From assembly GCF_900108065.1 (NCBI RefSeq), contig NZ_FNVQ01000005.1, positions 186,001 through 250,000 of the forward strand: DNA of 64,000 bases. The letters run 5' to 3'. A model generated the notes under the pieces. The model was not told the DNA's origin. It ran no database searches and saw only the letters and a program-made list of their open reading frames with translations. Positions within the stretch are counted from its first letter, which is position 1. Each line of letters opens with the position of its first letter. The DNA is from Marinobacterium lutimaris. GTDB lineage: Bacteria > Pseudomonadota > Gammaproteobacteria > Pseudomonadales > Balneatricaceae. The position numbers and the translations under genes are program-made. Below, piece by piece: positions 1 to 64,000 of this stretch.

Positions 1-1
1 T

Positions 2-643
2 ATCAACGGCATGAACCTGGAGCTGGGCAAGAACGAGATCATCGCCATCCTCGGCCGCAACGGCATGGGCAAGACCACGCTGATGAAATCGCTGATCGGC
101 ATGATCCCCTCCAGCGGCGGCTCGGCCAAGCTCGACGATACCGAGCTAGCTGGCCTGAAAAGCTACCAGCGCGTCTCCGCAGGGGTCGGTTTTGTGCCCC
201 AGGGGCGGATGATCTTCTCCACCATGACCGTGGAGGAAAATATCCGCACCGGCCTCACCACCACCGGCAGCAGCACCATCCCTGAGCATCTCTACACCCT
301 GTTCCCGGTGCTCAAGGAGATGAAGCACCGCCGCGGCGGCAACCTCTCAGGCGGTCAGCAGCAACAGCTGGCCATCGCCCGCGCCCTGGCCAGCAACCCC
401 AAGCTCTTGCTGCTCGATGAGCCCACCGAGGGGATTCAGCCCTCCATCATCCGCGAGATGGCGCGCACCCTGCGCAAGATCCGCGACGAGCACGGCCTGG
501 CGATTCTGGTCTCCGAGCAGGTGCTCAGCTTCGCCCTCGATGTGGCCGACCGCATTCTGGTGATCGAGAAGGGAAACATCGTTCACGACGTGCCGGTGGC
601 CGAGGCTGACCAGGCCAGCATCACCCGCTATCTGTCCGTTTAA
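2..643 (+). CDS. urtE: Urea/short-chain amide ABC transporter ATP-binding subunit (UrtE/FmdF type), 5' end outside window
   Basis: The reading frame is open from the left edge, so about 20 N-terminal residues are missing; 213 codons are visible. It is a cytoplasmic ATPase that energises import through LivH/LivM-like permeases. The Walker A motif GRNGMGKTT lies at the start, the signature LSGGQQQQ in the middle, and Walker B LLLLDEPTEGIQPS follows. The DEPTEGIQPS form is characteristic of the UrtE branch of branched-chain-type transporters. The gene lies 25 bp upstream of amiE in the same direction, so the transporter probably imports urea or short-chain amides for the enzymes downstream, as FmdDEF does in Methylophilus. 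The family assignment is firm; the substrate is inferred from context. Confidence 0.85.
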   Translation: MNGMNLELGKNEIIAILGRNGMGKTTLMKSLIGMIPSSGGSAKLDDTELAGLKSYQRVSAGVGFVPQGRMIFSTMTVEENIRTGLTTTGSSTIPEHLYTLFPVLKEMKHRRGGNLSGGQQQQLAIARALASNPKLLLLDEPTEGIQPSIIREMARTLRKIRDEHGLAILVSEQVLSFALDVADRILVIEKGNIVHDVPVAEADQASITRYLSV

Positions 644-668
644 CCCGCTTTAACGAGGAGTCCGCGCC

Positions 669-1712
669 ATGAGACACGGTGATATTTCCAGCAGTGCCGA
701 TACCGTCGGCGTCGCGGTGGTCAACTACAAGATGCCGCGCCTGCACACCAAGGACGATGTGCTGGCCAATGCCCGCCAGATTGCCGAGATGATCACCGGC
801 ATCAAGCAGGGCCTGCCCGGCATGGACCTGATCGTGTTCCCCGAGTACAGCACCATGGGGATCATGTACGACAAGGGCGAGATGATGGCCACCGCCACGA
901 CGATTCCGGGCGAAGAAACGGCAATCTTCTCCGAGGCCTGCCGCCAGGCAAAAACCTGGGGCGTATTCTCGCTCACCGGCGAACAGCATGAGGAACACCC
1001 CAACAAGGCGCCCTATAACACACTGATACTGATCAATGACCAGGGTGAGATCGTGCAGAAGTACCGCAAATGCCTGCCCTGGTGCCCGATCGAGGGCTGG
1101 TATCCCGGCGATCGCACTTATGTCTCCGAAGGCCCCAAGGGGCTCAAGCTGAGCCTGATCATCTGCGACGACGGTAACTATCCCGAGATCTGGCGAGACT
1201 GCGCCATGCGCGGTGCCGAGCTGATCGTACGCTGCCAGGGTTACATGTACCCGGCCAAGGAGCAGCAGGTGATGATGGCCAAGACCATGGCCTGGGCCAA
1301 CAACACCTACGTGGCGGTAGCCAACGCCGCCGGCTTCGATGGCGTGTATTCCTACTTCGGCCACTCCGCCATCGTCGGCTTTGACGGCCGCACCCTCGGC
1401 GAGTGTGGCGAGGAGGAGATGGGAATCCAGTACGCCCAGCTCTCGCTCACCGAGATCCGCGATGCGCGCAAGAACGACCAGTCCCAGAACCACCTCTTCA
1501 AGCTGCTGCATCGCGGCTACACCGGCGTCTATAACTCCGGCGACGGCGACAAGGGCGTGGCGGACTGCCCGTTCGAGTTCTACCGCTCCTGGGTCATGGA
1601 TGCAGAGAAAACCCAGGCCGATGTCGAGGCGATGACCCGCGACACCATCGGCGTGGCGGAGTGTCCGGTCGGCGGTCTGCCGATGGCCGAGCAGGAGAAG
1701 GAAGCGGGCTGA
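669..1712 (+). CDS. amiE: Aliphatic amidase (acylamide amidohydrolase)
   Basis: A 347-residue cytoplasmic enzyme of the nitrilase superfamily that hydrolyses short aliphatic amides such as acetamide to the carboxylate and ammonia (EC 3.5.1.4). The protein begins MRHGDISSS, as in Pseudomonas AmiE, and is full length. The catalytic triad is visible at the family positions: Glu59 (VFPEYS), Lys134 (KYRKCLPW) and Cys166 (LIICDDGNY). A strong Shine-Dalgarno (GAGGAG at 655-660) precedes the ATG. It follows the transporter ATPase by 25 bp and precedes amiB by 27 bp, so it is probably part of one operon. No amiC/amiR-type sensor pair is present in the window. Confidence 0.96.
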
Positions 1713-1739
1713 GCCCGTTTCCCGGAGACGGAGCGTCCT

Positions 1740-3002
1740 ATGCCGTTTATCAACGACAGGCTCGACCAGAACCAGCGTGGATTGGAGCAGGGCTCGCCCC
1801 TGCCGGCTGCAGCCAGCGGTTACAAGTCGCGCTTCACCTTCGACCCTGACGCGGTGGTCGATCTGCTCAAGCGCAAGATCGCCGGTCAGCGGCCGGTGAT
1901 CGAGGCGCTTGGCGCCCAGCTACGGGTGGTCAAGGCGGATATCTGCGAACCGGGCAGGCCGCTCTACGTCACGCTGTTTATCGGCGATACCGGCGTCGGT
2001 AAAACCGAGATCGTGCGCCTGCTGGCCAACGCCATTCACGGCTCGCCAGACAGCTTCTGCCGCATCGACATGAACACCCTCTCGCAAAGCCACTACAGCG
2101 CGGCCATTACCGGGGCACCGCCGGGATACGTGGGCAGCAAGGAGGGCGTCACCCTGTTCAACGAAGATCTGATCGCCGGCAGTTATGGCCGCCCGGGGAT
2201 AGTTCTGTTCGATGAGATCGAGAAAGCCAGCAACGATGTGGCGCGGGCGCTGATGAACATTCTCGATGCCGGCAAGCTGAAACTGGCCTCCGGCAACCGC
2301 GAACTGGATTTCAGCAACAGCCTGATCTTTATGACCAGCAACGTAGGTTCCCGTGCCTGGGTCGACCTGCAGCGGGAAGCCCGCGGTCCCTGGATCAAAC
2401 GGCTGAAGAACCACCTGAAACCGGTGCATCACTCACGCGCAGCACTGATCGAAGATGCGCTGCATGAACGCTTCGATCCCGAGTTTCTCAATCGTATCGA
2501 CCGCATCGAGCTGTTTGAGCCGCTCACCAACGAACACCTCGAAACCATCATCACGCTGGAGCTGGAGCGCACCAACCGCACGCTGAAACGCAAGGGCGTT
2601 GAAGCCCAGCTTGATCCCGCTGCAGTGGCTTTGCTGCGCGCCAGGGGGTTCGACCCCGAGTTCGGCGCCCGTTCCATCCGCCGCAGCTTCAGGGAAATGG
2701 TGGTACTGCCGCTGGCCAGCGCTCTGCTTGCCAACCCTCCCGCCAGTGCTGGCGGCGCCAGCAACAGAGTGAGCCTGTTCCGCGGCCAGGTGCGCGGGGA
2801 AGCGATTCAGTTCAATCCGGTTGCAGCCAGCCAGGCCTCGGCGAATAGCGCTTCAGAGAATCACTCTTCACCAAACAGCTCACACACCGATTCACAAAGC
2901 ATCAGTCCACAAAACATCAATTCACAAAGCATCAATTCACAAAATATCAGTTCACAAACCCAGCCAAGCCCGGAGAGGGCAGGACAGGAGATGAAACCAT
3001 GA
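1740..3002 (+). CDS. amiB: AmiB-like AAA+ ATPase of ClpA/ClpB type with repetitive C-terminal tail
   Basis: A 420-residue AAA+ protein resembling AmiB, the Clp-like ATPase of the Pseudomonas amidase operon. Walker A (GDTGVGKTE) is near residues 82-90, Walker B (IVLFDEIEKA) near 154-163, and sensor 1 (FMTSN) near 197-201. A Clp D2-small-type C-terminal segment (FDPEFGARSIRR) follows. It has a single ATPase module and no N-terminal Clp repeat domain or ClpP-binding loop that I can see. The last 50 or so residues are Ser/Asn/Gln-rich, made by a 15-bp tandem repeat. The stop codon overlaps the fmdA start (ATGA), indicating translational coupling. Its role in amide utilisation is not settled; a chaperone or assembly function is an inference. 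Confidence 0.85.
   Translation: MPFINDRLDQNQRGLEQGSPLPAAASGYKSRFTFDPDAVVDLLKRKIAGQRPVIEALGAQLRVVKADICEPGRPLYVTLFIGDTGVGKTEIVRLLANAIHGSPDSFCRIDMNTLSQSHYSAAITGAPPGYVGSKEGVTLFNEDLIAGSYGRPGIVLFDEIEKASNDVARALMNILDAGKLKLASGNRELDFSNSLIFMTSNVGSRAWVDLQREARGPWIKRLKNHLKPVHHSRAALIEDALHERFDPEFLNRIDRIELFEPLTNEHLETIITLELERTNRTLKRKGVEAQLDPAAVALLRARGFDPEFGARSIRRSFREMVVLPLASALLANPPASAGGASNRVSLFRGQVRGEAIQFNPVAASQASANSASENHSSPNSSHTDSQSISPQNINSQSINSQNISSQTQPSPERAGQEMKP
2891..2965 (+). repeat. 15-bp tandem repeat inside the amiB 3' end
   Basis: Four consecutive 15-bp units (2891-2905, 2906-2920, 2921-2935, 2936-2950) with consensus TTCACAAARCATCAR, plus a degenerate fifth (2951-2965). They encode DSQSI, SPQNI, NSQSI, NSQNI and SSQTQ. 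The unit is a multiple of three, so copy-number change keeps the frame and alters only tail length. The stretch is much more AT-rich than the flanking coding sequence. Confidence 0.9.
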
Positions 3003-4231
3003 CCGATACCATCATCAAGATCGATCTGAGCAAATCCGCCTACGAGCACGACAACGTGCACAACCGCTGGCACCCGGACATTCCGATGGTGGCAACGGTT
3101 AAGCCCGGTGACGACTTCATTGTGGAGTGCTTCGACTGGACCGGCGGCCAGATCAAGAATGACGACGATGCTTCCGACGTCCGTGACGTGGACCTAACCC
3201 AGGTCCACTTCCTTTCCGGACCTATCGCCGTGGAAGGCGCAGAACCCGGCGACCTGCTGGAGGTGGATATCCTCGATATCGGCGCCTTCGACGAAATGCA
3301 GTGGGGCTTCAACGGCTTCTTCTCGAAGAAAAACGGCGGTGGCTTTCTCACCGATCAGTTCCCTGCGGCACAGAAGTCGATCTGGGACTTCAACGGTATG
3401 TTCACCAAGTCCCGTCACGTACCGGGCGTGGAGTTCGCCGGTATCCTGCATCCGGGCCTGATCGGCTGCCTGCCCTCCAAGGATATGCTGGATATGTGGA
3501 ACAGCCGCGAGAAAGAGCTGTTCGACACTGACCCCGAGCGTGAACCGGCGCTGGCATGTCTGCCGTACGGAGACACCGCACACATGGGTCGCCTCAAGGG
3601 CGATGATCGCGACAAGGCCGCTGCCGAGGGTGCGCGCACCGTACCGCCGCGCGAACATGGCGGTAACTGCGATATCAAGGACCTGACCCGTGGCGCCAAG
3701 ATCTACTTCCCGGTCTATGTGGATGGTGCCGGCCTCTCCGTAGGTGACCTGCACTTCAGTCAGGGTGATGGTGAAATCACCTTCTGCGGCGCCATCGAAA
3801 TGGCCGGCTGGATCCATATGCGCGTCAACCTGATCAAGGACGGTATGTCCAAGTACGCCATCAAAAACCCGATCTTCAAACCAAGCCCGATGGTACCGAA
3901 GTACGACGACTACCTGATCTTCGAAGGTATCTCCGTGGATGAAGATGGCAAGCAGCACTACCTGGATACCAGCGTGGCCTACCGTCAGGCCTGCCTCAAC
4001 GCCATCAACTACCTGACCAAATTCGGTTACACCCCGGCACAGGGCTACGCCATCCTTGGTTGCGCACCGGTGCAGGGCCATATCAGTGGCGTGGTGGATA
4101 TCCCCAACTCCTGCGCAACCCTGTGGCTGCCCACCGACATCTTCGACTTCAACGTCAAACCCGGCAGCGACGGCCCCACCAAGGAGCTCGATGGCAGCAT
4201 CGATATCCCGCTGGCCCCTGATCTGGATTAA
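2999..4231 (+). CDS. fmdA: Formamidase/acetamidase FmdA
   Basis: A 410-residue cytoplasmic amidohydrolase of the FmdA/AmdA family, releasing ammonia and formate from formamide (EC 3.5.1.49). The length matches the family (about 405-410 residues). Typical segments include the N-terminal WHPDIPM region, the central GNCDIKDL stretch and the Gly-rich LGCAPVQGHISGVVDIPN region. It is unrelated in fold to AmiE, so the operon carries two chemically overlapping amidases. The start overlaps amiB by four bases, and fmdB follows 14 bp downstream. No signal peptide is present. Confidence 0.93.
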   Translation: MTDTIIKIDLSKSAYEHDNVHNRWHPDIPMVATVKPGDDFIVECFDWTGGQIKNDDDASDVRDVDLTQVHFLSGPIAVEGAEPGDLLEVDILDIGAFDEMQWGFNGFFSKKNGGGFLTDQFPAAQKSIWDFNGMFTKSRHVPGVEFAGILHPGLIGCLPSKDMLDMWNSREKELFDTDPEREPALACLPYGDTAHMGRLKGDDRDKAAAEGARTVPPREHGGNCDIKDLTRGAKIYFPVYVDGAGLSVGDLHFSQGDGEITFCGAIEMAGWIHMRVNLIKDGMSKYAIKNPIFKPSPMVPKYDDYLIFEGISVDEDGKQHYLDTSVAYRQACLNAINYLTKFGYTPAQGYAILGCAPVQGHISGVVDIPNSCATLWLPTDIFDFNVKPGSDGPTKELDGSIDIPLAPDLD

Positions 4232-4245
4232 CGGAGGTTCTCCCC

Positions 4246-4638
4246 ATGCCACTGTATGACTACAAGTGCCCCGAGCACGGTGTATTTCAGGAGCTGGCGA
4301 TGATGGCGGACCATGACAAGCCCTGCGACTGCCCCCAGTGCGGGGCGGTCTCGGCGCGCGTCATCACCCTGCCACCGCAGTTGCTGGAGATGCTGAAAGA
4401 GAAAAAGGAGGCGATGGAGCGCAACGAAAAGGCGCAGCACGAACCCCAATTCCTGACCCCGGCCCAGTACCGTGAACAGGAAGCGGAGAAAAAAGCCCGC
4501 GCCGCTCACAAACATCGCCACAGCTCCAGCTGTGGCTGTAATAGCGGCTTAAGCAGCGAGCGCAAGAGCAAACTGTTCTACACCGCTGATGGCAACAAGA
4601 TGTTTCCGTCCATGCGTCCCTGGATGATCAGTCACTGA
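4246..4638 (+). CDS. fmdB: FmdB-family zinc-ribbon protein
   Basis: A 130-residue protein of the FmdB family, originally described as a putative regulator next to formamidase. The N-terminal zinc ribbon uses Cys9 in YKCPEHG and the CDCPQCG knuckle. A charged, helix-prone middle (about 45-95, rich in Glu, Lys and Ala) follows, then a CGC motif near residue 104. The tail has no recognisable domain and extends beyond the roughly 70-110 residues of many FmdB proteins. The gene closes the amide operon and is followed by a clear hairpin terminator. Direct regulation of fmdA is only a family-level suggestion. Confidence 0.85.
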   Translation: MPLYDYKCPEHGVFQELAMMADHDKPCDCPQCGAVSARVITLPPQLLEMLKEKKEAMERNEKAQHEPQFLTPAQYREQEAEKKARAAHKHRHSSSCGCNSGLSSERKSKLFYTADGNKMFPSMRPWMISH

Positions 4639-4705
4639 AGGGCGCTTGAGTGTCGTGGCAGCGGCTGCCGACTGGCTGCTGCCCTCTTCCCAACTCTCTT
4701 CCCAA

Positions 4706-4733
4706 CTCCGGCCTTTACCGGCCGGAGCTTTTT
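4706..4733 (+). terminator. Rho-independent terminator after fmdB
   Basis: An 8-bp perfect stem, CTCCGGCC/GGCCGGAG, with a 6-nt loop (TTTACC) is followed by CTTTTT. It lies between the convergent fmdB and glutamine amidotransferase genes. Confidence 0.88.
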
Positions 4734-4744
4734 CCCAGCCGTCG

Positions 4745-5482
4745 TTACCCCAATAGCACCCTGTCCACAAAAGCACCCATCAGGGCGTTGGACTCGGGGG
4801 TTTCCACCGCATTGGCCAGCACCTCGTCGAGGTGATCGTCGCCGTCGGTGTAGTGCGCCTTGTAGTAGGTCAGGCGCTCCACCAGGATCCGCTTGTCTAC
4901 CTCAGGATGAAACTGGAACGCCCAGAAACGATGGTCTTTCACCTTGAAGGCATGGATACAGGCATCGGTCAGCGCCAGCACCTGGCAGCGTCTTGGCAGC
5001 TCGGTGGCGTATTGGCGGTGCACGGAGACCGCCATGAACGGATCCGGCATATCCCAGAACAGTGGATCTTTGCCCGCAGCAAGAGTCAGTGAGATCGGCA
5101 GGCTGCCCATTTCAAAGCCCTGGTCCTTGTGACGTATCCGCCCACCGAGGGCCAGCACCGCAAGTTGAAATCCGAAGCAGGAGGCGAACACCGGTTGATC
5201 CCGCTCCAGGCAGTTCAGTAACAGCTGCTGGGCACGCTCCACAAAGGGATACTTCTCGGGCTCAAGCACATTGGCTTCGCTGGCGCCGCCCACCAGCAGG
5301 GCATCGTAACCGTCGGCCGCATCGATGCTGAACTCCGGCGTATCGAACAGGTTAAGCACGTCGATCTGCTGTGGCTCCAGGCGGCAATAGCGGGTGAAGC
5401 TCTCCAGCTCCTCCCGCCGCACCTGAGCTCCGTCCCGAATCTGCATCAGCAGCAACCTGAGGCTGGATCTATCCTTGGCCAT
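4745..5482 (-). CDS. Class I glutamine amidotransferase domain protein
   Basis: A 245-residue stand-alone GATase1 protein, which transfers or releases ammonia or hydrolyses gamma-glutamyl bonds. The nucleophile elbow is SCFGFQ with Cys102, and the catalytic His192/Glu194 pair is in FHPEV. This is the architecture of GMP-synthase-like amidotransferases without a synthetase domain, including the PuuD/GuaA-like families. The substrate cannot be read from the sequence. It is monocistronic, convergent to fmdB and divergent from the phosphatase gene. The ATG at 5482 is preceded by GGAGAGAG on the coding strand. Confidence 0.8.
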   Translation of the reverse strand: MAKDRSSLRLLLMQIRDGAQVRREELESFTRYCRLEPQQIDVLNLFDTPEFSIDAADGYDALLVGGASEANVLEPEKYPFVERAQQLLLNCLERDQPVFASCFGFQLAVLALGGRIRHKDQGFEMGSLPISLTLAAGKDPLFWDMPDPFMAVSVHRQYATELPRRCQVLALTDACIHAFKVKDHRFWAFQFHPEVDKRILVERLTYYKAHYTDGDDHLDEVLANAVETPESNALMGAFVDRVLLG

Positions 5483-5628
5483 TCTCTCTCCTGTTTTCGG
5501 GACATGCCGGCGGCTGTTCGTAGATCGGCCAAGCGGACAACTCTGTTAACCGCAAAGCCCACTGCTTCTGTAATGATGTTAGCCTAAGCTTTGGGAGATA
5601 GCCTGACGCAGGGAGACAGTCGCAGGAA

Positions 5629-6390
5629 ATGAACACTGTTTTATGCATTGAAGCGAACACCCGGGGACGGGATTTCGTGGTTGGCGATATTCACGGCTGG
5701 CTGGATCCGCTGCGTGCGGAGCTGGATGCGGTCTGCTTTAACAAGGAGGTGGATCGGCTGTTTTCGGTGGGCGACCTGATCAACCGCGGCCCTCATTCGC
5801 AGCAGTGTCTGGAGCTGCTGAAAGAACCCTGGTTCTTTGCCGTGCGTGGCAACCATGAACAGATCCTGTTCGACTGGCTGCGGGGGGATTCGAGCATCAA
5901 TACCGCGGACTGGATGCGCTTTGGCGGCAAAAGCTGGCTCGGGCCAGGGCCCGATCACTTTTTCATGCGGAATACGGAGTTTCGCCGTTTCGCCGAGCAA
6001 CAGGCCGAACAGATGCCCTGGGCGATAGAGCTGGCACTGGCCGATGGCCGCAAGATCGGTATCAGCCACAGCTCAGTCCCTGTGGATGACTGGCTCGACC
6101 TGAAGCTGCGCCTGCCCAACGAACCGGCGCTGCGCAGTGCGCTGATCTGGGATCGTCCCGCGAAGGATCCGCACTTTAAGCACCAGGTCAGTGGTATCGA
6201 CCTGACGGTGCACGGCCACGTAATCCTGCCCCAGGTACAGAAACGCGGTAACGGCATCTATATCGATACCGGCGCGGCGCTGTTTGGGCAGAATATCAAA
6301 GCCTCGGACAGCGAGTGTCCGCATCCGCGTATCTCTGCCATCGAGGTCACCGACCTGTTTCATATCACGGATAATTATCTGACCGCCTAA
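5629..6390 (+). CDS. PrpA/PphA-type Ser/Thr protein phosphatase (metallophosphoesterase)
   Basis: A 253-residue calcineurin-like phosphoesterase. The di-metal motifs are in order: GDIHG near residue 18, GDLINRG near 46, and GNHE near 74, followed by later metal histidines in GISHSS and VHGH. The set matches bacterial PrpA/PrpB phosphatases and bis(5'-nucleosyl)-tetraphosphatase (ApaH)-like enzymes. The GDLINRG form and the short length favour PrpA, but a dinucleotide polyphosphatase is possible. AGGAA sits just before the ATG. It is transcribed alone and ends at a bidirectional terminator. Confidence 0.82.
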   Translation: MNTVLCIEANTRGRDFVVGDIHGWLDPLRAELDAVCFNKEVDRLFSVGDLINRGPHSQQCLELLKEPWFFAVRGNHEQILFDWLRGDSSINTADWMRFGGKSWLGPGPDHFFMRNTEFRRFAEQQAEQMPWAIELALADGRKIGISHSSVPVDDWLDLKLRLPNEPALRSALIWDRPAKDPHFKHQVSGIDLTVHGHVILPQVQKRGNGIYIDTGAALFGQNIKASDSECPHPRISAIEVTDLFHITDNYLTA

Positions 6391-6407
6391 ACCGGTCTGC
6401 CAGATAC

Positions 6408-6452
6408 AAAAACGCCCTTACTCTCCGGGCTCGGAAGGTAAGGGCGTTTTTA
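6408..6452. terminator. Bidirectional rho-independent terminator
   Basis: The inverted repeat AAAAACGCCCTTAC ... GTAAGGGCGTTTTT has about 13 paired bases and T-runs on both strands. It separates the convergent phosphatase and PotF-like genes and serves both. Confidence 0.92.
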
Positions 6453-6465
6453 TGGTGGCGCCGTC

Positions 6466-7566
6466 TTAGTGACCGGTTTTCACACGGGTCCAAGCTCGGT
6501 TCATGGTGCGGATTTCACGCTCGGCCGGGGTCTTCAGCACCACCAGGCTTTCGCGGGTTTCCTGCGGCGGATAGATACCCGGATCGTTACGGATCTCGGG
6601 ATCGATCAGCTCTTCGGAAGCCTTGTTGGCGTTGGCATAGGCCACGTAGTCGGTGATCGGCGCAATCACTTCCGGCTCAAGCAGGTAGTTGATGAACTTG
6701 TGGGCTGCATCCGGGTTCGGCGCATCGGTGGGGATCACCATCACGTCGGTCCACACCACGGCACCCTCTGAAGGCACGGCGTAGGCCACGTTGACGCCGT
6801 TCTCGGCTTCGGCGGCACGGTCGCGCGCCTGCAGTACGTCGCCGGAGTAGCCATGAGCTACGCAGATATCGCCGTTGGCCAGGTCATTGATGTACTGGGA
6901 GCTGTGGAAGTAGCGAATATTCGGACGCACCGCTGCGACCACGTCTGCCGCCTTGTCGATCGCCTCACGGCTGAAGTCATCCACAGGCTCACCCAGGTAG
7001 ACCCGTGCTGCAGTCAGCACTTCCGTGGCATCGTCCATCAGCGTCACGCCACAGGAGGCCAGCTTGGAGACGATCTCCGGATCGAACACCAGGCGCCAGG
7101 TATCCAGCGGCATATCATCGCCAAGAATCGCTTTCACCTTGTCGACGTTGTAGCCGATGCCGGTGGTGCCCCACATGTAAGGGGTCAGGTATTCATTGCC
7201 CGGATCGATATCGGACAGAGAATCCAGGATGACCGGGTCCAGGTTATCCCAGTTGCTCAGCTTGGACTTATCCAGCTTCTGGTAAAGACCCGCCTTCAGG
7301 TGGCGGTCCGCAAAGGGGCGCGCGGTGGGGAACAGCAGGTCGTAACCACTTTTGCCAACCAGCAGCTTGGCTTCCGCTACCTCGTTGGAATCGTAGACGT
7401 CATACACCACATCGATGCCGGTCGCTTTCTCGAAATTGGTGACCGTGTCCTCGGCAATGTAGTCGGACCAGTTGTAGATATGCAGCTCTTCAGCCTGAGC
7501 CGTAGTGGCCAGCGCCAACGATACGGACAGTGACAGAGAGGCAATCGGTAAAAAAGCAGGTTTCAT
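6466..7566 (-). CDS. PotF-like polyamine (putrescine) ABC transporter periplasmic binding protein
   Basis: A 366-residue secreted protein of the PotD/PotF family. The ATG at 7566 gives a clear signal peptide (MKPAFLPIASL ... TTAQA, cleavage near residue 25). The mature N terminus EELHIYNWSDYI is the PotF hallmark; YMWGTTGIGYN and GDICVAHGYSGD further support the family. An in-frame upstream extension to 7677 would bury the signal peptide and is rejected. No permease or ATPase genes are adjacent, so this is an orphan binding protein that either serves a distant transporter or acts as a sensor. The upstream region carries a strong dyad (7706-7739). Confidence 0.9.
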   Translation of the reverse strand: MKPAFLPIASLSLSVSLALATTAQAEELHIYNWSDYIAEDTVTNFEKATGIDVVYDVYDSNEVAEAKLLVGKSGYDLLFPTARPFADRHLKAGLYQKLDKSKLSNWDNLDPVILDSLSDIDPGNEYLTPYMWGTTGIGYNVDKVKAILGDDMPLDTWRLVFDPEIVSKLASCGVTLMDDATEVLTAARVYLGEPVDDFSREAIDKAADVVAAVRPNIRYFHSSQYINDLANGDICVAHGYSGDVLQARDRAAEAENGVNVAYAVPSEGAVVWTDVMVIPTDAPNPDAAHKFINYLLEPEVIAPITDYVAYANANKASEELIDPEIRNDPGIYPPQETRESLVVLKTPAEREIRTMNRAWTRVKTGH

Positions 7567-7705
7567 CGCATCCAATCTCCCGCAGTGATCTCTGAAGAAC
7601 CGGGCTCCTATCGATGGCCCGGCTTTATTCGACAGACGCATATCTGCACGGCCGTCGCGTAACCCGAATATGAACAAAAGCCGAAGGGAACTAAAGCTTT
7701 TTCTT

Positions 7706-7739
7706 GTTGATCAAAGATAAATTGGACTCTTTGGTCAAC
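7706..7739. promoter_or_regulatory. Large inverted repeat, candidate operator
   Basis: GTTGATCAAAGA (7706-7717) and TCTTTGGTCAAC (7728-7739) are inverted repeats matching at 11 of 12 positions across a 10-bp spacer. Each arm contains a TTGRTCAA box, 24 bp apart, about two helical turns. It sits 140-175 bp upstream of the PotF-like start. The geometry suits a dimeric or tetrameric repressor or activator; the protein is unknown. Confidence 0.6.
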
Positions 7740-7806
7740 TCCTGCCTGAGCAATCTCCTGACGAGCCCCCAGCCCACAAGCTGAAGATTCGCCGGGGATT
7801 GAAGAA

Positions 7807-7839
7807 AGGTTTCACAGGACCCCAAAGTTTCTGAAACCT
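7807..7839. promoter_or_regulatory. Inverted repeat upstream of the 68-aa gene
   Basis: The perfect 8-bp arms AGGTTTCA (7807-7814) and TGAAACCT (7832-7839) are separated by 17 bp, ending 54 bp before the ATG at 7894. It may be an operator or an mRNA hairpin. There is no T-run, so it is not a terminator. Confidence 0.4.
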
Positions 7840-7893
7840 AAGTGTCACAACTTGAGGATTAAATCGTCGCTGAATATAAAGAGGAAAATAAAT

Positions 7894-8100
7894 ATGCATA
7901 GCGATCATCACATCACCAACGATCTACAACAGCTGCTGCGTCGTGGCTACTCCGCTGACGATCTCACCACCAACCTTAGTTTCCCGCGCGAACTGGTGGA
8001 AAAAGCACTGTCCCAGTATCAGGCTGAAATCCGCCAGCGTCAGCATGACCGCGCCCTTCACAGCCAGGCAACCTACGCCATGCGTCTCCAGCGTCGCTAG
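7894..8100 (+). CDS. Small uncharacterised protein (68 aa)
   Basis: A 68-residue basic, soluble protein without signal peptide, membrane segment or cysteines. The start at 7894 (MHSDHHITND) is chosen because GAGGAAA (7881-7887) sits at good spacing; the longer frame from 7852 begins in non-coding-looking sequence. The content is strongly helical with a two-block pattern (ITNDLQQLLRRGYSADDL, then PRELVEKALSQYQAEIRQRQ). The first block resembles a short helix-turn-helix-like fold, but I do not recognise the family. It stands alone between a dyad-rich region and cytochrome c5. Confidence 0.6.
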   Translation: MHSDHHITNDLQQLLRRGYSADDLTTNLSFPRELVEKALSQYQAEIRQRQHDRALHSQATYAMRLQRR

Positions 8101-8186
8101 TCGGCGCTGTCCGCTGTTTCCTATCCAAGACAGATCAATCTTTGGCCATTCAGGCAATATTCACCACCTAAGCGCTATTTACTACT

Positions 8187-8204
8187 TGTAGGGTCGCTCC
8201 TACA
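8187..8204. promoter_or_regulatory. Short dyad upstream of cytochrome c5
   Basis: TGTAGG and CCTACA form a perfect 6-bp inverted repeat with a 6-bp spacer, 95 bp before the cytochrome start. It could be an operator or the 3' hairpin of the 68-aa gene. The evidence is weak. Confidence 0.3.
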
Positions 8205-8298
8205 CTTGCCCTGATCTATTTTTAACCGGACCCTATGCCTGAGCCCCTGATGTCTGAGTCAGCAGGTCCGATTGATAGCACTGTCAAAGGAAACAACC

Positions 8299-8604
8299 AT
8301 GAAAAAAGCGCTTGTACTGGCAGCCGTTGCTGCCCTGCTGTCCCCGGCCGCTGCAATGGCAGAACGTTCCGGCGAAGAGCTTTACAACACCAAATGTTCC
8401 GTTTGCCACGCCGCTGGCGTCGCTGGCGCGCCGAAGTTCGGTGATGCCGCTGCCTGGGCTCCGCGTGCAGAGAAAGGTATGGATGCACTGCTGGCAACCG
8501 CCAAGTCCGGTCTGAACGCCATGCCGCCGATGGGCACCTGCGTTGACTGCTCTGACTCTGAAATGACCGCTGCTATCCAGTACATGCTGGACGCTGCCAA
8601 GTAA
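8299..8604 (+). CDS. Cytochrome c5-type monohaem periplasmic cytochrome
   Basis: A 101-residue precursor. The ATG at 8299 is preceded by AAAGGA and opens a typical signal peptide (MKKALVLAAVAALLSP ... AMA). The single haem-binding motif CSVCH lies near residue 34. A conserved Met-containing segment (LNAMPPMGTC) supplies the distal ligand. The CVDCSD pair near the C terminus is the disulfide typical of the c5 family. It functions as a periplasmic electron shuttle to terminal oxidases. It is monocistronic and ends at a strong bidirectional terminator. Confidence 0.9.
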   Translation: MKKALVLAAVAALLSPAAAMAERSGEELYNTKCSVCHAAGVAGAPKFGDAAAWAPRAEKGMDALLATAKSGLNAMPPMGTCVDCSDSEMTAAIQYMLDAAK

Positions 8605-8631
8605 GGCTCGAGCAAGGTCTGCTCCGTTTAC

Positions 8632-8667
8632 AAAAAAACCGCCTGGCATGCCTAGGCGGTTTTTTTA
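8632..8667. terminator. Bidirectional terminator between cytochrome c5 and pomB
   Basis: AAAAAAACCGCCT and AGGCGGTTTTTTT form a long inverted repeat with a 9-nt loop and T-runs on both strands. Confidence 0.93.
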
Positions 8668-8698
8668 CGTCGCTAGTTATCGGAACGAAGTATTCAGG

Positions 8699-9625
8699 TC
8701 AGAAAATCTCGCCCGGATCGAGCAGCTGCCCTTCGGTATCGCCATCCGGCCGCGACTGCAGCCGTTCCAGCATCTCCTGATCATTTCCCTTCTGGATCAC
8801 GATCTCCACGCGCCGGTTACGCGAACGGTTCTCCGGCGAATTGTTCGGCACCAGCGGCTTGCTGTCGGCGAAGCCGGAAACCTGAAAACGAGTCTGGTCG
8901 ATGCGTGGGTCGGAAAACAGCTCCTCCGCCACCGCCAGAGCTCGCGCCGCGGAAAGATCCCAGTTGGAAGTAAAACGGGAGCCGGAATAGGGAATGTTAT
9001 CGGTATGCCCTTCTACCGATATACGGCCGCTGACATCGAGCAGCACGTCACGGATCTTGGCGATAACGGGGATGTAATCAAATTTAAGCTCCGCCGAGCC
9101 GGAATCGAAGGAGCCCTGCTCCTTCACGCGGATAATCAGTTTAGAGCCATCGGTTTCCACCTCGACGGCGCCATCGCCGATCTCCTCCGACAGCACCTGG
9201 GCAAACTCGATGGCATCCTGCTGCGCTTCCTGTTTCTGCTGTTCGATCAGCTGCTCCAGACCTTTCAGCTGGTCAAGCACCTCGGATTCACCCACTTCCG
9301 GGCGCACATCGAGGGTGTTCATATCGTTGTTGATCGTCATCTGCCGTACTTCGTTCAGTGGCGTCGGCTCCGGCCGGCCCGGGCTGAACTCCTGGGCGAT
9401 GATCGAGGTGCCCTTGGGGATATCCTCAACCTTGATCTGCGCCTGCACGCCAAAGGCCTCGCGCATGGAGCCGGCCAGCTGCTTGAACTTGAGCACGTCC
9501 ATCTCGGAAAAGGAGAGCAGCAGCACGAAAAAGCACATGAGCAGCGACATCAGATCAGAGAATGTCGCCATCCATGCCGGCGCTCCCGGCGGCGGACATT
9601 TACATTTTTTCTGCTCGTCGCTCAT
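8699..9625 (-). CDS. pomB: Sodium-type flagellar stator protein PomB (MotB family)
   Basis: A 308-residue inner-membrane stator subunit anchored to peptidoglycan. One membrane helix (about residues 19-41, MATFSDLMSLLMCFFVLLLS) contains the ion-binding Asp24, the PomB position. The N terminus has the paired Cys8/Cys10 seen in PomB. The C-terminal OmpA-like domain has ISVEGHTDNIPY and the NRRVEI motif. Together with pomA this supports a Na+-driven motor, although ion type cannot be proven from sequence. The stop lies beside the cytochrome c5 terminator; pomA is 40 bp upstream in the same operon. Confidence 0.92.
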   Translation of the reverse strand: MSDEQKKCKCPPPGAPAWMATFSDLMSLLMCFFVLLLSFSEMDVLKFKQLAGSMREAFGVQAQIKVEDIPKGTSIIAQEFSPGRPEPTPLNEVRQMTINNDMNTLDVRPEVGESEVLDQLKGLEQLIEQQKQEAQQDAIEFAQVLSEEIGDGAVEVETDGSKLIIRVKEQGSFDSGSAELKFDYIPVIAKIRDVLLDVSGRISVEGHTDNIPYSGSRFTSNWDLSAARALAVAEELFSDPRIDQTRFQVSGFADSKPLVPNNSPENRSRNRRVEIVIQKGNDQEMLERLQSRPDGDTEGQLLDPGEIF

Positions 9626-9665
9626 CTACTTCTCTTGCTTGACTGGCTTAGCTAGCTTGAGTGGC

Positions 9666-10424
9666 TCAGGCCTCAGCCTGCTGGCGTTTTTTCTCGGGCA
9701 GATAGTTGCGCAGCATCTGCTCGATCACACGCGGGTTCTGACCCGCCTGGATAGCCAGCAGACCATCGATGATCAGCGCCTGGTTCAGCGCCTCCTCATC
9801 CTTGCGGTTTTCCAGTTTGTCGGCGATCGGCAGGCAGATCATGGTCGCCAGCATCGCGCCATAAAGGGTGGTCAGCAGCGCCACCGCCATGGCCGGGCCG
9901 ATCGACTTGGGATCGGACATGTTGGAGAGCATCTGCACCAGGCCGACCAACGTACCGATCATCCCCATCGCCGGGCCCACATCGCCTATCGCGCGGAAAA
10001 TCTTGGCGCCAAAATCGTGGCGCTCGTCGGTCAGGCTGGCCTCTTTATGCAGGAGGTTTTTAACCACCTCGGGATCGTGGCCATCCACCAGCAACTGGAT
10101 GCCACGCTGCATAAACGGGCTGGAGACCTCTTTCTCCTCCAGCGACAGCAGACCGCCCTTGCGCGCAGCGTCTGCCAGATCAACGGTCTCGGCGATAATC
10201 TCTTCCGGCATCACCGACTTGAACATAAACGCCTTGGCGGCAATTTTACCGGCGCCGAGAAACTGCCCGAGGGTGAACTTCATGAGTACCACCAGCAGGC
10301 TGCCGCCGATAACGATCAAAATGGAAGGAACATTGACGAAAATGCCGACATCACCGCCGAGCACCATGGCGGCAATGATGATACCCAGCGCACCAATCAA
10401 TCCTACTATCGTTGCCAGATCCAC
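9666..10424 (-). CDS. pomA: Sodium-type flagellar stator protein PomA (MotA family)
   Basis: A 252-residue, four-helix inner-membrane stator subunit. The start is GTG at 10424 (reads as MDLATIVGLIGALG) with GGAG at proper spacing. The N-terminal sequence is close to Vibrio PomA. The conserved cytoplasmic loop (charged, HDPEVVKNLL) and the GDVGPAMGMIGTLVGLVQML helix are present. Together with PomB it forms the torque-generating ion channel. The pomAB pair next to xseB-ispA-dxs is a conserved arrangement in gammaproteobacteria. Confidence 0.92.
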   Translation of the reverse strand: MDLATIVGLIGALGIIIAAMVLGGDVGIFVNVPSILIVIGGSLLVVLMKFTLGQFLGAGKIAAKAFMFKSVMPEEIIAETVDLADAARKGGLLSLEEKEVSSPFMQRGIQLLVDGHDPEVVKNLLHKEASLTDERHDFGAKIFRAIGDVGPAMGMIGTLVGLVQMLSNMSDPKSIGPAMAVALLTTLYGAMLATMICLPIADKLENRKDEEALNQALIIDGLLAIQAGQNPRVIEQMLRNYLPEKKRQQAEA

Positions 10425-10501
10425 TGATTGAAGCTCCTATAGCCGTCCTATAGCCTGACTGATGGCACAGGTTTTTGAGATGATGCTGTGATAATACCAG
10501 A

Positions 10502-10529
10502 TTTATACAAGCGTTCACGTACTGAACAA
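10502..10529 (-). promoter_or_regulatory. Candidate promoter for pomAB
   Basis: On the minus strand, TTGTTC (10524-10529) and TATAAA (10502-10507) are separated by 16 bp, about 80 bp upstream of the pomA GTG. I see no clear flagellar sigma-28 element. Confidence 0.4.
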
Positions 10530-10658
10530 CTAGGTTATTCCACGTCGAATAGCGCCGCGGCTGGCCTACCTGCGGCGCGAACCGATTGACCCCGCGCGGG
10601 CAGTTAGTTAAGTTGACTGCCTCTTTCACCCCACTCTTTATCCGACCTCGATCAGATT

Positions 10659-10901
10659 ATGGCCCGCACCCGCAAAGCACCCGATTTTGAACAGTCCCTG
10701 AGCCAGCTCGAAGCTGTCGTTGAACGCATGGAACAGGGCGACCTGCCTATCGAAGAGGCGCTGAAAGCGTTTGAAGAAGGCGTCAAACTGACCCGCGAGT
10801 GCCAGGATATCCTGCAGCAGACCGAACAAAAGGTTCAGGTGCTGGTGGAACAGCAGGGCGAGATGAAAACCCGCCCCTTCCAGGAAGAGCAGGACGACTG
10901 A
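10659..10901 (+). CDS. xseB: Exodeoxyribonuclease VII small subunit
   Basis: An 80-residue protein of the usual XseB length, predicted as a helical hairpin. The core FEQSLSQLEAVVERMEQGDLPIEEALKAFEEG carries the conserved features. It pairs with XseA (not in this window) to degrade single-stranded DNA. The ispA GTG start is 2 bp after its stop, so the two are co-translated. The xseB-ispA-dxs order is widely conserved. Confidence 0.95.
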   Translation: MARTRKAPDFEQSLSQLEAVVERMEQGDLPIEEALKAFEEGVKLTRECQDILQQTEQKVQVLVEQQGEMKTRPFQEEQDD

Positions 10902-10903
10902 CC

Positions 10904-11791
10904 GTGGAGCTTAGCGATCAGCTAACCGTCTGGGCCGAACGGGTCGAGACCAACCTGCCCCTGTACCTGCAGGACTGTTCCGCACTGGAACCACGCCTGA
11001 TCGAGGCGATGCACTATGCGCTGCTGAACGGCGGCAAACGCATTCGCCCCGCACTGGTTTACATGAGCTGCAACTTCTGCGGCGGATCGCCGGAACTGGC
11101 GGACCGCGCAGCGGCGGCGATCGAGGCGGTGCACAGCTACTCGCTGGTGCACGATGACCTGCCTGCCATGGACGACGACGACCTGCGCCGAGGCCAGCCC
11201 ACCTGTCATATCGCCTTTGATGAAGCCACCGCTATTCTCGCCGGTGATGCGCTGCAGTGCTTTGCGTTCGAGCTGCTCAGCGCGCGCAACAGCGAACTGC
11301 TCCCGGATCGACAGCTGCGCATGCTGAATATCCTGTCAGGCGCCAGCGGCGCCAGCGGCATGGTGGCCGGTCAGGCCTATGACCTGGCCCATGTGGGCGA
11401 CAGCCTGACCCTGGAGCAGCTGCAGGCGATGCACGCCTTCAAGACCGGGCGCCTGATCACCGCCGCTCTGCAGCTGGGCGCAGCCGCAGCCGGCTGTGAA
11501 GATCCGGAAACCCTGGAACGGCTGCAGCGTTACGGCGATCTGATCGGCCTGGCATTTCAGGTGCAGGATGACCTGCTCGATATCGAGGGCGACACAGAAA
11601 CCCTGGGCAAACCCCAGGGCTCGGACCAGGCACAAAACAAACCGACCTACCCGGCACTGCTGGGTATTGCCGGCGCCCGTGCTAAATTGGAACAGTTGCA
11701 CCGTGAAGCACTGGAGAGCCTGGAACCCTTTGGCCCCAGCGCCACCCCGCTGCTTGAACTGGCCAATTTTATTGTCACCCGCGACCACTGA
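10904..11791 (+). CDS. ispA: Farnesyl diphosphate synthase (geranyltranstransferase)
   Basis: A 295-residue cytoplasmic prenyltransferase that makes farnesyl diphosphate from IPP and DMAPP/GPP. The start is GTG at 10904; an alternative upstream start at 10799 would overlap most of xseB and is rejected. The first Asp-rich motif is DDLPAMDDDD, the second DDLLD, and GGKRIRPAL is the substrate-binding block. The stop overlaps the dxs ATG by one base (TGATG), giving tight coupling to the first enzyme of the MEP pathway that supplies its substrates. Confidence 0.95.
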   Translation: MELSDQLTVWAERVETNLPLYLQDCSALEPRLIEAMHYALLNGGKRIRPALVYMSCNFCGGSPELADRAAAAIEAVHSYSLVHDDLPAMDDDDLRRGQPTCHIAFDEATAILAGDALQCFAFELLSARNSELLPDRQLRMLNILSGASGASGMVAGQAYDLAHVGDSLTLEQLQAMHAFKTGRLITAALQLGAAAAGCEDPETLERLQRYGDLIGLAFQVQDDLLDIEGDTETLGKPQGSDQAQNKPTYPALLGIAGARAKLEQLHREALESLEPFGPSATPLLELANFIVTRDH

Positions 11792-13596
11792 TGCGCACAC
11801 AGATACCCACCCAACGTTCGGTCACACCGCTGCTGGACCAGATCAACTCCCCCGCCGAGCTGTCGCAGCTGGATCCTTCCCAGTTGCCACAACTGGCGCA
11901 GGAGCTGCGTGACTGGCTGCTCTACAGCGTCGGAGTTACCGGCGGCCACTTTGGCGCAGGCCTCGGTGTCGTTGAGCTGACCATCGCGCTGCACTATCTG
12001 CTGGACACCCCTGCGGATCACCTGGTCTGGGATGTGGGTCATCAAACCTATCCACACAAGATTCTTACCGGCCGGCGCGAGCAGATGCTCAGCATGCGAC
12101 AGCCCAATGGCCTCGCACCCTTCCCCAAGCGCGCCGAAAGCCCCTATGACAGCTTTGGTACCGGTCACTCCAGCACCTCGATCAGCGCAGCGCTAGGCAT
12201 GGCGCTGGCCAGCCGCCTTAAGGGCGAACAGCGCAAGACAGTAGCCGTGATCGGCGATGGCGCCATGACCGCCGGTATGGCGTTCGAAGCGCTGAGCCAC
12301 GCCGCCCATACCCAGGCGGACATGCTGGTGATCCTGAACGATAACGAAATGTCGATCTCACCCAACGAAGGCGGCCTGGCCACCTACCTGGAAGAGCATC
12401 TGCGTGCCGGCCACCTGTCGGGACACCATAAGGGTCCGGAACTGGACGGCAACGCCACCGGCGCACTGTTTGGCGCGCTCACCTTTGACTACCAGGGCCC
12501 GGTGGACGGCAACGACTTCGACAAGCTGCTGCCCGCTCTGCAGCAGGCGCTTAACAGCGAAGGCCCGCAGTTTCTGCACCTGGTGACACGCAAGGGCAAG
12601 GGTTTTGAACCGGCCGAATCCGATCCGGTGGGTTATCACTCCATCACCAAGATCGAGCCGCTGGACGCTCCCGTTAAGCCGAAGAAGCCGAAGTTCTGCA
12701 ACATCTTCGGTCGCTGGCTCTGCGACACCGCCAGGAATGATGACCGCCTGGTAGGGATCACCCCGGCCATGCGTGAAGGCTCGGACCTGATCGCCTTCTC
12801 CGAGCAGTTCCCCGCACGCTATTTTGACGTTGCCATCGCCGAGCAGCATGCCGCCACGCTGGCCGCGGGCTTCGCCTGCGAGGGGATGAAACCGGTGCTG
12901 GCGATCTACTCCACCTTCCTGCAGCGCGCCTACGATCAGTTCGTCCACGATATTGCTATTCAGGATCTGGATGTACTGCTGGCCGTGGACCGGGCAGGTC
13001 TGGTTGGCGAAGATGGCGCCACCCATGCGGGGCTGTTCGATCTCGCTTACCTGCGCTGTCTACCCGGCGTGATGTTGATGACGCCCTCTGACGAGCAGGA
13101 ACTCTATCAACTGCTGAAAACCGGCTACGACTTCCAGGGCCCCGCCGCGGTGCGCTATCCGCGTGGGTCTGGCTGCGAAATCGAGGTCGATCCGACACTG
13201 CCTGCACTTGAGCCCGGCAGGGCCAAGCTGATTCGTAGCGGCCAAAAAGCGGCGATTCTTAACTTCGGCCCGCTGCTGCCCGCAGCACAACAGGCGGCTG
13301 ATCAGCAGAACCTGACGCTTGTGGATATGCGCTTCGTAAAACCTCTGGATACCGCGCTAATTGACCAACTGGCGCAGAGCCATGAACTGCTGGTAACGCT
13401 GGAAGATCACGCCATCGCAGGTGGTGCAGGTTCGGCGGTCGGTGAGTATCTTCAGTCCCGTGGCACACAAACGCAGCTCCTCCAGTTGGGAATTCCCGAT
13501 CACTGGATTGAGCACGCTTCGCGCGGCGCGCAACTGGCGGAATGTGGACTGGATGCAGAAGGGATTAAAGCGGCGGTGGAGCAGCGCCTGAGCTGA
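11791..13596 (+). CDS. dxs: 1-deoxy-D-xylulose-5-phosphate synthase
   Basis: A 601-residue thiamine-diphosphate enzyme (EC 2.2.1.7) that condenses pyruvate and glyceraldehyde 3-phosphate, the first step of the MEP isoprenoid pathway. The ThDP-binding motif GDGAMTAGMAFEA continues to NDNEMSIS. The transketolase-type pyrimidine domain is in the middle (FDVAIAEQHAATLAAGFA, with the catalytic Glu). A transketolase C-terminal domain ends the protein. It is slightly shorter than the E. coli enzyme (620), with no missing motif. It ends the xseB-ispA-dxs operon, convergent to ribA. Confidence 0.97.
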   Translation: MRTQIPTQRSVTPLLDQINSPAELSQLDPSQLPQLAQELRDWLLYSVGVTGGHFGAGLGVVELTIALHYLLDTPADHLVWDVGHQTYPHKILTGRREQMLSMRQPNGLAPFPKRAESPYDSFGTGHSSTSISAALGMALASRLKGEQRKTVAVIGDGAMTAGMAFEALSHAAHTQADMLVILNDNEMSISPNEGGLATYLEEHLRAGHLSGHHKGPELDGNATGALFGALTFDYQGPVDGNDFDKLLPALQQALNSEGPQFLHLVTRKGKGFEPAESDPVGYHSITKIEPLDAPVKPKKPKFCNIFGRWLCDTARNDDRLVGITPAMREGSDLIAFSEQFPARYFDVAIAEQHAATLAAGFACEGMKPVLAIYSTFLQRAYDQFVHDIAIQDLDVLLAVDRAGLVGEDGATHAGLFDLAYLRCLPGVMLMTPSDEQELYQLLKTGYDFQGPAAVRYPRGSGCEIEVDPTLPALEPGRAKLIRSGQKAAILNFGPLLPAAQQAADQQNLTLVDMRFVKPLDTALIDQLAQSHELLVTLEDHAIAGGAGSAVGEYLQSRGTQTQLLQLGIPDHWIEHASRGAQLAECGLDAEGIKAAVEQRLS

Positions 13597-13637
13597 TCAG
13601 CCCAGGCGGCGGGAGCAGAAAGCGACTTAAAGAAATT

Positions 13638-14261
13638 TCAGGAGCTGCTTTCTTCTGCGTTCTGAAAATGAACTTCGGTCATCATATGGCCGAGTTTGCC
13701 CATTTTCGTTTCCAGATAATGTTCATTGTGGCTGTTTTTGCCCACCTGCAGCGGTTCGCGATTCGCCACGGTCAGACCGTACTGCTCCAGCGCAGAAACC
13801 TTGCGCGGGTTGTTGGTCATCAGACGCAGCGAGCGCACGCCCAGGTGCTTGAGCATCGGCAGGCACATGCTGTAATCACGCATATCGGCAGCAAAACCCA
13901 GCTTCTCGTTGGCTTCCACCGTGTCCGCGCCCTGATCCTGCAGATGGTAGGCGCGGATCTTGTTCAGCAGGCCAATACCACGACCTTCCTGGCGCAGGTA
14001 CAGCAGCACGCCCCGCCCCTCTTCGGCGATACGCTTGAGCGCTTCCTGCAGCTGGAAACCGCAGTCGCAGCGCAGGCTGAACAGGGCATCGCCGGTCAGG
14101 CACTCGGAATGGATACGACCGAGCACCGGCTCGTCGGTATCCACATCGCCGAATACCAGCGCCACGTGCTCTTTACCACTGGTCTTATCCTCAAAACCGA
14201 CCATGGTGAAGACACCCCAGGGGGTTGGCAGTTTGGAGTCGGCTACATACTGAACAGTCAC
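13638..14261 (-). CDS. ribA: GTP cyclohydrolase II
   Basis: A 207-residue zinc enzyme (EC 3.5.4.25) that opens the imidazole ring of GTP, the entry to riboflavin synthesis. The start is GTG at 14261, with GAGG 8 nt upstream. The three zinc cysteines are intact in ECLTGD and LRCDCGFQ, and the catalytic region QEGRGIGL is present. This matters because the RibA-like half of the ribBA gene in the nearby operon lacks these cysteines. It is transcribed separately from the rib operon, with 135 bp between it and pgpA. Confidence 0.95.
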
Positions 14262-14396
14262 GAAATTACACCTCTATATGGGCGGCCCGGGGATCTTTGA
14301 CGCCAATACCGTTGGCGACAGCACCTTTGGTGACCGCCTCGCCCTTGGCGGGGCCAATATTATAAAGCATAGCGGCTGACAGCTCGACCAGCCGGT

Positions 14397-14873
14397 TCAT
14401 GCGATAACGTGCATTATGATTTGCAGAACCAGCGCGGCAAAAACACCCGCGATCAGGTCATCCAGCATAATGCCGAATCCCCCGTGTACGCGCTGGTCGG
14501 CCCAACGGATTGGCCAGGGCTTGAGAATATCGAACACCCGGAACAGCACGAACCCCAGCAGCGCCCAAAGCGGCGCCACCGGTACAGCGATCATGGTGAC
14601 CCAGTAACCGACAAATTCGTCCCAGACGATACCGCCGTGATCGTGTACACCCAGATCCTCGGAGGTACGCTGGCAGAGCCAGCAGCCCACCGCAAAGGCG
14701 GCCAGAACGACCAGTAGATAGGTGACCAACGGCAGCTGCGCCAGCAGGTACCAGAGCGGTACAGCGGCCAGGGTGCCCACGGTACCTGGAGCCCAGGGCG
14801 ATGCGCCGCTGCCCAGACCAAAGGCCAGAAAGTGGATCGGGTTACGCCAGACGGACGCCGGAGCCCGGTTCAT
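14397..14873 (-). CDS. pgpA: Phosphatidylglycerophosphatase A
   Basis: A 158-residue inner-membrane enzyme that dephosphorylates phosphatidylglycerophosphate. The ATG at 14873 overlaps the thiL stop (ATGA). The longer frame from 15071 reads through thiL and gives atypical Arg-rich sequence, so it is rejected. Conserved motifs are GLGSGASPWAPGTVGTLA, VWDEFVGYW and GGFGIMLDDLIAG. Several hydrophobic helices are visible. It is the last gene of the nrdR-rib-nusB-thiL operon. Confidence 0.94.
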   Translation of the reverse strand: MNRAPASVWRNPIHFLAFGLGSGASPWAPGTVGTLAAVPLWYLLAQLPLVTYLLVVLAAFAVGCWLCQRTSEDLGVHDHGGIVWDEFVGYWVTMIAVPVAPLWALLGFVLFRVFDILKPWPIRWADQRVHGGFGIMLDDLIAGVFAALVLQIIMHVIA

Positions 14874-15856
14874 CGTCGCTCTCCAATATGATCGCCAAAA
14901 TGCTCGCCAAAATGATCGTAGCCTTGCGCGCTGCTGTTCCACGGCTGGCCATCGCTGAAAACACTGACGCCGCTGCCGGCCTGCATCTGACCGACACAGG
15001 TCAGCGGCAGTTGCAGCTCTGCGGCGACGGCCTGGCACTCGTCCAGGCGCTCCGGTGCGATAGTCAGGCAAAGCTCGAAGTCTTCACCACCGCTAAGCGC
15101 CCACTGCCGCGCCTTGTCAGCCCCGGCATAGGCTTCTAGCTCTGCTGATAGCGGCAGCTGCTCGAGATTGATACGGGCGGCAAGGCCACTCTGCCGGGCG
15201 ATATGACCAAGATCGGAGACCAGGCCGTCCGACAGATCGATCGCAGCCGATGCATAGCGGCACAGCCCTCGGGCCAGCGCGATACGCGGCTCCGGGCGGA
15301 AAAACCGCTGTCGCAGATAAGCGCTCGGTGCGGACAGGTCGCTATCCAGCTGAACCTGCAGACCACCGCGGCTATCACCCAGGGTGCCACTGACCAGCAC
15401 CAGATCACCCTCGCGGGCACCGGATCGGGTCAAGGCTTCATTGGCTTTCACCCAGCCATGGACCTGAACACTGAGTGCCAGCGGACCACGGGTGGTATCA
15501 CCGCCCACCAGGGCGATATTCAGCTCGGCCGCGCGCCGGGCCAAGGCAGCCGCAAAAGGCTCCAGCCAGTTGATATCAGCGGTGGGAAGAGTCAGTGCCA
15601 GGGTAAACCATGCGGGCTCGGCCGCCATGGCAGCCAGATCGCTGACCGCCGCACCCAAAAGACGCTCGGCGATCAACGCAGGATCGCTCCCTGGCAGAAA
15701 GTGGACACCTTCCACCAGGGTATCGATGGACACCGCCAGCTGCGCGCCGGTCGGCGGCACCAGCAGAGCACAGTCGTCACCGATCCCCAGAGCCACATCG
15801 TCACGCCGCGCGGCGGACCGGGCAAAATAGGTATTGATCAGTTCAAACTCGCCCAC
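14870..15856 (-). CDS. thiL: Thiamine-monophosphate kinase
   Basis: A 328-residue ATP-dependent kinase (EC 2.7.4.16) that makes thiamine diphosphate, the cofactor Dxs needs. The N-terminal GIGDDCALL motif and the downstream SIDTLVEGVHF and GGDTTRG motifs are those of the PurM-like fold. Family C-terminal motifs IDLSDGL and SGGEDFEL are intact. It lies 14 bp after nusB and is translationally coupled to pgpA, the usual arrangement in gammaproteobacteria. Confidence 0.95.
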   Translation of the reverse strand: MGEFELINTYFARSAARRDDVALGIGDDCALLVPPTGAQLAVSIDTLVEGVHFLPGSDPALIAERLLGAAVSDLAAMAAEPAWFTLALTLPTADINWLEPFAAALARRAAELNIALVGGDTTRGPLALSVQVHGWVKANEALTRSGAREGDLVLVSGTLGDSRGGLQVQLDSDLSAPSAYLRQRFFRPEPRIALARGLCRYASAAIDLSDGLVSDLGHIARQSGLAARINLEQLPLSAELEAYAGADKARQWALSGGEDFELCLTIAPERLDECQAVAAELQLPLTCVGQMQAGSGVSVFSDGQPWNSSAQGYDHFGEHFGDHIGERR

Positions 15857-15870
15857 TGTCGTGCCAGACC

Positions 15871-16380
15871 TTAACGCCGTGCGGCGATCTCCGCCCTGCG
15901 GGACTTCTGCGCAACCTTGTCGAGCACACCGTTAACGTAACGGTGGCTGTCGGTGGCACCGAAGACCTTGGCCAGCTCAACGCTCTCGTTGATCGCCACG
16001 CGGTAAGGCACTTCCATACGGCGCAGCAGTTCGAAACTGCCAATACGCAGCACGTTGACCTCAACCGGATCCAGCTCATCGATGTTGCGATCAAGGAACG
16101 GCGAGAAGGTTACGTCCAGCTCGGCCTTTTCGTTGATCACTCCGCGCAGCAGCTGGCTGAACAGCTGCACATCGGCTTCTTTCATGTCCGGGTTGATGCG
16201 GAACTGAGCTTCGATCTCGTTGGCCGGCTGACCGCCCACCTGCCACTGGTACAGGGCCTGCAGGGTGAGCTTACGCGCGTTACGGCGCTGCTCGGTCAGA
16301 GACGGCTTGCGATTTTTCTTCGGCGCGCTGTCGTTAGAGCTTCCGTTGGAACTGTCTTTGGAGCTGGAGGTGTCGCTCAT
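15871..16380 (-). CDS. nusB: Transcription antitermination factor NusB
   Basis: A 169-residue RNA-binding protein that acts with NusE (S10) at boxA for rRNA antitermination. The ATG at 16380 (MSDTSSSK) has GAGG upstream; the in-frame start at 16395 overlaps ribH and is less likely. A Ser/Asn/Lys-rich N-terminal extension of about 30 residues precedes the NusB fold, which starts at RRNARKLTLQALYQWQ. ESVELAKVFG and RYVNGVLDKVA are family motifs. It lies 4 bp after ribH. Confidence 0.94.
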   Translation of the reverse strand: MSDTSSSKDSSNGSSNDSAPKKNRKPSLTEQRRNARKLTLQALYQWQVGGQPANEIEAQFRINPDMKEADVQLFSQLLRGVINEKAELDVTFSPFLDRNIDELDPVEVNVLRIGSFELLRRMEVPYRVAINESVELAKVFGATDSHRYVNGVLDKVAQKSRRAEIAARR

Positions 16381-16384
16381 TTTC

Positions 16385-16858
16385 TTAGGCCTCAAGCTGA
16401 CGCAGCAGGCTGACCATCTCCAGAGCGGAGAGAGCAGCTTCAGCGCCTTTGTTACCGGCCTTGGTGCCGGAACGTTCGATCGCCTGTTCGATGCTGTTGA
16501 CGGTCAGGATACCGTTGGCAACAGGCACGCCGTACTCCAGGGAAACCTGTGCACAGCCCTTGGAGCTCTCGGCAGAAACGTATTCAAAGTGCGGAGTACC
16601 ACCACGAATCACCGCACCCAGGGCGATGATGGCATCATCTTTTTTCTGAGCAGCGACTTTCTGTGCCGCCAGCGGGATCTCGAAAGCACCCGGTACGCGG
16701 ATGATACGGATGTTGTCTTCGCTGACGCCGTGACGCTTGAGCGCGTCCAGCGCGCCTTCAAGCAGGCTTTCTACAACGAAGGAGTTGAAGCGACCAACCA
16801 GGATCGCGTATTTGCCGTCGGCGCTGACGAAGTCGCCTTCATAAACTTTTACTGACAT
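16385..16858 (-). CDS. ribH: 6,7-dimethyl-8-ribityllumazine synthase
   Basis: A 157-residue enzyme (EC 2.5.1.78), the penultimate step of riboflavin synthesis. The start at 16858 ([10 protein letters not shown]) is chosen over the frame opening at 16954, which overlaps ribBA. Motifs are [31 protein letters not shown] and the catalytic His in that block. The length is normal for an icosahedral lumazine synthase. It is an operon member between ribBA and nusB. Confidence 0.95.
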
Positions 16859-16898
16859 CGGATCTGTCCTGTGATTACAAAGAAGAGTGACTGCTCGG

Positions 16899-18020
16899 TT
16901 ACTCTTCGCAAGAGATATATTCTTCGACTTCGAGATCGAAGCCCGAAATTGCATTGAACTTCATCGGCGAGCTGAGCAGGCGCATCTTGCCCACGCCCAG
17001 TTCACGCAGAATCTGTGAGCCCGTACCCACCTGCAGATAAGCCCCAGATGCACTGACGGTTACCTTGGAGTGTTTTCTCGGGCTGGTGGTGAGACCCTGA
17101 AGGGCATCACCGAGATCGACCCGCTGACCGGAATCGATCAGGATCACAACACCCTTGCCTTCCTGAGCTACACGCTCAAGGGCACGGCGCATGGTCCATT
17201 TTTTCTCTTCGCCGGGCACCATGCCACCGACCACATCACGCAGCACTTCGCCACGGATATGCACACGCACCAGCGTCGGCTCTTCCGGGGTGATCTCGCC
17301 CTGGTACAGCGCCAGGTGGCTGCAGTTCTGGATCTCGTCACGGTAAACCGCGTATTTGAACTCGCCGTACTCGGTTTCCAGCACGCCTTCGTCGGCACGT
17401 TCAACGGTATGCTCGTTCATGGCACGGTAGTGGATCAGATCGGCGATGGTGCCGATCTTCAGGCCGTGCTTGGCAGCGAATTTTTCCAGGTCCGGACGAC
17501 GCGCCATGCTGCCGTCTTCGTTCATCACCTCAACGATGGCTGCCGCCGGCGTCAGGCCTGCCAGGCGCGCCAGGTCGCAACCGGCTTCGGTGTGGCCGGC
17601 ACGGCTCAGCACGCCGCCGGGCTGCGCCATCAGCGGGAAGATGTGACCCGGCTGAACGATATCTTCCGGCTTGGCATCATGACGCACGGCAACACGCACG
17701 GTGTGCGCACGGTCCGCCGCAGATATACCGGTGGTCACGCCGTTGGCCGCTTCGATCGACAGCGTAAAGTTGGTGGAGAAAGCCGCACCGTTGCTCTGCA
17801 CCATCAGCGGCAGCTTGAGCTGTTCGCAGCGCTCGCGGGTCAGCGTCAGGCAGATCAGGCCGCGGGCGTGGGTAGCGAAGAAGTTGATATCTTCGGCACG
17901 CACCATCTCGGCGGCGATGATCAGGTCGCCTTCGTTCTCGCGGTCTTCGTCGTCCATCAGGATAACCATCTTGCCCTGACGGATATCCTCGATAATCTCT
18001 TCAGTGGTGTTCAGTTGCAT
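16899..18020 (-). CDS. ribB: 3,4-dihydroxy-2-butanone-4-phosphate synthase fused to a degenerate GTP cyclohydrolase II domain
   Basis: A 373-residue two-domain protein. The N-terminal RibB domain (about 1-200) has the active-site block [10 protein letters not shown] and the [13 protein letters not shown] motif, and should be active on ribulose 5-phosphate. The C-terminal RibA-like domain (about 205-373) is aligned by position but lacks the zinc cysteines: where RibA has HSECLTGD and CDCG, this has [13 protein letters not shown]. It is therefore unlikely to act on GTP. An intact ribA at 13638-14261 supplies that step. The degenerate tail may be structural or regulatory. Confidence 0.93.
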
Positions 18021-18036
18021 ACTTATCTCCAGCGCC

Positions 18037-18699
18037 CTAGCGACGCATGAATCCGGCCGCAGCCAGCTTGTTCATTGTCAGCCCTTCGCCCGGCTCAGCA
18101 TCGCTGTCGGAGGCGCCCATCAGGCGTTCCAGGTAGCGTGCAATGAGATCCACTTCCAGGTGGACCCAGCGGCCCTGGCGATAGCTATCGATAATGGTTT
18201 CCTGCGCCGTATGTGGCACGATATTGAGGCCGAAATCCGCGCCGTTCACACTGTTGACGGTAAGACTCACGCCATCAATGGTGATCGAGCCCTTGGCTGC
18301 GATGTAGCGCTGCAGCGACTTCGGCGCCTGGATCGTCAGCCGCACGGAGCGGGCATCGTCGTGACGATCCACGATCTGGCCCAGGCCATCCACGTGACCG
18401 CTGACGATATGCCCGCCAAAACGGCTCACCGGCATCATCGCCTTTTCCAGGTTGACCTTCTCACCCACGCTCATATCCGGAAAGCGGCTGTGCGCCAGGG
18501 TTTCCTTGGACACATCGGCCACAAAGCCATCACCGGGCAGTTCCACGGCGGTCAGGCAGATGCCGTTGGTGGCGATACTGTCACCCAGTTTTACATCACC
18601 GAGGTCCAGCTCGCCGGTGCGCACACGCACGCGCATATCGCCATCAATCATGCGGATATCGGCAATTTCACCAATCGCTTCAATAATGCCGGTAAACAT
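18037..18699 (-). CDS. ribE: Riboflavin synthase alpha chain
   Basis: A 220-residue enzyme (EC 2.5.1.9) that dismutates two lumazine molecules into riboflavin. It has two lumazine-binding repeats: the first begins MFTGIIEAIG and includes GDSIATNGICLT, the second includes GSITIDGVSLTVN. The VSKETL and NIVPHTAQET segments are typical. The start overlaps the ribD stop by one base. In some species this gene is called ribC. Confidence 0.94.
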   Translation of the reverse strand: MFTGIIEAIGEIADIRMIDGDMRVRVRTGELDLGDVKLGDSIATNGICLTAVELPGDGFVADVSKETLAHSRFPDMSVGEKVNLEKAMMPVSRFGGHIVSGHVDGLGQIVDRHDDARSVRLTIQAPKSLQRYIAAKGSITIDGVSLTVNSVNGADFGLNIVPHTAQETIIDSYRQGRWVHLEVDLIARYLERLMGASDSDAEPGEGLTMNKLAAAGFMRR

Positions 18700-19838
18700 C
18701 AGTTATCAGACTCCTCGACGCCGGCCAGTTTCCAGTTCAGTCGCAGATCCTGGCCCAGGTGGCGTACCTCGTCCAGTACCAGCGGGATCTGCTGGTCCAT
18801 ACGTTCCAGCGGTAGCTGCAGCAAAGGCCTGGCGCTGCTGCCGAGCAGCTTGGGCGCCATGTACACCACCAGTTCGTTCACCAGACCTGCGCCGACAAAA
18901 GCGCCAGCCAGTGTCGCGCCGCACTCAACCAGCAGTTCGTTACACTGTTCATGTTGCGCCAGCCACTCAAGGATAGCGCCCAGATCCAGGCGCTCACCGT
19001 CTTCACGCACCTGAACTTCCGCCCCGGCTTCCTTGAGTGCGTTGATTCTCGCCTCATCGGAACTCAGGGTCATCACCAGCGTACGCCCGGGCTGACGCAG
19101 AATCTTAGCTGTCAGCGGCAGACGCAGGTGTGTATCCAGCACCACGCGCAGCGGCTGGCGTTTCACGATCTCGGCGGCGTTCTCCACACCGAGCTCGTTT
19201 TCCCTCAGCGTCAGCGAGGAATCGTCCAGCAGCACGGAATCGATACCGGTCAGGATCGCCGAGCTGCGCGCGCGCAGGCGCTGCACATCGGCACGGGCGG
19301 CGCTGCCGGTGATCCACTGAGACTCGCCACTGGCCATGGCGGTACGGCCATCGGCACTCATCGCCAGCTTGGCGCGGACATAGGGCAGGCCCTTTTCCAT
19401 ACGCCGGATAAAACCGGGGTTCAGCTGTTGGGCTTCGGTCTCCATCAGCCCGCTGGCAACCTCGATACCCGCCTGGCGCAGACGCTCCAGCCCCCGGCCG
19501 GCAACGGCGGGGTTTGGATCGACCATGGCGCAGACCATACGGGAGATGCCCGCCTCAACCAGCGCCTCGGCGCAGGGAGGGGTACGGCCGTAATGGCTGC
19601 AGGGTTCCAGCGTGACATAAGCGGTAGCGCCACGGACCTGGTCGCCGGCCTGTTTCAGCGCGTTGACCTCGGCGTGGCCCTCACCGGCACGGACATGGTA
19701 GCCCTCGCCGATAATCTCGCCCTCTTTCACCAGCACGCAGCCCACGCGGGGATTCGGGTCGGTGGTAAACAGACCCCGGCGTGCCAGCGCGATGGCGCGG
19801 CCCATAAATTGATGATCGAGTGAGGAGAAACCGGACAT
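18699..19838 (-). CDS. ribD: Bifunctional pyrimidine deaminase/reductase RibD
   Basis: A 379-residue two-domain enzyme for the second and third steps of riboflavin synthesis. The N-terminal cytidine-deaminase domain (about 1-150) has zinc motifs HAEVNAL and CSHYGRTPPCAE. The C-terminal reductase domain (about 155-375) has the NADPH-binding ECGATLAGAF block. It lies 5 bp after nrdR. Both domains appear intact. Confidence 0.95.
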   Translation of the reverse strand: MSGFSSLDHQFMGRAIALARRGLFTTDPNPRVGCVLVKEGEIIGEGYHVRAGEGHAEVNALKQAGDQVRGATAYVTLEPCSHYGRTPPCAEALVEAGISRMVCAMVDPNPAVAGRGLERLRQAGIEVASGLMETEAQQLNPGFIRRMEKGLPYVRAKLAMSADGRTAMASGESQWITGSAARADVQRLRARSSAILTGIDSVLLDDSSLTLRENELGVENAAEIVKRQPLRVVLDTHLRLPLTAKILRQPGRTLVMTLSSDEARINALKEAGAEVQVREDGERLDLGAILEWLAQHEQCNELLVECGATLAGAFVGAGLVNELVVYMAPKLLGSSARPLLQLPLERMDQQIPLVLDEVRHLGQDLRLNWKLAGVEESDN

Positions 19839-19843
19839 AGGCT

Positions 19844-20329
19844 TTAAGACTCCGCCTGCCCGTTGCCATTCGCTTCCGCGTTGGCGGAGAGACGTTCGAT
19901 CTCTTCCTTGAACTCGTTAATATCCTGGAAACTGCGGTAAACGGACGCAAAGCGCACATAGGCGACCTGGTCGAGCTTGCGCAGCTCTTCCATAACGATC
20001 TCGCCCACTTCACGGGAGGGAAGTTCACGCTCGCCGGTGGCGCGCAGTTTCAGTTTGATTCGGGTAATGCAGGCTTCTACAGCCTCGATGCCAACCGGGC
20101 GTTTCTCCAGCGCACGCTGAATGCCGCCACGCAGTTTGGCCTCGTCGAAGGGTTGCCGGGTGCCGTCACCTTTAATGACGCGGGGCATGACGAGTTCTGC
20201 TTCTTCGAAGGTGGTAAAGCGCTCGTGGCACTTAACGCATTCACGCCGTCTGCGCACCTGCTGTCCCTCGGACACCAGTCGCGAGTCGACAACCTTGGTA
20301 TCACTTGCGCCACAGAAGGGACAATGCAT
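19844..20329 (-). CDS. nrdR: Transcriptional repressor NrdR
   Basis: A 161-residue repressor of ribonucleotide reductase genes. The N-terminal zinc ribbon (MHCPFCG ... CVKCHERF) is followed by an ATP-cone domain ([23 protein letters not shown]). It senses dATP/ATP and binds NrdR boxes at nrd promoters; I see no NrdR box pair in the window. It is the first gene of the riboflavin operon, a conserved arrangement. Confidence 0.95.
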
Positions 20330-20427
20330 CCTCAGCCTCGAATAAAGAGCGTCGGTCCAGAAGACCGGAAAGAAAAGAGCGTTTTAAATTTTTCACAGCG
20401 CTTTTTGCCAAGCGCCAGATAAAGCAA

Positions 20428-20452
20428 ACGGGGCGGTTTAAAACCGCCCCGC
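20428..20452 (-). terminator. Terminator downstream of glyA
   Basis: CGGGGCGGTTT and AAACCGCCCCG form an 11-bp near-perfect palindrome. On the minus strand, the direction of glyA, it is followed by GTTTGCTTT, a moderate T-rich tail. Confidence 0.7.
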
Positions 20453-20529
20453 TATTCTAGGGAGGCAGGAACCAACTTTCCAGCCTCCGCAGCCAGGGTT
20501 TTACCCCTGGGCGTCGTTTATATCCGGTT

Positions 20530-21786
20530 TTACTTGTAAACCGGGAAACGTGCGCAGATATCGACAACCTTGGCCTTGACCGCTTCGATCACTTCCTCGT
20601 TGTTGATATCTTCCAGAACGTCGCAGATCCAGCCGGTCAGTTCGGTCACTTCAGCTTCCTTGAAGCCGCGACGGGTAACCGCCGGAGTACCGATACGCAG
20701 ACCGGAGGTAACGAATGGTGAACGCGGATCGTTCGGGACAGCGTTCTTGTTCACGGTGATGTTGGCGCGACCCAGGGCAGCGTCCGCATCCTTACCGGTG
20801 ATGTCCTTGCTGACCAGGTCAACCAGGAACAGGTGATCTTCGGTACCGCCGGAAACGATATCGATACCGCGCTCCAGGAACACCTTGACCATCGCCTTGG
20901 CGTTTTTAACGACCTGAGCCTGGTACTCTTTCCACTCCGGCTCCATCGCTTCTTTGAAACAAACCGCCTTGGCCGCAACGATGTGCATCAGCGGGCCGCC
21001 CTGAGATTCAGGGAATACAGCGAAGTTCAGCTTCTTCTGCAGCTCTTCATCGGCACGGGCAGACAGGATCAGACCACCACGCGGGCCACCCAGGGTTTTG
21101 TGGGTAGTGGTAGTAACGACGTCAGCGTACTGCATCGGAGACGGGTACTGACCGGCAGCAACCAGACCGGCAACGTGCGCCATATCGACAAACAGGTAAG
21201 CACCGACCTTGTCAGCGATCTCGCGGAACTTGGCCCAGTCGATGATCATGGAGTAGGCAGAGAAGCCCGCAACGATCATCTTCGGCTTGTGCTCCAGCGC
21301 CAGACGCTCAACTTCGGCGTAATCGATTTCGCCGGTTTCCGGGTTCAGACCGTACTGTACAGCGTTGTAGATACGACCAGAGAAGGAAACAGACGCGCCG
21401 TGGGTCAGGTGACCACCGTGGGCCAGGCTCATACCCAGAACGGTATCGCCCGGCTTGCACAGCGCCATGTAGACAGCGGCGTTAGCCTGGGAACCGGAGT
21501 GCGGCTGAACGTTGGCGAAAGTTGCGCCAAACAGCTCTTTGGCACGGTCGATAGCCAGGTTCTCAACGATGTCGACGTATTCGCAGCCACCGTAGTAACG
21601 TTTGGCCGGATAGCCTTCCGCGTATTTGTTGGTCAGCGCGGAACCCTGAGCTTCCATTACACGCGGGCTGGTGTAGTTTTCGGAAGCGATCAGCTCGATG
21701 TGCTCCTCCTGGCGGGTCACCTCGGACTGCATCGCGTCCCAGAGATCCTTGTCGAAGCTGGCGATAGACATATCTTTGCTAAACAT
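20530..21786 (-). CDS. glyA: Serine hydroxymethyltransferase
   Basis: A 418-residue PLP enzyme (EC 2.1.2.1) converting serine and tetrahydrofolate to glycine and methylene-THF. The ATG at 21786 gives the family-standard N terminus ([16 protein letters not shown]) with GGGGA upstream; the frame extends to 21909 but that part covers the likely promoter. The PLP-lysine motif is [14 protein letters not shown]. The conserved [10 protein letters not shown] block and [10 protein letters not shown] are present. It is monocistronic, with a TATAAT box about 92 bp upstream. Confidence 0.96.
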
Positions 21787-21877
21787 TACTGTCCCCTGAT
21801 TGAGCAACGTCGTCGGCAGCGACCGGTCATTGGCGAAAAGCGAAACCGATGGGGCCAACTGCCGTGAAAAGGCCAGC

Positions 21878-21883
21878 ATTATA
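21878..21883 (-). promoter_or_regulatory. glyA -10 box
   Basis: A perfect TATAAT on the minus strand (plus ATTATA), preceded by TTTTTCGAC, about 92 bp upstream of the glyA ATG. The -35 region (TGCCCA with 17-bp spacing) is poor, suggesting an activator or other control. Confidence 0.5.
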
Positions 21884-21968
21884 GTCGAAAAAGCACTCGC
21901 TGGGCACATGAAATAGCGTCAGGCGGGCTGGAACAGGTTTCATATTCGGTGCAGCCAACCCACAAGCT

Positions 21969-22004
21969 AAAACGGCCCGCCCCCAACGAACGGGAAGCGG
22001 GCCG
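21969..22004 (-). terminator. Terminator downstream of hsp20
   Basis: CGGCCCGC (21973-21980) and GCGGGCCG (21997-22004) form a perfect 8-bp stem. It is followed on the minus strand by TTTTAG, 54 bp after the Hsp20 stop. Confidence 0.8.
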
Positions 22005-22057
22005 CCGGACATGCTGAACGCCTGTTATTCGCAGCGATTCACCGTCTTAAACGGGAT

Positions 22058-22480
22058 TCACTCAACCGCGATATTCACGCCCTCTTTTTCCTGTGGCGCT
22101 CGCTTAGGCAGCGTCAGTGACAGCACGCCGTCGTTGAAGCTGGCTTTCACCGCCGCCGGGTCCACATCCGAACCGATACTGAGCTGGCGGATAAACTGGC
22201 CGACATGACGTTCCTGGCGGATCAGCTTGCCGTCTTTCTCTTCCTTGTCCTCTTTACGGGTTTCCCCGCGTACGCTGAGCACACCGTTTTCCAGGCTGAC
22301 ACTGATATCCTCTTTCTTGACGCCGGGCAGATCCACATTGACGGTATAGGCACCATCACTTTCATGTACATCGATCGCCGGCACCTTTTCGCCATTCTCC
22401 CGAACGCTAAGCGGCCGGAAGAAATCGTTGAGGAAGGTATCGTCAAACAGGCTGTTAAAGCGGGTTAGATTGCGGCTCAT
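22058..22480 (-). CDS. Hsp20/alpha-crystallin small heat-shock protein
   Basis: A 140-residue ATP-independent holdase chaperone. The alpha-crystallin domain (about 38-130) has VDLPGVKKEDISVSLENGVL and the conserved GVLSLTLPK motif. The C-terminal VNIAVE contains an I-x-V type tail near the end, used for oligomer assembly. GGGGGTGAT precedes the ATG. It is monocistronic, with its own promoter-like element upstream and a terminator downstream. Confidence 0.93.
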   Translation of the reverse strand: MSRNLTRFNSLFDDTFLNDFFRPLSVRENGEKVPAIDVHESDGAYTVNVDLPGVKKEDISVSLENGVLSVRGETRKEDKEEKDGKLIRQERHVGQFIRQLSIGSDVDPAAVKASFNDGVLSLTLPKRAPQEKEGVNIAVE

Positions 22481-22564
22481 AAGATCACCCCCTTTTTCAT
22501 TTTATTTTCAGGTTAGGGGCGGCGGATTCGGTTGCAGAATCACAACCACCCGATCTCCAATCTG

Positions 22565-22593
22565 AATATAGAAAGCGGAATGAGCTGCTTCAA
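22565..22593 (-). promoter_or_regulatory. Candidate hsp20 promoter
   Basis: Minus strand TTGAAG (22588-22593), 17-bp spacer, TATATT (22565-22570). TTTGAA overlaps the same site and resembles a sigma-32 -35 box, but no good CCCCAT -10 follows. A sigma-70 reading is therefore favoured. Confidence 0.45.
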
Positions 22594-22623
22594 ATACCGG
22601 TATTGACCGGGGACAACACTGGC

Positions 22624-23966
22624 TCAGATTCTTCCTGCACGCTTCAGCGCGAGGTATTCCTGGATCAGCGCGACATGCATCTGCTGGGGCGGCGAGTCGA
22701 CTACCATCACGCCCCGCGCCTTAAGCTGGGCGATCAGATCTGCACGCTGTTCGCGGTAGAGCTCGCGGGCACAGTGGTCGAGCGCAGCCTGATAGCCCGG
22801 CTCCTCTTCCAGCTCGCGATCGAGAAAACTCTCACGCAGGCAGGCCACCATCACCAGGTGCTTGCGGCCAAGTATCCGCGCCGCCAGCTGCAGCTCTTCG
22901 CTGTCGTCATCACGCATGTTGGAGACGATCACCACCAGTGCGCGCTTCTGCTGTTTCAGCATCAACGCCTCGGCGGCCTGGCTCAGATCGCTGGCCTCGG
23001 TGCTGCTCTGGATATCGTAAAGCTGGTTCAGCAGCCGGTTGATCCCCTGGCGCCCTTTCACCGGGCTGACCCAGCGATTGCTGCCGGCAAAGCCGAGCAC
23101 ACCCACCGAATCGCCCATCCCCAGCGCCATGTAAGCGGTCAGCAGCAGCGCATTGAGGGAGTGATCGAAATGGCTCAGCTCGCCATCGAGCGCACGCATG
23201 CGACGCCCGGTATCGAGCATGAACAGCACCTCCTGGTCACGCTCATCCTGATACTCGCGGGAGATCAGTTTCTGCTGCCGCGCCGTGGCTTTCCAGTCGA
23301 TCTGACGGATCTCATCGCCGCGCTGGTACTCGCGTAGCTGGCGAAACTCCAGGCCGGAACCGCGCCTCTGGGTAAGATGTGCGCCCAGGTGCGCAACGCG
23401 CTGTTCATCATCAAGAAAGTCCATGCCGCTGAGCGCCATGAAGTTGGGATAGACCTTTACCGACTGCTCCGCCTCGATATGCAGCTGCCGGCGCCAGAGC
23501 CCCAGCGGCGATTGCACCCTGAGTTCGATGGCACCGAAATGCGCATCGCCGCGCTGCACCGGCCGCACCTGGTATTCAACAATCAGGCTGGTATCGGCGG
23601 GCAGATCCAGCTGCGCCGGCAGCTGCTCGCAGCTCAGTGCATCGGGATAGCGGTCGGTATATTCCAGGCGCAGATCGCGTCGCCCCGGGTTTTCAAAACG
23701 CAGGCGAATCGTTGCCGGGCTGCCCAGCGCAAGATTACCCGGCAACTGACGCCCGGCGTCGGGCATCCTGCCGGTGTAGAGCGCCAGCGCATCCAGTGCC
23801 GCCGCAACCGCTGCCAGCACAAACAGGCCCCACCAGAGGTAGGCGAGCCAGGACGGCGCCACTGTGGATAAAACCCGCAGCAGCGCCAACCCCAGGCCCA
23901 GCCCGAGGAAAATCAGCAGGTATTTGAAAAGCCCACGGTCGGGGAGCAGATTCAGAACCGGGAATC

Positions 23967-23970
<4 letters not shown>
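22624..23970 (-). CDS. DUF58 domain protein (MoxR-associated, vWA-like)
   Basis: A 448-residue protein with two N-terminal membrane segments (about 12-32 and 36-55) and a soluble domain. The DUF58 core is RRGSGLEFRQLREYQRGDEI followed by QIDWKATARQ. A von Willebrand-type fold follows, but its metal site reads DTGRRM instead of DxSxS, so the MIDAS looks degenerate. It partners MoxR ATPases in many bacteria. It is the last gene of the seven-gene operon and its start overlaps the moxR stop. The function is unknown beyond a MoxR-linked role in envelope protein maturation or stress, which is inference. Confidence 0.85.
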
Positions 23971-24985
<1,015 letters not shown>

Positions 24986-24989
<4 letters not shown>

Positions 24990-26332
24990 AACTGATTCCT
25001 GATTTTGATAAGTAATTTCACCGTTTCGACCAGCTCCTGCTGGGTGTACTGCCCCGCTTCGGTCATGACGCGGGACACCTCGTCACTGGTCACCTCCGCG
25101 CGATCGGCAATCAGCCCGTACTGGGCAGAGTCGTTCAGCTGGTCAAAGCCAGCGTGATAGCGGCTGGCGCGCTTCAGTACCTGCCGACGCAACGGCCCCA
25201 GCAGATGATCGAACTGACGATGCTGCTGATGGAAGCGGGCCACCGCCTCCACATGCTCTCCCAGTGCACGCCGCTCGCCGCCATGTGTCACCTGCAGAGG
25301 ACCAAAGCGCCTGGCCCTGGCCAACGCCCAGAGCAGCAGCATCAGCAAGATAATCAGTGCTGGTTCACGCGCCTGCTGCCAGATCAGCTGATTCAATGTC
25401 GGCCATTGGGTATAGCGCTGGATATAAAGACGATCGGCATCGGCCACCAGCCAGCGCAGCAGCGCTGCATGGTCAAACAGGCCAATATCATCGTTGGACC
25501 AGATGCTGGCATCGCTGACGACGCTGACCTGGCCAAGGCCAAGGTGGAAGTTCATCAGATCCACCCGCTCACCGGCCAGGGACTCGGCCCTCAGGTCCAG
25601 CCGGTAGTTGGCGGTAGCCCAATCAGGATCCTGCAGCAACGAATAGTGTGAGTAGATCAGACTTTGAAGCGACTCGTTGCCGGGCATCTGAAGACGGCTG
25701 ATATTAGGTTCATCGGCCTGCTCTTCCCGCTGATCGAGAAGGTAGCGCACCTCTTCGGTGGGAGTGCGCTGGTGTTCATCGGCGGCATTGTCCAGCAGGC
25801 TCGGATCCTGTGCTGCCTGCTCCAGGGCGGCATTCAGTTGCTCAAGCGCTGTTTCTGGCGGCTGTTCGGCTGCGTCGCTATCCTCGACCGACTCTTCGGA
25901 GTCGTCCTCGGAGTAGTCCGAAGCATCATCATCGTACCGGCTGTCGTAGGTTGCACTGCCTATGCCCAGCAACTCTTCCAGCGGCCCATCGCTCAATGCA
26001 GGCGTGTACTGCCAGATCAGATGCCCGCCACCGCTGACCCAGTCAAGCAATCGGTGCGCCTTGTCCGGACGCGTTTCCAGATAGGAGACATCGGTCAGCA
26101 GCAGTGCATCTGTAGCATCAAGCTCGTCCACTTCCACCGGATAGACCTTGTGCTCGACACTGATGCCCTGCTCTTCGATAAAGCGCCCAGCGGCAAAATA
26201 AGCGTTGCGAAGCACCTCCGCAGTGGGGCCCTGATTGACCAGCCGCTCAACCCTATGCAGTTTGCTGAACAGCAGCAGGACGAGCAGCGCCAGCAGCAGG
26301 ATCACCAGAATCCGCACGACCATTCGGTTCAT
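24986..26332 (-). CDS. DUF4350 domain protein, two membrane anchors
   Basis: A 448-residue protein with an N-terminal membrane helix (about 5-22, VRILVILLLALLVLLLFS) and a second near 330 (EPALIILLMLLLWALA). The region between them would be periplasmic and resembles a DUF4350/GldG-type domain (GGGHLIWQY near residue 110), with an acidic Asp/Glu/Ser-rich insert around 130-160. The ATG at 26332 overlaps the upstream stop; the frame extends to 26419 but is not used. The function is unknown. Confidence 0.75.
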
Positions 26333-27936
26333 ACGGCCAGTACCTCCCTGAGCTCGCGGTACAGGCGCTCGGCCTGCTGCCGGTCTGGCGCCTGATGGGC
26401 GTAGGCCAGGCGCAGCCAAAGCCGGGTCAGTTCGTCAAAGCGGCTATCCACATTGAGTTCCGCGCGGGAACGGACGGCCGCCGCACACTCCAGCTCGGTA
26501 TACCAGGATTCCAGCGGCACCCGTCGCGCATCCACCAGCAGATGCAGGATGTGGCGATAGATCAGCGATACGGCCAAACGCATATCGCCCTGTTCAAAAG
26601 CGCGGGTAATGGCTGCATCCATATCCTCGGGCAGGCTGTCTGCCGAGATCTCCATCCCCATGATGACCCTCGGCCCGGCCACCGGCTGCGGCGGCTTATA
26701 CTCGGGCCCGTTATAGGCTTTCAGATGCTTGACCAGCGCCCTGGTCAACAGGAACAGCAGCAGGCCCAGCGCTGCCCAAAGGAGCACCTCGACCAGCTGA
26801 AACAGCCACCCCAGGTTCATCTGATCCATCCAGCGGGCGAGATCGGCGAGCCACTCCCAGCCCTCCAGCGACTCAGGTTCTGGCACCTCGGTGGGTTTAT
26901 CCTTCCACTCCCACTCTTCCACCTGTTTCTCGATCACGAAGGGTGGCGTTTCCAGAATCTGGCGAATCTCTTCCCTGGCCTGCTCTGCACCTGCCGCCTC
27001 AGTGCTGTAGACGCTGGCCTCTGCCGGCGTGGCCGCAAGCGGCGACAGCAACCCAAGTCCGACCCATGCAGCCAGAGCCAGGCCGAGAACATTCGCAGAG
27101 TCTGAGGCCGCCGGCTTGGCGCTATTTTTGGCTTCAGCCTGTTCGGCAGACTTTGCCTCAACACCGGCCTCAACACCGGCCTCAATACCTGTATCAACGT
27201 CGCTGCGGCGGCGATGGCTTTCACGGAACAGCAGCTCCAGGTCCCAGGCCTCCAGTTCGATGCGGCGGTTCAGATACAGCGAAAAACCACAGCCGAGATA
27301 AAACGGGGCGACCAGGCTCATACCCAGCAGCATGCCCAGGTTAGAAAGATGAGCGTAAACCCCGGCATCGACACTGAGGAAAAGATCGGGATCGATGTCG
27401 ATGTAACTGCCGGCGAAAGCGACCAGCGCCAGCACGATACTAATTGGCACCAGCAACTCGAGATGCACCATCACCAGAGTCAGCCAGGAAGCGGCTCTGC
27501 CGCATCCCGGGTTCAGCGCAGCGCAGCGCTTGGCTCGGGCAGCGCCCTTCTGCTGCTCCAGCACGGTGACGGCCAGGTTGAACGAACGCCGCATATCGGC
27601 GCGGCGCCAGAGCAGCGCCGCAAGCATATCGAAGCGATAGAGTCGCAGCAGACTGCGCCAGTTAAACAGTCCGGTTGGCCGTTCGTTGAAGATATAACGG
27701 CTGAGCATCAGCAACGGCAGCCGGTCCAGCAGCGGCTTGCACCACCAGAGACCCAGCATCGCCCAGGCGGGGCTGTCATACAGCACGAGATTCAATAGCC
27801 CGTAAAGCAGCAGCGCCGGCAGCATCCAGGCAAGCAGCAACGGCCGGTACCAGCGCCGCGCCATCAGCACACCGATATCCAGCGCCTGCCAGGAGCTTCT
27901 GACCCGGGTTTTCAGCTGCAGCTCATTCAGGTTCAC
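26329..27936 (-). CDS. DUF4129 domain membrane protein
   Basis: A 535-residue multi-spanning protein. The start is GTG at 27936 with GGGAG upstream, overlapping the SpoIIM-like gene by 14 bases. Helices occur near 35-70, 150-230, 285-305 and 380-400. The C-terminal 120 residues match the DUF4129 pattern (AFEQGDMRLAVSLIYRHILHLL, with the trailing ESWYTELE and LTRLWLRLAYA). Between them, EAGVEAGVEA repeats and a cytoplasmic acidic/Trp-rich stretch (EEWEWKDKP) occur. The DUF4129 C-terminus is common next to MoxR genes; its role is unknown. Confidence 0.75.
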   Translation of the reverse strand: MNLNELQLKTRVRSSWQALDIGVLMARRWYRPLLLAWMLPALLLYGLLNLVLYDSPAWAMLGLWWCKPLLDRLPLLMLSRYIFNERPTGLFNWRSLLRLYRFDMLAALLWRRADMRRSFNLAVTVLEQQKGAARAKRCAALNPGCGRAASWLTLVMVHLELLVPISIVLALVAFAGSYIDIDPDLFLSVDAGVYAHLSNLGMLLGMSLVAPFYLGCGFSLYLNRRIELEAWDLELLFRESHRRRSDVDTGIEAGVEAGVEAKSAEQAEAKNSAKPAASDSANVLGLALAAWVGLGLLSPLAATPAEASVYSTEAAGAEQAREEIRQILETPPFVIEKQVEEWEWKDKPTEVPEPESLEGWEWLADLARWMDQMNLGWLFQLVEVLLWAALGLLLFLLTRALVKHLKAYNGPEYKPPQPVAGPRVIMGMEISADSLPEDMDAAITRAFEQGDMRLAVSLIYRHILHLLVDARRVPLESWYTELECAAAVRSRAELNVDSRFDELTRLWLRLAYAHQAPDRQQAERLYRELREVLAV

Positions 27937-28894
27937 GGCGTTCTCCCAGGGATGAGAAGAAACAGAACCAGAGCACAAAAATCCACAGCAGCGCACCGAC
28001 GGAGAGCTTCAGTGCCACCGGCAACGAGGTGCTGGAGGACCAGAACGCCTCAAGAAAGGCGGCGATAAACAGCATGAAGGTGGCGCCGTACATCAGCTTG
28101 ACCGCCTCGGCTGCCGCCCTGCGCAGCGCCTCCAGGCGCCGCAGCCGGCCGGGGCTGATCAGCGCATAGCCGAGCATCATCCCGGCAGCGCCACTGATAA
28201 CGATCGCCGTCAGTTCAAAAGCGCCGTGGCCAATCACGAAGGGATAGAAGGTCTCGCTGAAGCCAGCCTGGGTCAGATGACCACTGACCGCACCGAGGAA
28301 AAGGCCGTTATAGAGCACCACAACCACCGAGCCGACACCGAAAAAGATACCGCCGGCAAAGGACTGAAAGGCGATACTGATGTTGTGCTGAATGTAGTAG
28401 CCAAACATTTCCAGATCGGTCTCGGCATCCCGCTCAGGCCCGATGCGGGCGTTGGCGGGGTCATACATCGACTCCATCTCCGCAGCCTGGGGCGGCGATA
28501 TCAGGCTGTAGGTGATCGACTCATCGTGATAGGTGCCAACCCCCATGACCAGCGCCGGCAGCAGGAACAGCAGCGCTGAGCAGATGACAAATCGGCGATT
28601 GCGCCTCAAGGTGGTGAGAAACAGCGCCAGCGCACCAGCCAGGCGACCGATGCCGACACGGGATTCCGGCTGGTAGAGCAGATGATGACCCGCCATGACA
28701 AGACGGTTGAGGTAAGCCACCAGCGCCTCGGAATAATCCCGCTGACGGGCCATCGCCAGGTGGTTACACAGCTGGCGATAGGCTTCCGGGAAGCCTTTAT
28801 CCGGAGTCTGGCCAGACTTGCCGGCCGCTTCCAGGCCGGATTCAAACGCCTTCCAGAACTCGGCGTAGCGCTGTTCGAAATCCCTCTCTCTCAT
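27923..28894 (-). CDS. SpoIIM-like membrane protein (stage II sporulation protein M domain)
   Basis: A 323-residue protein with an N-terminal soluble helical region (about 1-95) and five or six hydrophobic segments (near 98-118, 178-205, 218-245, 268-290, 295-315). The SpoIIM hallmark GHGAFELTAIVISGAAG is present. In Firmicutes SpoIIM acts in the DMP peptidoglycan machine; in Gram-negatives this domain travels with RDD and MoxR genes and has no proven function. The ATG at 28894 has GAAGG upstream. Its start overlaps the RDD gene's end. Confidence 0.85.
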   Translation of the reverse strand: MRERDFEQRYAEFWKAFESGLEAAGKSGQTPDKGFPEAYRQLCNHLAMARQRDYSEALVAYLNRLVMAGHHLLYQPESRVGIGRLAGALALFLTTLRRNRRFVICSALLFLLPALVMGVGTYHDESITYSLISPPQAAEMESMYDPANARIGPERDAETDLEMFGYYIQHNISIAFQSFAGGIFFGVGSVVVVLYNGLFLGAVSGHLTQAGFSETFYPFVIGHGAFELTAIVISGAAGMMLGYALISPGRLRRLEALRRAAAEAVKLMYGATFMLFIAAFLEAFWSSSTSLPVALKLSVGALLWIFVLWFCFFSSLGERREPE

Positions 28895-28916
28895 GCGCGT
28901 TAACCTTCCTTCGCCA

Positions 28917-29624
28917 TCATCGCTTGCCGCCCAGCAACCAGACACCTATCCCCTTGAGCCGGTTAAGCCCGGCAGTGCCCGACTCGCCGGTTACCGGTGT
29001 CAGCAGATTGGCCAGTTCCTCCTGGCGAGACTCGCTGATGGAACCGCTTCTGAGCGTAAGATCGACTATGCCCTGGCGCTCCTCCCGTGTCAGTGGCACG
29101 GACGGCATCAACGGCTTGATCTGCGGATCTACCGTCAGCGGCCGTTCGGCTTCCTGGTAGATCACCAGGCTGCCCGCCGCCAGATCACCGAGGCGTTGAA
29201 AACGTCCGGTCAGCATCATGGAGATCAGGCCTGTGGCATAAAAGGCGGGGAAAAAATCTGCTGCCCGGAGCAGGTTGCGGACGATAGAAGCGCCCCAACC
29301 GATGGGCGTAAAGTCCGCGTTGACGACCCTGAGGCCCAGCGCCTTTTTACCCGGTGTCTGCCCCTTGCGCAGCACCTCGAAAAAGACCGGATAGAACCAT
29401 TCCAGCAGGAAGGTCAGAATCAGAAAGGCACCGCTACCCAGACCACCCACAAAAGCGCTGAGAATGCCGATGACCATATACACCAGGCAGCGCCAGCCGA
29501 GATCGACCATGTAGGCAAGGATACGCGGTACAGGCCCCGCCGCCGCCTGGACAAAATCTATGCCCTCCGGCGTTTCGACACGGACCTGGTTATCAATAAG
29601 CTTGGAAGCTGGCACTACAAACAA
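28917..29624 (-). CDS. RDD-family membrane protein
   Basis: A 235-residue protein with an RDD core of three to four helices (about 35-155). PRILAYMVDLGWR holds the Arg and Asp of the family, and GQTPGKKALGLRVV follows. A soluble C-terminal tail of about 70 residues ends in a basic stretch. The start is uncertain: TTG at 29624 or GTG at 29615 are the only plausible choices, and neither has a good ribosome site, suggesting reinitiation after the upstream gene. The stop lies 22 bp before the SpoIIM-like ATG. Confidence 0.8.
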   Translation of the reverse strand: MFVVPASKLIDNQVRVETPEGIDFVQAAAGPVPRILAYMVDLGWRCLVYMVIGILSAFVGGLGSGAFLILTFLLEWFYPVFFEVLRKGQTPGKKALGLRVVNADFTPIGWGASIVRNLLRAADFFPAFYATGLISMMLTGRFQRLGDLAAGSLVIYQEAERPLTVDPQIKPLMPSVPLTREERQGIVDLTLRSGSISESRQEELANLLTPVTGESGTAGLNRLKGIGVWLLGGKR

Positions 29625-29628
29625 CCGC

Positions 29629-30144
29629 TTAGCGGCGTGAGTCGATATGCTGATTGATCTTGTAGTTCATGTAGAGCATGGTGAAGAAGAAGGTCATCAC
29701 GCCACCAGCCCAGGTGCGTTTGCCTTCGCTCTGCGTCACGCGGTTGAGAACACCGCGGAATTTAAACGCCCAAACTTCAAGCAGTATAAAGCCGGTCAGG
29801 CTCAGCAGGTTGCCGAAGATGTTGATCGCAGTCAGGGCGCCCATGCTGCCAGCGCCGCTTGCCAGAACAAATCCAAACAGTGTCGGCAGGATCAGTGCGG
29901 CCAGGCTCACCACGATATAGGTGGTGACCAGACCGGTGGGGACCTTTTCATGCTCGCTGATAGAGTTGAGCTTGCGGGTACGGCCGTGAATCCAGAACAG
30001 CGGATAGATACCGATAGTCACAATCGACAGCAGGAACACCCACCAGGTGCTGAATCGGCTGAATACGGAGAGATCGCCAGCGTTCTGCTGGACTTCGAGA
30101 TCGGCTTCAGGGGCGGCGTAAGGGTTTTCTGCAACCTGAGTCAT
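29629..30144 (-). CDS. DUF4234-type small membrane protein
   Basis: A 171-residue protein with an N-terminal soluble segment (MTQVAENPYAAPEADLEV) and three or four helices. The WWVFLLSIVTIGIYPLFWIHGRTRKLN motif is the DUF4234 signature, an aromatic helix followed by a basic patch. It is the first gene of the seven-gene MoxR operon. The function is unknown; the family is often at the head of membrane-remodelling loci. Confidence 0.75.
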   Translation of the reverse strand: MTQVAENPYAAPEADLEVQQNAGDLSVFSRFSTWWVFLLSIVTIGIYPLFWIHGRTRKLNSISEHEKVPTGLVTTYIVVSLAALILPTLFGFVLASGAGSMGALTAINIFGNLLSLTGFILLEVWAFKFRGVLNRVTQSEGKRTWAGGVMTFFFTMLYMNYKINQHIDSRR

Positions 30145-30325
30145 TTTTCTTCCTTAAATATGTATTTCCAACGATTAAGAAAAAACGCGTTTTTAGCCCT
30201 ACGTTTTTTCCGGCATCACTGGCCAGCTTCCAAGCGGGTGTGCATGCTATCTCAGTCGCCTGGCGATGCCAAGGGAGCGCTATTGTCCCCGGTCATGTCG
30301 TAAAGAGTAGACGCTTGGCAGCAGA

Positions 30326-30355
30326 TTGGTATTAACCCCTGCCCAGAGGTAAAAT
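30326..30355 (+). promoter_or_regulatory. Candidate ettA promoter
   Basis: TTGGTA (30326-30331), 18-bp spacer, TAAAAT (30350-30355), ending 47 bp before the ATG. Confidence 0.5.
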
Positions 30356-30402
30356 CGGCGCCATTCTCCTTTTAACCGTTTACAAACCAGAGGTCCTTCT
30401 GG

Positions 30403-32061
<1,659 letters not shown>

Positions 32062-32076
32062 TCATCTGACGCACAC

Positions 32077-32112
32077 AAAAAAGCCACCGAGGGAAACCCG
32101 GTGGCTTTTTTA
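32077..32112. terminator. Bidirectional terminator after ettA
   Basis: AAAAAAGCCACC and GGTGGCTTTTTT form a long stem with T-runs on both strands. It separates ettA from the convergent cytochrome gene. Confidence 0.92.
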
Positions 32113-32140
32113 CTGGCCGCCCGTCAGGGCTGGATCGTTT

Positions 32141-33517
32141 CTACTTCGCCCGGCGGCGAACAACCCATACCAGCAGCAACAGCACAACTACAGCAGCGCC
32201 CAGCCCCATACCCCAACGAGCCATCGGCAGCAAGTTGGAGGCAGGACCACCGTTGCGCAACACCGCCACTTCATCGGCACTGATATCAGCCACTTCGGCA
32301 CGGCCAAAGTTTTCCAGCGTGTAGTTGGCCACCCGGGCGATCTGCGCATCGCTCAGCTCGTTGCGAAACGCCAGCATATCGACGCCGTAACTGGTCTTGA
32401 TCTCGTTGCGATATTTCACGCCATCGAGAATCGCCATCACCAGGTTATCGGTGTTACTGCGCCCGAGCACGGTGTTGTTCACCAGTGACGGCAGGCCGCC
32501 GGCCCCGGTGCCATCCGCCTGGTGACAGGAGGAGCAGGCCGCTTCATACAGCTGGGCGCCGCTCATATCCGCCATATCCTCCGGCAGGGGCTCCATCAGC
32601 ACCGCATCGGGATCGGCCAGCGCCTGACCATGGCTGTCCGCCGGCTGGGTATCGCCCGCATCGCTGACCGCCGGAACCGACTTCAGCCACACCGCCAGTG
32701 CCTGCAGATCCTCATCGTTCAGATGCTGCAGCGAGTGAGCGATCGCTTCGGCCATGGGACCTGCTGCCTGGGATTTACCATCAGCATGGCCGCTTTTCAG
32801 GTAGCTGACGATCTCCGCCTCAGACCAGTTGCCGATGCCGCTGTTCACATCCGAACTGATATTGGGCGCGTACCAGGTACCCAGGCTTGCGCCACCGAGC
32901 AGCTGGCCACGATCTTCCGCCATCATCAGGTTACGCGGCGTATGACAGGTTGAGCAGTGCGCCAGCGCTTCACCGAGGTAGGCGCCGCGGTTCCACTGAT
33001 CGCTCTTGCTGCTGTCAGCCTGGTAGGGCTTGCCGTCGAGAAACAGCAGGTTCCAGCCCAGCATCGACAGGCGGATGTTGAACGGAAACGGCAGCTCGCT
33101 CTCGGGCGACGCCTGCTCCACCGGCTCAACACCCTGCATGAAGTAGGCGTAGAGCGCCTTCATATCCTCATCGGTGATCTTGGCGTAAGCGGTATAGGGC
33201 ATCGCCGGATAGAGATGCGCACCATCGGCACGGATCCCCTCGCGTACGGCAGCATCGAATTGCTCGTAGGTGTACGAACCGATACCGGTTTTGGACGGCG
33301 TAATGTTCGGCGCGAAGATCTCACCCAGGGGCGTTTCGATCGCCTTACCGCCGGCAAACTCGGCACCGCCCTCGGTGGTGTGACAGGCGACACAGTCGCT
33401 GGCGGTGGAGATGTAGTGGCCGCGTTCGATCAGGGCGTAATCGCTTTCGGCGGCAATCGCCGCGCTACTCAGCGAACCCAGCGCCAACGCGGCGCTCAGC
33501 ATCAGCGTCTGCTTCAT
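32141..33517 (-). CDS. Tri-haem c-type cytochrome subunit of FAD-dependent dehydrogenase
   Basis: A 458-residue periplasmic cytochrome with a signal peptide (MKQTLMLSAALALGSLSSAAIA) and a C-terminal membrane anchor (about 433-453, GMGLGAAVVVLLLLVWVVRR). Three haem motifs, CVACH, CSTCH and CSSCH, are spaced through the protein. It belongs to the gluconate/sorbitol/fructose dehydrogenase cytochrome family, passing electrons from the flavin subunit to ubiquinone. It overlaps the flavin subunit's stop by four bases. The physiological sugar or polyol is not identifiable. Confidence 0.9.
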   Translation of the reverse strand: MKQTLMLSAALALGSLSSAAIAAESDYALIERGHYISTASDCVACHTTEGGAEFAGGKAIETPLGEIFAPNITPSKTGIGSYTYEQFDAAVREGIRADGAHLYPAMPYTAYAKITDEDMKALYAYFMQGVEPVEQASPESELPFPFNIRLSMLGWNLLFLDGKPYQADSSKSDQWNRGAYLGEALAHCSTCHTPRNLMMAEDRGQLLGGASLGTWYAPNISSDVNSGIGNWSEAEIVSYLKSGHADGKSQAAGPMAEAIAHSLQHLNDEDLQALAVWLKSVPAVSDAGDTQPADSHGQALADPDAVLMEPLPEDMADMSGAQLYEAACSSCHQADGTGAGGLPSLVNNTVLGRSNTDNLVMAILDGVKYRNEIKTSYGVDMLAFRNELSDAQIARVANYTLENFGRAEVADISADEVAVLRNGGPASNLLPMARWGMGLGAAVVVLLLLVWVVRRRAK

Positions 33518-35109
33518 GCCAGGTCCTCCATGATGAACTCCGCGGTACGCAGGCCCACGGCCACGGCGGTCAGCGTGGAGTTGACGGTCGCTACTGTGGG
33601 CAGCACGCCGGTGCCGGCCAGGAACAGGTTCTCATGGTCGTGGGAACGGCCTTCACCGTTACAGACCGTGGTCGCCCGGTTGTTGCCCATCCCCAGGGTA
33701 CCGGTGATGTGGTTGGCCAGGCTGAACTTGTTCTCGTCCATAAACTTGATATTGGTGCCACCCAGACCTTCGGCGATCTCCTGGAACACTCGACGGGCGC
33801 GGGCATTACCGCGGCGGGTGTAATCATCCACCGAGAAGTAGAACTTGGGATTGGGGATACCGAGGGAGTCGCGACGATCACCGAGCATCACCCGGTTATT
33901 CGGGTCCGAAAGCTGCTCAACGATATTCTTAAGCCCCAGAGTCACTGAGGACTGCTGGCGGATACCAGCAATCAGATCCTTGCCGTAAACCCCCTGGCTG
34001 ATCAGTTTGGAGGTCACTCCCGCCACCGGGTTGGAGTTGGAGAAGTCGATACGGAACGCAGCCTCTTCGCCACGCCAGTCGCCGTCGCGCTCACTCTGGA
34101 TGGAGTATTCGCTGACAGGGCCGCGACCCGGCCAGATCTCCTCATCCACATCGAAGCTGACCTTGGTACGCGGATGGTCACAGAGGTTACGACCGACCAT
34201 ATCGTTGCTGTTGCCGATACCGTTGGCGAACTTGTCGCTGGTGGACATCAGCATCAGTTTCGGTGTTTCGATGGCGTTGGCTGCCAGCACGAAGATCTTG
34301 CCGGTGACGCGATGGCTTTCTTTGTTCGGCGTGTAGTAATGCACCGCCTGTATCTTGTCGTCGGCGCCGTGCTCGATCTTGTAGACCACCGCCTCGGTGA
34401 TGATCTTTGCGCCGGCGCGCTCTGCCGCCTGGGCTGAGATACCGCCGTGATACTGGGCATCGATCGGGCAGACCGGCATGCAGTTGTTGTTGCCGCAGCA
34501 GGCCGGGCGACCGTCGTAGTTACGGCTGTTACGTGCCGAGGTGTTGGTGGTGACCTCAAAGCCCAGAGGAGCAAGGCGATCACGCACACGCTGGTGTGCC
34601 CAGGATGGCGTCACCGGCTCCATCGGAAACGGCTTGGTACGGGGCGAGCCGTTATTCAGCGGCCCGGAAACGCCCATCTTCACTTCGGCTTCGTAGTAGA
34701 ACGGCTCCAGGTCGTCGTAGCTGAACGGCCAGTCACGACCCACGCCGTATTTGCTCTGCAGCTGGAAGTCGTTGGGCAGGTAGCGCCAGGCCATGCCGGC
34801 CCAGTGCCAGGAGGTGCCGCCCACACCACGGATATAGGACGCGGAGTAAGGAACCGGCCCCTCCTGCTGGAAGTAGCCGTTGTCCTTGCGCGGTTCCGGT
34901 GCCCAGTCGTTATAGGGGTAAGGCGCCATGAAATCGCTTTTGTTGGTCTCGTGACGGAAACGCGCCACCACCTGGTTGCGGTCGATACGCGGACCGCCCT
35001 CCAGAATCATCACGGAGAGACCGCTCAGTGCCAGCTTTTCCGCCATCAGCGAGCCGACAATGCCTGAACCGACGATAACAACGTCGGCTGATGTAGTTTG
35101 CTGTGCCAT
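33514..35109 (-). CDS. GMC-type FAD dehydrogenase large subunit with [3Fe-4S]-type cysteine cluster
   Basis: A 531-residue flavin dehydrogenase of the GMC superfamily, related to gluconate/fructose/sorbitol dehydrogenase large subunits. The FAD-binding motif VVIVGSGIVGSLMAEKL is N-terminal. The segment PACCGNNNCMPVCPIDAQ has four cysteines like the [3Fe-4S] site of FAD-dependent fructose and glucose dehydrogenases. The C-terminal catalytic block GTLGMGNN with a preceding His is present. No signal peptide: it is probably exported as a complex with the Tat-signal small subunit. The substrate is unknown. Confidence 0.9.
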   Translation of the reverse strand: MAQQTTSADVVIVGSGIVGSLMAEKLALSGLSVMILEGGPRIDRNQVVARFRHETNKSDFMAPYPYNDWAPEPRKDNGYFQQEGPVPYSASYIRGVGGTSWHWAGMAWRYLPNDFQLQSKYGVGRDWPFSYDDLEPFYYEAEVKMGVSGPLNNGSPRTKPFPMEPVTPSWAHQRVRDRLAPLGFEVTTNTSARNSRNYDGRPACCGNNNCMPVCPIDAQYHGGISAQAAERAGAKIITEAVVYKIEHGADDKIQAVHYYTPNKESHRVTGKIFVLAANAIETPKLMLMSTSDKFANGIGNSNDMVGRNLCDHPRTKVSFDVDEEIWPGRGPVSEYSIQSERDGDWRGEEAAFRIDFSNSNPVAGVTSKLISQGVYGKDLIAGIRQQSSVTLGLKNIVEQLSDPNNRVMLGDRRDSLGIPNPKFYFSVDDYTRRGNARARRVFQEIAEGLGGTNIKFMDENKFSLANHITGTLGMGNNRATTVCNGEGRSHDHENLFLAGTGVLPTVATVNSTLTAVAVGLRTAEFIMEDLA

Positions 35110-35117
35110 AAAAACTC

Positions 35118-35639
35118 CTACGCCTTGGCCGGCTTGCTCTGCCAGATACCGTACTCACCCAGGGAATAGCTGGGCGGCTTGAGCACATCGGCAACGGCGA
35201 CATACATCAGTGCTTCACTGAAAGCGATCAGCTCAAGGTCCTTGCCACTGCCGACCAGGCCTTCGAACCAGCCGGTGGCGATAGCCGGCGGCAGATCTTT
35301 CAGCTCGGGCGCTTCAGCTTCAACCCGCGCCTGAAGTTCAGAGACTGCAACCGCCTGATCGGTGATAAAACGATCAAGCTGCTTGATACGCCCGGCAAAG
35401 GAGTCGTCGTGCCGCACCAGGGCCAGGTAAAGACGTTCGGCCATGGCGGGCTTGAGGGCCGTATTGGCGGTGATCTGCTGGGACACTGCGATAAACGCCC
35501 GGTAGGCATCGCTGTCCGCCACGCTTGCTGGGGTGGTGCTGGCTAACGCATGGGGAATCAGGGTCAGACTGCCGGCCGCCAGGCTGGCAGCCAGAAAACC
35601 CCTGCGCGTCACACCGGTTTTGGAGTGATTGCTATTCAT
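35118..35639 (-). CDS. Tat-exported small subunit of FAD-dependent sugar/polyol dehydrogenase
   Basis: A 173-residue protein with a twin-arginine signal (TRRGFLAAS) after a short basic N terminus. The ATG at 35639 is chosen; the longer frame to 35714 adds sequence before the Tat motif. It matches the small subunit (FAD-SLDH type) that carries the large subunit across the membrane by hitch-hiking. The SYSLGEYGIWQSKPA C terminus is typical. It is the first gene of the three-subunit operon. Confidence 0.85.
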   Translation of the reverse strand: MNSNHSKTGVTRRGFLAASLAAGSLTLIPHALASTTPASVADSDAYRAFIAVSQQITANTALKPAMAERLYLALVRHDDSFAGRIKQLDRFITDQAVAVSELQARVEAEAPELKDLPPAIATGWFEGLVGSGKDLELIAFSEALMYVAVADVLKPPSYSLGEYGIWQSKPAKA

Positions 35640-35971
35640 TTGATTCTTTAAACGGAGTGAGGAATAACTGAGAGGATAGTCCCGATTAAGAAAATATGCC
35701 CAACCGGAAAGCAAGCGCGGGATTCTAGCAGCGTTTTTTATCTATGGTGGGAGGTATTAACAAAGTTAAATGAAAAACAGAGTTTTATAAAACGACGTTA
35801 TCCTGGAGAAAGGAGATAATCAGATCAATCGAGATGTACCGGGCATATAAAGCCTGACATAACACGCACAACAATAAGGGTTATCAATCAAGAAAAACTG
35901 TTCAATCATCGCCCATGCGGCGCATCGGCGGGCGCAATCCTGAAGCACCCTATCATTGCAGCATTCTCAAA

Positions 35972-35991
35972 GTGTAACAATTAATTTACAC
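35972..35991. promoter_or_regulatory. Candidate operator GTGTAA-N8-TTACAC
   Basis: A perfect 6-bp inverted repeat with 8-bp spacer in an AT-rich setting, about 330 bp upstream of the dehydrogenase operon start. It resembles sites for dimeric helix-turn-helix regulators. The binding protein is unknown. Confidence 0.4.
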
Positions 35992-36012
35992 AAAGCGCTT
36001 TTTTCCCCTGCT

Positions 36013-36047
36013 TGGCGGGATGACTTATTACTGGAACTATCCCGCCA
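36013..36047. promoter_or_regulatory. Hairpin in the GGDEF-dehydrogenase spacer
   Basis: TGGCGGGAT (36013-36021) and ATCCCGCCA (36039-36047) form a perfect 9-bp stem with a 17-nt loop. There is no T-run on the minus strand, so it is not a canonical terminator for the GGDEF gene. Confidence 0.5.
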
Positions 36048-36155
36048 GGCATTTATTTATAACTGATAACTCTACATTGACTAAAATATTTTCCGGCAAT
36101 CGCCCAAATCAATCGAATACCACTATTAAACAAATGGTTTTTTCTAGCCGGTTAA

Positions 36156-37391
36156 TCAAGCCGGCTCATAGCGATATTCATTATTTGACTGTTCATCTTC
36201 CCTGTTGGCGACAACGTAGCGATCACGGCCTGAAGACTTGGCAGCATACAGAGCTTCATCGGCCCGGCGCAGCAGATCGGATGGCGTTTCGTCCGGCAGC
36301 AAGGCGGCCACGCCGATACTGGTGGTGAAGCCCACCTGTTCACCGCTGGGAATCCGCACCGGCGACAGTCGGCAGGCCGCACAGATCTGCTCGGCCATCT
36401 CTACCGCCTGCTCCGCAGCCTGCCCCGGCAGGATGATCAGAAACTCCTCACCGCCGAAACGCCCGGCCAGGTTACCCTTGCGATCACGCGCCTTGGGCTG
36501 CACCTGCTTGCGCAGAATCTTGGCAAACTGTTTGAGGACAATATCGCCGGCCGCGTGACCGTAGTTGTCATTGAAGCCCTTGAACTTGTCCAGATCCATC
36601 ATCAGGATCGAGATCGGTCGTCCCTCTTCCTGGCACAGCAGCACGTCGCCCTCCAGGTGCTCCATCACCTGACGGCGGTTCGCGAGGCCAGTCAGCGCAT
36701 CACGCGTTGCCTGACGATACAGCCCCAGCAACATGCCCAGCTGGTTGATCGAGGCCCAGCCCGCAATCACCGCCAGCACACCCAGCAGCCAGAGCGCGTT
36801 GAGCTCCGCGACACCGCCAAACTGGCCCGACAGAGTCTGTGTCAGCACCTCAATCAACATCACGGCAGCGGTCACCGCCACCACCTCAACCACGGTCAGC
36901 GGAAAGATCGCCTGCATGGCAACGATCATAAAGGGGAAAAACTGGTAGCCCGCCACCGAGTGTTCGTAGCCGGCCGTAAAGAGCACGGTGTTTGAATAGG
37001 TCTGAAAACCGGAAAGAATCATTATCAGCAGTGCCAGGCGCAGCAGCGCGCACCCCAGGTTATAGGGATGCTTGTACCAGACCAGCAGAAGCAGCAACGC
37101 ACCGCTACTGATCACTCGCCCGATCGCTATGCTGTTCTGTACCTCCGCCGGCAACAGCAGTTGATCGACAAACACCCAGGCTGTCTGCAATACGGCCAGC
37201 AGCAGCGCTATCAGGCGTACGCGTCTGTACAGATGATGCGCACGAGTCTGATTGAAATATCGCGAATGCCGCGATACCGAAAACACATCCAATATATCAA
37301 GCAACATTTTGACCAAACCCGCCCTCAAACCTTCCATGTAACCAGCGAAAACAACCCTGTTTTTAACCCTACTCTGTTTTAAATCAGCCAT
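36156..37391 (-). CDS. Membrane-bound diguanylate cyclase (GGDEF domain)
   Basis: A 411-residue protein with about five or six N-terminal membrane helices (about 58-225) and a C-terminal GGDEF domain. The active-site loop is RFGGEEFLI, a functional variant. The preceding DKFKGFNDNYGHAAGD helix and DALTGLANRR are canonical. The inhibitory I-site that normally reads RxxD upstream of GGEEF reads RKGN here, so product inhibition is probably lost. It makes cyclic di-GMP. The PilZ protein lies divergently 126 bp away. Confidence 0.92.
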   Translation of the reverse strand: MADLKQSRVKNRVVFAGYMEGLRAGLVKMLLDILDVFSVSRHSRYFNQTRAHHLYRRVRLIALLLAVLQTAWVFVDQLLLPAEVQNSIAIGRVISSGALLLLLVWYKHPYNLGCALLRLALLIMILSGFQTYSNTVLFTAGYEHSVAGYQFFPFMIVAMQAIFPLTVVEVVAVTAAVMLIEVLTQTLSGQFGGVAELNALWLLGVLAVIAGWASINQLGMLLGLYRQATRDALTGLANRRQVMEHLEGDVLLCQEEGRPISILMMDLDKFKGFNDNYGHAAGDIVLKQFAKILRKQVQPKARDRKGNLAGRFGGEEFLIILPGQAAEQAVEMAEQICAACRLSPVRIPSGEQVGFTTSIGVAALLPDETPSDLLRRADEALYAAKSSGRDRYVVANREDEQSNNEYRYEPA

Positions 37392-37517
37392 CCTTGCGTG
37401 GCGTCATCACTTTCACAAACTAGGCGCTGTGTAATAACATGCATAGACCCAACCTGGCCAGTCAGGCCCTGTTTCAGAGCCCCGCGCTCAACATAAATGC
37501 ATTCCAGGGTGATTAGC

Positions 37518-37886
37518 GTGACCGAGAACCAAAACGAACGCCGCCGTTTCAGCCGAATCCGGTTTGATGCGGGCTGTGAACTCCATACTCCCAAGGGACC
37601 TGCGGAGGTACAGCTGGTGGATATCTCGCTGCGAGGTGCCCTGATCGAGTCAGCCCGGCCGCTGCAGCTGGAACCCGGCGAGACCGCCGAGCTGCATATC
37701 TACCTGGCCAACGACATTCTGATCCGCATGCCCGGCACGGTGAAACATATCGAAGGCGAGCAATACGGTTTCGTGGCCGGCGATATGGAGATCGAGAGTG
37801 TCAGCCACCTGCGCCGTCTGGTGGAGCTGAACCTGGGCGACGAAGCCCTGCTGGAGCGCGAACTGGAAGCGATGCTGGATAACTGA
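37518..37886 (+). CDS. PilZ domain protein (cyclic di-GMP receptor)
   Basis: A 122-residue PilZ protein. The GTG at 37518 has AGGGTG upstream; the in-frame ATG at 37497 has none. The c-di-GMP-binding signature is complete: the RRRFSR N-terminal motif and the DISLRGALIE block. It is a single-domain receptor that could relay c-di-GMP signals to another partner. It lies next to the GGDEF gene, divergent from it, which supports a functional pair. Confidence 0.9.
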   Translation: MTENQNERRRFSRIRFDAGCELHTPKGPAEVQLVDISLRGALIESARPLQLEPGETAELHIYLANDILIRMPGTVKHIEGEQYGFVAGDMEIESVSHLRRLVELNLGDEALLERELEAMLDN

Positions 37887-37900
37887 TCCGCCTGGATCAG
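37883..37900 (+). terminator. Hairpin after the PilZ gene
   Basis: CTGATCC and GGATCAG form a perfect 7-bp stem with 4-nt loop, overlapping the PilZ stop codon. There is no T-run, so it is only a possible terminator between convergent genes. Confidence 0.35.
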
Positions 37901-38007
37901 CTCCAGCGGTTTGCGCACCGCTTTCCTCTCTCTTGCCGCCTCTATTGCGCTTTCCTTGCGCTTATTCTGCGTATTGAAGACCTGTCAGAACTGATCAACT
38001 GCGCCCT

Positions 38008-38988
38008 TCAGCCGAGAGGTGCAGAGATATGTTTCTGTCGCGCATCGGTTGGCGTCAGTCCAAACTGGCGACGGAACACCCGCGCAAAATAGGCCTGGCT
38101 GGAAAAGCCGCACTGATAGGCCACATCGGCGATACCGTAGCCATTGCGGCGGGGATCGGTCAGCAGGGCCCAGGCCTGCTGTAGACGCTGATCCAGCAGA
38201 TACTGGCGCGGGGTCAGCGCCTCTTCCGAGAACAGCCGGTTAAGATGACGGCTGGTGATTCCTAACGCAGCGGCCACCTCTTCAACGCCGAGATCGGCTC
38301 TACCGAGGTTCTCATCCATATACTGTTTGGCCATCAGGCGGTGATGCATGGCGACGGACGATGCATCGCCCGCCGAATTCTGTCGCACCAGCATGGCGTC
38401 GATCAGGCGCCAGGCCTGACGCTGAAAAGCTTCGGCCTCACCAGCATCAGGCGTCTGCATAAAACGGTTTACCTGACGGTAGAGGCTGCGGATCAGCAGG
38501 TTGACCAGGCGATCATGGGTGTCGATGCGCAGCGGACTGTCGAAGCTGTACTGTGAGTGCTGATGGAATTTTTCCAGCGGGATATCGATGGTGAGCTGGT
38601 GCATCTGGTCGGTGAAGCCAACGAGATAGGGCCGGTCGGTGCGATACAGCAGCGCATACTGACCTTCGAGCATTTCACAGCTTTTGCCCTGATGGAAAAA
38701 GGCGTTCTTGCCCATGCCAATAGAGACCAGCACCGACTCTTTCGGCTCGGCCTGGACCAGGGTCAGATCACGTTCAACCACATGACCATTGCCCTCGATC
38801 CAGTTCAGCTTCATGCCGTCCAGGTGCAGGCTGTGCTGGGTGGCGGCCAGCCCCTCCGGCACGTAGGAGGAGCAGCGGATACCGACAAAATGGCTGGCGT
38901 TAAACTGGTCCCAGTACTGAAACCGCTGCTCCGGCGCTACATTCCGGGTAGAGGCTGTCTGGACGGTGAGAGTCGCTGGATGCTGCAT
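38008..38988 (-). CDS. AraC-family transcriptional regulator
   Basis: A 326-residue regulator with an N-terminal AraC-binding-like sensor domain (about 10-190) and a C-terminal double helix-turn-helix (about 225-320). VEEVAAALGITSRHLNRLF and VAYQCGFSSQAYFARVFRRQFG are the two HTH motifs. It is divergent from the cupin operon across a 238-bp intergenic region with repeated CCGAAAAA boxes, so it probably controls that operon in response to its substrate. The effector is unknown. Confidence 0.9.
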   Translation of the reverse strand: MQHPATLTVQTASTRNVAPEQRFQYWDQFNASHFVGIRCSSYVPEGLAATQHSLHLDGMKLNWIEGNGHVVERDLTLVQAEPKESVLVSIGMGKNAFFHQGKSCEMLEGQYALLYRTDRPYLVGFTDQMHQLTIDIPLEKFHQHSQYSFDSPLRIDTHDRLVNLLIRSLYRQVNRFMQTPDAGEAEAFQRQAWRLIDAMLVRQNSAGDASSVAMHHRLMAKQYMDENLGRADLGVEEVAAALGITSRHLNRLFSEEALTPRQYLLDQRLQQAWALLTDPRRNGYGIADVAYQCGFSSQAYFARVFRRQFGLTPTDARQKHISAPLG

Positions 38989-39063
38989 AATAGTTATTCT
39001 CCGAAGCCAGTCTCCGCCGGCTATCGCTACGTCTCAACTCACTGAACGTCTGGTGCTAATTAA

Positions 39064-39136
39064 CCGAAAAAGCCTGATCCAGGTCAATAATTGACGGCAG
39101 AAACTGCGTTTTCAGCGCTCTTTTATGTCCGAAAAA
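39064..39136. promoter_or_regulatory. Direct repeat CCGAAAAA in AraC-cupin spacer
   Basis: CCGAAAAA occurs at 39064-39071 and 39129-39136 in the same orientation, 65 bp apart (about six helical turns), each followed by an ATCC. These are candidate AraC half-sites between the divergent genes. Confidence 0.4.
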
Positions 39137-39226
39137 TACAAACATCCGGTCCGGTTTTCACAAAACCAGGGTTTGCCTCCAGCCTAGACTGTCGCTTCCT
39201 ATAACAACAATGCTGAAGGTCCCCAA

Positions 39227-39760
39227 ATGCCGGAGCTTGCCAAATCAGAATTCTGGAAAGATATCCCCGCCATCCCCAACTGCTTCAAGCCGGACGCCAA
39301 GCCGGAGGTGTATATCTCCAATGCGCCCACCGAAGACGAAAAACTCTACGTCCCGTTTACCGAAACCGTCTCCTCACGCCCGTTGTGGATCTCGCCAACC
39401 GAGAACCGCTGGTGCGATATTCTGATGGCCAAGAGTGCCGGGCTGGTCAATCGTCATTACCACCCGCATGAGGTATTTGCCTACACCATTTCGGGCAAAT
39501 GGGGTTACCTAGAGCACGACTGGACCGCCACCGCCGGTGACTTTGTTTACGAGACTCCGGGCGAGGGCCACACCCTGGTCGCCTACGAGCACGAAGAGCC
39601 GATGCGCGCCTTCTTTATCGTCAAGGGCCCGCTGATCTGGCTCGACGAAAAAGGCGAGACCGAGGGCATTTTCGATGTGCATGACTACATCGCCATGTGC
39701 CGTGAGCACTACGAAAAAGTCGGCATCGGCGCCGCCTACGTCGACACCCTGTTCCGCTGA
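39227..39760 (+). CDS. Cupin dioxygenase, 2,4'-dihydroxyacetophenone dioxygenase family
   Basis: A 177-residue single-domain cupin. It resembles 2,4'-dihydroxyacetophenone dioxygenase (DAD), an Fe enzyme that cleaves the aryl-keto C-C bond of hydroxyacetophenones. Metal ligands are suggested by HYHPHE near residue 79 and a later His in EGHTLV. The ATG at 39227 has GAAGG just upstream. It heads an operon with a transporter and two dehydrogenases. The exact substrate is not established; acetophenone-like aryl ketones are the family precedent. Confidence 0.75.
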   Translation: MPELAKSEFWKDIPAIPNCFKPDAKPEVYISNAPTEDEKLYVPFTETVSSRPLWISPTENRWCDILMAKSAGLVNRHYHPHEVFAYTISGKWGYLEHDWTATAGDFVYETPGEGHTLVAYEHEEPMRAFFIVKGPLIWLDEKGETEGIFDVHDYIAMCREHYEKVGIGAAYVDTLFR

Positions 39761-39788
39761 TCTCCGTCCGTCTCAATCCCAACGTTGT

Positions 39789-39817
39789 ACCGCACGCGGT
39801 ATCGCGCTGCGTGCGGT
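39789..39817 (+). promoter_or_regulatory. Hairpin abutting the MFS Shine-Dalgarno
   Basis: ACCGCACGC (39789-39797) and GCGTGCGGT (39809-39817) form a perfect 9-bp GC-rich stem with an 11-nt loop. The ribosome-binding AGGAGA begins 1 bp after it. It could control translation or act as an mRNA stabiliser between the cupin and the transporter. Confidence 0.5.
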
Positions 39818-39832
39818 CAGGAGAACACCCCG

Positions 39833-41167
39833 GTGAACAACAATAAATACGCCACTTACGAAAATGTCCTGCTCAGCGTCCTGTTCCTGACCTTCGGCTT
39901 TGTGTTTTTCGACCGGCTGGCGCTGTCTTTCCTGTTCCCCTTCATGGAGGAGGAACTGCAACTCAGCAACAGCCATCTGGGGCTGCTGTCTTCGGTCCTG
40001 GCGCTGGCCTGGGCCGTCTCCGGTGCGCTGGTCGGCGCCTGGTCCGATCGCATCGGCAAACGCAAGCCGATCCTGATTGTCGCCATCATCCTGTTCTCGC
40101 TCTGTTCGGCTCTGTCCGGCATGGTCACAGGCTTTATCAGCCTGCTGATATTCCGCGCCGTGATGGGCCTGGCCGAGGGACCGATACTGCCGCTGTCGCA
40201 ATCGATGATGGTGGAAGCCTCGTCACCGCATCGTCGCGGTCTGAACATGGGCCTGCTGCAGGGGTCGGCCGCGGGTCTGCTTGGAGCGGTTATCGGGCCG
40301 CCAGTGATCATCGCCATGGCGGAAGCCTGGGGCTGGCGTCAGGCATTTATCCTGTCGCTGATTCCCGGCCTGATCATCGCCTTTCTGGTGTGGAAATACG
40401 TTAAACCGGATACTGCCAGCCAGAGCGCCAGCCAAACTGCGGCTCAGCCCGTGGATCAGTCGTTGGATGGAAGCGCGGATCAGGAAGAGCCTAAACCGCG
40501 CGGCCTCAAGGCTTATACAACGCTGCTGTCCAACCGCAATATTCTGCTCTGCACCCTGATCAGCTGCTTCTACCTGACCTGGTTCGTGGTACTGATCTCC
40601 TTCACGCCGACCTTCCTGGTCAAGGTGCGTGGTTTTGAGCCCGCCACCATGGGCAGCATCATGAGCTGTCTGGGCGTGGCCTGGGTGATCTGGGGCTTTG
40701 TCGTCGCCGGCGTATCGGACCGGATCGGTCGCAAACCCACACTGGTCATTTTCACGCTGCTGGCGGCCTGCTGCCCCATGGTGCTGCTCTACAGCGAAAC
40801 GCCCATGGTGATGGGTGCGCTGGTGATCCTGACCTATACCGGCCTTGGCTGCTTCACCCTGTTTATGGCGACCATCCCCGCGGAGACCGTCTCCCGCGGC
40901 CAGATCGCCACCGCGCTGGGCCTGATCATGGGCATAGGCGAGCTGATCGGCGGGTTTGTCTCCCCCACCCTGGCCGGCTTCGCCGCCGACCAGTACGGCC
41001 TGCAGATCGTCATGTTTGTCAGCAGTGGCGCCGCTATTGTCGCTGCTGCCCTCTCGCTGCTGCTGAAGGAAACGGCTCCCGCCGTCCTGGCGCGCCGCAA
41101 CCAGGCTCAGCCAGTCGCTGACGACACTGAAACCAACAGCCCCGCCTACCTGAGGAATAACGGATGA
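39833..41167 (+). CDS. Major facilitator superfamily transporter
   Basis: A 444-residue protein with 12 predicted membrane helices. The GTG at 39833 with AGGAGA upstream is favoured over the TTG at 39785. The MFS signature WSDRIGKRKP is in the first inter-helix loop, repeated as VSDRIGRKP between helices 8 and 9. The central hydrophilic loop (about 200-240) is Gln/Ser-rich. It probably imports the aryl or hydroxyketone substrate of the operon. The stop overlaps the zinc-ADH start by four bases. Confidence 0.85.
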   Translation: MNNNKYATYENVLLSVLFLTFGFVFFDRLALSFLFPFMEEELQLSNSHLGLLSSVLALAWAVSGALVGAWSDRIGKRKPILIVAIILFSLCSALSGMVTGFISLLIFRAVMGLAEGPILPLSQSMMVEASSPHRRGLNMGLLQGSAAGLLGAVIGPPVIIAMAEAWGWRQAFILSLIPGLIIAFLVWKYVKPDTASQSASQTAAQPVDQSLDGSADQEEPKPRGLKAYTTLLSNRNILLCTLISCFYLTWFVVLISFTPTFLVKVRGFEPATMGSIMSCLGVAWVIWGFVVAGVSDRIGRKPTLVIFTLLAACCPMVLLYSETPMVMGALVILTYTGLGCFTLFMATIPAETVSRGQIATALGLIMGIGELIGGFVSPTLAGFAADQYGLQIVMFVSSGAAIVAAALSLLLKETAPAVLARRNQAQPVADDTETNSPAYLRNNG

Positions 41168-42246
41168 AGGTATTACGCTGGCACGGCGCCAGAGATCTGC
41201 GCGTAAGCGAAGTTCCCGCCGCCGTGAACCGGGATAACGAAGTACTGGTGCAGGTGGCTTACTGCGGAATCTGCGGCAGCGATCTTCACGAGTACCAGGA
41301 TGGCCCACACGCGATACCCTGCGGCTCGGTGCATCCGGTATCCGGAGAACAGGCGCCGCTGACCCTGGGGCATGAATTCTGTGGCCAGGTGGTGGCCGTG
41401 GGTGATCATGTCCGCGGCGTCCAGGTGGGCGACCGGGTCGCCATCGAGCCGGAATACCGTTGCCAGGAGTGTCGCTACTGCCTGGCCGGCGATTACAACC
41501 TGTGCGAATCCATGGGTTTTATCGGCCTGATGGGTAACGGCGGCATGGCCGAACAGGTAGCCGTTCCCGACTATATGCTGAACCCGCTGCCAGACAGTGT
41601 CAGTTACCGCCAGGCGGCGGTACTGGAACCTGCGGCCGTGGCCGAGCATGCGCTGAACCAGAGCTCGCTCCAGCCCGGCGGCCGCTGCCTGGTGATCGGG
41701 CTTGGTCCTATCGGGCTGCTGCTGATCATGCTGGCACGGCTGAGAGGCATCCAAGAGATCTGTGCGGTCGACGTCAGCCCGGAGCGCCTGGAAAAGGCCC
41801 GTCAGCTTGGCGCCACGAGCGTTTTGGACGGCCGCCAGGATGATCTGCACGCACTGCTGCAGCAGCTCTCCGCCGGCGGCTTTGACACGGTGTTTGAGGC
41901 GGCTGGCAGCCAGGCCACCTTCACCACCGCACTGCAGGCAGCCAAGAAAGGCGGCGAAGTGGTGCTGGTCGGGCTGATGGGAGAGATAAGCCTGGATGCC
42001 TTCGACCTGGTGAACAGGGAGATACGGCTGCAAACCTCGGTGGGCTACCGCGACGTCTATCCTGCGCTGATCAACCACATCGCCGAGGGCCGCTTTGATC
42101 CTGCGCAGATCGTGACAAAGACCGTCGATCTGGATAACGCGCTGAGCGGTGGCTTTGACGCCCTGCTTGCCAGCAAGGATCAGATCAAGGTGCTCATCAA
42201 CCCGAACCCTTCGCTTACTGAACAGGAGTATCCACTGCATGTCTGA
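41164..42246 (+). CDS. Zinc-dependent medium-chain alcohol dehydrogenase (butanediol/threonine dehydrogenase-like)
   Basis: A 360-residue medium-chain dehydrogenase. Catalytic zinc ligands are in CGICGSD (Cys37) and LGHEFCG. The structural zinc is held by four cysteines in [15 protein letters not shown]. The NAD-binding Rossmann motif GLGPIGLL follows at about residue 179. Resembles 2,3-butanediol and L-threonine dehydrogenases; the actual substrate is unclear. It is the third gene of the cupin operon and overlaps the SDR by eight bases. Confidence 0.88.
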
Positions 42247-43006
42247 CTACATGTCTGACCCCATTTCTGAGAAGGCGGTTTTTGCCCCCGGATTCATGTC
42301 CGGCAAGACGGTGTTCATCACCGGCGCCACCTCCGGTATCGGTGCGGCCATGGCCGTAGCCTACGCCGACGCCGGTGCCAGAGTGATTGCCGCCGGCCTT
42401 AACCCCGCCGGTGAACATGCGCCTTCGCACCCGAATATCGAGCTGCTGGATCTGGATGTCACCGATACCGATGCGCTACAGAGCAGTATCCGTGCGGCCG
42501 AGGGACTGGCGGTATTGATCAACTGCGCCGGTATCAGTCGCAACCGCGATGAGTATCAGCTCAGTCAGTTCGACAAGGTGCTGTCGGTGAACCTGCGTGC
42601 CGCCATGGTCGCCAGCGAGACCGCCCGCCCGATGCTGGCCAAGACCGGCGGCTCAATCATCAACCTGGCCTCCATGTTCAGCACCTTTGGCTCCAAGGAT
42701 CGTCCTGCCTACTCCGCCAGCAAGGGCGCCATCGTTCAGTTGACGCTGTCACTGGCCGAGGAATATGCCGCCGAAGGGGTGCGCGTGAATGCCATCGCAC
42801 CGGGTTGGATCGATACCCCGCTGGGTGAGGGGCTGAAGGCCGACAAGGTCGCCTCCGGCCGTATCCTGGGTCGCACGCCGATGGCGCGCTGGGGTCTGCC
42901 GGAAGAGGTAGCCAGCACCGCTCTGTTCCTGAGCAGCCCGGCCGCCAGCTTTGTCACCGGAGTGACTCTGCCGGTGGATGGAGGCTATCTCTGCACCGGT
43001 GCCTGA
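42239..43006 (+). CDS. Short-chain dehydrogenase/reductase
   Basis: A 255-residue classical SDR. The NAD(P)-binding motif TGATSGIG lies near residue 26, and the catalytic Ser-Tyr-Lys set is in INLASMF and YSASKGA. The N terminus has 20 extra residues ([12 protein letters not shown]); the ATG at 42239 is favoured by AGGAG upstream, though 42251 is possible. Works with the zinc-ADH in the cupin operon, plausibly on a keto or hydroxy intermediate. A strong terminator follows. Confidence 0.88.
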
Positions 43007-43014
43007 AATACAGA

Positions 43015-43048
43015 AGACCGCTGATGGCAAGTCAGCGGTCTTTACTTA
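43015..43048. terminator. Bidirectional terminator after the SDR
   Basis: AGACCGCTGA (43015-43024) and TCAGCGGTCT (43032-43041) form a perfect 10-bp stem with a 7-nt loop. It ends the cupin operon and serves the convergent radA. Confidence 0.88.
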
Positions 43049-43063
43049 GACACCTGTGCTAAC

Positions 43064-44449
43064 TCAGATCGCGTCCAGCGCCTGAGACAGGGTATCCACA
43101 CCGACGATCTTGATGCCGGGCACACCCTCTTTGGGCGCATTGGCACGCGGTACGATCGCCCGCTTGAAACCGTGTTTGGCGGCCTCGCGGATACGCTCCT
43201 GGCCATTGGGCACCGGGCGGATCTCGCCGGACAGACCCACCTCGCCGAACACCATCAGATCCTGCCCCAAAGGACGATCCCTGAAGCTGGATACCACGGC
43301 CAGCAGCAGCGCCAGATCCGCACTGGTCTCCAGTACCTTGACGCCACCCACCACGTTGACGAACACATCCTGATCGCCGGTCATCAGGCCGCCATGACGA
43401 TTCAACACCGCCAGCAGCATCGCCAGACGGTTGGCCTCAAGACCCACCGCCACACGGCGAGGGTTGGACAGGTGCGAGGTATCCACCAGCGCCTGCAGCT
43501 CCACCAGCAGCGGGCGGGTGCCTTCCCAGACCACCATCACCACGCTGCCGGCACTGGGCTCGGCGCCGCGGCTTAAGAAGATCGAGCTGGGGTTTTTCAC
43601 CTCTTTCAGGCCAGTCTCCATCATCGCGAACACGCCCAACTCATTGACCGCGCCAAAGCGGTTCTTATGGCTGCGCAGGGTGCGGAAACGGCTGTCAGAG
43701 GAGCCCTCAAGCTGCAACGAGCAGTCGATCATATGCTCCAGCACCTTGGGGCCGGCCAGGGAACCATCCTTGGTGACATGGCCCACCAGGAACAGCACCG
43801 TGCCGGTCTGCTTGGCGTAGCGGGTCAGAAACGCCGCGCTTTCGCGTACCTGGGACACCGACCCCGGCGCCGACTGCACATCGGAGACATGCATCACCTG
43901 GATGGAGTCGATCACCAGGATCTTCGGTTTGAGCTGATCCGCCACATCGCAGATCGTCTCCACCGAAGTCTCCGACAGCATCTTCAGCTGGTCCGCCTTC
44001 AGCCCCAGACGGGACGCGCGCATCGCCACCTGCTGCAAGGATTCCTCACCGGTGACATAGAGCGCTGGCATCTGCGCCGCCAGGTAGCAGGTGGTCTGCA
44101 GCAGCAGGGTACTTTTACCGGCACCGGGATGGCCGCCGATCAGCACCGCCGAACCCGGCACCAGGCCACCGCCAAGCACACGATCCAGCTCACCGACGCT
44201 GGTGGGGATGCGCGGCATCTCCTCCAGGTTTACGTCGGCAAGGCTGACCACCCGATCCTTGCCAGCCCCGCCGGCATAACCTTCAAAGCGGGCATTGCGC
44301 ACACCCGCCTGGGCGCCACCGGCCGGCGCCTGAGAGATGCGCACCTCGGTAATGGTGTTCCAGGCCTTGCACGCGGTGCACTGCCCCTGCCACTTGCTGT
44401 AGTCCGCGCCGCAGTCATTGCAGACATAGGCGGTTTTTGCCTTGGCCAT
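43064..44449 (-). CDS. radA: DNA repair protein RadA (Sms)
   Basis: A 461-residue RecA-like ATPase that processes recombination intermediates. The ATG at 44449 (MAKAKTAYVCNDCG) gives the standard N-terminal zinc finger (CNDC, CTAC). Walker A is GHPGAGKST and the RadA motif KNRFGA is present. A C-terminal Lon-like domain (VNVVGGVKVLETSADLALLLAVVSS) follows. The upstream frame to 44497 is rejected. Confidence 0.95.
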   Translation of the reverse strand: MAKAKTAYVCNDCGADYSKWQGQCTACKAWNTITEVRISQAPAGGAQAGVRNARFEGYAGGAGKDRVVSLADVNLEEMPRIPTSVGELDRVLGGGLVPGSAVLIGGHPGAGKSTLLLQTTCYLAAQMPALYVTGEESLQQVAMRASRLGLKADQLKMLSETSVETICDVADQLKPKILVIDSIQVMHVSDVQSAPGSVSQVRESAAFLTRYAKQTGTVLFLVGHVTKDGSLAGPKVLEHMIDCSLQLEGSSDSRFRTLRSHKNRFGAVNELGVFAMMETGLKEVKNPSSIFLSRGAEPSAGSVVMVVWEGTRPLLVELQALVDTSHLSNPRRVAVGLEANRLAMLLAVLNRHGGLMTGDQDVFVNVVGGVKVLETSADLALLLAVVSSFRDRPLGQDLMVFGEVGLSGEIRPVPNGQERIREAAKHGFKRAIVPRANAPKEGVPGIKIVGVDTLSQALDAI

Positions 44450-44646
44450 AAACTCTCCTGAATTCGCTGAGGCGATTGTAACGGAAACCAGCGGCACACC
44501 GAACCGGGCTTAATTGCTACATCCTGATGACACATATTGCCGAAGCCCTGTCACCCAGTGCCAAGCCTGGCGCGAAAACGGAGTAGTTAAATGAAGTGGT
44601 CATTCAATTACGAACCCAACATTTAGACATTCGATCGAGGGATAAG

Positions 44647-46254
44647 ATGTCCACTCAGGAATACGACTACATTATCGCGGGTGCGGGCTCTGCAGGCTGT
44701 GCCGTCGCCTACCGCCTGATTGAAAACGGAGCAGGAAGCGTGCTGTTGCTAGAGGCCGGTGAAAAGGACTCCAGCATGTTTCACAAGATCCCGGCCACGG
44801 TGGTCAAGGTGTTCCAGCAGAAGTCCTGGCCCTATATGACCCTGCCGCAGAAGCATGCCAACAACCGCTCCATGCTGATCGCCCAGGGCAAGGTGCTCGG
44901 CGGCGGCAGCTCGGTAAACGGCATGATCTACATCCGCGGCCAGCACCAGGACTATGACGACTGGAAAGAGAAATGGGGCTGCGAAGGCTGGGGCTACGAA
45001 GACGTACTGCCCTTCTTCCGCAAGGCGGAAGCCAACGAAAGCCTCGGCGACCGCTACCACGGTGAAGAGGGCCCTGTGCCGGTGGGCGAAAACCGCTTCC
45101 GTCATCCGCTGACCCAGGCCTGTATCCGTGCCTGTGCACAGATGGGTCTGCCTTATACCAACGACTTTAATGGTGCGACCCAGGAGGGCGCGGGCTTCTA
45201 CCAGACCACCATCCACAAGGGTGAGCGCGCCAGCACCTCGCAGACCTACCTGAAACGCGTGGCCGGCAACCCTAAACTCACCGTGCTGACCCACGCCCTG
45301 GTGCACCGGGTGGATATCGACGGCAAACGCGCCAGCGGCGTCACCTACTCCATCAAGGGCGGCGCTCCGATCACTGCAAAGGCGCGCAAGGAAGTGATCG
45401 TCAGCTCCGGCACCTTCGGCTCCGCCAAGATCCTGATGCTCTCCGGTATCGGCCCCAAGGAGCACCTGGAGTCGGTGGGCGTCAAAACCAAGCTGGACCT
45501 GCCGGTGGGCAAGAATTTCCACGACCACCTGCACATGTCACTGAACGCCACTATCAATGAAGATATCAGCCTGTTTCAGGAAGATAAGGGCATCAGCGCC
45601 GTCAAGCATATGCTGCAGTGGCAGATGTTCCGCTCCGGTCTGATGACCAGCAACATCCTCGAGGGCGGCGCCTTTGTCGACAGCGAGGGCGTGGGACGTC
45701 CCGATATCCAGCTGCACTTCCTGCCGCTGCTGGATAACTTCGACAACACCCCGGGTGAAAAACCGGAAGCGGAAGCCCACGGTGTCTCGATCAAGGTGGG
45801 CCATCTGCGCTCCAAATCCCGCGGCGAAGTGCGCCTGAAAAGCAGCGATCCTAACGAACTGGTCGAGATCGACGCCAACTTCCTCTCCAAACCGGAAGAC
45901 CTGGAAAACCAGATCCGCGCCGTCCAGACCGGACTCAAGGTGCTGGAGATGCCATCCCTGAAACGGATCGTCAAACGCGTCATCGAGCCCGACAACATCG
46001 CCATCGATGACAAACAGGGCCTCGAGGCGTTCGTACGCGAGAACATCAAGACCGTCTACCACCCGGGCGGCACCTGCAAGCTGGGCACCTCCACCGAGGA
46101 TTCCGTGGTGGACCTACAGCTGCGCGTTCACGGTGTGGATAACCTGCGCGTGGTGGATATGTCGATCTGCCCGCAGGTCCCCAGCGGCAACACCAACGCC
46201 GTGGCGATGATGATCGGCGAGCGCGGCGCCGACCTGATTCTGCAGGCCCAGTAA
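44647..46254 (+). CDS. GMC-family alcohol dehydrogenase (choline dehydrogenase/AlkJ-like)
   Basis: A 535-residue FAD enzyme of the GMC superfamily. The FAD-binding motif is IIAGAGSAGCAVAYRL, the GMC block GKVLGGGSSVNGM follows, and the catalytic His is in VYHPGGTCKLG with the C-terminal Asn in GNTNAVAMM. It oxidises primary alcohols to aldehydes. The ATG at 44647 has GAGGGA upstream; the long frame from 44596 is rejected. It lies 49 bp before an aldehyde dehydrogenase, so the pair would take an alcohol to an acid. The substrate is unproven. Confidence 0.88.
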   Translation: MSTQEYDYIIAGAGSAGCAVAYRLIENGAGSVLLLEAGEKDSSMFHKIPATVVKVFQQKSWPYMTLPQKHANNRSMLIAQGKVLGGGSSVNGMIYIRGQHQDYDDWKEKWGCEGWGYEDVLPFFRKAEANESLGDRYHGEEGPVPVGENRFRHPLTQACIRACAQMGLPYTNDFNGATQEGAGFYQTTIHKGERASTSQTYLKRVAGNPKLTVLTHALVHRVDIDGKRASGVTYSIKGGAPITAKARKEVIVSSGTFGSAKILMLSGIGPKEHLESVGVKTKLDLPVGKNFHDHLHMSLNATINEDISLFQEDKGISAVKHMLQWQMFRSGLMTSNILEGGAFVDSEGVGRPDIQLHFLPLLDNFDNTPGEKPEAEAHGVSIKVGHLRSKSRGEVRLKSSDPNELVEIDANFLSKPEDLENQIRAVQTGLKVLEMPSLKRIVKRVIEPDNIAIDDKQGLEAFVRENIKTVYHPGGTCKLGTSTEDSVVDLQLRVHGVDNLRVVDMSICPQVPSGNTNAVAMMIGERGADLILQAQ

Positions 46255-46303
46255 TCGCTCCGGTTCAAACTAATAAGCAACGATTTCGAGAGAGAAAACC
46301 CAT

Positions 46304-47791
46304 ATGTCACAGATAGAGATTCTCGACAGCGTCAAAGCCTACCTGCAGCGTGAGCACGGACAGTTCATCGCCGGGGAAGCCAGCCGCGCCAGCGACACCG
46401 CTAAAATCGACCTGATCGACCCCGCTACCGAACAGCCTCTGGCCCAGGTGGCCAGCGCCAGTACAGCGGAACTGGATGCCGCCGTGGCCAGCGCCAAACG
46501 CGCCTTCAAGGGCGAATGGGCGCAGAAAACTCCGTACGAGCGCGGCCAGCTGATCAACCGCTTTGCCGATCTGATCGAAGCCAACGGCGAAGAGCTGGCC
46601 CAGCTCGAAACCCTCTGCAGCGGCAAATCGATCCACCTGTCGCGCATGCTGGAAGTGCAACAGAGTGCTCAGTCGCTGCGCTACTACGCTGGCTGGGCCA
46701 CCAAGATCTCCGGTGAAACCCTGACTCCCTCCTTCCCGTCGATGCAGGGCGAGCGCTACAGCGCCATGACCCGTCGCGAACCGGTGGGCGTGGTCGCCGG
46801 CATCATCCCCTGGAACTTCTCGGTGATGATCGCCAACTGGAAAATCGGCGCAGCGCTGGCCACCGGCTGCACCATCGTCCTCAAACCCAGCGAGTTCACC
46901 CCGCTGACGCTGCTGCGCCTGGCCGAGCTCGCGATTGAGGCAGGCATCCCCGCCGGGGTGATCAACGTGCTCAACGGCGAAGGCGCTATCGGCCAGCAGC
47001 TGATCGAACACCCGGATGTCGCCAAGGTCTCCTTCACCGGCTCCGTGCCCACCGGCATGAAAGTGGGTCAGACCGCCATGGCGGCCAACCTGACCCGCTG
47101 CACCCTGGAGCTGGGCGGCAAGAACGCCGCGGCACTGCTCGCCGATGCGGATATCGACCGCGCCGTCGGCGGTCTGCTGCAGACCGGCTATGTGCACCAG
47201 GGCCAGGTCTGTGCCGCTCCAGAACGTGTCTTTGTGCATCGCTCCCGCATCGATGAACTGACCAGCAAGCTGGCCGCGGGCCTCAGCCAGGCGAAGATCG
47301 GCTCACCGCTGGACGAGTCGGTGATGTTCGGCCCGATCTCCAACAAGCCGCAGTTCGACAAGGTCTGCCATTACCTGGAACAGGCGAAGCGTGAAAGCCG
47401 CATCGTCTGTGGCGGTAACGCCCTGGATCGTGCCGGCTACTTCGTCGAACCCACCATCGTGCAGGCCAGCTCCGCCAGCGAAACGCTGATGCGGGAAGAG
47501 ACCTTTGGCCCGGTAATCTCGTTCATGCCCTACGATGATGAGAGCGAGCTTTTGGGCCTGATCAACGACTCCCCGTTTGGCCTCAGCGCCAGCGTCTGGA
47601 CCAACGACCTGAGCAAGGCGATGCGGATGATTCCGGAGATCGAAGCCGGCACCGTCTGGGTCAACATGCACACCTTCGTCGATCCCTCCGTGCCGTTCGG
47701 CGGCCTGAAAAGCTCCGGCCTCGGCCGTGAGTTCGGCAGCGCCTTTATCGAGGACTACACCGAGCTGAAATCGGTGATGCTCTGCTACTGA
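46304..47791 (+). CDS. NAD-dependent aldehyde dehydrogenase (phenylacetaldehyde dehydrogenase-like)
   Basis: A 495-residue aldehyde dehydrogenase. The catalytic Glu is in LELGGKN and the nucleophile Cys in GQVCAAPERV, spaced as expected. The PWNF and FTGSVPTGMKVG NAD-binding segments are typical. Resembles phenylacetaldehyde/betaine aldehyde dehydrogenases (FeaB-like). Beside an AraC regulator of the FeaR type it is probably inducible. In this locus it could oxidise indole-3-acetaldehyde or phenylacetaldehyde, an inference from context. Confidence 0.88.
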   Translation: MSQIEILDSVKAYLQREHGQFIAGEASRASDTAKIDLIDPATEQPLAQVASASTAELDAAVASAKRAFKGEWAQKTPYERGQLINRFADLIEANGEELAQLETLCSGKSIHLSRMLEVQQSAQSLRYYAGWATKISGETLTPSFPSMQGERYSAMTRREPVGVVAGIIPWNFSVMIANWKIGAALATGCTIVLKPSEFTPLTLLRLAELAIEAGIPAGVINVLNGEGAIGQQLIEHPDVAKVSFTGSVPTGMKVGQTAMAANLTRCTLELGGKNAAALLADADIDRAVGGLLQTGYVHQGQVCAAPERVFVHRSRIDELTSKLAAGLSQAKIGSPLDESVMFGPISNKPQFDKVCHYLEQAKRESRIVCGGNALDRAGYFVEPTIVQASSASETLMREETFGPVISFMPYDDESELLGLINDSPFGLSASVWTNDLSKAMRMIPEIEAGTVWVNMHTFVDPSVPFGGLKSSGLGREFGSAFIEDYTELKSVMLCY

Positions 47792-47826
47792 TATCGGCCA
47801 GATAGCGCCTGCCAGGGCGTTATCCT

Positions 47827-47840
47827 CCCTGCCGGCAGGG
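47827..47840. promoter_or_regulatory. Perfect 14-bp palindrome
   Basis: CCCTGCCGGCAGGG sits 35 bp after the aldehyde dehydrogenase stop. It may end the transcript as part of a hairpin or be a binding site; there is no T-run. Confidence 0.35.
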
Positions 47841-47874
47841 CTGCGCCGGAGACGGGTCAAAGCTGGAATAATAA

Positions 47875-47903
47875 TTGCTTATTCAAGTGAATATTTTCCT
47901 AAT
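47875..47903 (+). promoter_or_regulatory. Candidate promoter of the AraC gene
   Basis: TTGCTT (47875-47880), 17-bp spacer, CCTAAT (47898-47903), in an AT-rich stretch. The dyad ATTCAAGTGAAT (47881-47892) lies in the spacer and could be an operator. Confidence 0.45.
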
Positions 47904-47954
47904 ATTTCGACCAGTTTCCGGCGTTATCGCCGGCCAAGCAGGGAGATTTACCCG

Positions 47955-48866
47955 ATGTCGATCAATACTGATCTCCATCAGTGGGACCACGCTGTACGCG
48001 AGATCTGCGGTGAGTTCACCACCACTCCCAATCCTTGCGCGCCGTTTATCGGCCAGATCAAGCTGAAAAACCTCGGCGGCCTCGGCGTTGCCCACATACA
48101 AACCAACGCCCAGCGCGTAGAACGCCGCATCAGCGACACCCAGAACGACGAACACTGCTTCTTAATCCTTCAAACTCAAGGGGTTATGGGGTTCGATAAC
48201 AAGCAGAATACGGAGTTCGATCTGCACCCCGGCGAGATGGCGCTCACCGACTCACGTCTGGCCTTCGACATGATCCCCCGCGGCCTGGTACGCCAGATAT
48301 CGGTTCACCTTTCCCGCGACCGACTGCAGCAAAGCCTCGGCAAGATTCCCCACTTCGGCAAGATCTCCCAGAACAGTCTCAGCGGTCAGTTACTGCACAC
48401 TATGCTGCTGCAATTAAGCTTCGAAAATGCACCATTTAGTGCGAGCACGCCTGATGGCTGTGCACTTCAGGAAGCGATTACTGCGCTACTGAAACCGGCG
48501 CTGGAAAACCAGGATGTAGAAGCAGCGGATCTGCCGCTGAGACTGCTGGCGGAGCGCTTTATCCGTCGCTATCTCAATGACTATCGCCTGTCACCGGAGT
48601 TTCTCGCCAGGGAGCTGAACATCTCCAAGCGCAAGCTTTACCGGGCATTTGAACATAACGGGGAAAGTGTGGCGCGCTACATTCTCAACCTGAGACTGGA
48701 GCAGAGCAGAATGGACCTGGTCAGGGCCGACCAGGAGCAGCAGACCATTACGGATATTGCGTTTAAGTGGGGGTTTTCGGATGTGTCCCAGTACTCCCGG
48801 GCGTTCAAACGCCAGACAGGGCTTTCACCCAGCGAGTACCGCCAATCACACGAGTGCCGGCTCTGA
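47955..48866 (+). CDS. AraC-family transcriptional regulator (FeaR-like)
   Basis: A 303-residue regulator with an N-terminal AraC-binding-like domain and a C-terminal AraC HTH (about 200-300). LARELNISKRKLYRAFEHNG and ITDIAFKWGFSDVSQYSRAFKRQTG carry the two helix-turn-helix motifs. Resembles FeaR, which activates the aromatic-amine-derived aldehyde oxidation genes. GGGAG lies upstream of the ATG. Located just after the aldehyde dehydrogenase, so it probably regulates the alcohol/aldehyde pair and perhaps the neighbouring amidase. Confidence 0.9.
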   Translation: MSINTDLHQWDHAVREICGEFTTTPNPCAPFIGQIKLKNLGGLGVAHIQTNAQRVERRISDTQNDEHCFLILQTQGVMGFDNKQNTEFDLHPGEMALTDSRLAFDMIPRGLVRQISVHLSRDRLQQSLGKIPHFGKISQNSLSGQLLHTMLLQLSFENAPFSASTPDGCALQEAITALLKPALENQDVEAADLPLRLLAERFIRRYLNDYRLSPEFLARELNISKRKLYRAFEHNGESVARYILNLRLEQSRMDLVRADQEQQTITDIAFKWGFSDVSQYSRAFKRQTGLSPSEYRQSHECRL

Positions 48867-48876
48867 TGGCCGGCAC
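48853..48876. terminator. Hairpin overlapping the AraC stop
   Basis: AGTGCCGGC and GCCGGCACT form a 9-bp perfect stem with 7-nt loop between convergent genes. There is little T-tail, so it is only a probable terminator. Confidence 0.5.
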
Positions 48877-48901
48877 TTCTGATCGCTGTAAACCTTGGCT
48901 A

Positions 48902-50215
48902 TCAGGCTGAGGCCAAAGCCCCCTCGAACCAGCGCGCCAGCGCCAGCAGACTATCATCATCATGGGCGCGACCAACCAGCTGCACACCCAGTGGCAGCCC
49001 TGCTTCATCGACCAGACCCGGCAATGAAATCACCGGTAGCCCCATCGCCTGCCAGGGGCGACTCATATGCGGCGCACCGGTCTTTTCATGCCCCAGGGGC
49101 GCCACACCGGGCGCGGCCGGCGCCAGGATCGCATCCACATCCGCATAGCGCTGCCAGAGCGCTTCGCCACCGACGGCCGCCGCGTTCAGGGATTCCAGAT
49201 AAGCAGCACGCTCCATCACCAGGCCTGAGCTGATCAGATCCTGCAGCGGCTCGCTGAGCAGTTCTGGCTGGCGGGATTCCACCGCCAGGTTGCGGGCGAC
49301 TTCGTAACCCATGATCTGAATGTGGTGCTGCACCATCTGGGGCAGAAACTCCTCATCCTCGAACTGCACCAGCTCGACGCCCTGCCCTTCCAGCAGTGCC
49401 GCGGCCTGATTGATCGCTTCAACCATGGCAGGATCGGTTTCACCGACTTTATCGCCCTGACAGATCAGCACCTTGCGGGGCTTCACCGCATCGGCCTGCG
49501 CCAGCGGGTCGTTCTGGCGCAGCAGAATGGCGCGCATCAGCTCGATATCCTCAACCGAACGCGACAGCAGTCCGAGGGAGTCCAGCGATTGCGCCAGCGG
49601 CTGGCCGCCGCGCAGGGAGAACTCGCCTCGGCTACCCACATAACCGACGCTGCCGCAGTAAGCCGCCGGACGAATCACCGACGCCGCCGTCTGGGAACCC
49701 AGCGCCAGCGGCACCATGGCATCGGCCACCGCGGCGGCGGAGCCGCTGGAAGAACCACCGGGCGTGCGCTCTAGATCCGCAGGGTTCCTGGTTTTACCGG
49801 GCTTGAAGTAGGCAAACTCGGTGGTGACGGTTTTTCCGAGCACTATGCCGCCGGCCGCACGGATCAGAGCGACGCAGCTGGCGTCATCCACAGGCATGCG
49901 GCCCTTGTGGATAGGCGAGCCCATCTCGGTGGGCATATCCGCCGTATCGATGATGTCCTTGATCCCCACCGGCAGACCTTTCAGCGGGCTCTGCCGATAA
50001 AACGCCTCGTTACTCAGATACTGATCGAGAAACGCCTCGCGGCTCAGGCTGTATTGCCAGGCACCGACTTGCGGCTCGCGCGCCTCGATACGGTCAAAGC
50101 AGGCATTAATCACATCAACGGCCGTGCACTCGCCGTTATCGATCGCCAGCAACGCCTGACGCAGGCCAAGTTCGTTCAACGCTTTTGCGTCAGGGTTGGG
50201 TTTAGGAGTAGTCAT
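48902..50215 (-). CDS. Amidase-signature-family hydrolase
   Basis: A 437-residue amidase-signature enzyme. The catalytic Lys86 is in GIKDIID, the cis-Ser in TPGGSSSGS, and the Ser nucleophile in GSQTAASVIRPA. The more common GTDTGGS nucleophile block is varied to GSQTAAS. The ATG at 50215 with GAAGG upstream is favoured. Hydrolyses a carboxamide to a carboxylate plus ammonia. Next to the iac locus, indole-3-acetamide to IAA is plausible; a mandelamide hydrolase-like role is the other reading because of its neighbour. It is probably in an operon with the oxidase upstream (81-bp gap). Confidence 0.85.
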   Translation of the reverse strand: MTTPKPNPDAKALNELGLRQALLAIDNGECTAVDVINACFDRIEAREPQVGAWQYSLSREAFLDQYLSNEAFYRQSPLKGLPVGIKDIIDTADMPTEMGSPIHKGRMPVDDASCVALIRAAGGIVLGKTVTTEFAYFKPGKTRNPADLERTPGGSSSGSAAAVADAMVPLALGSQTAASVIRPAAYCGSVGYVGSRGEFSLRGGQPLAQSLDSLGLLSRSVEDIELMRAILLRQNDPLAQADAVKPRKVLICQGDKVGETDPAMVEAINQAAALLEGQGVELVQFEDEEFLPQMVQHHIQIMGYEVARNLAVESRQPELLSEPLQDLISSGLVMERAAYLESLNAAAVGGEALWQRYADVDAILAPAAPGVAPLGHEKTGAPHMSRPWQAMGLPVISLPGLVDEAGLPLGVQLVGRAHDDDSLLALARWFEGALASA

Positions 50216-50296
50216 AATCACCTTCTCATTAAAGCTCGGCGGCCCCGGCGCTATCAGTCCGTGCGGAGCCTGTTCAATTCGTTGCCGGGAAACACC

Positions 50297-51487
50297 TCAG
50301 GGGCACGGGGTATATTGCTCGTCCAGCAGCCACTCGGGCCCCAGCTCATCGATACCCGGACAGCCCATCAGATTGAGGCAGCGCTTGAGTTCCTCATCGA
50401 GGATATCCAGCACACGGCCCGCCCCCTGAGTGCCGCCGGCAGCGACGCCATAGAGCGTGGAGCGACCCAGCAGCACGCCGTTGGCGCCCAGCGCCAGCGC
50501 CTTGACCACATCGGAGCCGCGGCGGATACCGCTATCCATCAACAGCTCTATACGCCCGCTCACCTGTTCGGCGATCCGCGCCAACGCCTGCAGGCCGGAC
50601 ATGGCGCCATCCAGCTGACGCCCACCATGGTTGGTCACCACCAGCGCATCAACGCCAAGGCTGATGGCCCGCTCGGCATCGTCGGGATGCAATACGCCCT
50701 TGAGCACCAGCCTGCCGGACCATTGATCGCGGATCCGCGCCAGCTTGTCCCAGTCGAGCAGCGGGTCCATCTGGTCACCGATAAACTTCATCGCGCCGAG
50801 CGCGCTGCGTTCCGACTCGGGGAGATAGGGTTCCAGGTTGCCCATCATCGGCACACCGGAGGGGATCATCACCCGACGCAGCCAGCCGGGATGGCGCAGC
50901 ACGTCGAGCTTGTTGCGAAAACTGAGCTGACGGGGCCGGGCAAAGTTGCGCCGGTCCCATTCACGGTTACCCAGCACCGTGGCATCGCTGGTCACCAGCA
51001 GCGCCGCGGCATCAACCGCCTGGGCGCGTTTGATCATATCCACCTGCACGCGGCTGTCGCGCATGGGATAAAGCTGAAACCAGAACGCCAGATCCGGCGC
51101 TGCGGCACGCACCTGCTCCATGGTGGCGTTGGATACAGTACTAAGAGCCAGAGGAATCCCCTTGCGGGCAGCCGCTTTGGCCAGCTCGATATCCGCCTGT
51201 GGATAAAGCATGCCGTTAAAGCCGGTGGGCGCGATCGCCAGGGGCAGCGACGATGAGCAACCCAGCAGCTGCCGGGAAACCGCCGGCGGATGGCAGGGCT
51301 GCAGGGTCTTGGCCTCAAGTCCGTAGCGATCAAAGACGCTGCGGTTAGCGGCCAGCGTGACCTCGTTGTCGGCGCCTCCCGCCAGGTACTCCCAGGCGAA
51401 ATGCGGCAGCTTATGCCTGGCCAGTGCAGCCATCTCCGCCACGCTCTGAATCCGCTCCATGTTGCTGCCGCGATAGAATCGACGCAT
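50297..51487 (-). CDS. FMN-dependent alpha-hydroxy-acid dehydrogenase (mandelate/lactate family)
   Basis: A 396-residue FMN enzyme of the lactate/(S)-mandelate dehydrogenase family. The TIM-barrel active site is in VTNHGGRQLDG (catalytic His), and FMN contacts include APTGFNGM and the DSGIRRGSDV segment. Oxidises an alpha-hydroxy acid to a keto acid. ACAGGAG precedes the ATG. The natural substrate could be mandelate, lactate or an indolic hydroxy acid. Operon with the downstream amidase is supported by the short gap. Confidence 0.87.
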   Translation of the reverse strand: MRRFYRGSNMERIQSVAEMAALARHKLPHFAWEYLAGGADNEVTLAANRSVFDRYGLEAKTLQPCHPPAVSRQLLGCSSSLPLAIAPTGFNGMLYPQADIELAKAAARKGIPLALSTVSNATMEQVRAAAPDLAFWFQLYPMRDSRVQVDMIKRAQAVDAAALLVTSDATVLGNREWDRRNFARPRQLSFRNKLDVLRHPGWLRRVMIPSGVPMMGNLEPYLPESERSALGAMKFIGDQMDPLLDWDKLARIRDQWSGRLVLKGVLHPDDAERAISLGVDALVVTNHGGRQLDGAMSGLQALARIAEQVSGRIELLMDSGIRRGSDVVKALALGANGVLLGRSTLYGVAAGGTQGAGRVLDILDEELKRCLNLMGCPGIDELGPEWLLDEQYTPCP

Positions 51488-51511
51488 GCCTTACTCCTGT
51501 GACTGAAACGC

Positions 51512-51535
51512 AAAAAGGGAGAGCCGGGCTCTCCC
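51512..51535 (-). terminator. Terminator after the OprD porin
   Basis: On the minus strand GGGAGAGC and GCTCTCCC form a perfect 8-bp stem with a 3-nt loop, followed by TTTTTGCG. A second hairpin GGGCCGG/CCGGCCC (51652-51676) lies between the porin stop and this one. The terminator separates the porin transcript from the oxidase. Confidence 0.88.
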
Positions 51536-51706
51536 AAGGAAACTGCCGACGCTCAAATAGAAGGGGGGATATTCTTCCACGGCAGTTTCATGCGCTTCAA
51601 TGCGCCGTTGGTTCCGCTCCGGGCGACAAGCAACGGCGGCATCAAAGCGCAGGGCCGGCCAGAGATCGACCGGCCCAAGGTTTAACGGTTAAACGCTTTA
51701 CCGCTT

Positions 51707-52939
51707 TTAGAAGTTGAACGTGTAGGTGGTGATGAAACGATATTCATCGTAATCATCGGCCCAGCTACGTTTATGGGCGATGCTACGCAGGTCGAATTTC
51801 AGGCCTTTCAGCGCTGCGTTCTGCATCTCGTAGCTCACATAGATATCGCGTTCGGACTGGGACTCATCGGTGCCACCGGCGATATCGATATCGGTACCCT
51901 TGATGTAACGGGTGAACAGCTTCATGCCCGGCAAACCGAGGTCCTTGAAGTTGTACCCGTAACGCACACCCCAGGAGCGCTCGTCCGGCATGATGAAGGC
52001 GGCGGATGACCAGTGCACGGTGTAAGGCTGGGGCACGTAGCCGTTCAGCGTCGGCACCGGGCGGTCGCCCTTCACGTTCTGATAGCTGAGCGCGAACATG
52101 TGGTTACCGGCCAACAGGGTGGCCATGGTGCTGACCACATCCACATCCATGTCACCCTCATACTCCTTGCCTTCGCTTTCGTAATCGAAGTAGCGCAGGT
52201 CGGTCTTCAGCTTCATGCCGTTCTCGAAACCGGCCAGGTGCTCAAGTCCGTAGTAGTGCTGATCGTAGAAGTCGTTCAGTCGGCCGAAGAAGTAAGTACC
52301 CTTGATGTTCATCGGGAAGGAGTAGGTCGCACCGAAGAAATCCAGACCGTCGGAGCGGTTCTCATCCTGACCACGGAAGACGTAGAACTCCTCTTTATCT
52401 GAGGAATCACGGGTGACCGCTTCCCAGAAACGACCGGCGGTGAGCTCCAGGTTCTCGATCGCCGTGGAGTGCAGCATCGCACCCTCGTAGATGGTGTCGA
52501 GCACGCGGCTGTCATCATCCCAGGCCACCGGCAGATGCGGACGGTGATCACCGATGGTCAGCTCGGTTTCGCCATACTTGGCCTTCAGCGTCGCACCGGC
52601 ACGGCCGTAACTGTTAGGGGTGTCATCCTTCTCGGCATCGTACGGCAGAGAGCCATCGTTACCCTCGGAATCAAAGATGTATGCACCGGTTGCAGACATG
52701 TCGAGCCCGAACTGGATCGTCGTATCCGTATAGCCGGAGAAAAACTGTAGATCCGCTGCCTGGGACCAGCTACCCACATCCGGAGTATCCCCGTCGTAGT
52801 TGCGGTCCAGGTAGAAGTTACGCAGATCCAGCTTGATCTTGCTGTCTTCCACAAAGCCCGCCTGAGCGGCCAGAGGAGACAGGAGCGCTGCCGCTACCGC
52901 CAGGGAGATCCCGGTCTTTCGCGAGTGATGCTTCAACAT
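51707..52939 (-). CDS. OprD-family outer-membrane porin
   Basis: A 410-residue outer-membrane channel precursor. The signal peptide (MLKHHSRKTGISLAVAAALLSPLAAQAG) is cleaved near residue 28. The mature protein shows alternating amphipathic beta strands and ends in Phe (TTYTFNF), needed for assembly. DLRNFYLDRNYDG and the Asp/Glu-rich loops are typical of OprD porins, which take up carboxylates, amino acids and aromatic acids. It has its own terminator. Uptake of aromatic or indolic acids is an inference from the flanking catabolic genes. Confidence 0.9.
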   Translation of the reverse strand: MLKHHSRKTGISLAVAAALLSPLAAQAGFVEDSKIKLDLRNFYLDRNYDGDTPDVGSWSQAADLQFFSGYTDTTIQFGLDMSATGAYIFDSEGNDGSLPYDAEKDDTPNSYGRAGATLKAKYGETELTIGDHRPHLPVAWDDDSRVLDTIYEGAMLHSTAIENLELTAGRFWEAVTRDSSDKEEFYVFRGQDENRSDGLDFFGATYSFPMNIKGTYFFGRLNDFYDQHYYGLEHLAGFENGMKLKTDLRYFDYESEGKEYEGDMDVDVVSTMATLLAGNHMFALSYQNVKGDRPVPTLNGYVPQPYTVHWSSAAFIMPDERSWGVRYGYNFKDLGLPGMKLFTRYIKGTDIDIAGGTDESQSERDIYVSYEMQNAALKGLKFDLRSIAHKRSWADDYDEYRFITTYTFNF

Positions 52940-53016
52940 GTTCTAATCCTTCGATATATGTCGATGCGCTTGGCGCATGCGTTGGGTTACAACTTTTACC
53001 CACCGATCAGATGGAT

Positions 53017-53040
53017 TTAAAAAGCCGACATCGGCATTTC
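53017..53040 (-). terminator. Possible terminator of the iac operon
   Basis: On the minus strand GCCGATGTCGGC (53024-53035) is a short GC-rich hairpin followed by TTTTTAAAT. The stem is only 4-5 bp, so strength is doubtful. It lies 75-95 bp downstream of iacG. Confidence 0.35.
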
Positions 53041-53113
53041 TCGACACGTTGGGGCGCTTCGCTCACGAAAACGCGAGCAGCGTTTTTATAGGTATGTTGA
53101 ATCTGTAATCTGC

Positions 53114-53614
53114 TCAGCTGGCGGCGACGGAACGCTCGCCCAGACAGTGATAGGCTCGGTTGAAATAGACCAGTGCCTCATCGCTGCCGCTCTGGCGGGC
53201 ATCGACGATCTGGCAGTAAAACACCGTGTGCGAGCCCACCTCGTGCATATCCGCGATGCGGCAGTCGAAGTTCACCAGCGCCTCATCCAGTGCCGGCGCA
53301 CCGGTGGTGAGATTGGTCCAGCCGTGGCTGGCAAAGCGCTCTTCGCTGGTCAGTTTCGGGTTGGCGAAATCGCCGGACAGCTTCTGGTGGCTGCCGGAGA
53401 GCACGTTGACGCAGAGCACGCCGTTTTTCTTGAAGTGCTCGTTGGCAAAGGAGTTACGGTTCATGCAGACCAGCAGGGTCGGCGGCTCCGCCGTGACGCT
53501 GGTCACTGCGGTGGCGGTAAAGCCGAACTTGCCGGCTTCGCCGTCGGTGGATATCACCGATACGGCGCCACCGAGCAGCGCCATACCGTTACGGAATGCT
53601 TCGAGATCGATCAT
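53114..53614 (-). CDS. iacG: Flavin reductase, IacG type
   Basis: A 166-residue NAD(P)H:flavin oxidoreductase of the FlaRed/HpaC family. The ATAVTSVTAEPPTLLVCMNR and GVLCVNVLS blocks are diagnostic. Supplies reduced flavin to IacA, the two-component flavin monooxygenase at the other end of the operon. The ATG at 53614 is 30 bp from the iacF stop. The order and content of the operon establish its identity as IacG; the family itself is broad. Confidence 0.85.
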   Translation of the reverse strand: MIDLEAFRNGMALLGGAVSVISTDGEAGKFGFTATAVTSVTAEPPTLLVCMNRNSFANEHFKKNGVLCVNVLSGSHQKLSGDFANPKLTSEERFASHGWTNLTTGAPALDEALVNFDCRIADMHEVGSHTVFYCQIVDARQSGSDEALVYFNRAYHCLGERSVAAS

Positions 53615-53644
53615 TGTTCTCTCCTAAATTCGATGGCCGCTGGC

Positions 53645-54604
53645 TTAGAGATCGAGTACCAGACGCGGCGTTTTCGCCCGTGAACAGCAAATCAGCATCT
53701 GGTCGTTGTCCTCTTTCTCCTCATCGGTGAGGAAGACGTCGCGGTGGTCGGGAATACCTTCGTTCACATCGCACAGGCAGGTGCCGCAGGTCCCCTGCTC
53801 GCAGGACACCTTGATCTTCATGCCGGCCCGGTTCAGCGCCTGGGCGATACTCTCGTCCGGCTGCACGGTGACGGTGACGTCGCTGAGCTCGGCGTAAACC
53901 TCGAACGCCTCGCCGCCGGTTTCCACCTCCACCTGGAAGAACTCCTTGTGGATATGGTCTTCGACAAAGCCCTTGTCGCGGGCGCTCTGCATCACCCATT
54001 CCATGAAGCCGTTGGGGCCGCAGGTGTACATATGGGTGCTGTCATCGGCACCCTCGAAGGCGCTATCCAGATCGATGCTTCCGCCATCCTGCTCATCGTC
54101 AAAGTGGAAATGCACCTGGCTGGCAAAGGCGCTGGCGGCCAGGTCATCAACGAAAGCGCAGGTGGTGCGGGAACGGCCGCAGTAGTGCAGCTCAAACGCT
54201 TTGCCCGCTGTGTGCAGCGCATAGGCCATAGCGATCATCGGCGTGATACCGATACCGCCGCCGATCAGGATGGAGCGCTGCGCAGCCTCGGATAGCGGGA
54301 ACAGGTTGCGCGGCGCGCTGATCTGCAGCTCGGTACCTTCATGCAGTCTGTCGTGTACCGCCACCGAACCACCGCGGGAGTTAGGGTCGCGCAGAATACC
54401 GACACGATAGGCGCTGGTGTCAGCCGGATCGTTGCACAGGGAGTACTGACGGATCAGGTCGTCGCCCAGATGCAGATCGATATGCGCCCCCGCCTCGAAG
54501 GCAGGCAGCGCTTTACCGCTCGGGTCCACCAGCTCAAGAGCCACTATCCCTTCGGCCTGCAGTTCACGTTTGCGCACTACTACACTCAGCAGTTCGTCAG
54601 TCAT
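53645..54604 (-). CDS. iacF: Ferredoxin-NAD(P)H reductase-type electron transfer protein, IacF type
   Basis: A 319-residue phthalate-dioxygenase-reductase-like protein: N-terminal FMN/NAD domain (RQYSLCNDP, IGGGIGITPMIAMA) and C-terminal plant-type [2Fe-2S] domain (CEQGTCGTCLC with a further Cys in LICC). It feeds electrons to the Rieske oxygenase IacC/IacD. The ATG at 54604 is chosen; the frame to 54637 is longer and lacks a ribosome site. Confidence 0.87.
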   Translation of the reverse strand: MTDELLSVVVRKRELQAEGIVALELVDPSGKALPAFEAGAHIDLHLGDDLIRQYSLCNDPADTSAYRVGILRDPNSRGGSVAVHDRLHEGTELQISAPRNLFPLSEAAQRSILIGGGIGITPMIAMAYALHTAGKAFELHYCGRSRTTCAFVDDLAASAFASQVHFHFDDEQDGGSIDLDSAFEGADDSTHMYTCGPNGFMEWVMQSARDKGFVEDHIHKEFFQVEVETGGEAFEVYAELSDVTVTVQPDESIAQALNRAGMKIKVSCEQGTCGTCLCDVNEGIPDHRDVFLTDEEKEDNDQMLICCSRAKTPRLVLDL

Positions 54605-54645
54605 CGTATCTCTCCACCCGACACCCTTGGTCGGCACATCCAGCG

Positions 54646-54660
54646 CGCGGCTCAGCCGCG
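54646..54660 (-). promoter_or_regulatory. Hairpin in the iacE-iacF gap
   Basis: CGCGGC-TCA-GCCGCG is a perfect 6-bp stem with a 3-nt loop, in the only long (100-bp) gap of the iac operon, without a T-run. It may stabilise or process the mRNA. Confidence 0.4.
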
Positions 54661-54704
54661 TCGCGATACAGTTTTCAATGGTTTCCAGACGGGCGTTCTG
54701 CGCC

Positions 54705-55457
54705 TTAGCGCATGAACAGGCCGCCGTTCACATCCCAGGTGGTCCCGGTGGTGAAATAGGCTTCAGGTCGCGCCAGCTGCACCACCATGTCGCCGATAAA
54801 GTCGGCATCGCCGAGACGCCCGGCGGGAATCGCCGCGAGCAGCGTCGGCAGGCGCTCTTCCGGTACCAGTGCCTTCACCATCGGTGAATCGATAGGACCC
54901 GGCGCTATGGCGTTGACGGTGACACCGCCGCTGGCCAGCTCTTTCGCGAACACCTTGGTCAGCGTCAGGATGCCGCCCTTGGAGGCCGCGTAATGCGCAC
55001 CGGTAGAGGTACCGCCGTTCTGACCGGCCAGGGAGGCCATGTTGATAATGCGACCGTAGCCCTTGGAGGCCAGGTAGCCACCGATCACCTGGCAGCCGGC
55101 AAAGATGCCGCCCAGGTTGATGCTCACCACCTCGTTGAACTCCTCCAGGGAGATTTCCATCACCGGCGTGGCGCGGGTCACGGCGGCGTTATTCACCAGC
55201 ACATGCAGCTCGCCCCAGCGTTCCAGCACGGCAGCCAGCGCTGTTTCGTAGTCGGTTTTACTGGCCACGTTGAGTGCCACCGCCATGGCGCTGTCGCCGC
55301 TTGCATCCAGCTGCTCCACCGCCTTCTGTGCCGCATCCAGGTTGATATCGCTGACCACTATCTTGTAGCCCGCCTGATGCAGGCGCTGGGCAATATGAAA
55401 ACCCACCCCCTGGGCGGCGCCGGTAACCAGCGCCACCTGTGCTTGTGCTGTAGACAT
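54705..55457 (-). CDS. iacE: Short-chain dehydrogenase, IacE type
   Basis: A 250-residue SDR. The NAD motif is TGAAQGVGF; catalytic residues are in NMASL and HYAASKGG (Tyr-x3-Lys). Described iac clusters contain an SDR called IacE that acts during conversion of oxidised IAA intermediates to catechol. The start at 55457 (MSTAQAQV) is chosen over 55502. The C terminus (DVNGGLFMR) is typical of SDRs. Confidence 0.85.
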   Translation of the reverse strand: MSTAQAQVALVTGAAQGVGFHIAQRLHQAGYKIVVSDINLDAAQKAVEQLDASGDSAMAVALNVASKTDYETALAAVLERWGELHVLVNNAAVTRATPVMEISLEEFNEVVSINLGGIFAGCQVIGGYLASKGYGRIINMASLAGQNGGTSTGAHYAASKGGILTLTKVFAKELASGGVTVNAIAPGPIDSPMVKALVPEERLPTLLAAIPAGRLGDADFIGDMVVQLARPEAYFTTGTTWDVNGGLFMR

Positions 55458-55467
55458 GGGCGACCTC

Positions 55468-55950
55468 TTAGAAAATGAAGCTGACGGTACGCAGGAAGCC
55501 ATCGGCGTGAAGCAGCTTCACCACCTTGCGGTCCAGCTTGAAGCCGCCATCGACCGGCTTCAGGGTGTACTCCACGTTGGCCGGGTAGGTCACCAGCTTG
55601 CCGTGGCGCAGCTCGTTCAGCGTCATGGCGCAGCGGGCGATCACGACATCATCGCCGGCTTCCAGCACGCGGATACGGGACATCATGCGCACGGTGTAAC
55701 CCACGGAGTTGGCGGAAACGGACTCGCCGTTTTCCAGACGTGCTACGCGCATGCGGCGCATGTCGGCGTCATCCAGCGCCAGATTCACGGTGTTCAGGTA
55801 ATCGGTTTCATCCAGGTCTGTGGGCACGATGTACAGCCCCTTCTCGGTCCACAGAGACAGCCAGTCCTGGTAGCCCTTGTGATCCAGCAGGTCCGCTTCG
55901 TAACCGATAAATTCGGTGACCTGGGCGAGCAGTTGGGTATTGGATTTCAT
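55468..55950 (-). CDS. iacD: Aromatic-ring-hydroxylating dioxygenase beta subunit, IacD type
   Basis: A 160-residue small subunit of a Rieske non-haem-iron oxygenase, NTF2-like fold. YEADLLDHKGYQDWLSLW is the family start and VMMSRIRV-type motifs follow. It has no cofactor and stabilises the alpha subunit trimer. It lies 2 bp after iacC, ensuring stoichiometric translation. Confidence 0.87.
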   Translation of the reverse strand: MKSNTQLLAQVTEFIGYEADLLDHKGYQDWLSLWTEKGLYIVPTDLDETDYLNTVNLALDDADMRRMRVARLENGESVSANSVGYTVRMMSRIRVLEAGDDVVIARCAMTLNELRHGKLVTYPANVEYTLKPVDGGFKLDRKVVKLLHADGFLRTVSFIF

Positions 55951-55952
55951 GC

Positions 55953-57272
55953 TTACTTCTCCTCGGCGTTGGCTGCGGCGGACATCACCTGCTTGTATTT
56001 GCGGTAGGCGCCGCGCATACCGGTTTCGGAACAGACCGCACCCTGGGGGTTGCCGTCTTCCGAGGTGCGCAGTTTGGTCATACCGCGGTTCACCAGGATC
56101 CAGCCGTCTTCGCCAGCCATGGAGCCTTTCTGCACACGTTCCCAGGCCTCACCGTCATCCGGCGTACCGAAGCCCATGGGGCCCTGGAAGTGCTCATGCA
56201 GACGCATGCGTTTCTGGTTGAACGCGGACGGCGCACCTTCGCCACCCAGCGCCACGTGCTGGATCTCGGTTTCATTCACGGAGACCGGACGCAGGACACG
56301 GAAGAACGCCATGGAGCAGGAGACGTTAGGGAACAGGTTGAGGTTGAAACCGGTACCGTGAGCCGCACGCACCAGCTTCTTCACTTCGTCTTCGTTTTTG
56401 CCTTCGTCGCGCAGCGCCTGGGCCAGCTCGCTGAAACGCTCCGGGATCGGCTGCTCCAGGTCCGCTTCCAGGTCCACCAGCTGCGGAATCATCACCATGA
56501 CGCTGTGGCCATTGCCCAGATCTTCGACGAAGCCTTCGCCATCGAGGAAGTCGAAGATGTCAGCGGTGGCATCGTCCAGGGAGGTCACGAAGGACTTGTG
56601 CACGATCGGGAAGTGGTAGGCGTCGGTGGTGTTCTCGAGCTGGATCTTCCAGTTGCCCGGGAAGTTGAAACGGTGCTCGCCGAGCACTTTCACCGGGTAG
56701 CCGCCGCCCTGTTTCATAAACAGGTCGATCCACTTCTTGGCGCCGCCGAGGAACTCTTCCAGCGGCTCGATATCGTTGTTGAAGGTGGCGAACACCATGC
56801 CCTGGTAGGATTCCCAGCGCAGGCTCTCCAGCGGCATCTCTTCCTTGTTGAAGACGTTGTCGTACTCTTCCGGCTTCGGCAGCGCACGCAGCGAACCGTC
56901 CAGGCCGTAACCCCAGCCGTGGTAAGGGCAGGTGAAGGCGTTGGTTTTGCCCTTGCGGCCTTCGCAGACGGTGGCGCCACGGTGACGGCAGCGGTTCTGC
57001 AGCACGTGGATGTTCATCTTGCGGTCACGGCTCATGATCACCGGATGACGGCCGATCCAGGCGGTCTTGAAGCTGCCCTTCTCCGGCACTTCGCTTTCGT
57101 GGCCAACAAAAATCCAGTTCTTGTTGAACACCAGGTCCTGCTCTTCCTCGAAGATCTCGGTATCGGAATAGAGAGCTTTTTTAACGCGGCCGTTCTCGTC
57201 ATCAACCATGTCGGCTGCGCGCTGGCCGATGCATACGGCATCGACATCTTTCATATCAATCAGGTCACTCAT
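55953..57272 (-). CDS. iacC: Aromatic-ring-hydroxylating dioxygenase alpha subunit, IacC type
   Basis: A 439-residue catalytic subunit. The Rieske [2Fe-2S] cluster has Cys95/His97 (CRH) and Cys115/His118 (CPYH). The mononuclear iron site is in the C-terminal domain (TTDAYHFPIVH, with a later Asp). In described iac clusters the IacCD oxygenase acts on the hydroxylated/oxidised indole intermediate. It lies 50 bp after iacI, and iacD follows. Confidence 0.9.
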   Translation of the reverse strand: MSDLIDMKDVDAVCIGQRAADMVDDENGRVKKALYSDTEIFEEEQDLVFNKNWIFVGHESEVPEKGSFKTAWIGRHPVIMSRDRKMNIHVLQNRCRHRGATVCEGRKGKTNAFTCPYHGWGYGLDGSLRALPKPEEYDNVFNKEEMPLESLRWESYQGMVFATFNNDIEPLEEFLGGAKKWIDLFMKQGGGYPVKVLGEHRFNFPGNWKIQLENTTDAYHFPIVHKSFVTSLDDATADIFDFLDGEGFVEDLGNGHSVMVMIPQLVDLEADLEQPIPERFSELAQALRDEGKNEDEVKKLVRAAHGTGFNLNLFPNVSCSMAFFRVLRPVSVNETEIQHVALGGEGAPSAFNQKRMRLHEHFQGPMGFGTPDDGEAWERVQKGSMAGEDGWILVNRGMTKLRTSEDGNPQGAVCSETGMRGAYRKYKQVMSAAANAEEK

Positions 57273-57322
57273 CGATCTATCTCACGTTAAATTCGGGTTG
57301 TCTGTCCGGGACTGGCGGCTGG

Positions 57323-57862
57323 CTACTTTTCCGGCACCGGCAGGTGCGCTTCACTGTTCCAGTGATCCACCGGGCGACTGAACAGGTTTTCGGTCTGAAA
57401 GTGCGCCATGCGCCAGCGCAGCCCTTGCGGCCCCTGCTCTCTGCGGAAATCGATCTCCAGCCGCGCGCTGTTCAGGTGCGAACCACCGGCACTGAAGGTG
57501 GACACCTGCAGCATGTTCCAGCTGCCGTGGGCCGAATCGCCCTCTACCCGGATCACTTCGGAGCTCAGGTAGTGGACGTTCACCGCGAAGTGGGCGGGCT
57601 CAACGCAGTACTTGCCCAGCATCGCCACGATCGCGTCACGTCCCTTATGCCCACCAAAGCTGTTGGCGTAACGGGCGCCCTTGCCTTCCCACACCGCGTC
57701 TTCGGTGAACAGGTCACCTAGCTCATCCATCGGTGTGCTGGCGTCCAGGTGATCGCACAGATCCATGTAGCGATTGATGCAGCGGCGGATCGCGTTTTCG
57801 CTTTCCAGTGCATCCACTCGCTCAAGCACGGCACTCAGGCTGGCGGTATCGACTTCACTCAT
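57323..57862 (-). CDS. iacI: SnoaL/NTF2-like protein, IacI type
   Basis: A 179-residue protein with an NTF2-like cone fold (DLFTEDAVWEGKG; hydrophobic core). This family includes small-subunit-like proteins and isomerase/hydrolase enzymes. In described iac operons it is called IacI and has no clear biochemical role. Together with IacB it is one of the least characterised parts of the operon. Confidence 0.75.
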   Translation of the reverse strand: MSEVDTASLSAVLERVDALESENAIRRCINRYMDLCDHLDASTPMDELGDLFTEDAVWEGKGARYANSFGGHKGRDAIVAMLGKYCVEPAHFAVNVHYLSSEVIRVEGDSAHGSWNMLQVSTFSAGGSHLNSARLEIDFRREQGPQGLRWRMAHFQTENLFSRPVDHWNSEAHLPVPEK

Positions 57863-57873
57863 TCCGGCTGACC

Positions 57874-58236
57874 TCAGGCGCGCTGCACGATCAGTTCACG
57901 GCCGATGCGGGCTTCCACCTTGGCGTAGCGCCACAGTTTGTAAGGGGTTTCACCCACGGCGGTGCTGCGGAAAAGGTTGCAGCAGGCACAGACGGTGTCA
58001 TAGTCGGCCACATCGGCCAGCAGGTAGGTGGTCCAGGGATAGCCGGGGGACGGACCGACCATGCTCTGGTCGTCATCCATGTTGCCGATCACGCTGACAC
58101 CTTCCATGTCGTGAATGCCGTTCCACATTTCGCCAAAGGCGGCCCAGACATCGAGCTGCTCTTCGCGGGGAGCGTCCATGAAGTTCTGGTTGATGCCCAT
58201 GCAGAACAGGACTCGCAGGGGTTTCTTCTCGCTCAT
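57874..58236 (-). CDS. iacB: IacB-like conserved protein of unclear function
   Basis: A 120-residue protein without signal peptide or membrane segment. It begins with a hydrophobic strand (LRVLFCMGINQN), has an acidic central part and a CACC cysteine pair near residue 85 (YDTVCACCNLFR). Position between iacA and iacI matches the iac operon gene iacB, whose reaction is not securely assigned. The ferredoxin-like (dimeric alpha-beta barrel) pattern is a guess from strand-helix alternation. Confidence 0.7.
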   Translation of the reverse strand: MSEKKPLRVLFCMGINQNFMDAPREEQLDVWAAFGEMWNGIHDMEGVSVIGNMDDDQSMVGPSPGYPWTTYLLADVADYDTVCACCNLFRSTAVGETPYKLWRYAKVEARIGRELIVQRA

Positions 58237-58272
58237 GTGTCTATCTCCTTTGAATTGATTGGAAAGCAGCCC

Positions 58273-59415
58273 TTAGAGGTAACCGGGCAGCGGATCGTGG
58301 CCAAAGAACATGGCACCGGCATTTTTCAGCGTGATGCGGCCCATAAAGGCGTGCTGGGTCACCATGCTTGAGTCGCGCAGAATGCGGGACAGCGGATGGC
58401 TGCTGAAGGCGCCGGTCATGCCGGTGACCTCGTAGGTGAGTCGAATCGCCTCGGCACACTCGTGCGCCAGGTTGGTGGTCGCCAGACGCACCAGGTTGGT
58501 CTGTTCGGGGGTCGGTTTGCCGCCGGCCAGCACCGCTTCCCAGGCTTCTTCGGTGGCCTGATAGAAGAAGGCGCGGGAGGAGCGCAGCTTGGCTTCCGCC
58601 TGGGCGATCTCGATCTGCGCGTACTCTCGCTCACCCAGGTTGGGCGCACCGGTTACCGATTTGCGGCCAGCCGCTTCGCCCTGGACCACATCCAGCGCTT
58701 CACGAGCCAGGCCCGCCGCGGTAATCGCCAGTACCTGAGCCGCGAAGGAGAGGCTCGGGTAACGGAAGAAATCGGAATCCAGGTTGGGCTCGCCGCCGCG
58801 GATAAAGGTCCACTCTTCCGGCACGAACTGGTTATCCACAACCAGATCGTGGGAGCCGGTACCGACCATGCCGATCACGTCCCAGTTGGGTTTGATGCTG
58901 ACCTTTTCGGCCGGCAGCACCGCCATGCGCGGCAGCTTCTCATTGTCGTCTTTAATGCCGACGCCGATCAGCGATGCGCCCATGCTGCCGCTGCCAAACT
59001 TCCAGGTACCGCTGACCATGAAGCCGCCTTCAACGCGCTCCGCCCTCTGCGGCGGGAAGATCCCGCCGGCAAAGACCACGTCCGGACCGTTGGCCCAAAC
59101 CTTGTCGATGGTTTCTACCGGCAGAGCCGCCAGGTAGGCCGGGTTCATACCAAAGCTGGCCACCCAGCCGGCGGAGCCGTCCGCTGCAGCAATCGCTTCG
59201 ACCATCTGCAGAAACTCCATCGGGCTACGCTCATCACCGCCCAACGCTTTCGGAACCATGGCGCGATATACACCGATCTTCCGGAAACGTTCGATGATAT
59301 CCTGGGAAATGTGCTGCTGATCCTCAAACTCCTGACGGCGCTTACGCACCTCTGCAAGCAGGTCATCGAACTCTGATCCACCCCAGAGCGATTTATCGAT
59401 CTGATATCCAGACAT
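58273..59415 (-). CDS. iacA: Indole-3-acetate monooxygenase, IacA type (acyl-CoA dehydrogenase fold)
   Basis: A 380-residue flavin monooxygenase with the acyl-CoA dehydrogenase fold. Helical N-terminal domain, beta domain (GGFMVSGTWKFGSGSMGASL) and C-terminal helical domain are visible. IacA oxidises IAA (and indole) in the first step of aerobic IAA catabolism, using reduced flavin from IacG. The start at 59415 (MSGYQIDKSLWGG) is chosen; the frame extends to 59499. It lies 16 bp after iacH and 36 bp before iacB. Confidence 0.87.
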   Translation of the reverse strand: MSGYQIDKSLWGGSEFDDLLAEVRKRRQEFEDQQHISQDIIERFRKIGVYRAMVPKALGGDERSPMEFLQMVEAIAAADGSAGWVASFGMNPAYLAALPVETIDKVWANGPDVVFAGGIFPPQRAERVEGGFMVSGTWKFGSGSMGASLIGVGIKDDNEKLPRMAVLPAEKVSIKPNWDVIGMVGTGSHDLVVDNQFVPEEWTFIRGGEPNLDSDFFRYPSLSFAAQVLAITAAGLAREALDVVQGEAAGRKSVTGAPNLGEREYAQIEIAQAEAKLRSSRAFFYQATEEAWEAVLAGGKPTPEQTNLVRLATTNLAHECAEAIRLTYEVTGMTGAFSSHPLSRILRDSSMVTQHAFMGRITLKNAGAMFFGHDPLPGYL

Positions 59416-59431
59416 GGTCTCTGGTCTCCTG

Positions 59432-60580
59432 TTACTCAACTTCTGCTCTGGTGCTGATCCGGCTGGCAATTGCAGACGCCACTGCACACAGCAGTTCATC
59501 GGCGCCGCGTGCCGCTACCAGCTGAAGACCCACGGGCAAACCCGCAGCGCTGACCAGAGGAATGGTGATGGCCGGATGGCCGCTAAGGTTGAAAGGTCGA
59601 ACAAACCGGGTCATACCCAGCAGTGCGCGGGTATCACCCGCTTCAGAAAGAGGTGCCGGATAATCCGGCATGGTCGGTAGCGCCAGCACTTCACAGCACT
59701 CCAGTGCGGCATCCACCTCGGCGGTAAACACTTGGCGTAACGCTTCGGCCTGCTCCAGTTCGGCGTCGGTTGTCTGGCTGGCCGCCAACAGACGCTGAGC
59801 CACATCCTCACCGACAAGACCCGTGCCGACCCAGTCGCCACTGGCGACCCAGGACTCGCGATTGATCACCGTCATACCCGCATCGTAAGCCGCGACCATA
59901 TTCGGAAGATCAACGCTTTTAGCGCGCATTTCGCTACCTGAAAGTGCATTTTCAACAACCGCTTTCACCTCCGGGTTGATCTCTTCGGCGGCGATATTGA
60001 CGACTCCTATGCGGGCATCACTCACATCCGGCAGCTCGGCAAAGTCGCCGCACAGCACCTGCATCACGCTGATAAGCGTGGCCATATCGCGGGCAAACGG
60101 GCCTACGCAATCCAGGCTGGTCTGCGCCGGCATCACGCCTTCGCGGCTGACGCGACCAAAGCTGGGCTTGAGTCCGAAGACACCACAGCAGGCTGCCGGT
60201 GTACGGATGGAGCCACCGGTATCGGTACCGAGCGCCGCCTGACAAAGCCCTGCTGCAACGGCAGCGGCGGAGCCACTGGATGAACCACCCGGTACACGAT
60301 CGGGAAAGCAGGGATTCTCGGGCGTTCCGGTCCAGTGATTGATTCCGGTGGTACCGAAGGCGAGCTCGTGCAGATTGGTCTTGCCGTTGATATGCCAACC
60401 GGCATCCAGCAGGCGATGAACAACCTCAGCATGGGACTGAGCCGGCTCTACCTGCTCCAGCGCCCGGCTTCCAGCACGGGTCTGATAGCCAGCCACATCA
60501 ATGGTGTCTTTCACCATGATGTCTGGACCTTCACTACCCAATGCCAGGGGCTGAATCACGATAGTCATCGACTTACCCAT
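59432..60580 (-). CDS. iacH: Amidase-signature enzyme, IacH type
   Basis: A 382-residue amidase-signature hydrolase, shorter than the usual 450-500. The triad is visible: Lys24 (VKDTID), cis-Ser in GGSSSGS (about 100-102) and Ser124 in GTDTGGS. Described iac clusters carry this gene as iacH; proposed to hydrolyse an amide or lactam intermediate. The ATG at 60580 or 60568 could be the start. It is the first gene of the iac operon, preceded by a regulatory region with a TTGACA promoter. Confidence 0.83.
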   Translation of the reverse strand: MGKSMTIVIQPLALGSEGPDIMVKDTIDVAGYQTRAGSRALEQVEPAQSHAEVVHRLLDAGWHINGKTNLHELAFGTTGINHWTGTPENPCFPDRVPGGSSSGSAAAVAAGLCQAALGTDTGGSIRTPAACCGVFGLKPSFGRVSREGVMPAQTSLDCVGPFARDMATLISVMQVLCGDFAELPDVSDARIGVVNIAAEEINPEVKAVVENALSGSEMRAKSVDLPNMVAAYDAGMTVINRESWVASGDWVGTGLVGEDVAQRLLAASQTTDAELEQAEALRQVFTAEVDAALECCEVLALPTMPDYPAPLSEAGDTRALLGMTRFVRPFNLSGHPAITIPLVSAAGLPVGLQLVAARGADELLCAVASAIASRISTRAEVE

Positions 60581-60654
60581 AACTAGAATCTCGATTTAAA
60601 AGTCTCTGTATAAGAGGCTTTTTCGGTGACGCAAGATGCTGCGCTCTTTTTTCT

Positions 60655-60683
60655 AAAATCCTAATTATTAATTGAATTGTCAA
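60655..60683 (-). promoter_or_regulatory. Candidate iacH promoter with TTGACA
   Basis: On the minus strand, TTGACA (60678-60683) is a perfect -35 element, with a weak -10 (GATTTT, 60655-60660) at 17-bp spacing. It is about 75 bp upstream of iacH. Confidence 0.5.
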
Positions 60684-60693
60684 TTGATTAATT
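60667..60693. promoter_or_regulatory. AT-rich dyad overlapping the iac promoter
   Basis: AATTG-T-CAATT (60675-60685) is a perfect palindrome, flanked by near-symmetric ATTAATT/TTAATT arms that extend it imperfectly to 60667-60693. It covers the -35 box, a typical repressor position for MarR-type regulators. The regulator is not in the window. Confidence 0.45.
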
Positions 60694-61117
60694 CAAAAAA
60701 ATAAAAGCCTCTTTTCAGTGCAAAAAAACGCAATACGCTCGCTATTGGTGCGCACGCCATACACCTTAAAAACTCATACAAAAAAATATAACTTATTGTT
60801 TTATATGGTTTTAATTTTCATTACCAGAATAGCCACTCGAAATTCAAAAGAGATAGAAAGGCAAAGATCACCGTAGATAAAACCTAAGAAAAGACCGTTT
60901 TTTTAGACCGATAAAAAGAACTTTTTTGACGTTTAAAAAACTTCACCAGGAAACAAAAACCCAACAAAAAACCCGAGCGCAAGTAGGTTGATTTTTCAAT
61001 GAAAAAGGGAAGTTTTCGGTGTGACAAAATCGCAAAATCCGGCCCCCTCCAGGAAACCTTTACAAGCACATTTCAGGGCCGGAAACGATGATCCAGATCT
61101 GGTGCAGACGGCATTTC

Positions 61118-61133
61118 TGGCACGCCCCCTGCT
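61118..61133 (+). promoter_or_regulatory. Sigma-54 (RpoN) promoter, -24/-12
   Basis: TGGCACG-CCCC-CTGCT has the invariant GG at -24 and GC at -12 with exactly 10 bp between, one mismatch from TGGCACG-N4-TTGCW. Transcription would begin near 61144, 74 bp upstream of the binding-protein ATG. A palindrome CCAGATCTGG (61093-61102) with an adjoining GGTGCA lies just upstream. Confidence 0.7.
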
Positions 61134-61217
61134 AAGTCATTGACGTCAGGCACGAAAACAGGCCGGACCAAAACACCCCAGACCAAAACACCTATGTTTT
61201 ACCCCCTGGAGACCGTC

Positions 61218-62363
61218 ATGCTGTTGAAGAAATCCCTTTCTGCTCTACTGCTAGGCTCTGCATTGACTGCTACAGCCGCCCAGGCCGAGGTCAAAATCGG
61301 CGTTGTCACCTCTTCCACCGGCCCGATCGCCATGGTTGGCACGTCACAGAAGAACTCCATCCCGTTGCTGCCTGCCAGCGCCGGCGGTGAAACCATCCGC
61401 TACATCTCACTGGACGACAGCAGCGACCCGACCGAATCGGTCAAGGCGTTCAAAAAGCTGATCGACGAAGAGCATGTGGATGCGATCATCGGCCCCAGCG
61501 GTTCCGCCAACGCCATGGGGGTTATCCAGTTCGCCGCTGAATCCGGCACCCCGATGCTGGCGCCGGTAGGCAGCGCCGCCGTGGTACTGCCGATGACCGA
61601 ACAGAAAAAATGGGTTTTCAAAACAACACAGAACGATGACCTGATCGCCAAGGCGCTGGTTGACGACATGGCCGCAAAAGGGATTAAAACCCTGGGCCTG
61701 ATCGGCACTGCGGATCCTTACGGCGAGAACTGGTCACTGGTTGTCGCCAAGCTCTGCGCAGCTGCTGGCATCAAACTGACCGCCGTGGAACGCTTTCAGC
61801 GTCAGGACACCTCAATTACCGGACAGAGCCTGAAAGTACTGATGGCCAACCCCGATGCCGTGCTGATTGCAGCGCCGGGCAGCTCTTCCGTCCTGCCGCA
61901 GACCACGCTGAAGGACCAGGGTTACCAGGGCCAGATCTACCAGACCCATGGCGCCGCACTGGATCCCTTCCTGAAGCTCGGTGGCAAGGCGGTTGAAGGC
62001 ACCATTCTCGCGGCCAGTCTGATGCTGGTAATCGACGAGGTAGCCGACAGCCCGTCCAAGACCATCGCGGCCGACTACATGCAGCGCTACAACGATAAGT
62101 ACGGCGAAAACCCGGCCACCTTCGGCGCCAATGTTTATGACGCTGGCCTGCTGCTGGAAAACGCTATCCCCGCCGCCCTGGAAAAAGGCACGCCCGGCAG
62201 CGCCGAGTTCCGTAATGCCCTGCGCGACGCTCTGGAGCAGACCAATGAGCTGGCTGCCACTCAGGGTGTTTACAGCATGACACCGGAAGACCACAGCGGC
62301 TTCGATGAGCGTGGCCGCGAAATGATCACCGTGCAGGATGGCAGCTGGAAACTGCTGAAGTGA
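61218..62363 (+). CDS. ABC transporter substrate-binding protein (branched-chain amino acid/aromatic acid type)
   Basis: A 381-residue periplasmic protein of the LivK/type I family with a signal peptide (MLLKKSLSALLLGSALTATAAQA). The mature protein begins EVKIGVVTSSTGP, characteristic of the family. The start at 61218 has GGAG upstream; the frame opens at 61140 but that leaves a non-signal N terminus. Divergent from the iac operon and under a sigma-54-type promoter. IAA or another aromatic acid is the likely ligand by context only; members of the family also bind amino acids. Confidence 0.87.
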   Translation: MLLKKSLSALLLGSALTATAAQAEVKIGVVTSSTGPIAMVGTSQKNSIPLLPASAGGETIRYISLDDSSDPTESVKAFKKLIDEEHVDAIIGPSGSANAMGVIQFAAESGTPMLAPVGSAAVVLPMTEQKKWVFKTTQNDDLIAKALVDDMAAKGIKTLGLIGTADPYGENWSLVVAKLCAAAGIKLTAVERFQRQDTSITGQSLKVLMANPDAVLIAAPGSSSVLPQTTLKDQGYQGQIYQTHGAALDPFLKLGGKAVEGTILAASLMLVIDEVADSPSKTIAADYMQRYNDKYGENPATFGANVYDAGLLLENAIPAALEKGTPGSAEFRNALRDALEQTNELAATQGVYSMTPEDHSGFDERGREMITVQDGSWKLLK

Positions 62364-62382
62364 GACCCGGCAGCCGGGAGCA

Positions 62383-62413
62383 GGTAACGCTGCTTCCTGG
62401 CTGCAGCGTTACC
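62383..62413 (+). promoter_or_regulatory. Hairpin between binding-protein and permease genes
   Basis: GGTAACGCTGC (62383-62393) and GCAGCGTTACC (62403-62413) form a perfect 11-bp stem with 9-nt loop, 20 bp after the binding-protein stop, followed by GATTTATTCATT. Probably an intercistronic stabiliser or partial terminator that gives excess binding protein over permease. Confidence 0.6.
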
Positions 62414-62521
62414 GATTTATTCATTAGATCCATCTCTTAGCCCAACACTTGCCGAACACAGGAAAGCGGCTCAGCCTGCTCCGAGCTCGCTGCCCTGCCG
62501 GTACTGAAGGACAGAAACACG

Positions 62522-63565
62522 ATGAACTTCCAGATAGCCGTGCTGCTTGGTCAGGACGGCGTGACCAACGGCGCGATCTACGCTCTGCTAGCCCTATCGA
62601 TACTGCTGGTGTTTACCGTCACCCGCATCCTGCTGATCCCCCTGGGTGAGTTCGTCACCTACGGCGCCCTGACCATGGCGGCGATCCAGTCCGGGGAGCC
62701 GACCGCGCTGGTATGGTTACTGTTGGCATTGATGCTGATCGACTGCGCGCTGGATCTGCGCCTGCTGGTGCAAAACGGCTTCAGTGCGCACAGGGCACGC
62801 TGGATAGGACTCAAACTGGGCTATGCCGTGCTGATGTGCGTGCTGATCCAGACCCTGCCGCTGGCAGATATCCCGATGTTTGCGCAGGTGCTGCTGACGC
62901 TGGGCCTGCTGGTGCCGCTGGGTCCGATCATCTACCGTCTGTTCTTCCAGCCCATCGCTTCCGCGTCGTCGCTGGTACTGATGATCGTGTCTATCGCGGT
63001 GCACGTAGCCATGGTCGGTATCGGCCTGCTGCTGTTCGGACCCGAGGGCGCGCGTACCCAGCCGTTTTCGGATACCGGTTTCAGCCTCGGGCCGGTGATG
63101 CTGAAAAGCCAGACCTTGTGGGTCATCCTGGTTTCCGTGGCGCTGATCGTCATGCTGTTTATCGCCTTTGAACGCACCCTTTATGGCAAAGCGCTGCGCG
63201 CGACCGCGGTTAACCGCATGGGCGCACGCCTGATGGGAATCTCCCCGGTGTTTGCCGGCAAGGCGACCTTCGCCATGGCCACCTTTATCGGCGCCATGTC
63301 CGGCATCCTGATCGCACCGATCACCACGCTCTACTTTGACTCCGGCTTCATCATCAGCCTGAAAGGCTTTGTCGGCGCTATCATCGGCGGCCTGGTGAGC
63401 TATCCGCTGGCGGCGGCCGGAGCTGTGGTTGTGGGACTGATCGAAGCCTTCTCCATGTTCTGGGCCAGCTCCTACAAAGAGATCATCGTGTTCACCCTGA
63501 TTATTCCGTTCCTGCTCTGGCGCTCTCTGACCAGTCACCATGTCGAGGAGGATGAGGAAGAATGA
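62522..63565 (+). CDS. ABC transporter permease, LivH type
   Basis: A 347-residue inner-membrane permease with about eight to nine helices. [20 protein letters not shown] and the cytoplasmic loop [24 protein letters not shown] are the LivH features. Longer than E. coli LivH (308) by an inserted hydrophilic/helix segment around residues 60-105. GAAGGACAG precedes the ATG. The stop overlaps the livM-like start by four bases. Confidence 0.88.
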
Positions 63566-64000
63566 AACCCCGTCACCTGTTAATCGGCTTTATCGTACTG
63601 CTGGCGTTCGCGCCGCTGGTGTTACCCACCTTCCAGATCACACTGCTCAACTACATCGGCCTCTATGCGCTGGTGGTACTGGGCCTGGTACTGCTGACCG
63701 GCGTCGGCGGCATGACCAGTTTCGGCCAGGCCGCGTTCGTCGGTCTCGGTTCCTATACCAGCGCTTACCTGACCACCACCGAGCAACTGCCCACCTGGCT
63801 CGCCTGGGCCAGCGGCTCTCCCTGGCTGTCACTGCTGATCGGCATCCTGCTGACAACCCTGGTGGCGCTGATCCTCGGCGCACTGACGCTGCGTCTGTCC
63901 GGCCACTACCTGCCGCTGGGCACCATCGCCTGGGGCATTTCGCTGTACTACCTGTTCGGTACCCTGGAAGGGCTCGGGGGCCATACCGGGGTCAGTGACC
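63562..64000 (+). CDS. ABC transporter permease, LivM type (3' end outside window)
   Basis: The reading frame is open from the ATG at 63562 through the right edge, 146 codons visible. The N terminus ([24 protein letters not shown]) and the motif [25 protein letters not shown] are diagnostic of LivM. The four-base overlap with the LivH-type gene supports translation coupling. ATPase genes should follow outside the window. Confidence 0.88.

Follow-up and report, generated by a model that had tools for sequence, protein, structure and literature searches.

An extended iac supercluster in Marinobacterium lutimaris with clues to the role of a malonamidase-E2-type amidase

Do the genes that surround the iac operon of Marinobacterium lutimaris serve this operon, and if they do, on which substrates do they act? 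The original prediction, made for a stretch of 64,000 nucleotides (the window), proposed that several indolic precursors are funnelled through IAA to catechol. Its picture of a complete iac operon among genes of named families was correct: Pfam recognises the GMC, aldehyde dehydrogenase (ALDH), amidase, FMN enzyme, OprD, binding protein and permease genes, and iacA, B, C, D, E, F, G, H and I are all present together. The operon lies on the minus strand (53114-60580) in the order iacH-A-B-I-C-D-E-F-G, as assigned by Pfam and by comparison with the annotated Acinetobacter record L123, which has the same order and in which iacB carries its name. One flank consists of OprD, an FMN hydroxy-acid dehydrogenase, an amidase and the FeaR/ALDH/GMC trio, the other of a divergently oriented ABC importer, which continues beyond the end of the window into L001 (Table 1). 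There it is completed by a fused LivM-LivG and LivF, with a ketopantoate-reductase-like protein, a class II aldolase and a MarR regulator. A promoter scan and counts of terminator-like sites, the hairpin listed in Table 1 included, did not rise above shuffles or chance.

Table 1. Features of the iac supercluster and the basis of their assignment
Feature	Coordinates	Strand	Basis
GMC oxidoreductase, proposed tryptophol/aryl-ethanol dehydrogenase	44644..46254	+	Pfam GMC N and C domains
Aldehyde dehydrogenase similar to phenylacetaldehyde dehydrogenases; proposed step indole-3-acetaldehyde to IAA	46304..47791	+	Pfam Aldedh
FeaR-type AraC-family regulator	47955..48866	+	NCBIfam PRK09685
Malonamidase-E2-type amidase AMD1, proposed IacH replacement or partner	48902..50221	-	Nearest solved protein, residues, distribution
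FMN-dependent alpha-hydroxy-acid dehydrogenase	50297..51487	-	Pfam FMN_dh
Hairpin resembling a terminator, between the oprD and dehydrogenase genes	51517..51535	-	8-pair stem and T run
OprD-family outer-membrane porin	51707..52939	-	Pfam OprD, 352 bits
iacG, flavin reductase	53114..53614	-	Pfam Flavin_Reduct; place in iac order
iacF, ferredoxin reductase	53645..54637	-	Pfam Fer2
iacE, short-chain dehydrogenase	54705..55502	-	Pfam adh_short
iacD, dioxygenase small subunit	55468..55950	-	46% identity to the L123 product annotated as dioxygenase beta subunit
iacC, Rieske dioxygenase large subunit	55953..57272	-	Pfam Rieske and Ring_hydroxyl_A
iacI, SnoaL-like protein	57323..57862	-	Pfam SnoaL_4
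iacB	57874..58236	-	75% identity to L123 gene annotated IacB protein
iacA, flavin monooxygenase, acyl-CoA dehydrogenase fold	about 58273..59415 (ORF open to 59499)	-	Pfam; 99% to M. mangrovicola
iacH, canonical amidase	59432..60580	-	Pfam Amidase; motif GTDTGGSIR
AT-rich divergent intergenic region iacH/ABC importer, likely promoters	60581..61139	.	Sequence read; lies in the 2-kb bin with the lowest GC in the window
ABC substrate-binding protein, likely start near 61203	61140..62363	+	Pfam Peripla_BP_6
LivH-type ABC permease	62522..63565	+	Pfam BPD_transp_2
Fused LivM-LivG permease/ATPase, start only	63562..64000, on into L001	+	

The linkage between iac and its flanks is more than chance, because the identical cluster order is found in M. 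mangrovicola (G232) and pieces of the cluster recur adjoining iac in other genera and classes. We regard the locus as an extended iac supercluster; most of its parts are known, and the new clues are their combination and the likely role of one amidase. Much of the layout, dehydrogenase and amidase included, is already published for Marinomonas sp. NFXS50/MWYL1: the accessible part of that paper (PMC11373566) describes iacR, a class II aldolase, a 2-dehydropantoate 2-reductase, ABC genes, iacABICDEFG, an alpha-hydroxy-acid enzyme and an amidase in nearly the same order. The sole amidase listed there is, however, a divergent one (28.6% to P. putida IacH), whereas the window has a canonical iacH as well, plus OprD and FeaR-ALDH-GMC. 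The iac island of P. putida 1290 also has OprD, an ABC ATPase and phenylacetaldehyde genes near the iac core, but its gene order is iacABCDEFG-R-HI and the reductase-aldolase set is not mentioned in its description (PMC6624763).

Of the predicted indolic funnel the alcohol/aldehyde arm gained support and the assignment of the amidase as an indole-3-acetamide hydrolase did not. The AraC-family regulator next to the ALDH gene, left unnamed in the original prediction, exceeds the NCBIfam equivalog cut-off for FeaR (PRK09685, 285 bits vs 199), as did all six FeaR proteins scanned. The best NCBIfam model of the ALDH is StyD (NF045735), at 553 bits below the cut-off of 850, and its nearest solved chain is the phenylacetaldehyde dehydrogenase 4o5h. 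The GMC protein stays below the cut-offs of the choline-dehydrogenase models (NCBIfam PRK02106, 560 of 605 bits; betA, 495 of 732 bits), and choline dehydrogenase is its nearest solved chain.

The FeaR-ALDH-GMC arm is linked to iac in Marinobacterium and also elsewhere. It lies inside the iac block of Oceanobacter kriegii (GMC 77%, ALDH 65% identity) and inside those of the Acinetobacter NCu2D-2 and A. baumannii DS002 plasmids (GMC 62-64%); the ALDH of DS002 is annotated as three pieces and may be broken. In A. baumannii X4-300 the genes after iac are those of FeaR, of a copper amine oxidase in GMC's place (1494 bits; the cut-off is 1278) and, past one unassigned ORF, of an ALDH with 63% identity to that of the window. 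The trio stood beside iac on two of the three Acinetobacter plasmids examined, and was not detected beside iac in the 40 kb examined of the plasmid of SH20PTE14. In Marinobacterium G235 iac-OprD-dehydrogenase-amidase lies directly against radA without the GMC trio, which is therefore optional to the iac locus. Its absence from G235 suggested a random neighbour, an idea that was dropped after the Oceanobacter and Acinetobacter plasmid finds. G234 retains dehydrogenase-FeaR-ALDH on a short contig. Among the matches listed, a GMC copy above 53% occurs in 2 of 29 iacA+ family genomes and FeaR in 3 of 29. The genome of the window has a second GMC-ALDH pair (53 and 54%) distant from iac, and in the ALDH tree the window's ALDH belongs to a clade that does not include the ALDH genes of four other iac loci (L007, L015, L068 and L084).

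Since GMC and copper amine oxidase would share an aryl-acetaldehyde product, which the ALDH would convert to the acid, the recurrence of the trio fits entry of tryptophol or tryptamine via indole-3-acetaldehyde, with the substrates predicted from sequence. FeaR and ALDHs of this type are best known for phenylacetaldehyde; in the FeaR/FeaB/TynA system of E. coli the FeaR regulator is accompanied by a phenylacetaldehyde dehydrogenase and an amine oxidase. The window shares FeaR and the dehydrogenase with this system, whose amine-oxidase version is found in the Acinetobacter iac locus, but it has an alcohol-oxidising GMC protein instead of the amine oxidase, and the set is joined to iac. It is conceivable, although unlikely, that the neighbours act on unrelated substrates (phenylethanol, phenylacetaldehyde, choline, mandelate-type acids) and share with iac a catabolic hot spot by radA. 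GMC and ALDH could serve phenylethanol, and the StyD and choline dehydrogenase matches, the phenylacetaldehyde association of FeaR and ALDH, a 64% GMC located away from iac in Burkholderia cenocepacia, and the phenylacetaldehyde genes in the iac island of P. putida 1290 (PMC6624763) agree with such an arrangement; recurrence of the trio with iac at other sites and on plasmids does not, nor does the restriction of the FMN dehydrogenase (at least 60% identity) to iacA+ genomes (7/7, among 116 genomes). In favour of the entry arm, growth of P. putida 1290 on indole-3-acetaldehyde, with no growth on indole-3-lactate or indole-3-pyruvate, is described in the available sections of PMC7225977, and the same sections contain a point against the entry arm, namely that IacA and IacE of Caballeronia attack tryptophol itself too.

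For the amidase, AMD1, hydrolysis of indole-3-acetamide to IAA had been proposed. Its score with the indole-3-acetamide hydrolase (IaaH) model PRK07488 is 193 bits against a cut-off of 532 (IacH scores 233), and the best eight sequence matches and the best eight fold matches of AMD1 are malonamidase E2 chains. K87, S156, S180 and R183 of AMD1 correspond to Lys62, Ser131, Ser155 and Arg158 of malonamidase E2 from Bradyrhizobium japonicum and are invariant in 10/10 aligned AMD1 copies; the motif around S180/R183 is present in 27 of 28 distinct AMD1 matches, the remaining one being a cut fragment. The two proteins differ in length (438 vs 412 residues) and share 32-33% identity, and the substrate of AMD1 is putative. 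It must be noted that the AlphaFold model of AMD1 is of moderate quality (mean pLDDT 70, below 50 in the stretch 175-214, which includes S180 and R183), and of the model only the fold ranking was used. AMD1 is probably not an indole-3-acetamide hydrolase.

The distribution of AMD1 resembles that of a substitute for IacH. Because it was found at 66% identity or more in all ten iacA+ iacH- family genomes, vs five of 18 iacA+ iacH+ family genomes (at least 60%), AMD1 probably takes the place of IacH on the way from DOAA to catechol, acting on a putative amide. Fisher's test for the complementarity of iacH and AMD1 gave p = 2.5e-4 without and 1.7e-3 with G234, whose iacH is interrupted by a contig end; these values count related genomes, which are not independent. 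AMD1 also accompanies iac without iacH in Oceanobacter G316, in G125, in Methylocystaceae G308 (52%) and in Burkholderiaceae G309 (43%), and on a Streptomyces plasmid iacA-B-C-D-E-F-G is followed by a 42% amidase and then by catechol genes. In four of the ten iacH- genomes AMD1 lies at a great distance from iac or on a different contig (G214, G037; G215, G216). The presence of both iacH and AMD1 in the window speaks against replacement. AMD1 occurs in six iacA- family genomes as well, each time next to a distant Rieske oxygenase, and is therefore not iac-specific; G290 and G234 have the dehydrogenase and the aldolase and gave no amidase match. Matches were taken as orthologues from 60% identity for the amidase and the dehydrogenase and from 72% for the aldolase, limits chosen from gaps in the match lists; this left out amidase matches of 36-44% in G259, G293 and G294 as well as the second copies of G000, G230 and G232. 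A limited number of candidates was scored per genome, and in the order-level iac+ genomes G073, G094, G099, G125, G132, G170, G184 and G191 the AMD1 search covered the stretch around iacA. G303 and G304 were excluded from the counts, being apparently the same genomes as G232 and G215 (identical match coordinates).

These data bear on the complete version of the predicted funnel, in which, beside the tryptophol arm, the amidase would convert indole-3-acetamide to IAA and the FMN enzyme indole-3-lactate to indole-3-pyruvate. We consider it improbable. The top NCBIfam match of the amidase is indeed indoleacetamide hydrolase, yet far below the cut-off, and the FMN enzyme is similar to mandelate dehydrogenase; according to the part of PMC7225977 available to us, IacA takes indole-3-acetamide and indole-3-lactate and IacE refuses the products, thus prior conversion to IAA would help. 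The closeness of the amidase to malonamidase E2, its complementarity to iacH, and the lack of an indole-3-pyruvate decarboxylase type among the 19 scanned neighbours weigh against it. Indole-3-lactate is a possible substrate of the hydroxy-acid dehydrogenase, whose closest relatives of solved structure are L-lactate oxidase constructs and (S)-mandelate dehydrogenase. A mandelate pathway, named as an alternative in the original prediction, was rejected: among the 19 neighbours between 39785 and 63562 scanned with Pfam only the dehydrogenase type is present, with neither a racemase nor a pyruvate or benzoylformate decarboxylase.

The seven genomes with the FMN dehydrogenase (at least 60%) all have the aldolase. 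The class II aldolase shares one block with iac in five of the seven plasmid records that carry it, and of 18 genome loci, some too short for a decision, 6 have the MarR-aldolase-reductase-ABC block next to iac. Reductase, aldolase and FMN enzyme travel with the ABC importer, and they might work upstream, on an indolic hydroxy acid taken up from outside, instead of on a released fragment. The binding protein hints at another ligand: it is related to IadK2, encoded beside the auxin degradation genes of the Variovorax iad operon, but has T, Y and N for F168, W172 and Y311 of IadK2, with R199 and F308 kept (mapping through a Castellaniella relative and 3sg0; PMC10374108, as far as accessible). 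With two of five key residues kept, orthology with IadK2 was rejected; the solved structures closest to the binding protein are 3sg0 and 4dqd, after which come further ligand-binding receptors of that family. An upstream role is nevertheless doubtful, as in Thioclava the reductase-aldolase pair comes with a TRAP importer in place of the ABC importer, and in G208 it comes with the FMN enzyme and the amidase, with no importer match in that 20-kb stretch.

Our preferred reading joins the entry arm with AMD1 as the stand-in for IacH, and we give this joint claim, made with putative substrates, an even chance of being right. OprD and the ABC importer would import aromatic acids; GMC would oxidise an aryl-ethanol, most likely tryptophol, to indole-3-acetaldehyde, and the ALDH, with its FeaR regulator, would yield IAA. 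Judging from other iac operons, IacA/G and IacE would produce DOAA, and IacC/D/F with B and I would lead to catechol. On the intermediates of this conversion in iac bacteria there is no agreement in the available parts of PMC7225977 and PMC9613470. AMD1, in the role of IacH, would hydrolyse an amide arising between DOAA and catechol. The chemistry that we prefer is a retro-aldol cleavage freeing catechol and a four-carbon acid amide (oxaloacetate-1-amide or its reduced form), which AMD1, the ketopantoate-reductase-like protein, the class II aldolase and the hydroxy-acid dehydrogenase would turn into a central metabolite and ammonia. That such an amide (oxaloacetate-1-amide or malamate) is released, that reductase, aldolase and FMN enzyme are its dedicated salvage module and that AMD1 can replace IacH is, taken together, a tentative and rather unlikely proposal. 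A direct route in which the aldolase would cleave DOAA to isatin by a retro-aldol reaction was not favoured, acetate being a poor leaving carbanion. Isatin after DOAA has, however, been reported for the iac-type strain Pseudomonas LY1 (PMC8383072, sections accessible to us); with this report the direct cleavage stays a candidate, and it counts against the four-carbon amide, which would be contradicted if the side chain were lost as two carbons.

Replacement of IacH by a second, structurally characterised type of amidase would hint at what kind of substrate the amidase has and make the step from DOAA to catechol testable. If true, the four-carbon amide and its salvage module would supply the carbon and nitrogen balance that is still missing for auxin catabolism in bacteria. 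As the FeaR-ALDH arm, with either GMC or amine oxidase, suggests, certain iac clusters on chromosomes and plasmids may drain tryptophol and tryptamine as well; this would matter for the auxin balance in the surroundings of marine plants, algae and roots. As for regulation, a MarR-type gene is linked to iac: the MarR-like gene that adjoins the aldolase in L001 scores below every specific NCBIfam cut-off, and its homologues stand beside iacA in relatives.

The locus is a real extended iac cluster (IAA, i.e. auxin, degradation), and its neighbourhood is largely known from Marinomonas. The NFXS50 cluster, as described in excerpts of PMC11373566, comprises iacR, an aldolase, a 2-dehydropantoate 2-reductase, ABC genes, iacABICDEFG, an alpha-hydroxy-acid enzyme and an amidase, an order which nearly equals that of the window cluster; the same excerpts term the amidase an iacH homologue, at only 28.6% identity to P. 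putida IacH. In P. putida 1290, OprD and phenylacetaldehyde genes lie near iac (PMC6624763). A term co-occurrence search in a library of openly licensed papers found no pairing of iac with malonamidase, feaR or GMC. New, as far as these papers show, are a recurrent FeaR-aldehyde dehydrogenase (ALDH) arm accompanied by a GMC oxidoreductase or an amine oxidase, the assignment of the second amidase, AMD1, to the malonamidase type, and the complementarity of AMD1 to the canonical amidase gene iacH.

Layout of the iac cluster and adjoining genes
Feature	Position	Strand	Remark
iac operon	iacH 60580 to iacG 53114	minus	order H-A-B-I-C-D-E-F-G
oprD, FMN hydroxy-acid dehydrogenase, AMD1 amidase	past iacG	minus	
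GMC, ALDH, AraC-family regulator	after AMD1	plus	
radA	43064-44497		block boundary
ABC importer	divergent from iacH		extends past window end

The source genome measures 5.57 Mb in 21 contigs, and its iacA is 99% identical to that of Marinobacterium mangrovicola DSM 27697. The families named in the original prediction were all recovered by Pfam; the AraC-family regulator, which it had missed, is a FeaR equivalog (285 bits, cut-off 199). There were no NCBIfam matches for iacB, iacD and iacI at E up to 1e-30, and these genes were assigned from position and from their match to the annotated Acinetobacter NCu2D-2 iac record (L123). Past the window end the contig (L001) encodes a fused LivM-LivG, LivF, a ketopantoate-reductase-like protein, a class II aldolase and a MarR regulator. 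Compared with the M. mangrovicola locus (L002), the importer genes SBP, LivH and LivM-G (window 61140-64000, L001:3523-6365) are only 79-84% identical, below both the iac-to-AMD1 side (95-100%) and the LivF-to-MarR side (92-96%), which suggests that the importer genes were locally replaced.

The eight best PDB sequence matches of AMD1 are malonamidase E2 chains, as are its eight best fold matches. K87, S156, S180 and R183 of AMD1, invariant in ten aligned copies, align with malonamidase E2 K62, S131, S155 and R158, positions represented among the PDB entries of that enzyme by K62A, S131A, S155C and R158Q mutants (according to the titles). R158 of malonamidase E2 holds the substrate carboxylate. 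The motif G[ST]QTA[AG]S[VIL]IRPA was found in 27 of 28 distinct AMD1 matches and GTDTGGS[IV]R in 30 of 31 IacH proteins, the single exception being a cut fragment in both cases. With the indoleacetamide hydrolase model AMD1 scores 193 bits (cut-off 532).

Among the 116 genomes of the source's taxonomic family 29 have iacA. An iacH gene was found in 18, every one of them iacA-positive; that of G234 is cut by a contig end, and the remaining ten iacA-positive genomes, devoid of iacH, all carry AMD1 at 66% identity or more. AMD1 at 60% or more occurs in 5 of the 18 iacH-positive genomes (Fisher p 2.5e-4 without and 1.7e-3 with G234, uncorrected for kinship). Both states occur within a single genus (g2), six of its genomes being iacH-negative/AMD1-positive and one, G213, the reverse. 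In G125, which lacks iacH, AMD1 (65%) adjoins iacG. Twelve further iacA-positive genomes were reached via named loci and searched genome-wide for both genes. Three have AMD1 without iacH: Methylocystaceae G308 (52%), Oceanobacter G316 (61%) and Burkholderiaceae G309, whose 43% identity is no higher than that of a second copy in the window genome, but where a copy of this identity sits near iac (L012). G305 has both genes, five (G306, G307, G310, G311, G313) have iacH only, and in three Castellaniella neither was found genome-wide. On a Streptomyces plasmid, iac genes are followed by a 42% amidase with GSQTAGSLTRP and then by catechol genes, no other amidase being annotated in that stretch. The enzyme type has other uses, since AMD1 is also found in six iacA-negative family genomes, in all six near a distant Rieske oxygenase. 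In these loci (L098-L103; G195, G197, G200, G202, G207, G291) the amidase (59-62%) is accompanied by the oxygenase and a ferredoxin reductase; L100, the one scanned by Pfam, also has AllG-domain protein, DctM/DctQ and LysR genes.

The steps from dioxindole-3-acetic acid (DOAA) to catechol are described as undetermined in the available parts of PMC9613470 and PMC7225977. In the scheme we prefer, chemically inferred, DOAA would be dioxygenated at the ring positions to which N and C3 are attached; the N bond would then be lost, and retro-aldol cleavage would free catechol and HOOC-CH2-CO-CONH2. This amide resembles malonamate with one extra carbonyl, and would suit AMD1. The reductase, aldolase and hydroxy-acid dehydrogenase could then route the freed acid into central metabolism. 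NovR is among the matches of the class II aldolase, and some members of this fold decarboxylate. That the amidase opens the DOAA lactam first remains an alternative, as does earlier departure of the side chain via isatin. Isatin has been reported after DOAA in an iac-type Pseudomonas (PMC8383072, in the part available), which slightly lowers the odds of release of a four-carbon amide with salvage by the three enzymes, a reading that we consider rather unlikely.

The hydroxy-acid dehydrogenase (60% or more) occurs in 7 and the aldolase (72% or more) in 8 of the 116 family genomes; the seven fall within the eight, and all eight have iacA. In G208 (L109:5267-10867) MarR-aldolase-reductase is divergent from dehydrogenase-AMD1 as a stand-alone module, with iacA on another contig. 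Of 18 genome loci, six, Rhodocyclales and Xanthobacter among them, have a MarR-aldolase-reductase-ABC block next to iac; several of the remaining loci are too short on that side for a judgement. Seven plasmid records contain the aldolase, and in five of these (three Acinetobacter, two Thioclava) it shares a block with iac; in a Novosphingobium record the two are far apart, and in a Thalassospira record no iac was seen nearby. In Thioclava a TRAP importer replaces the ABC genes beside iac (the second record judged by coordinates only); plasmid p3 (L125), with iac-TRAP-reductase-aldolase, has a mangrove soil source. IacC homologues at E up to 1e-100 occur in 30 plasmid records, some of them megabase replicons, thus iac is often off the main chromosome.

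The aldehyde arm is rare even in iacA-positive genomes, being confined to three of the 29. Among the matches listed for the 116 family genomes, a GMC copy above 53% came from the window genome and Marinobacterium G232 alone. FeaR matches with E no higher than 1e-40 were confined to these two and G234, where dehydrogenase, FeaR (60%) and ALDH (85%) share a 3.6-kb contig without iac genes. The expectation that the flanking genes accompany iac in other genomes held in part. In Oceanobacter kriegii the dehydrogenase, FeaR, ALDH (65%), GMC (77%) and amidase (61%) adjoin iac, and two Acinetobacter plasmids have FeaR-GMC-ALDH within one stretch with iac, OprD, ABC genes, reductase and aldolase (the ALDH annotation of one of them, DS002, is split into three). 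The trio is absent from Marinobacterium G235 at the same radA site, and the Acinetobacter SH20PTE14 plasmid, with iac, a second malonamidase-type amidase (49%), catechol genes, OprD, ABC genes, reductase and aldolase, gave no match to it within the 40 kb examined. In A. baumannii X4-300 iac is followed by FeaR, a copper amine oxidase (1494 bits, cut-off 1278), one unassigned ORF and an ALDH 63% identical to that of the window. An aryl-acetaldehyde as meeting point would predict such a constant FeaR-ALDH pair with an exchangeable front enzyme.

Among 86 matching plasmid records three have GMC at 60% or more, two in an iac cluster and one, B. cenocepacia, which also holds an IacC homologue, away from it; FeaR occurs in four plasmid records, in three of them clustered with iac. 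In a small tree the four iac-linked GMC proteins form a group (support 90/93) that does not include the Burkholderia copy. One ALDH clade (100/99) unites the proteins from the window, G234, Oceanobacter, NCu2D-2 and X4-300 with the window genome's own paralogue; it excludes four ALDH genes that sit close to iac in further genomes. Besides the G235 site, a further GMC-ALDH pair elsewhere in the window genome counts against the arm, as does the closeness of the GMC protein to a choline dehydrogenase model (560 bits, cut-off 605). Phenylethanol may be the substrate. In Caballeronia, tryptophol is also a direct substrate of IacA and IacE (PMC7225977, in the part available). Across radA (window 39785-43006) lie MFS, Zn-alcohol dehydrogenase and SDR genes with 52-60% relatives beside the 64% GMC of B. 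cenocepacia (L128), and they may once have been grouped with the GMC gene.

The nearest solved relatives of the window's ABC binding protein are 3sg0 and 4dqd. The five key residues of IadK2 given in the available part of PMC10374108 map to F, W, R, F and Y of 7ylt at a constant offset, therefore we took 7ylt as IadK2. Relative to it R199 and F308 are conserved in the window protein, but positions 168, 172 and 311 carry T, Y and N. An aromatic acid is the likely ligand. IadK2-like binding proteins accompany iacA-B-E-G in Castellaniella (L015, L017, L018; two in tandem in the latter two), where no iacC, iacD or iacF was found in the loci examined; this looks like a different, shorter IAA route.

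Elsewhere in the window, a CN_hydrolase-family protein, a ClpX-like AAA ATPase and an FmdA/AmdA formamidase stand in a row (669-4231) and resemble an operon for amide utilisation such as amiEB, and a Cytochrome c gene beside a GMC C-domain protein (32141-35109) is perhaps a membrane sugar-acid dehydrogenase.
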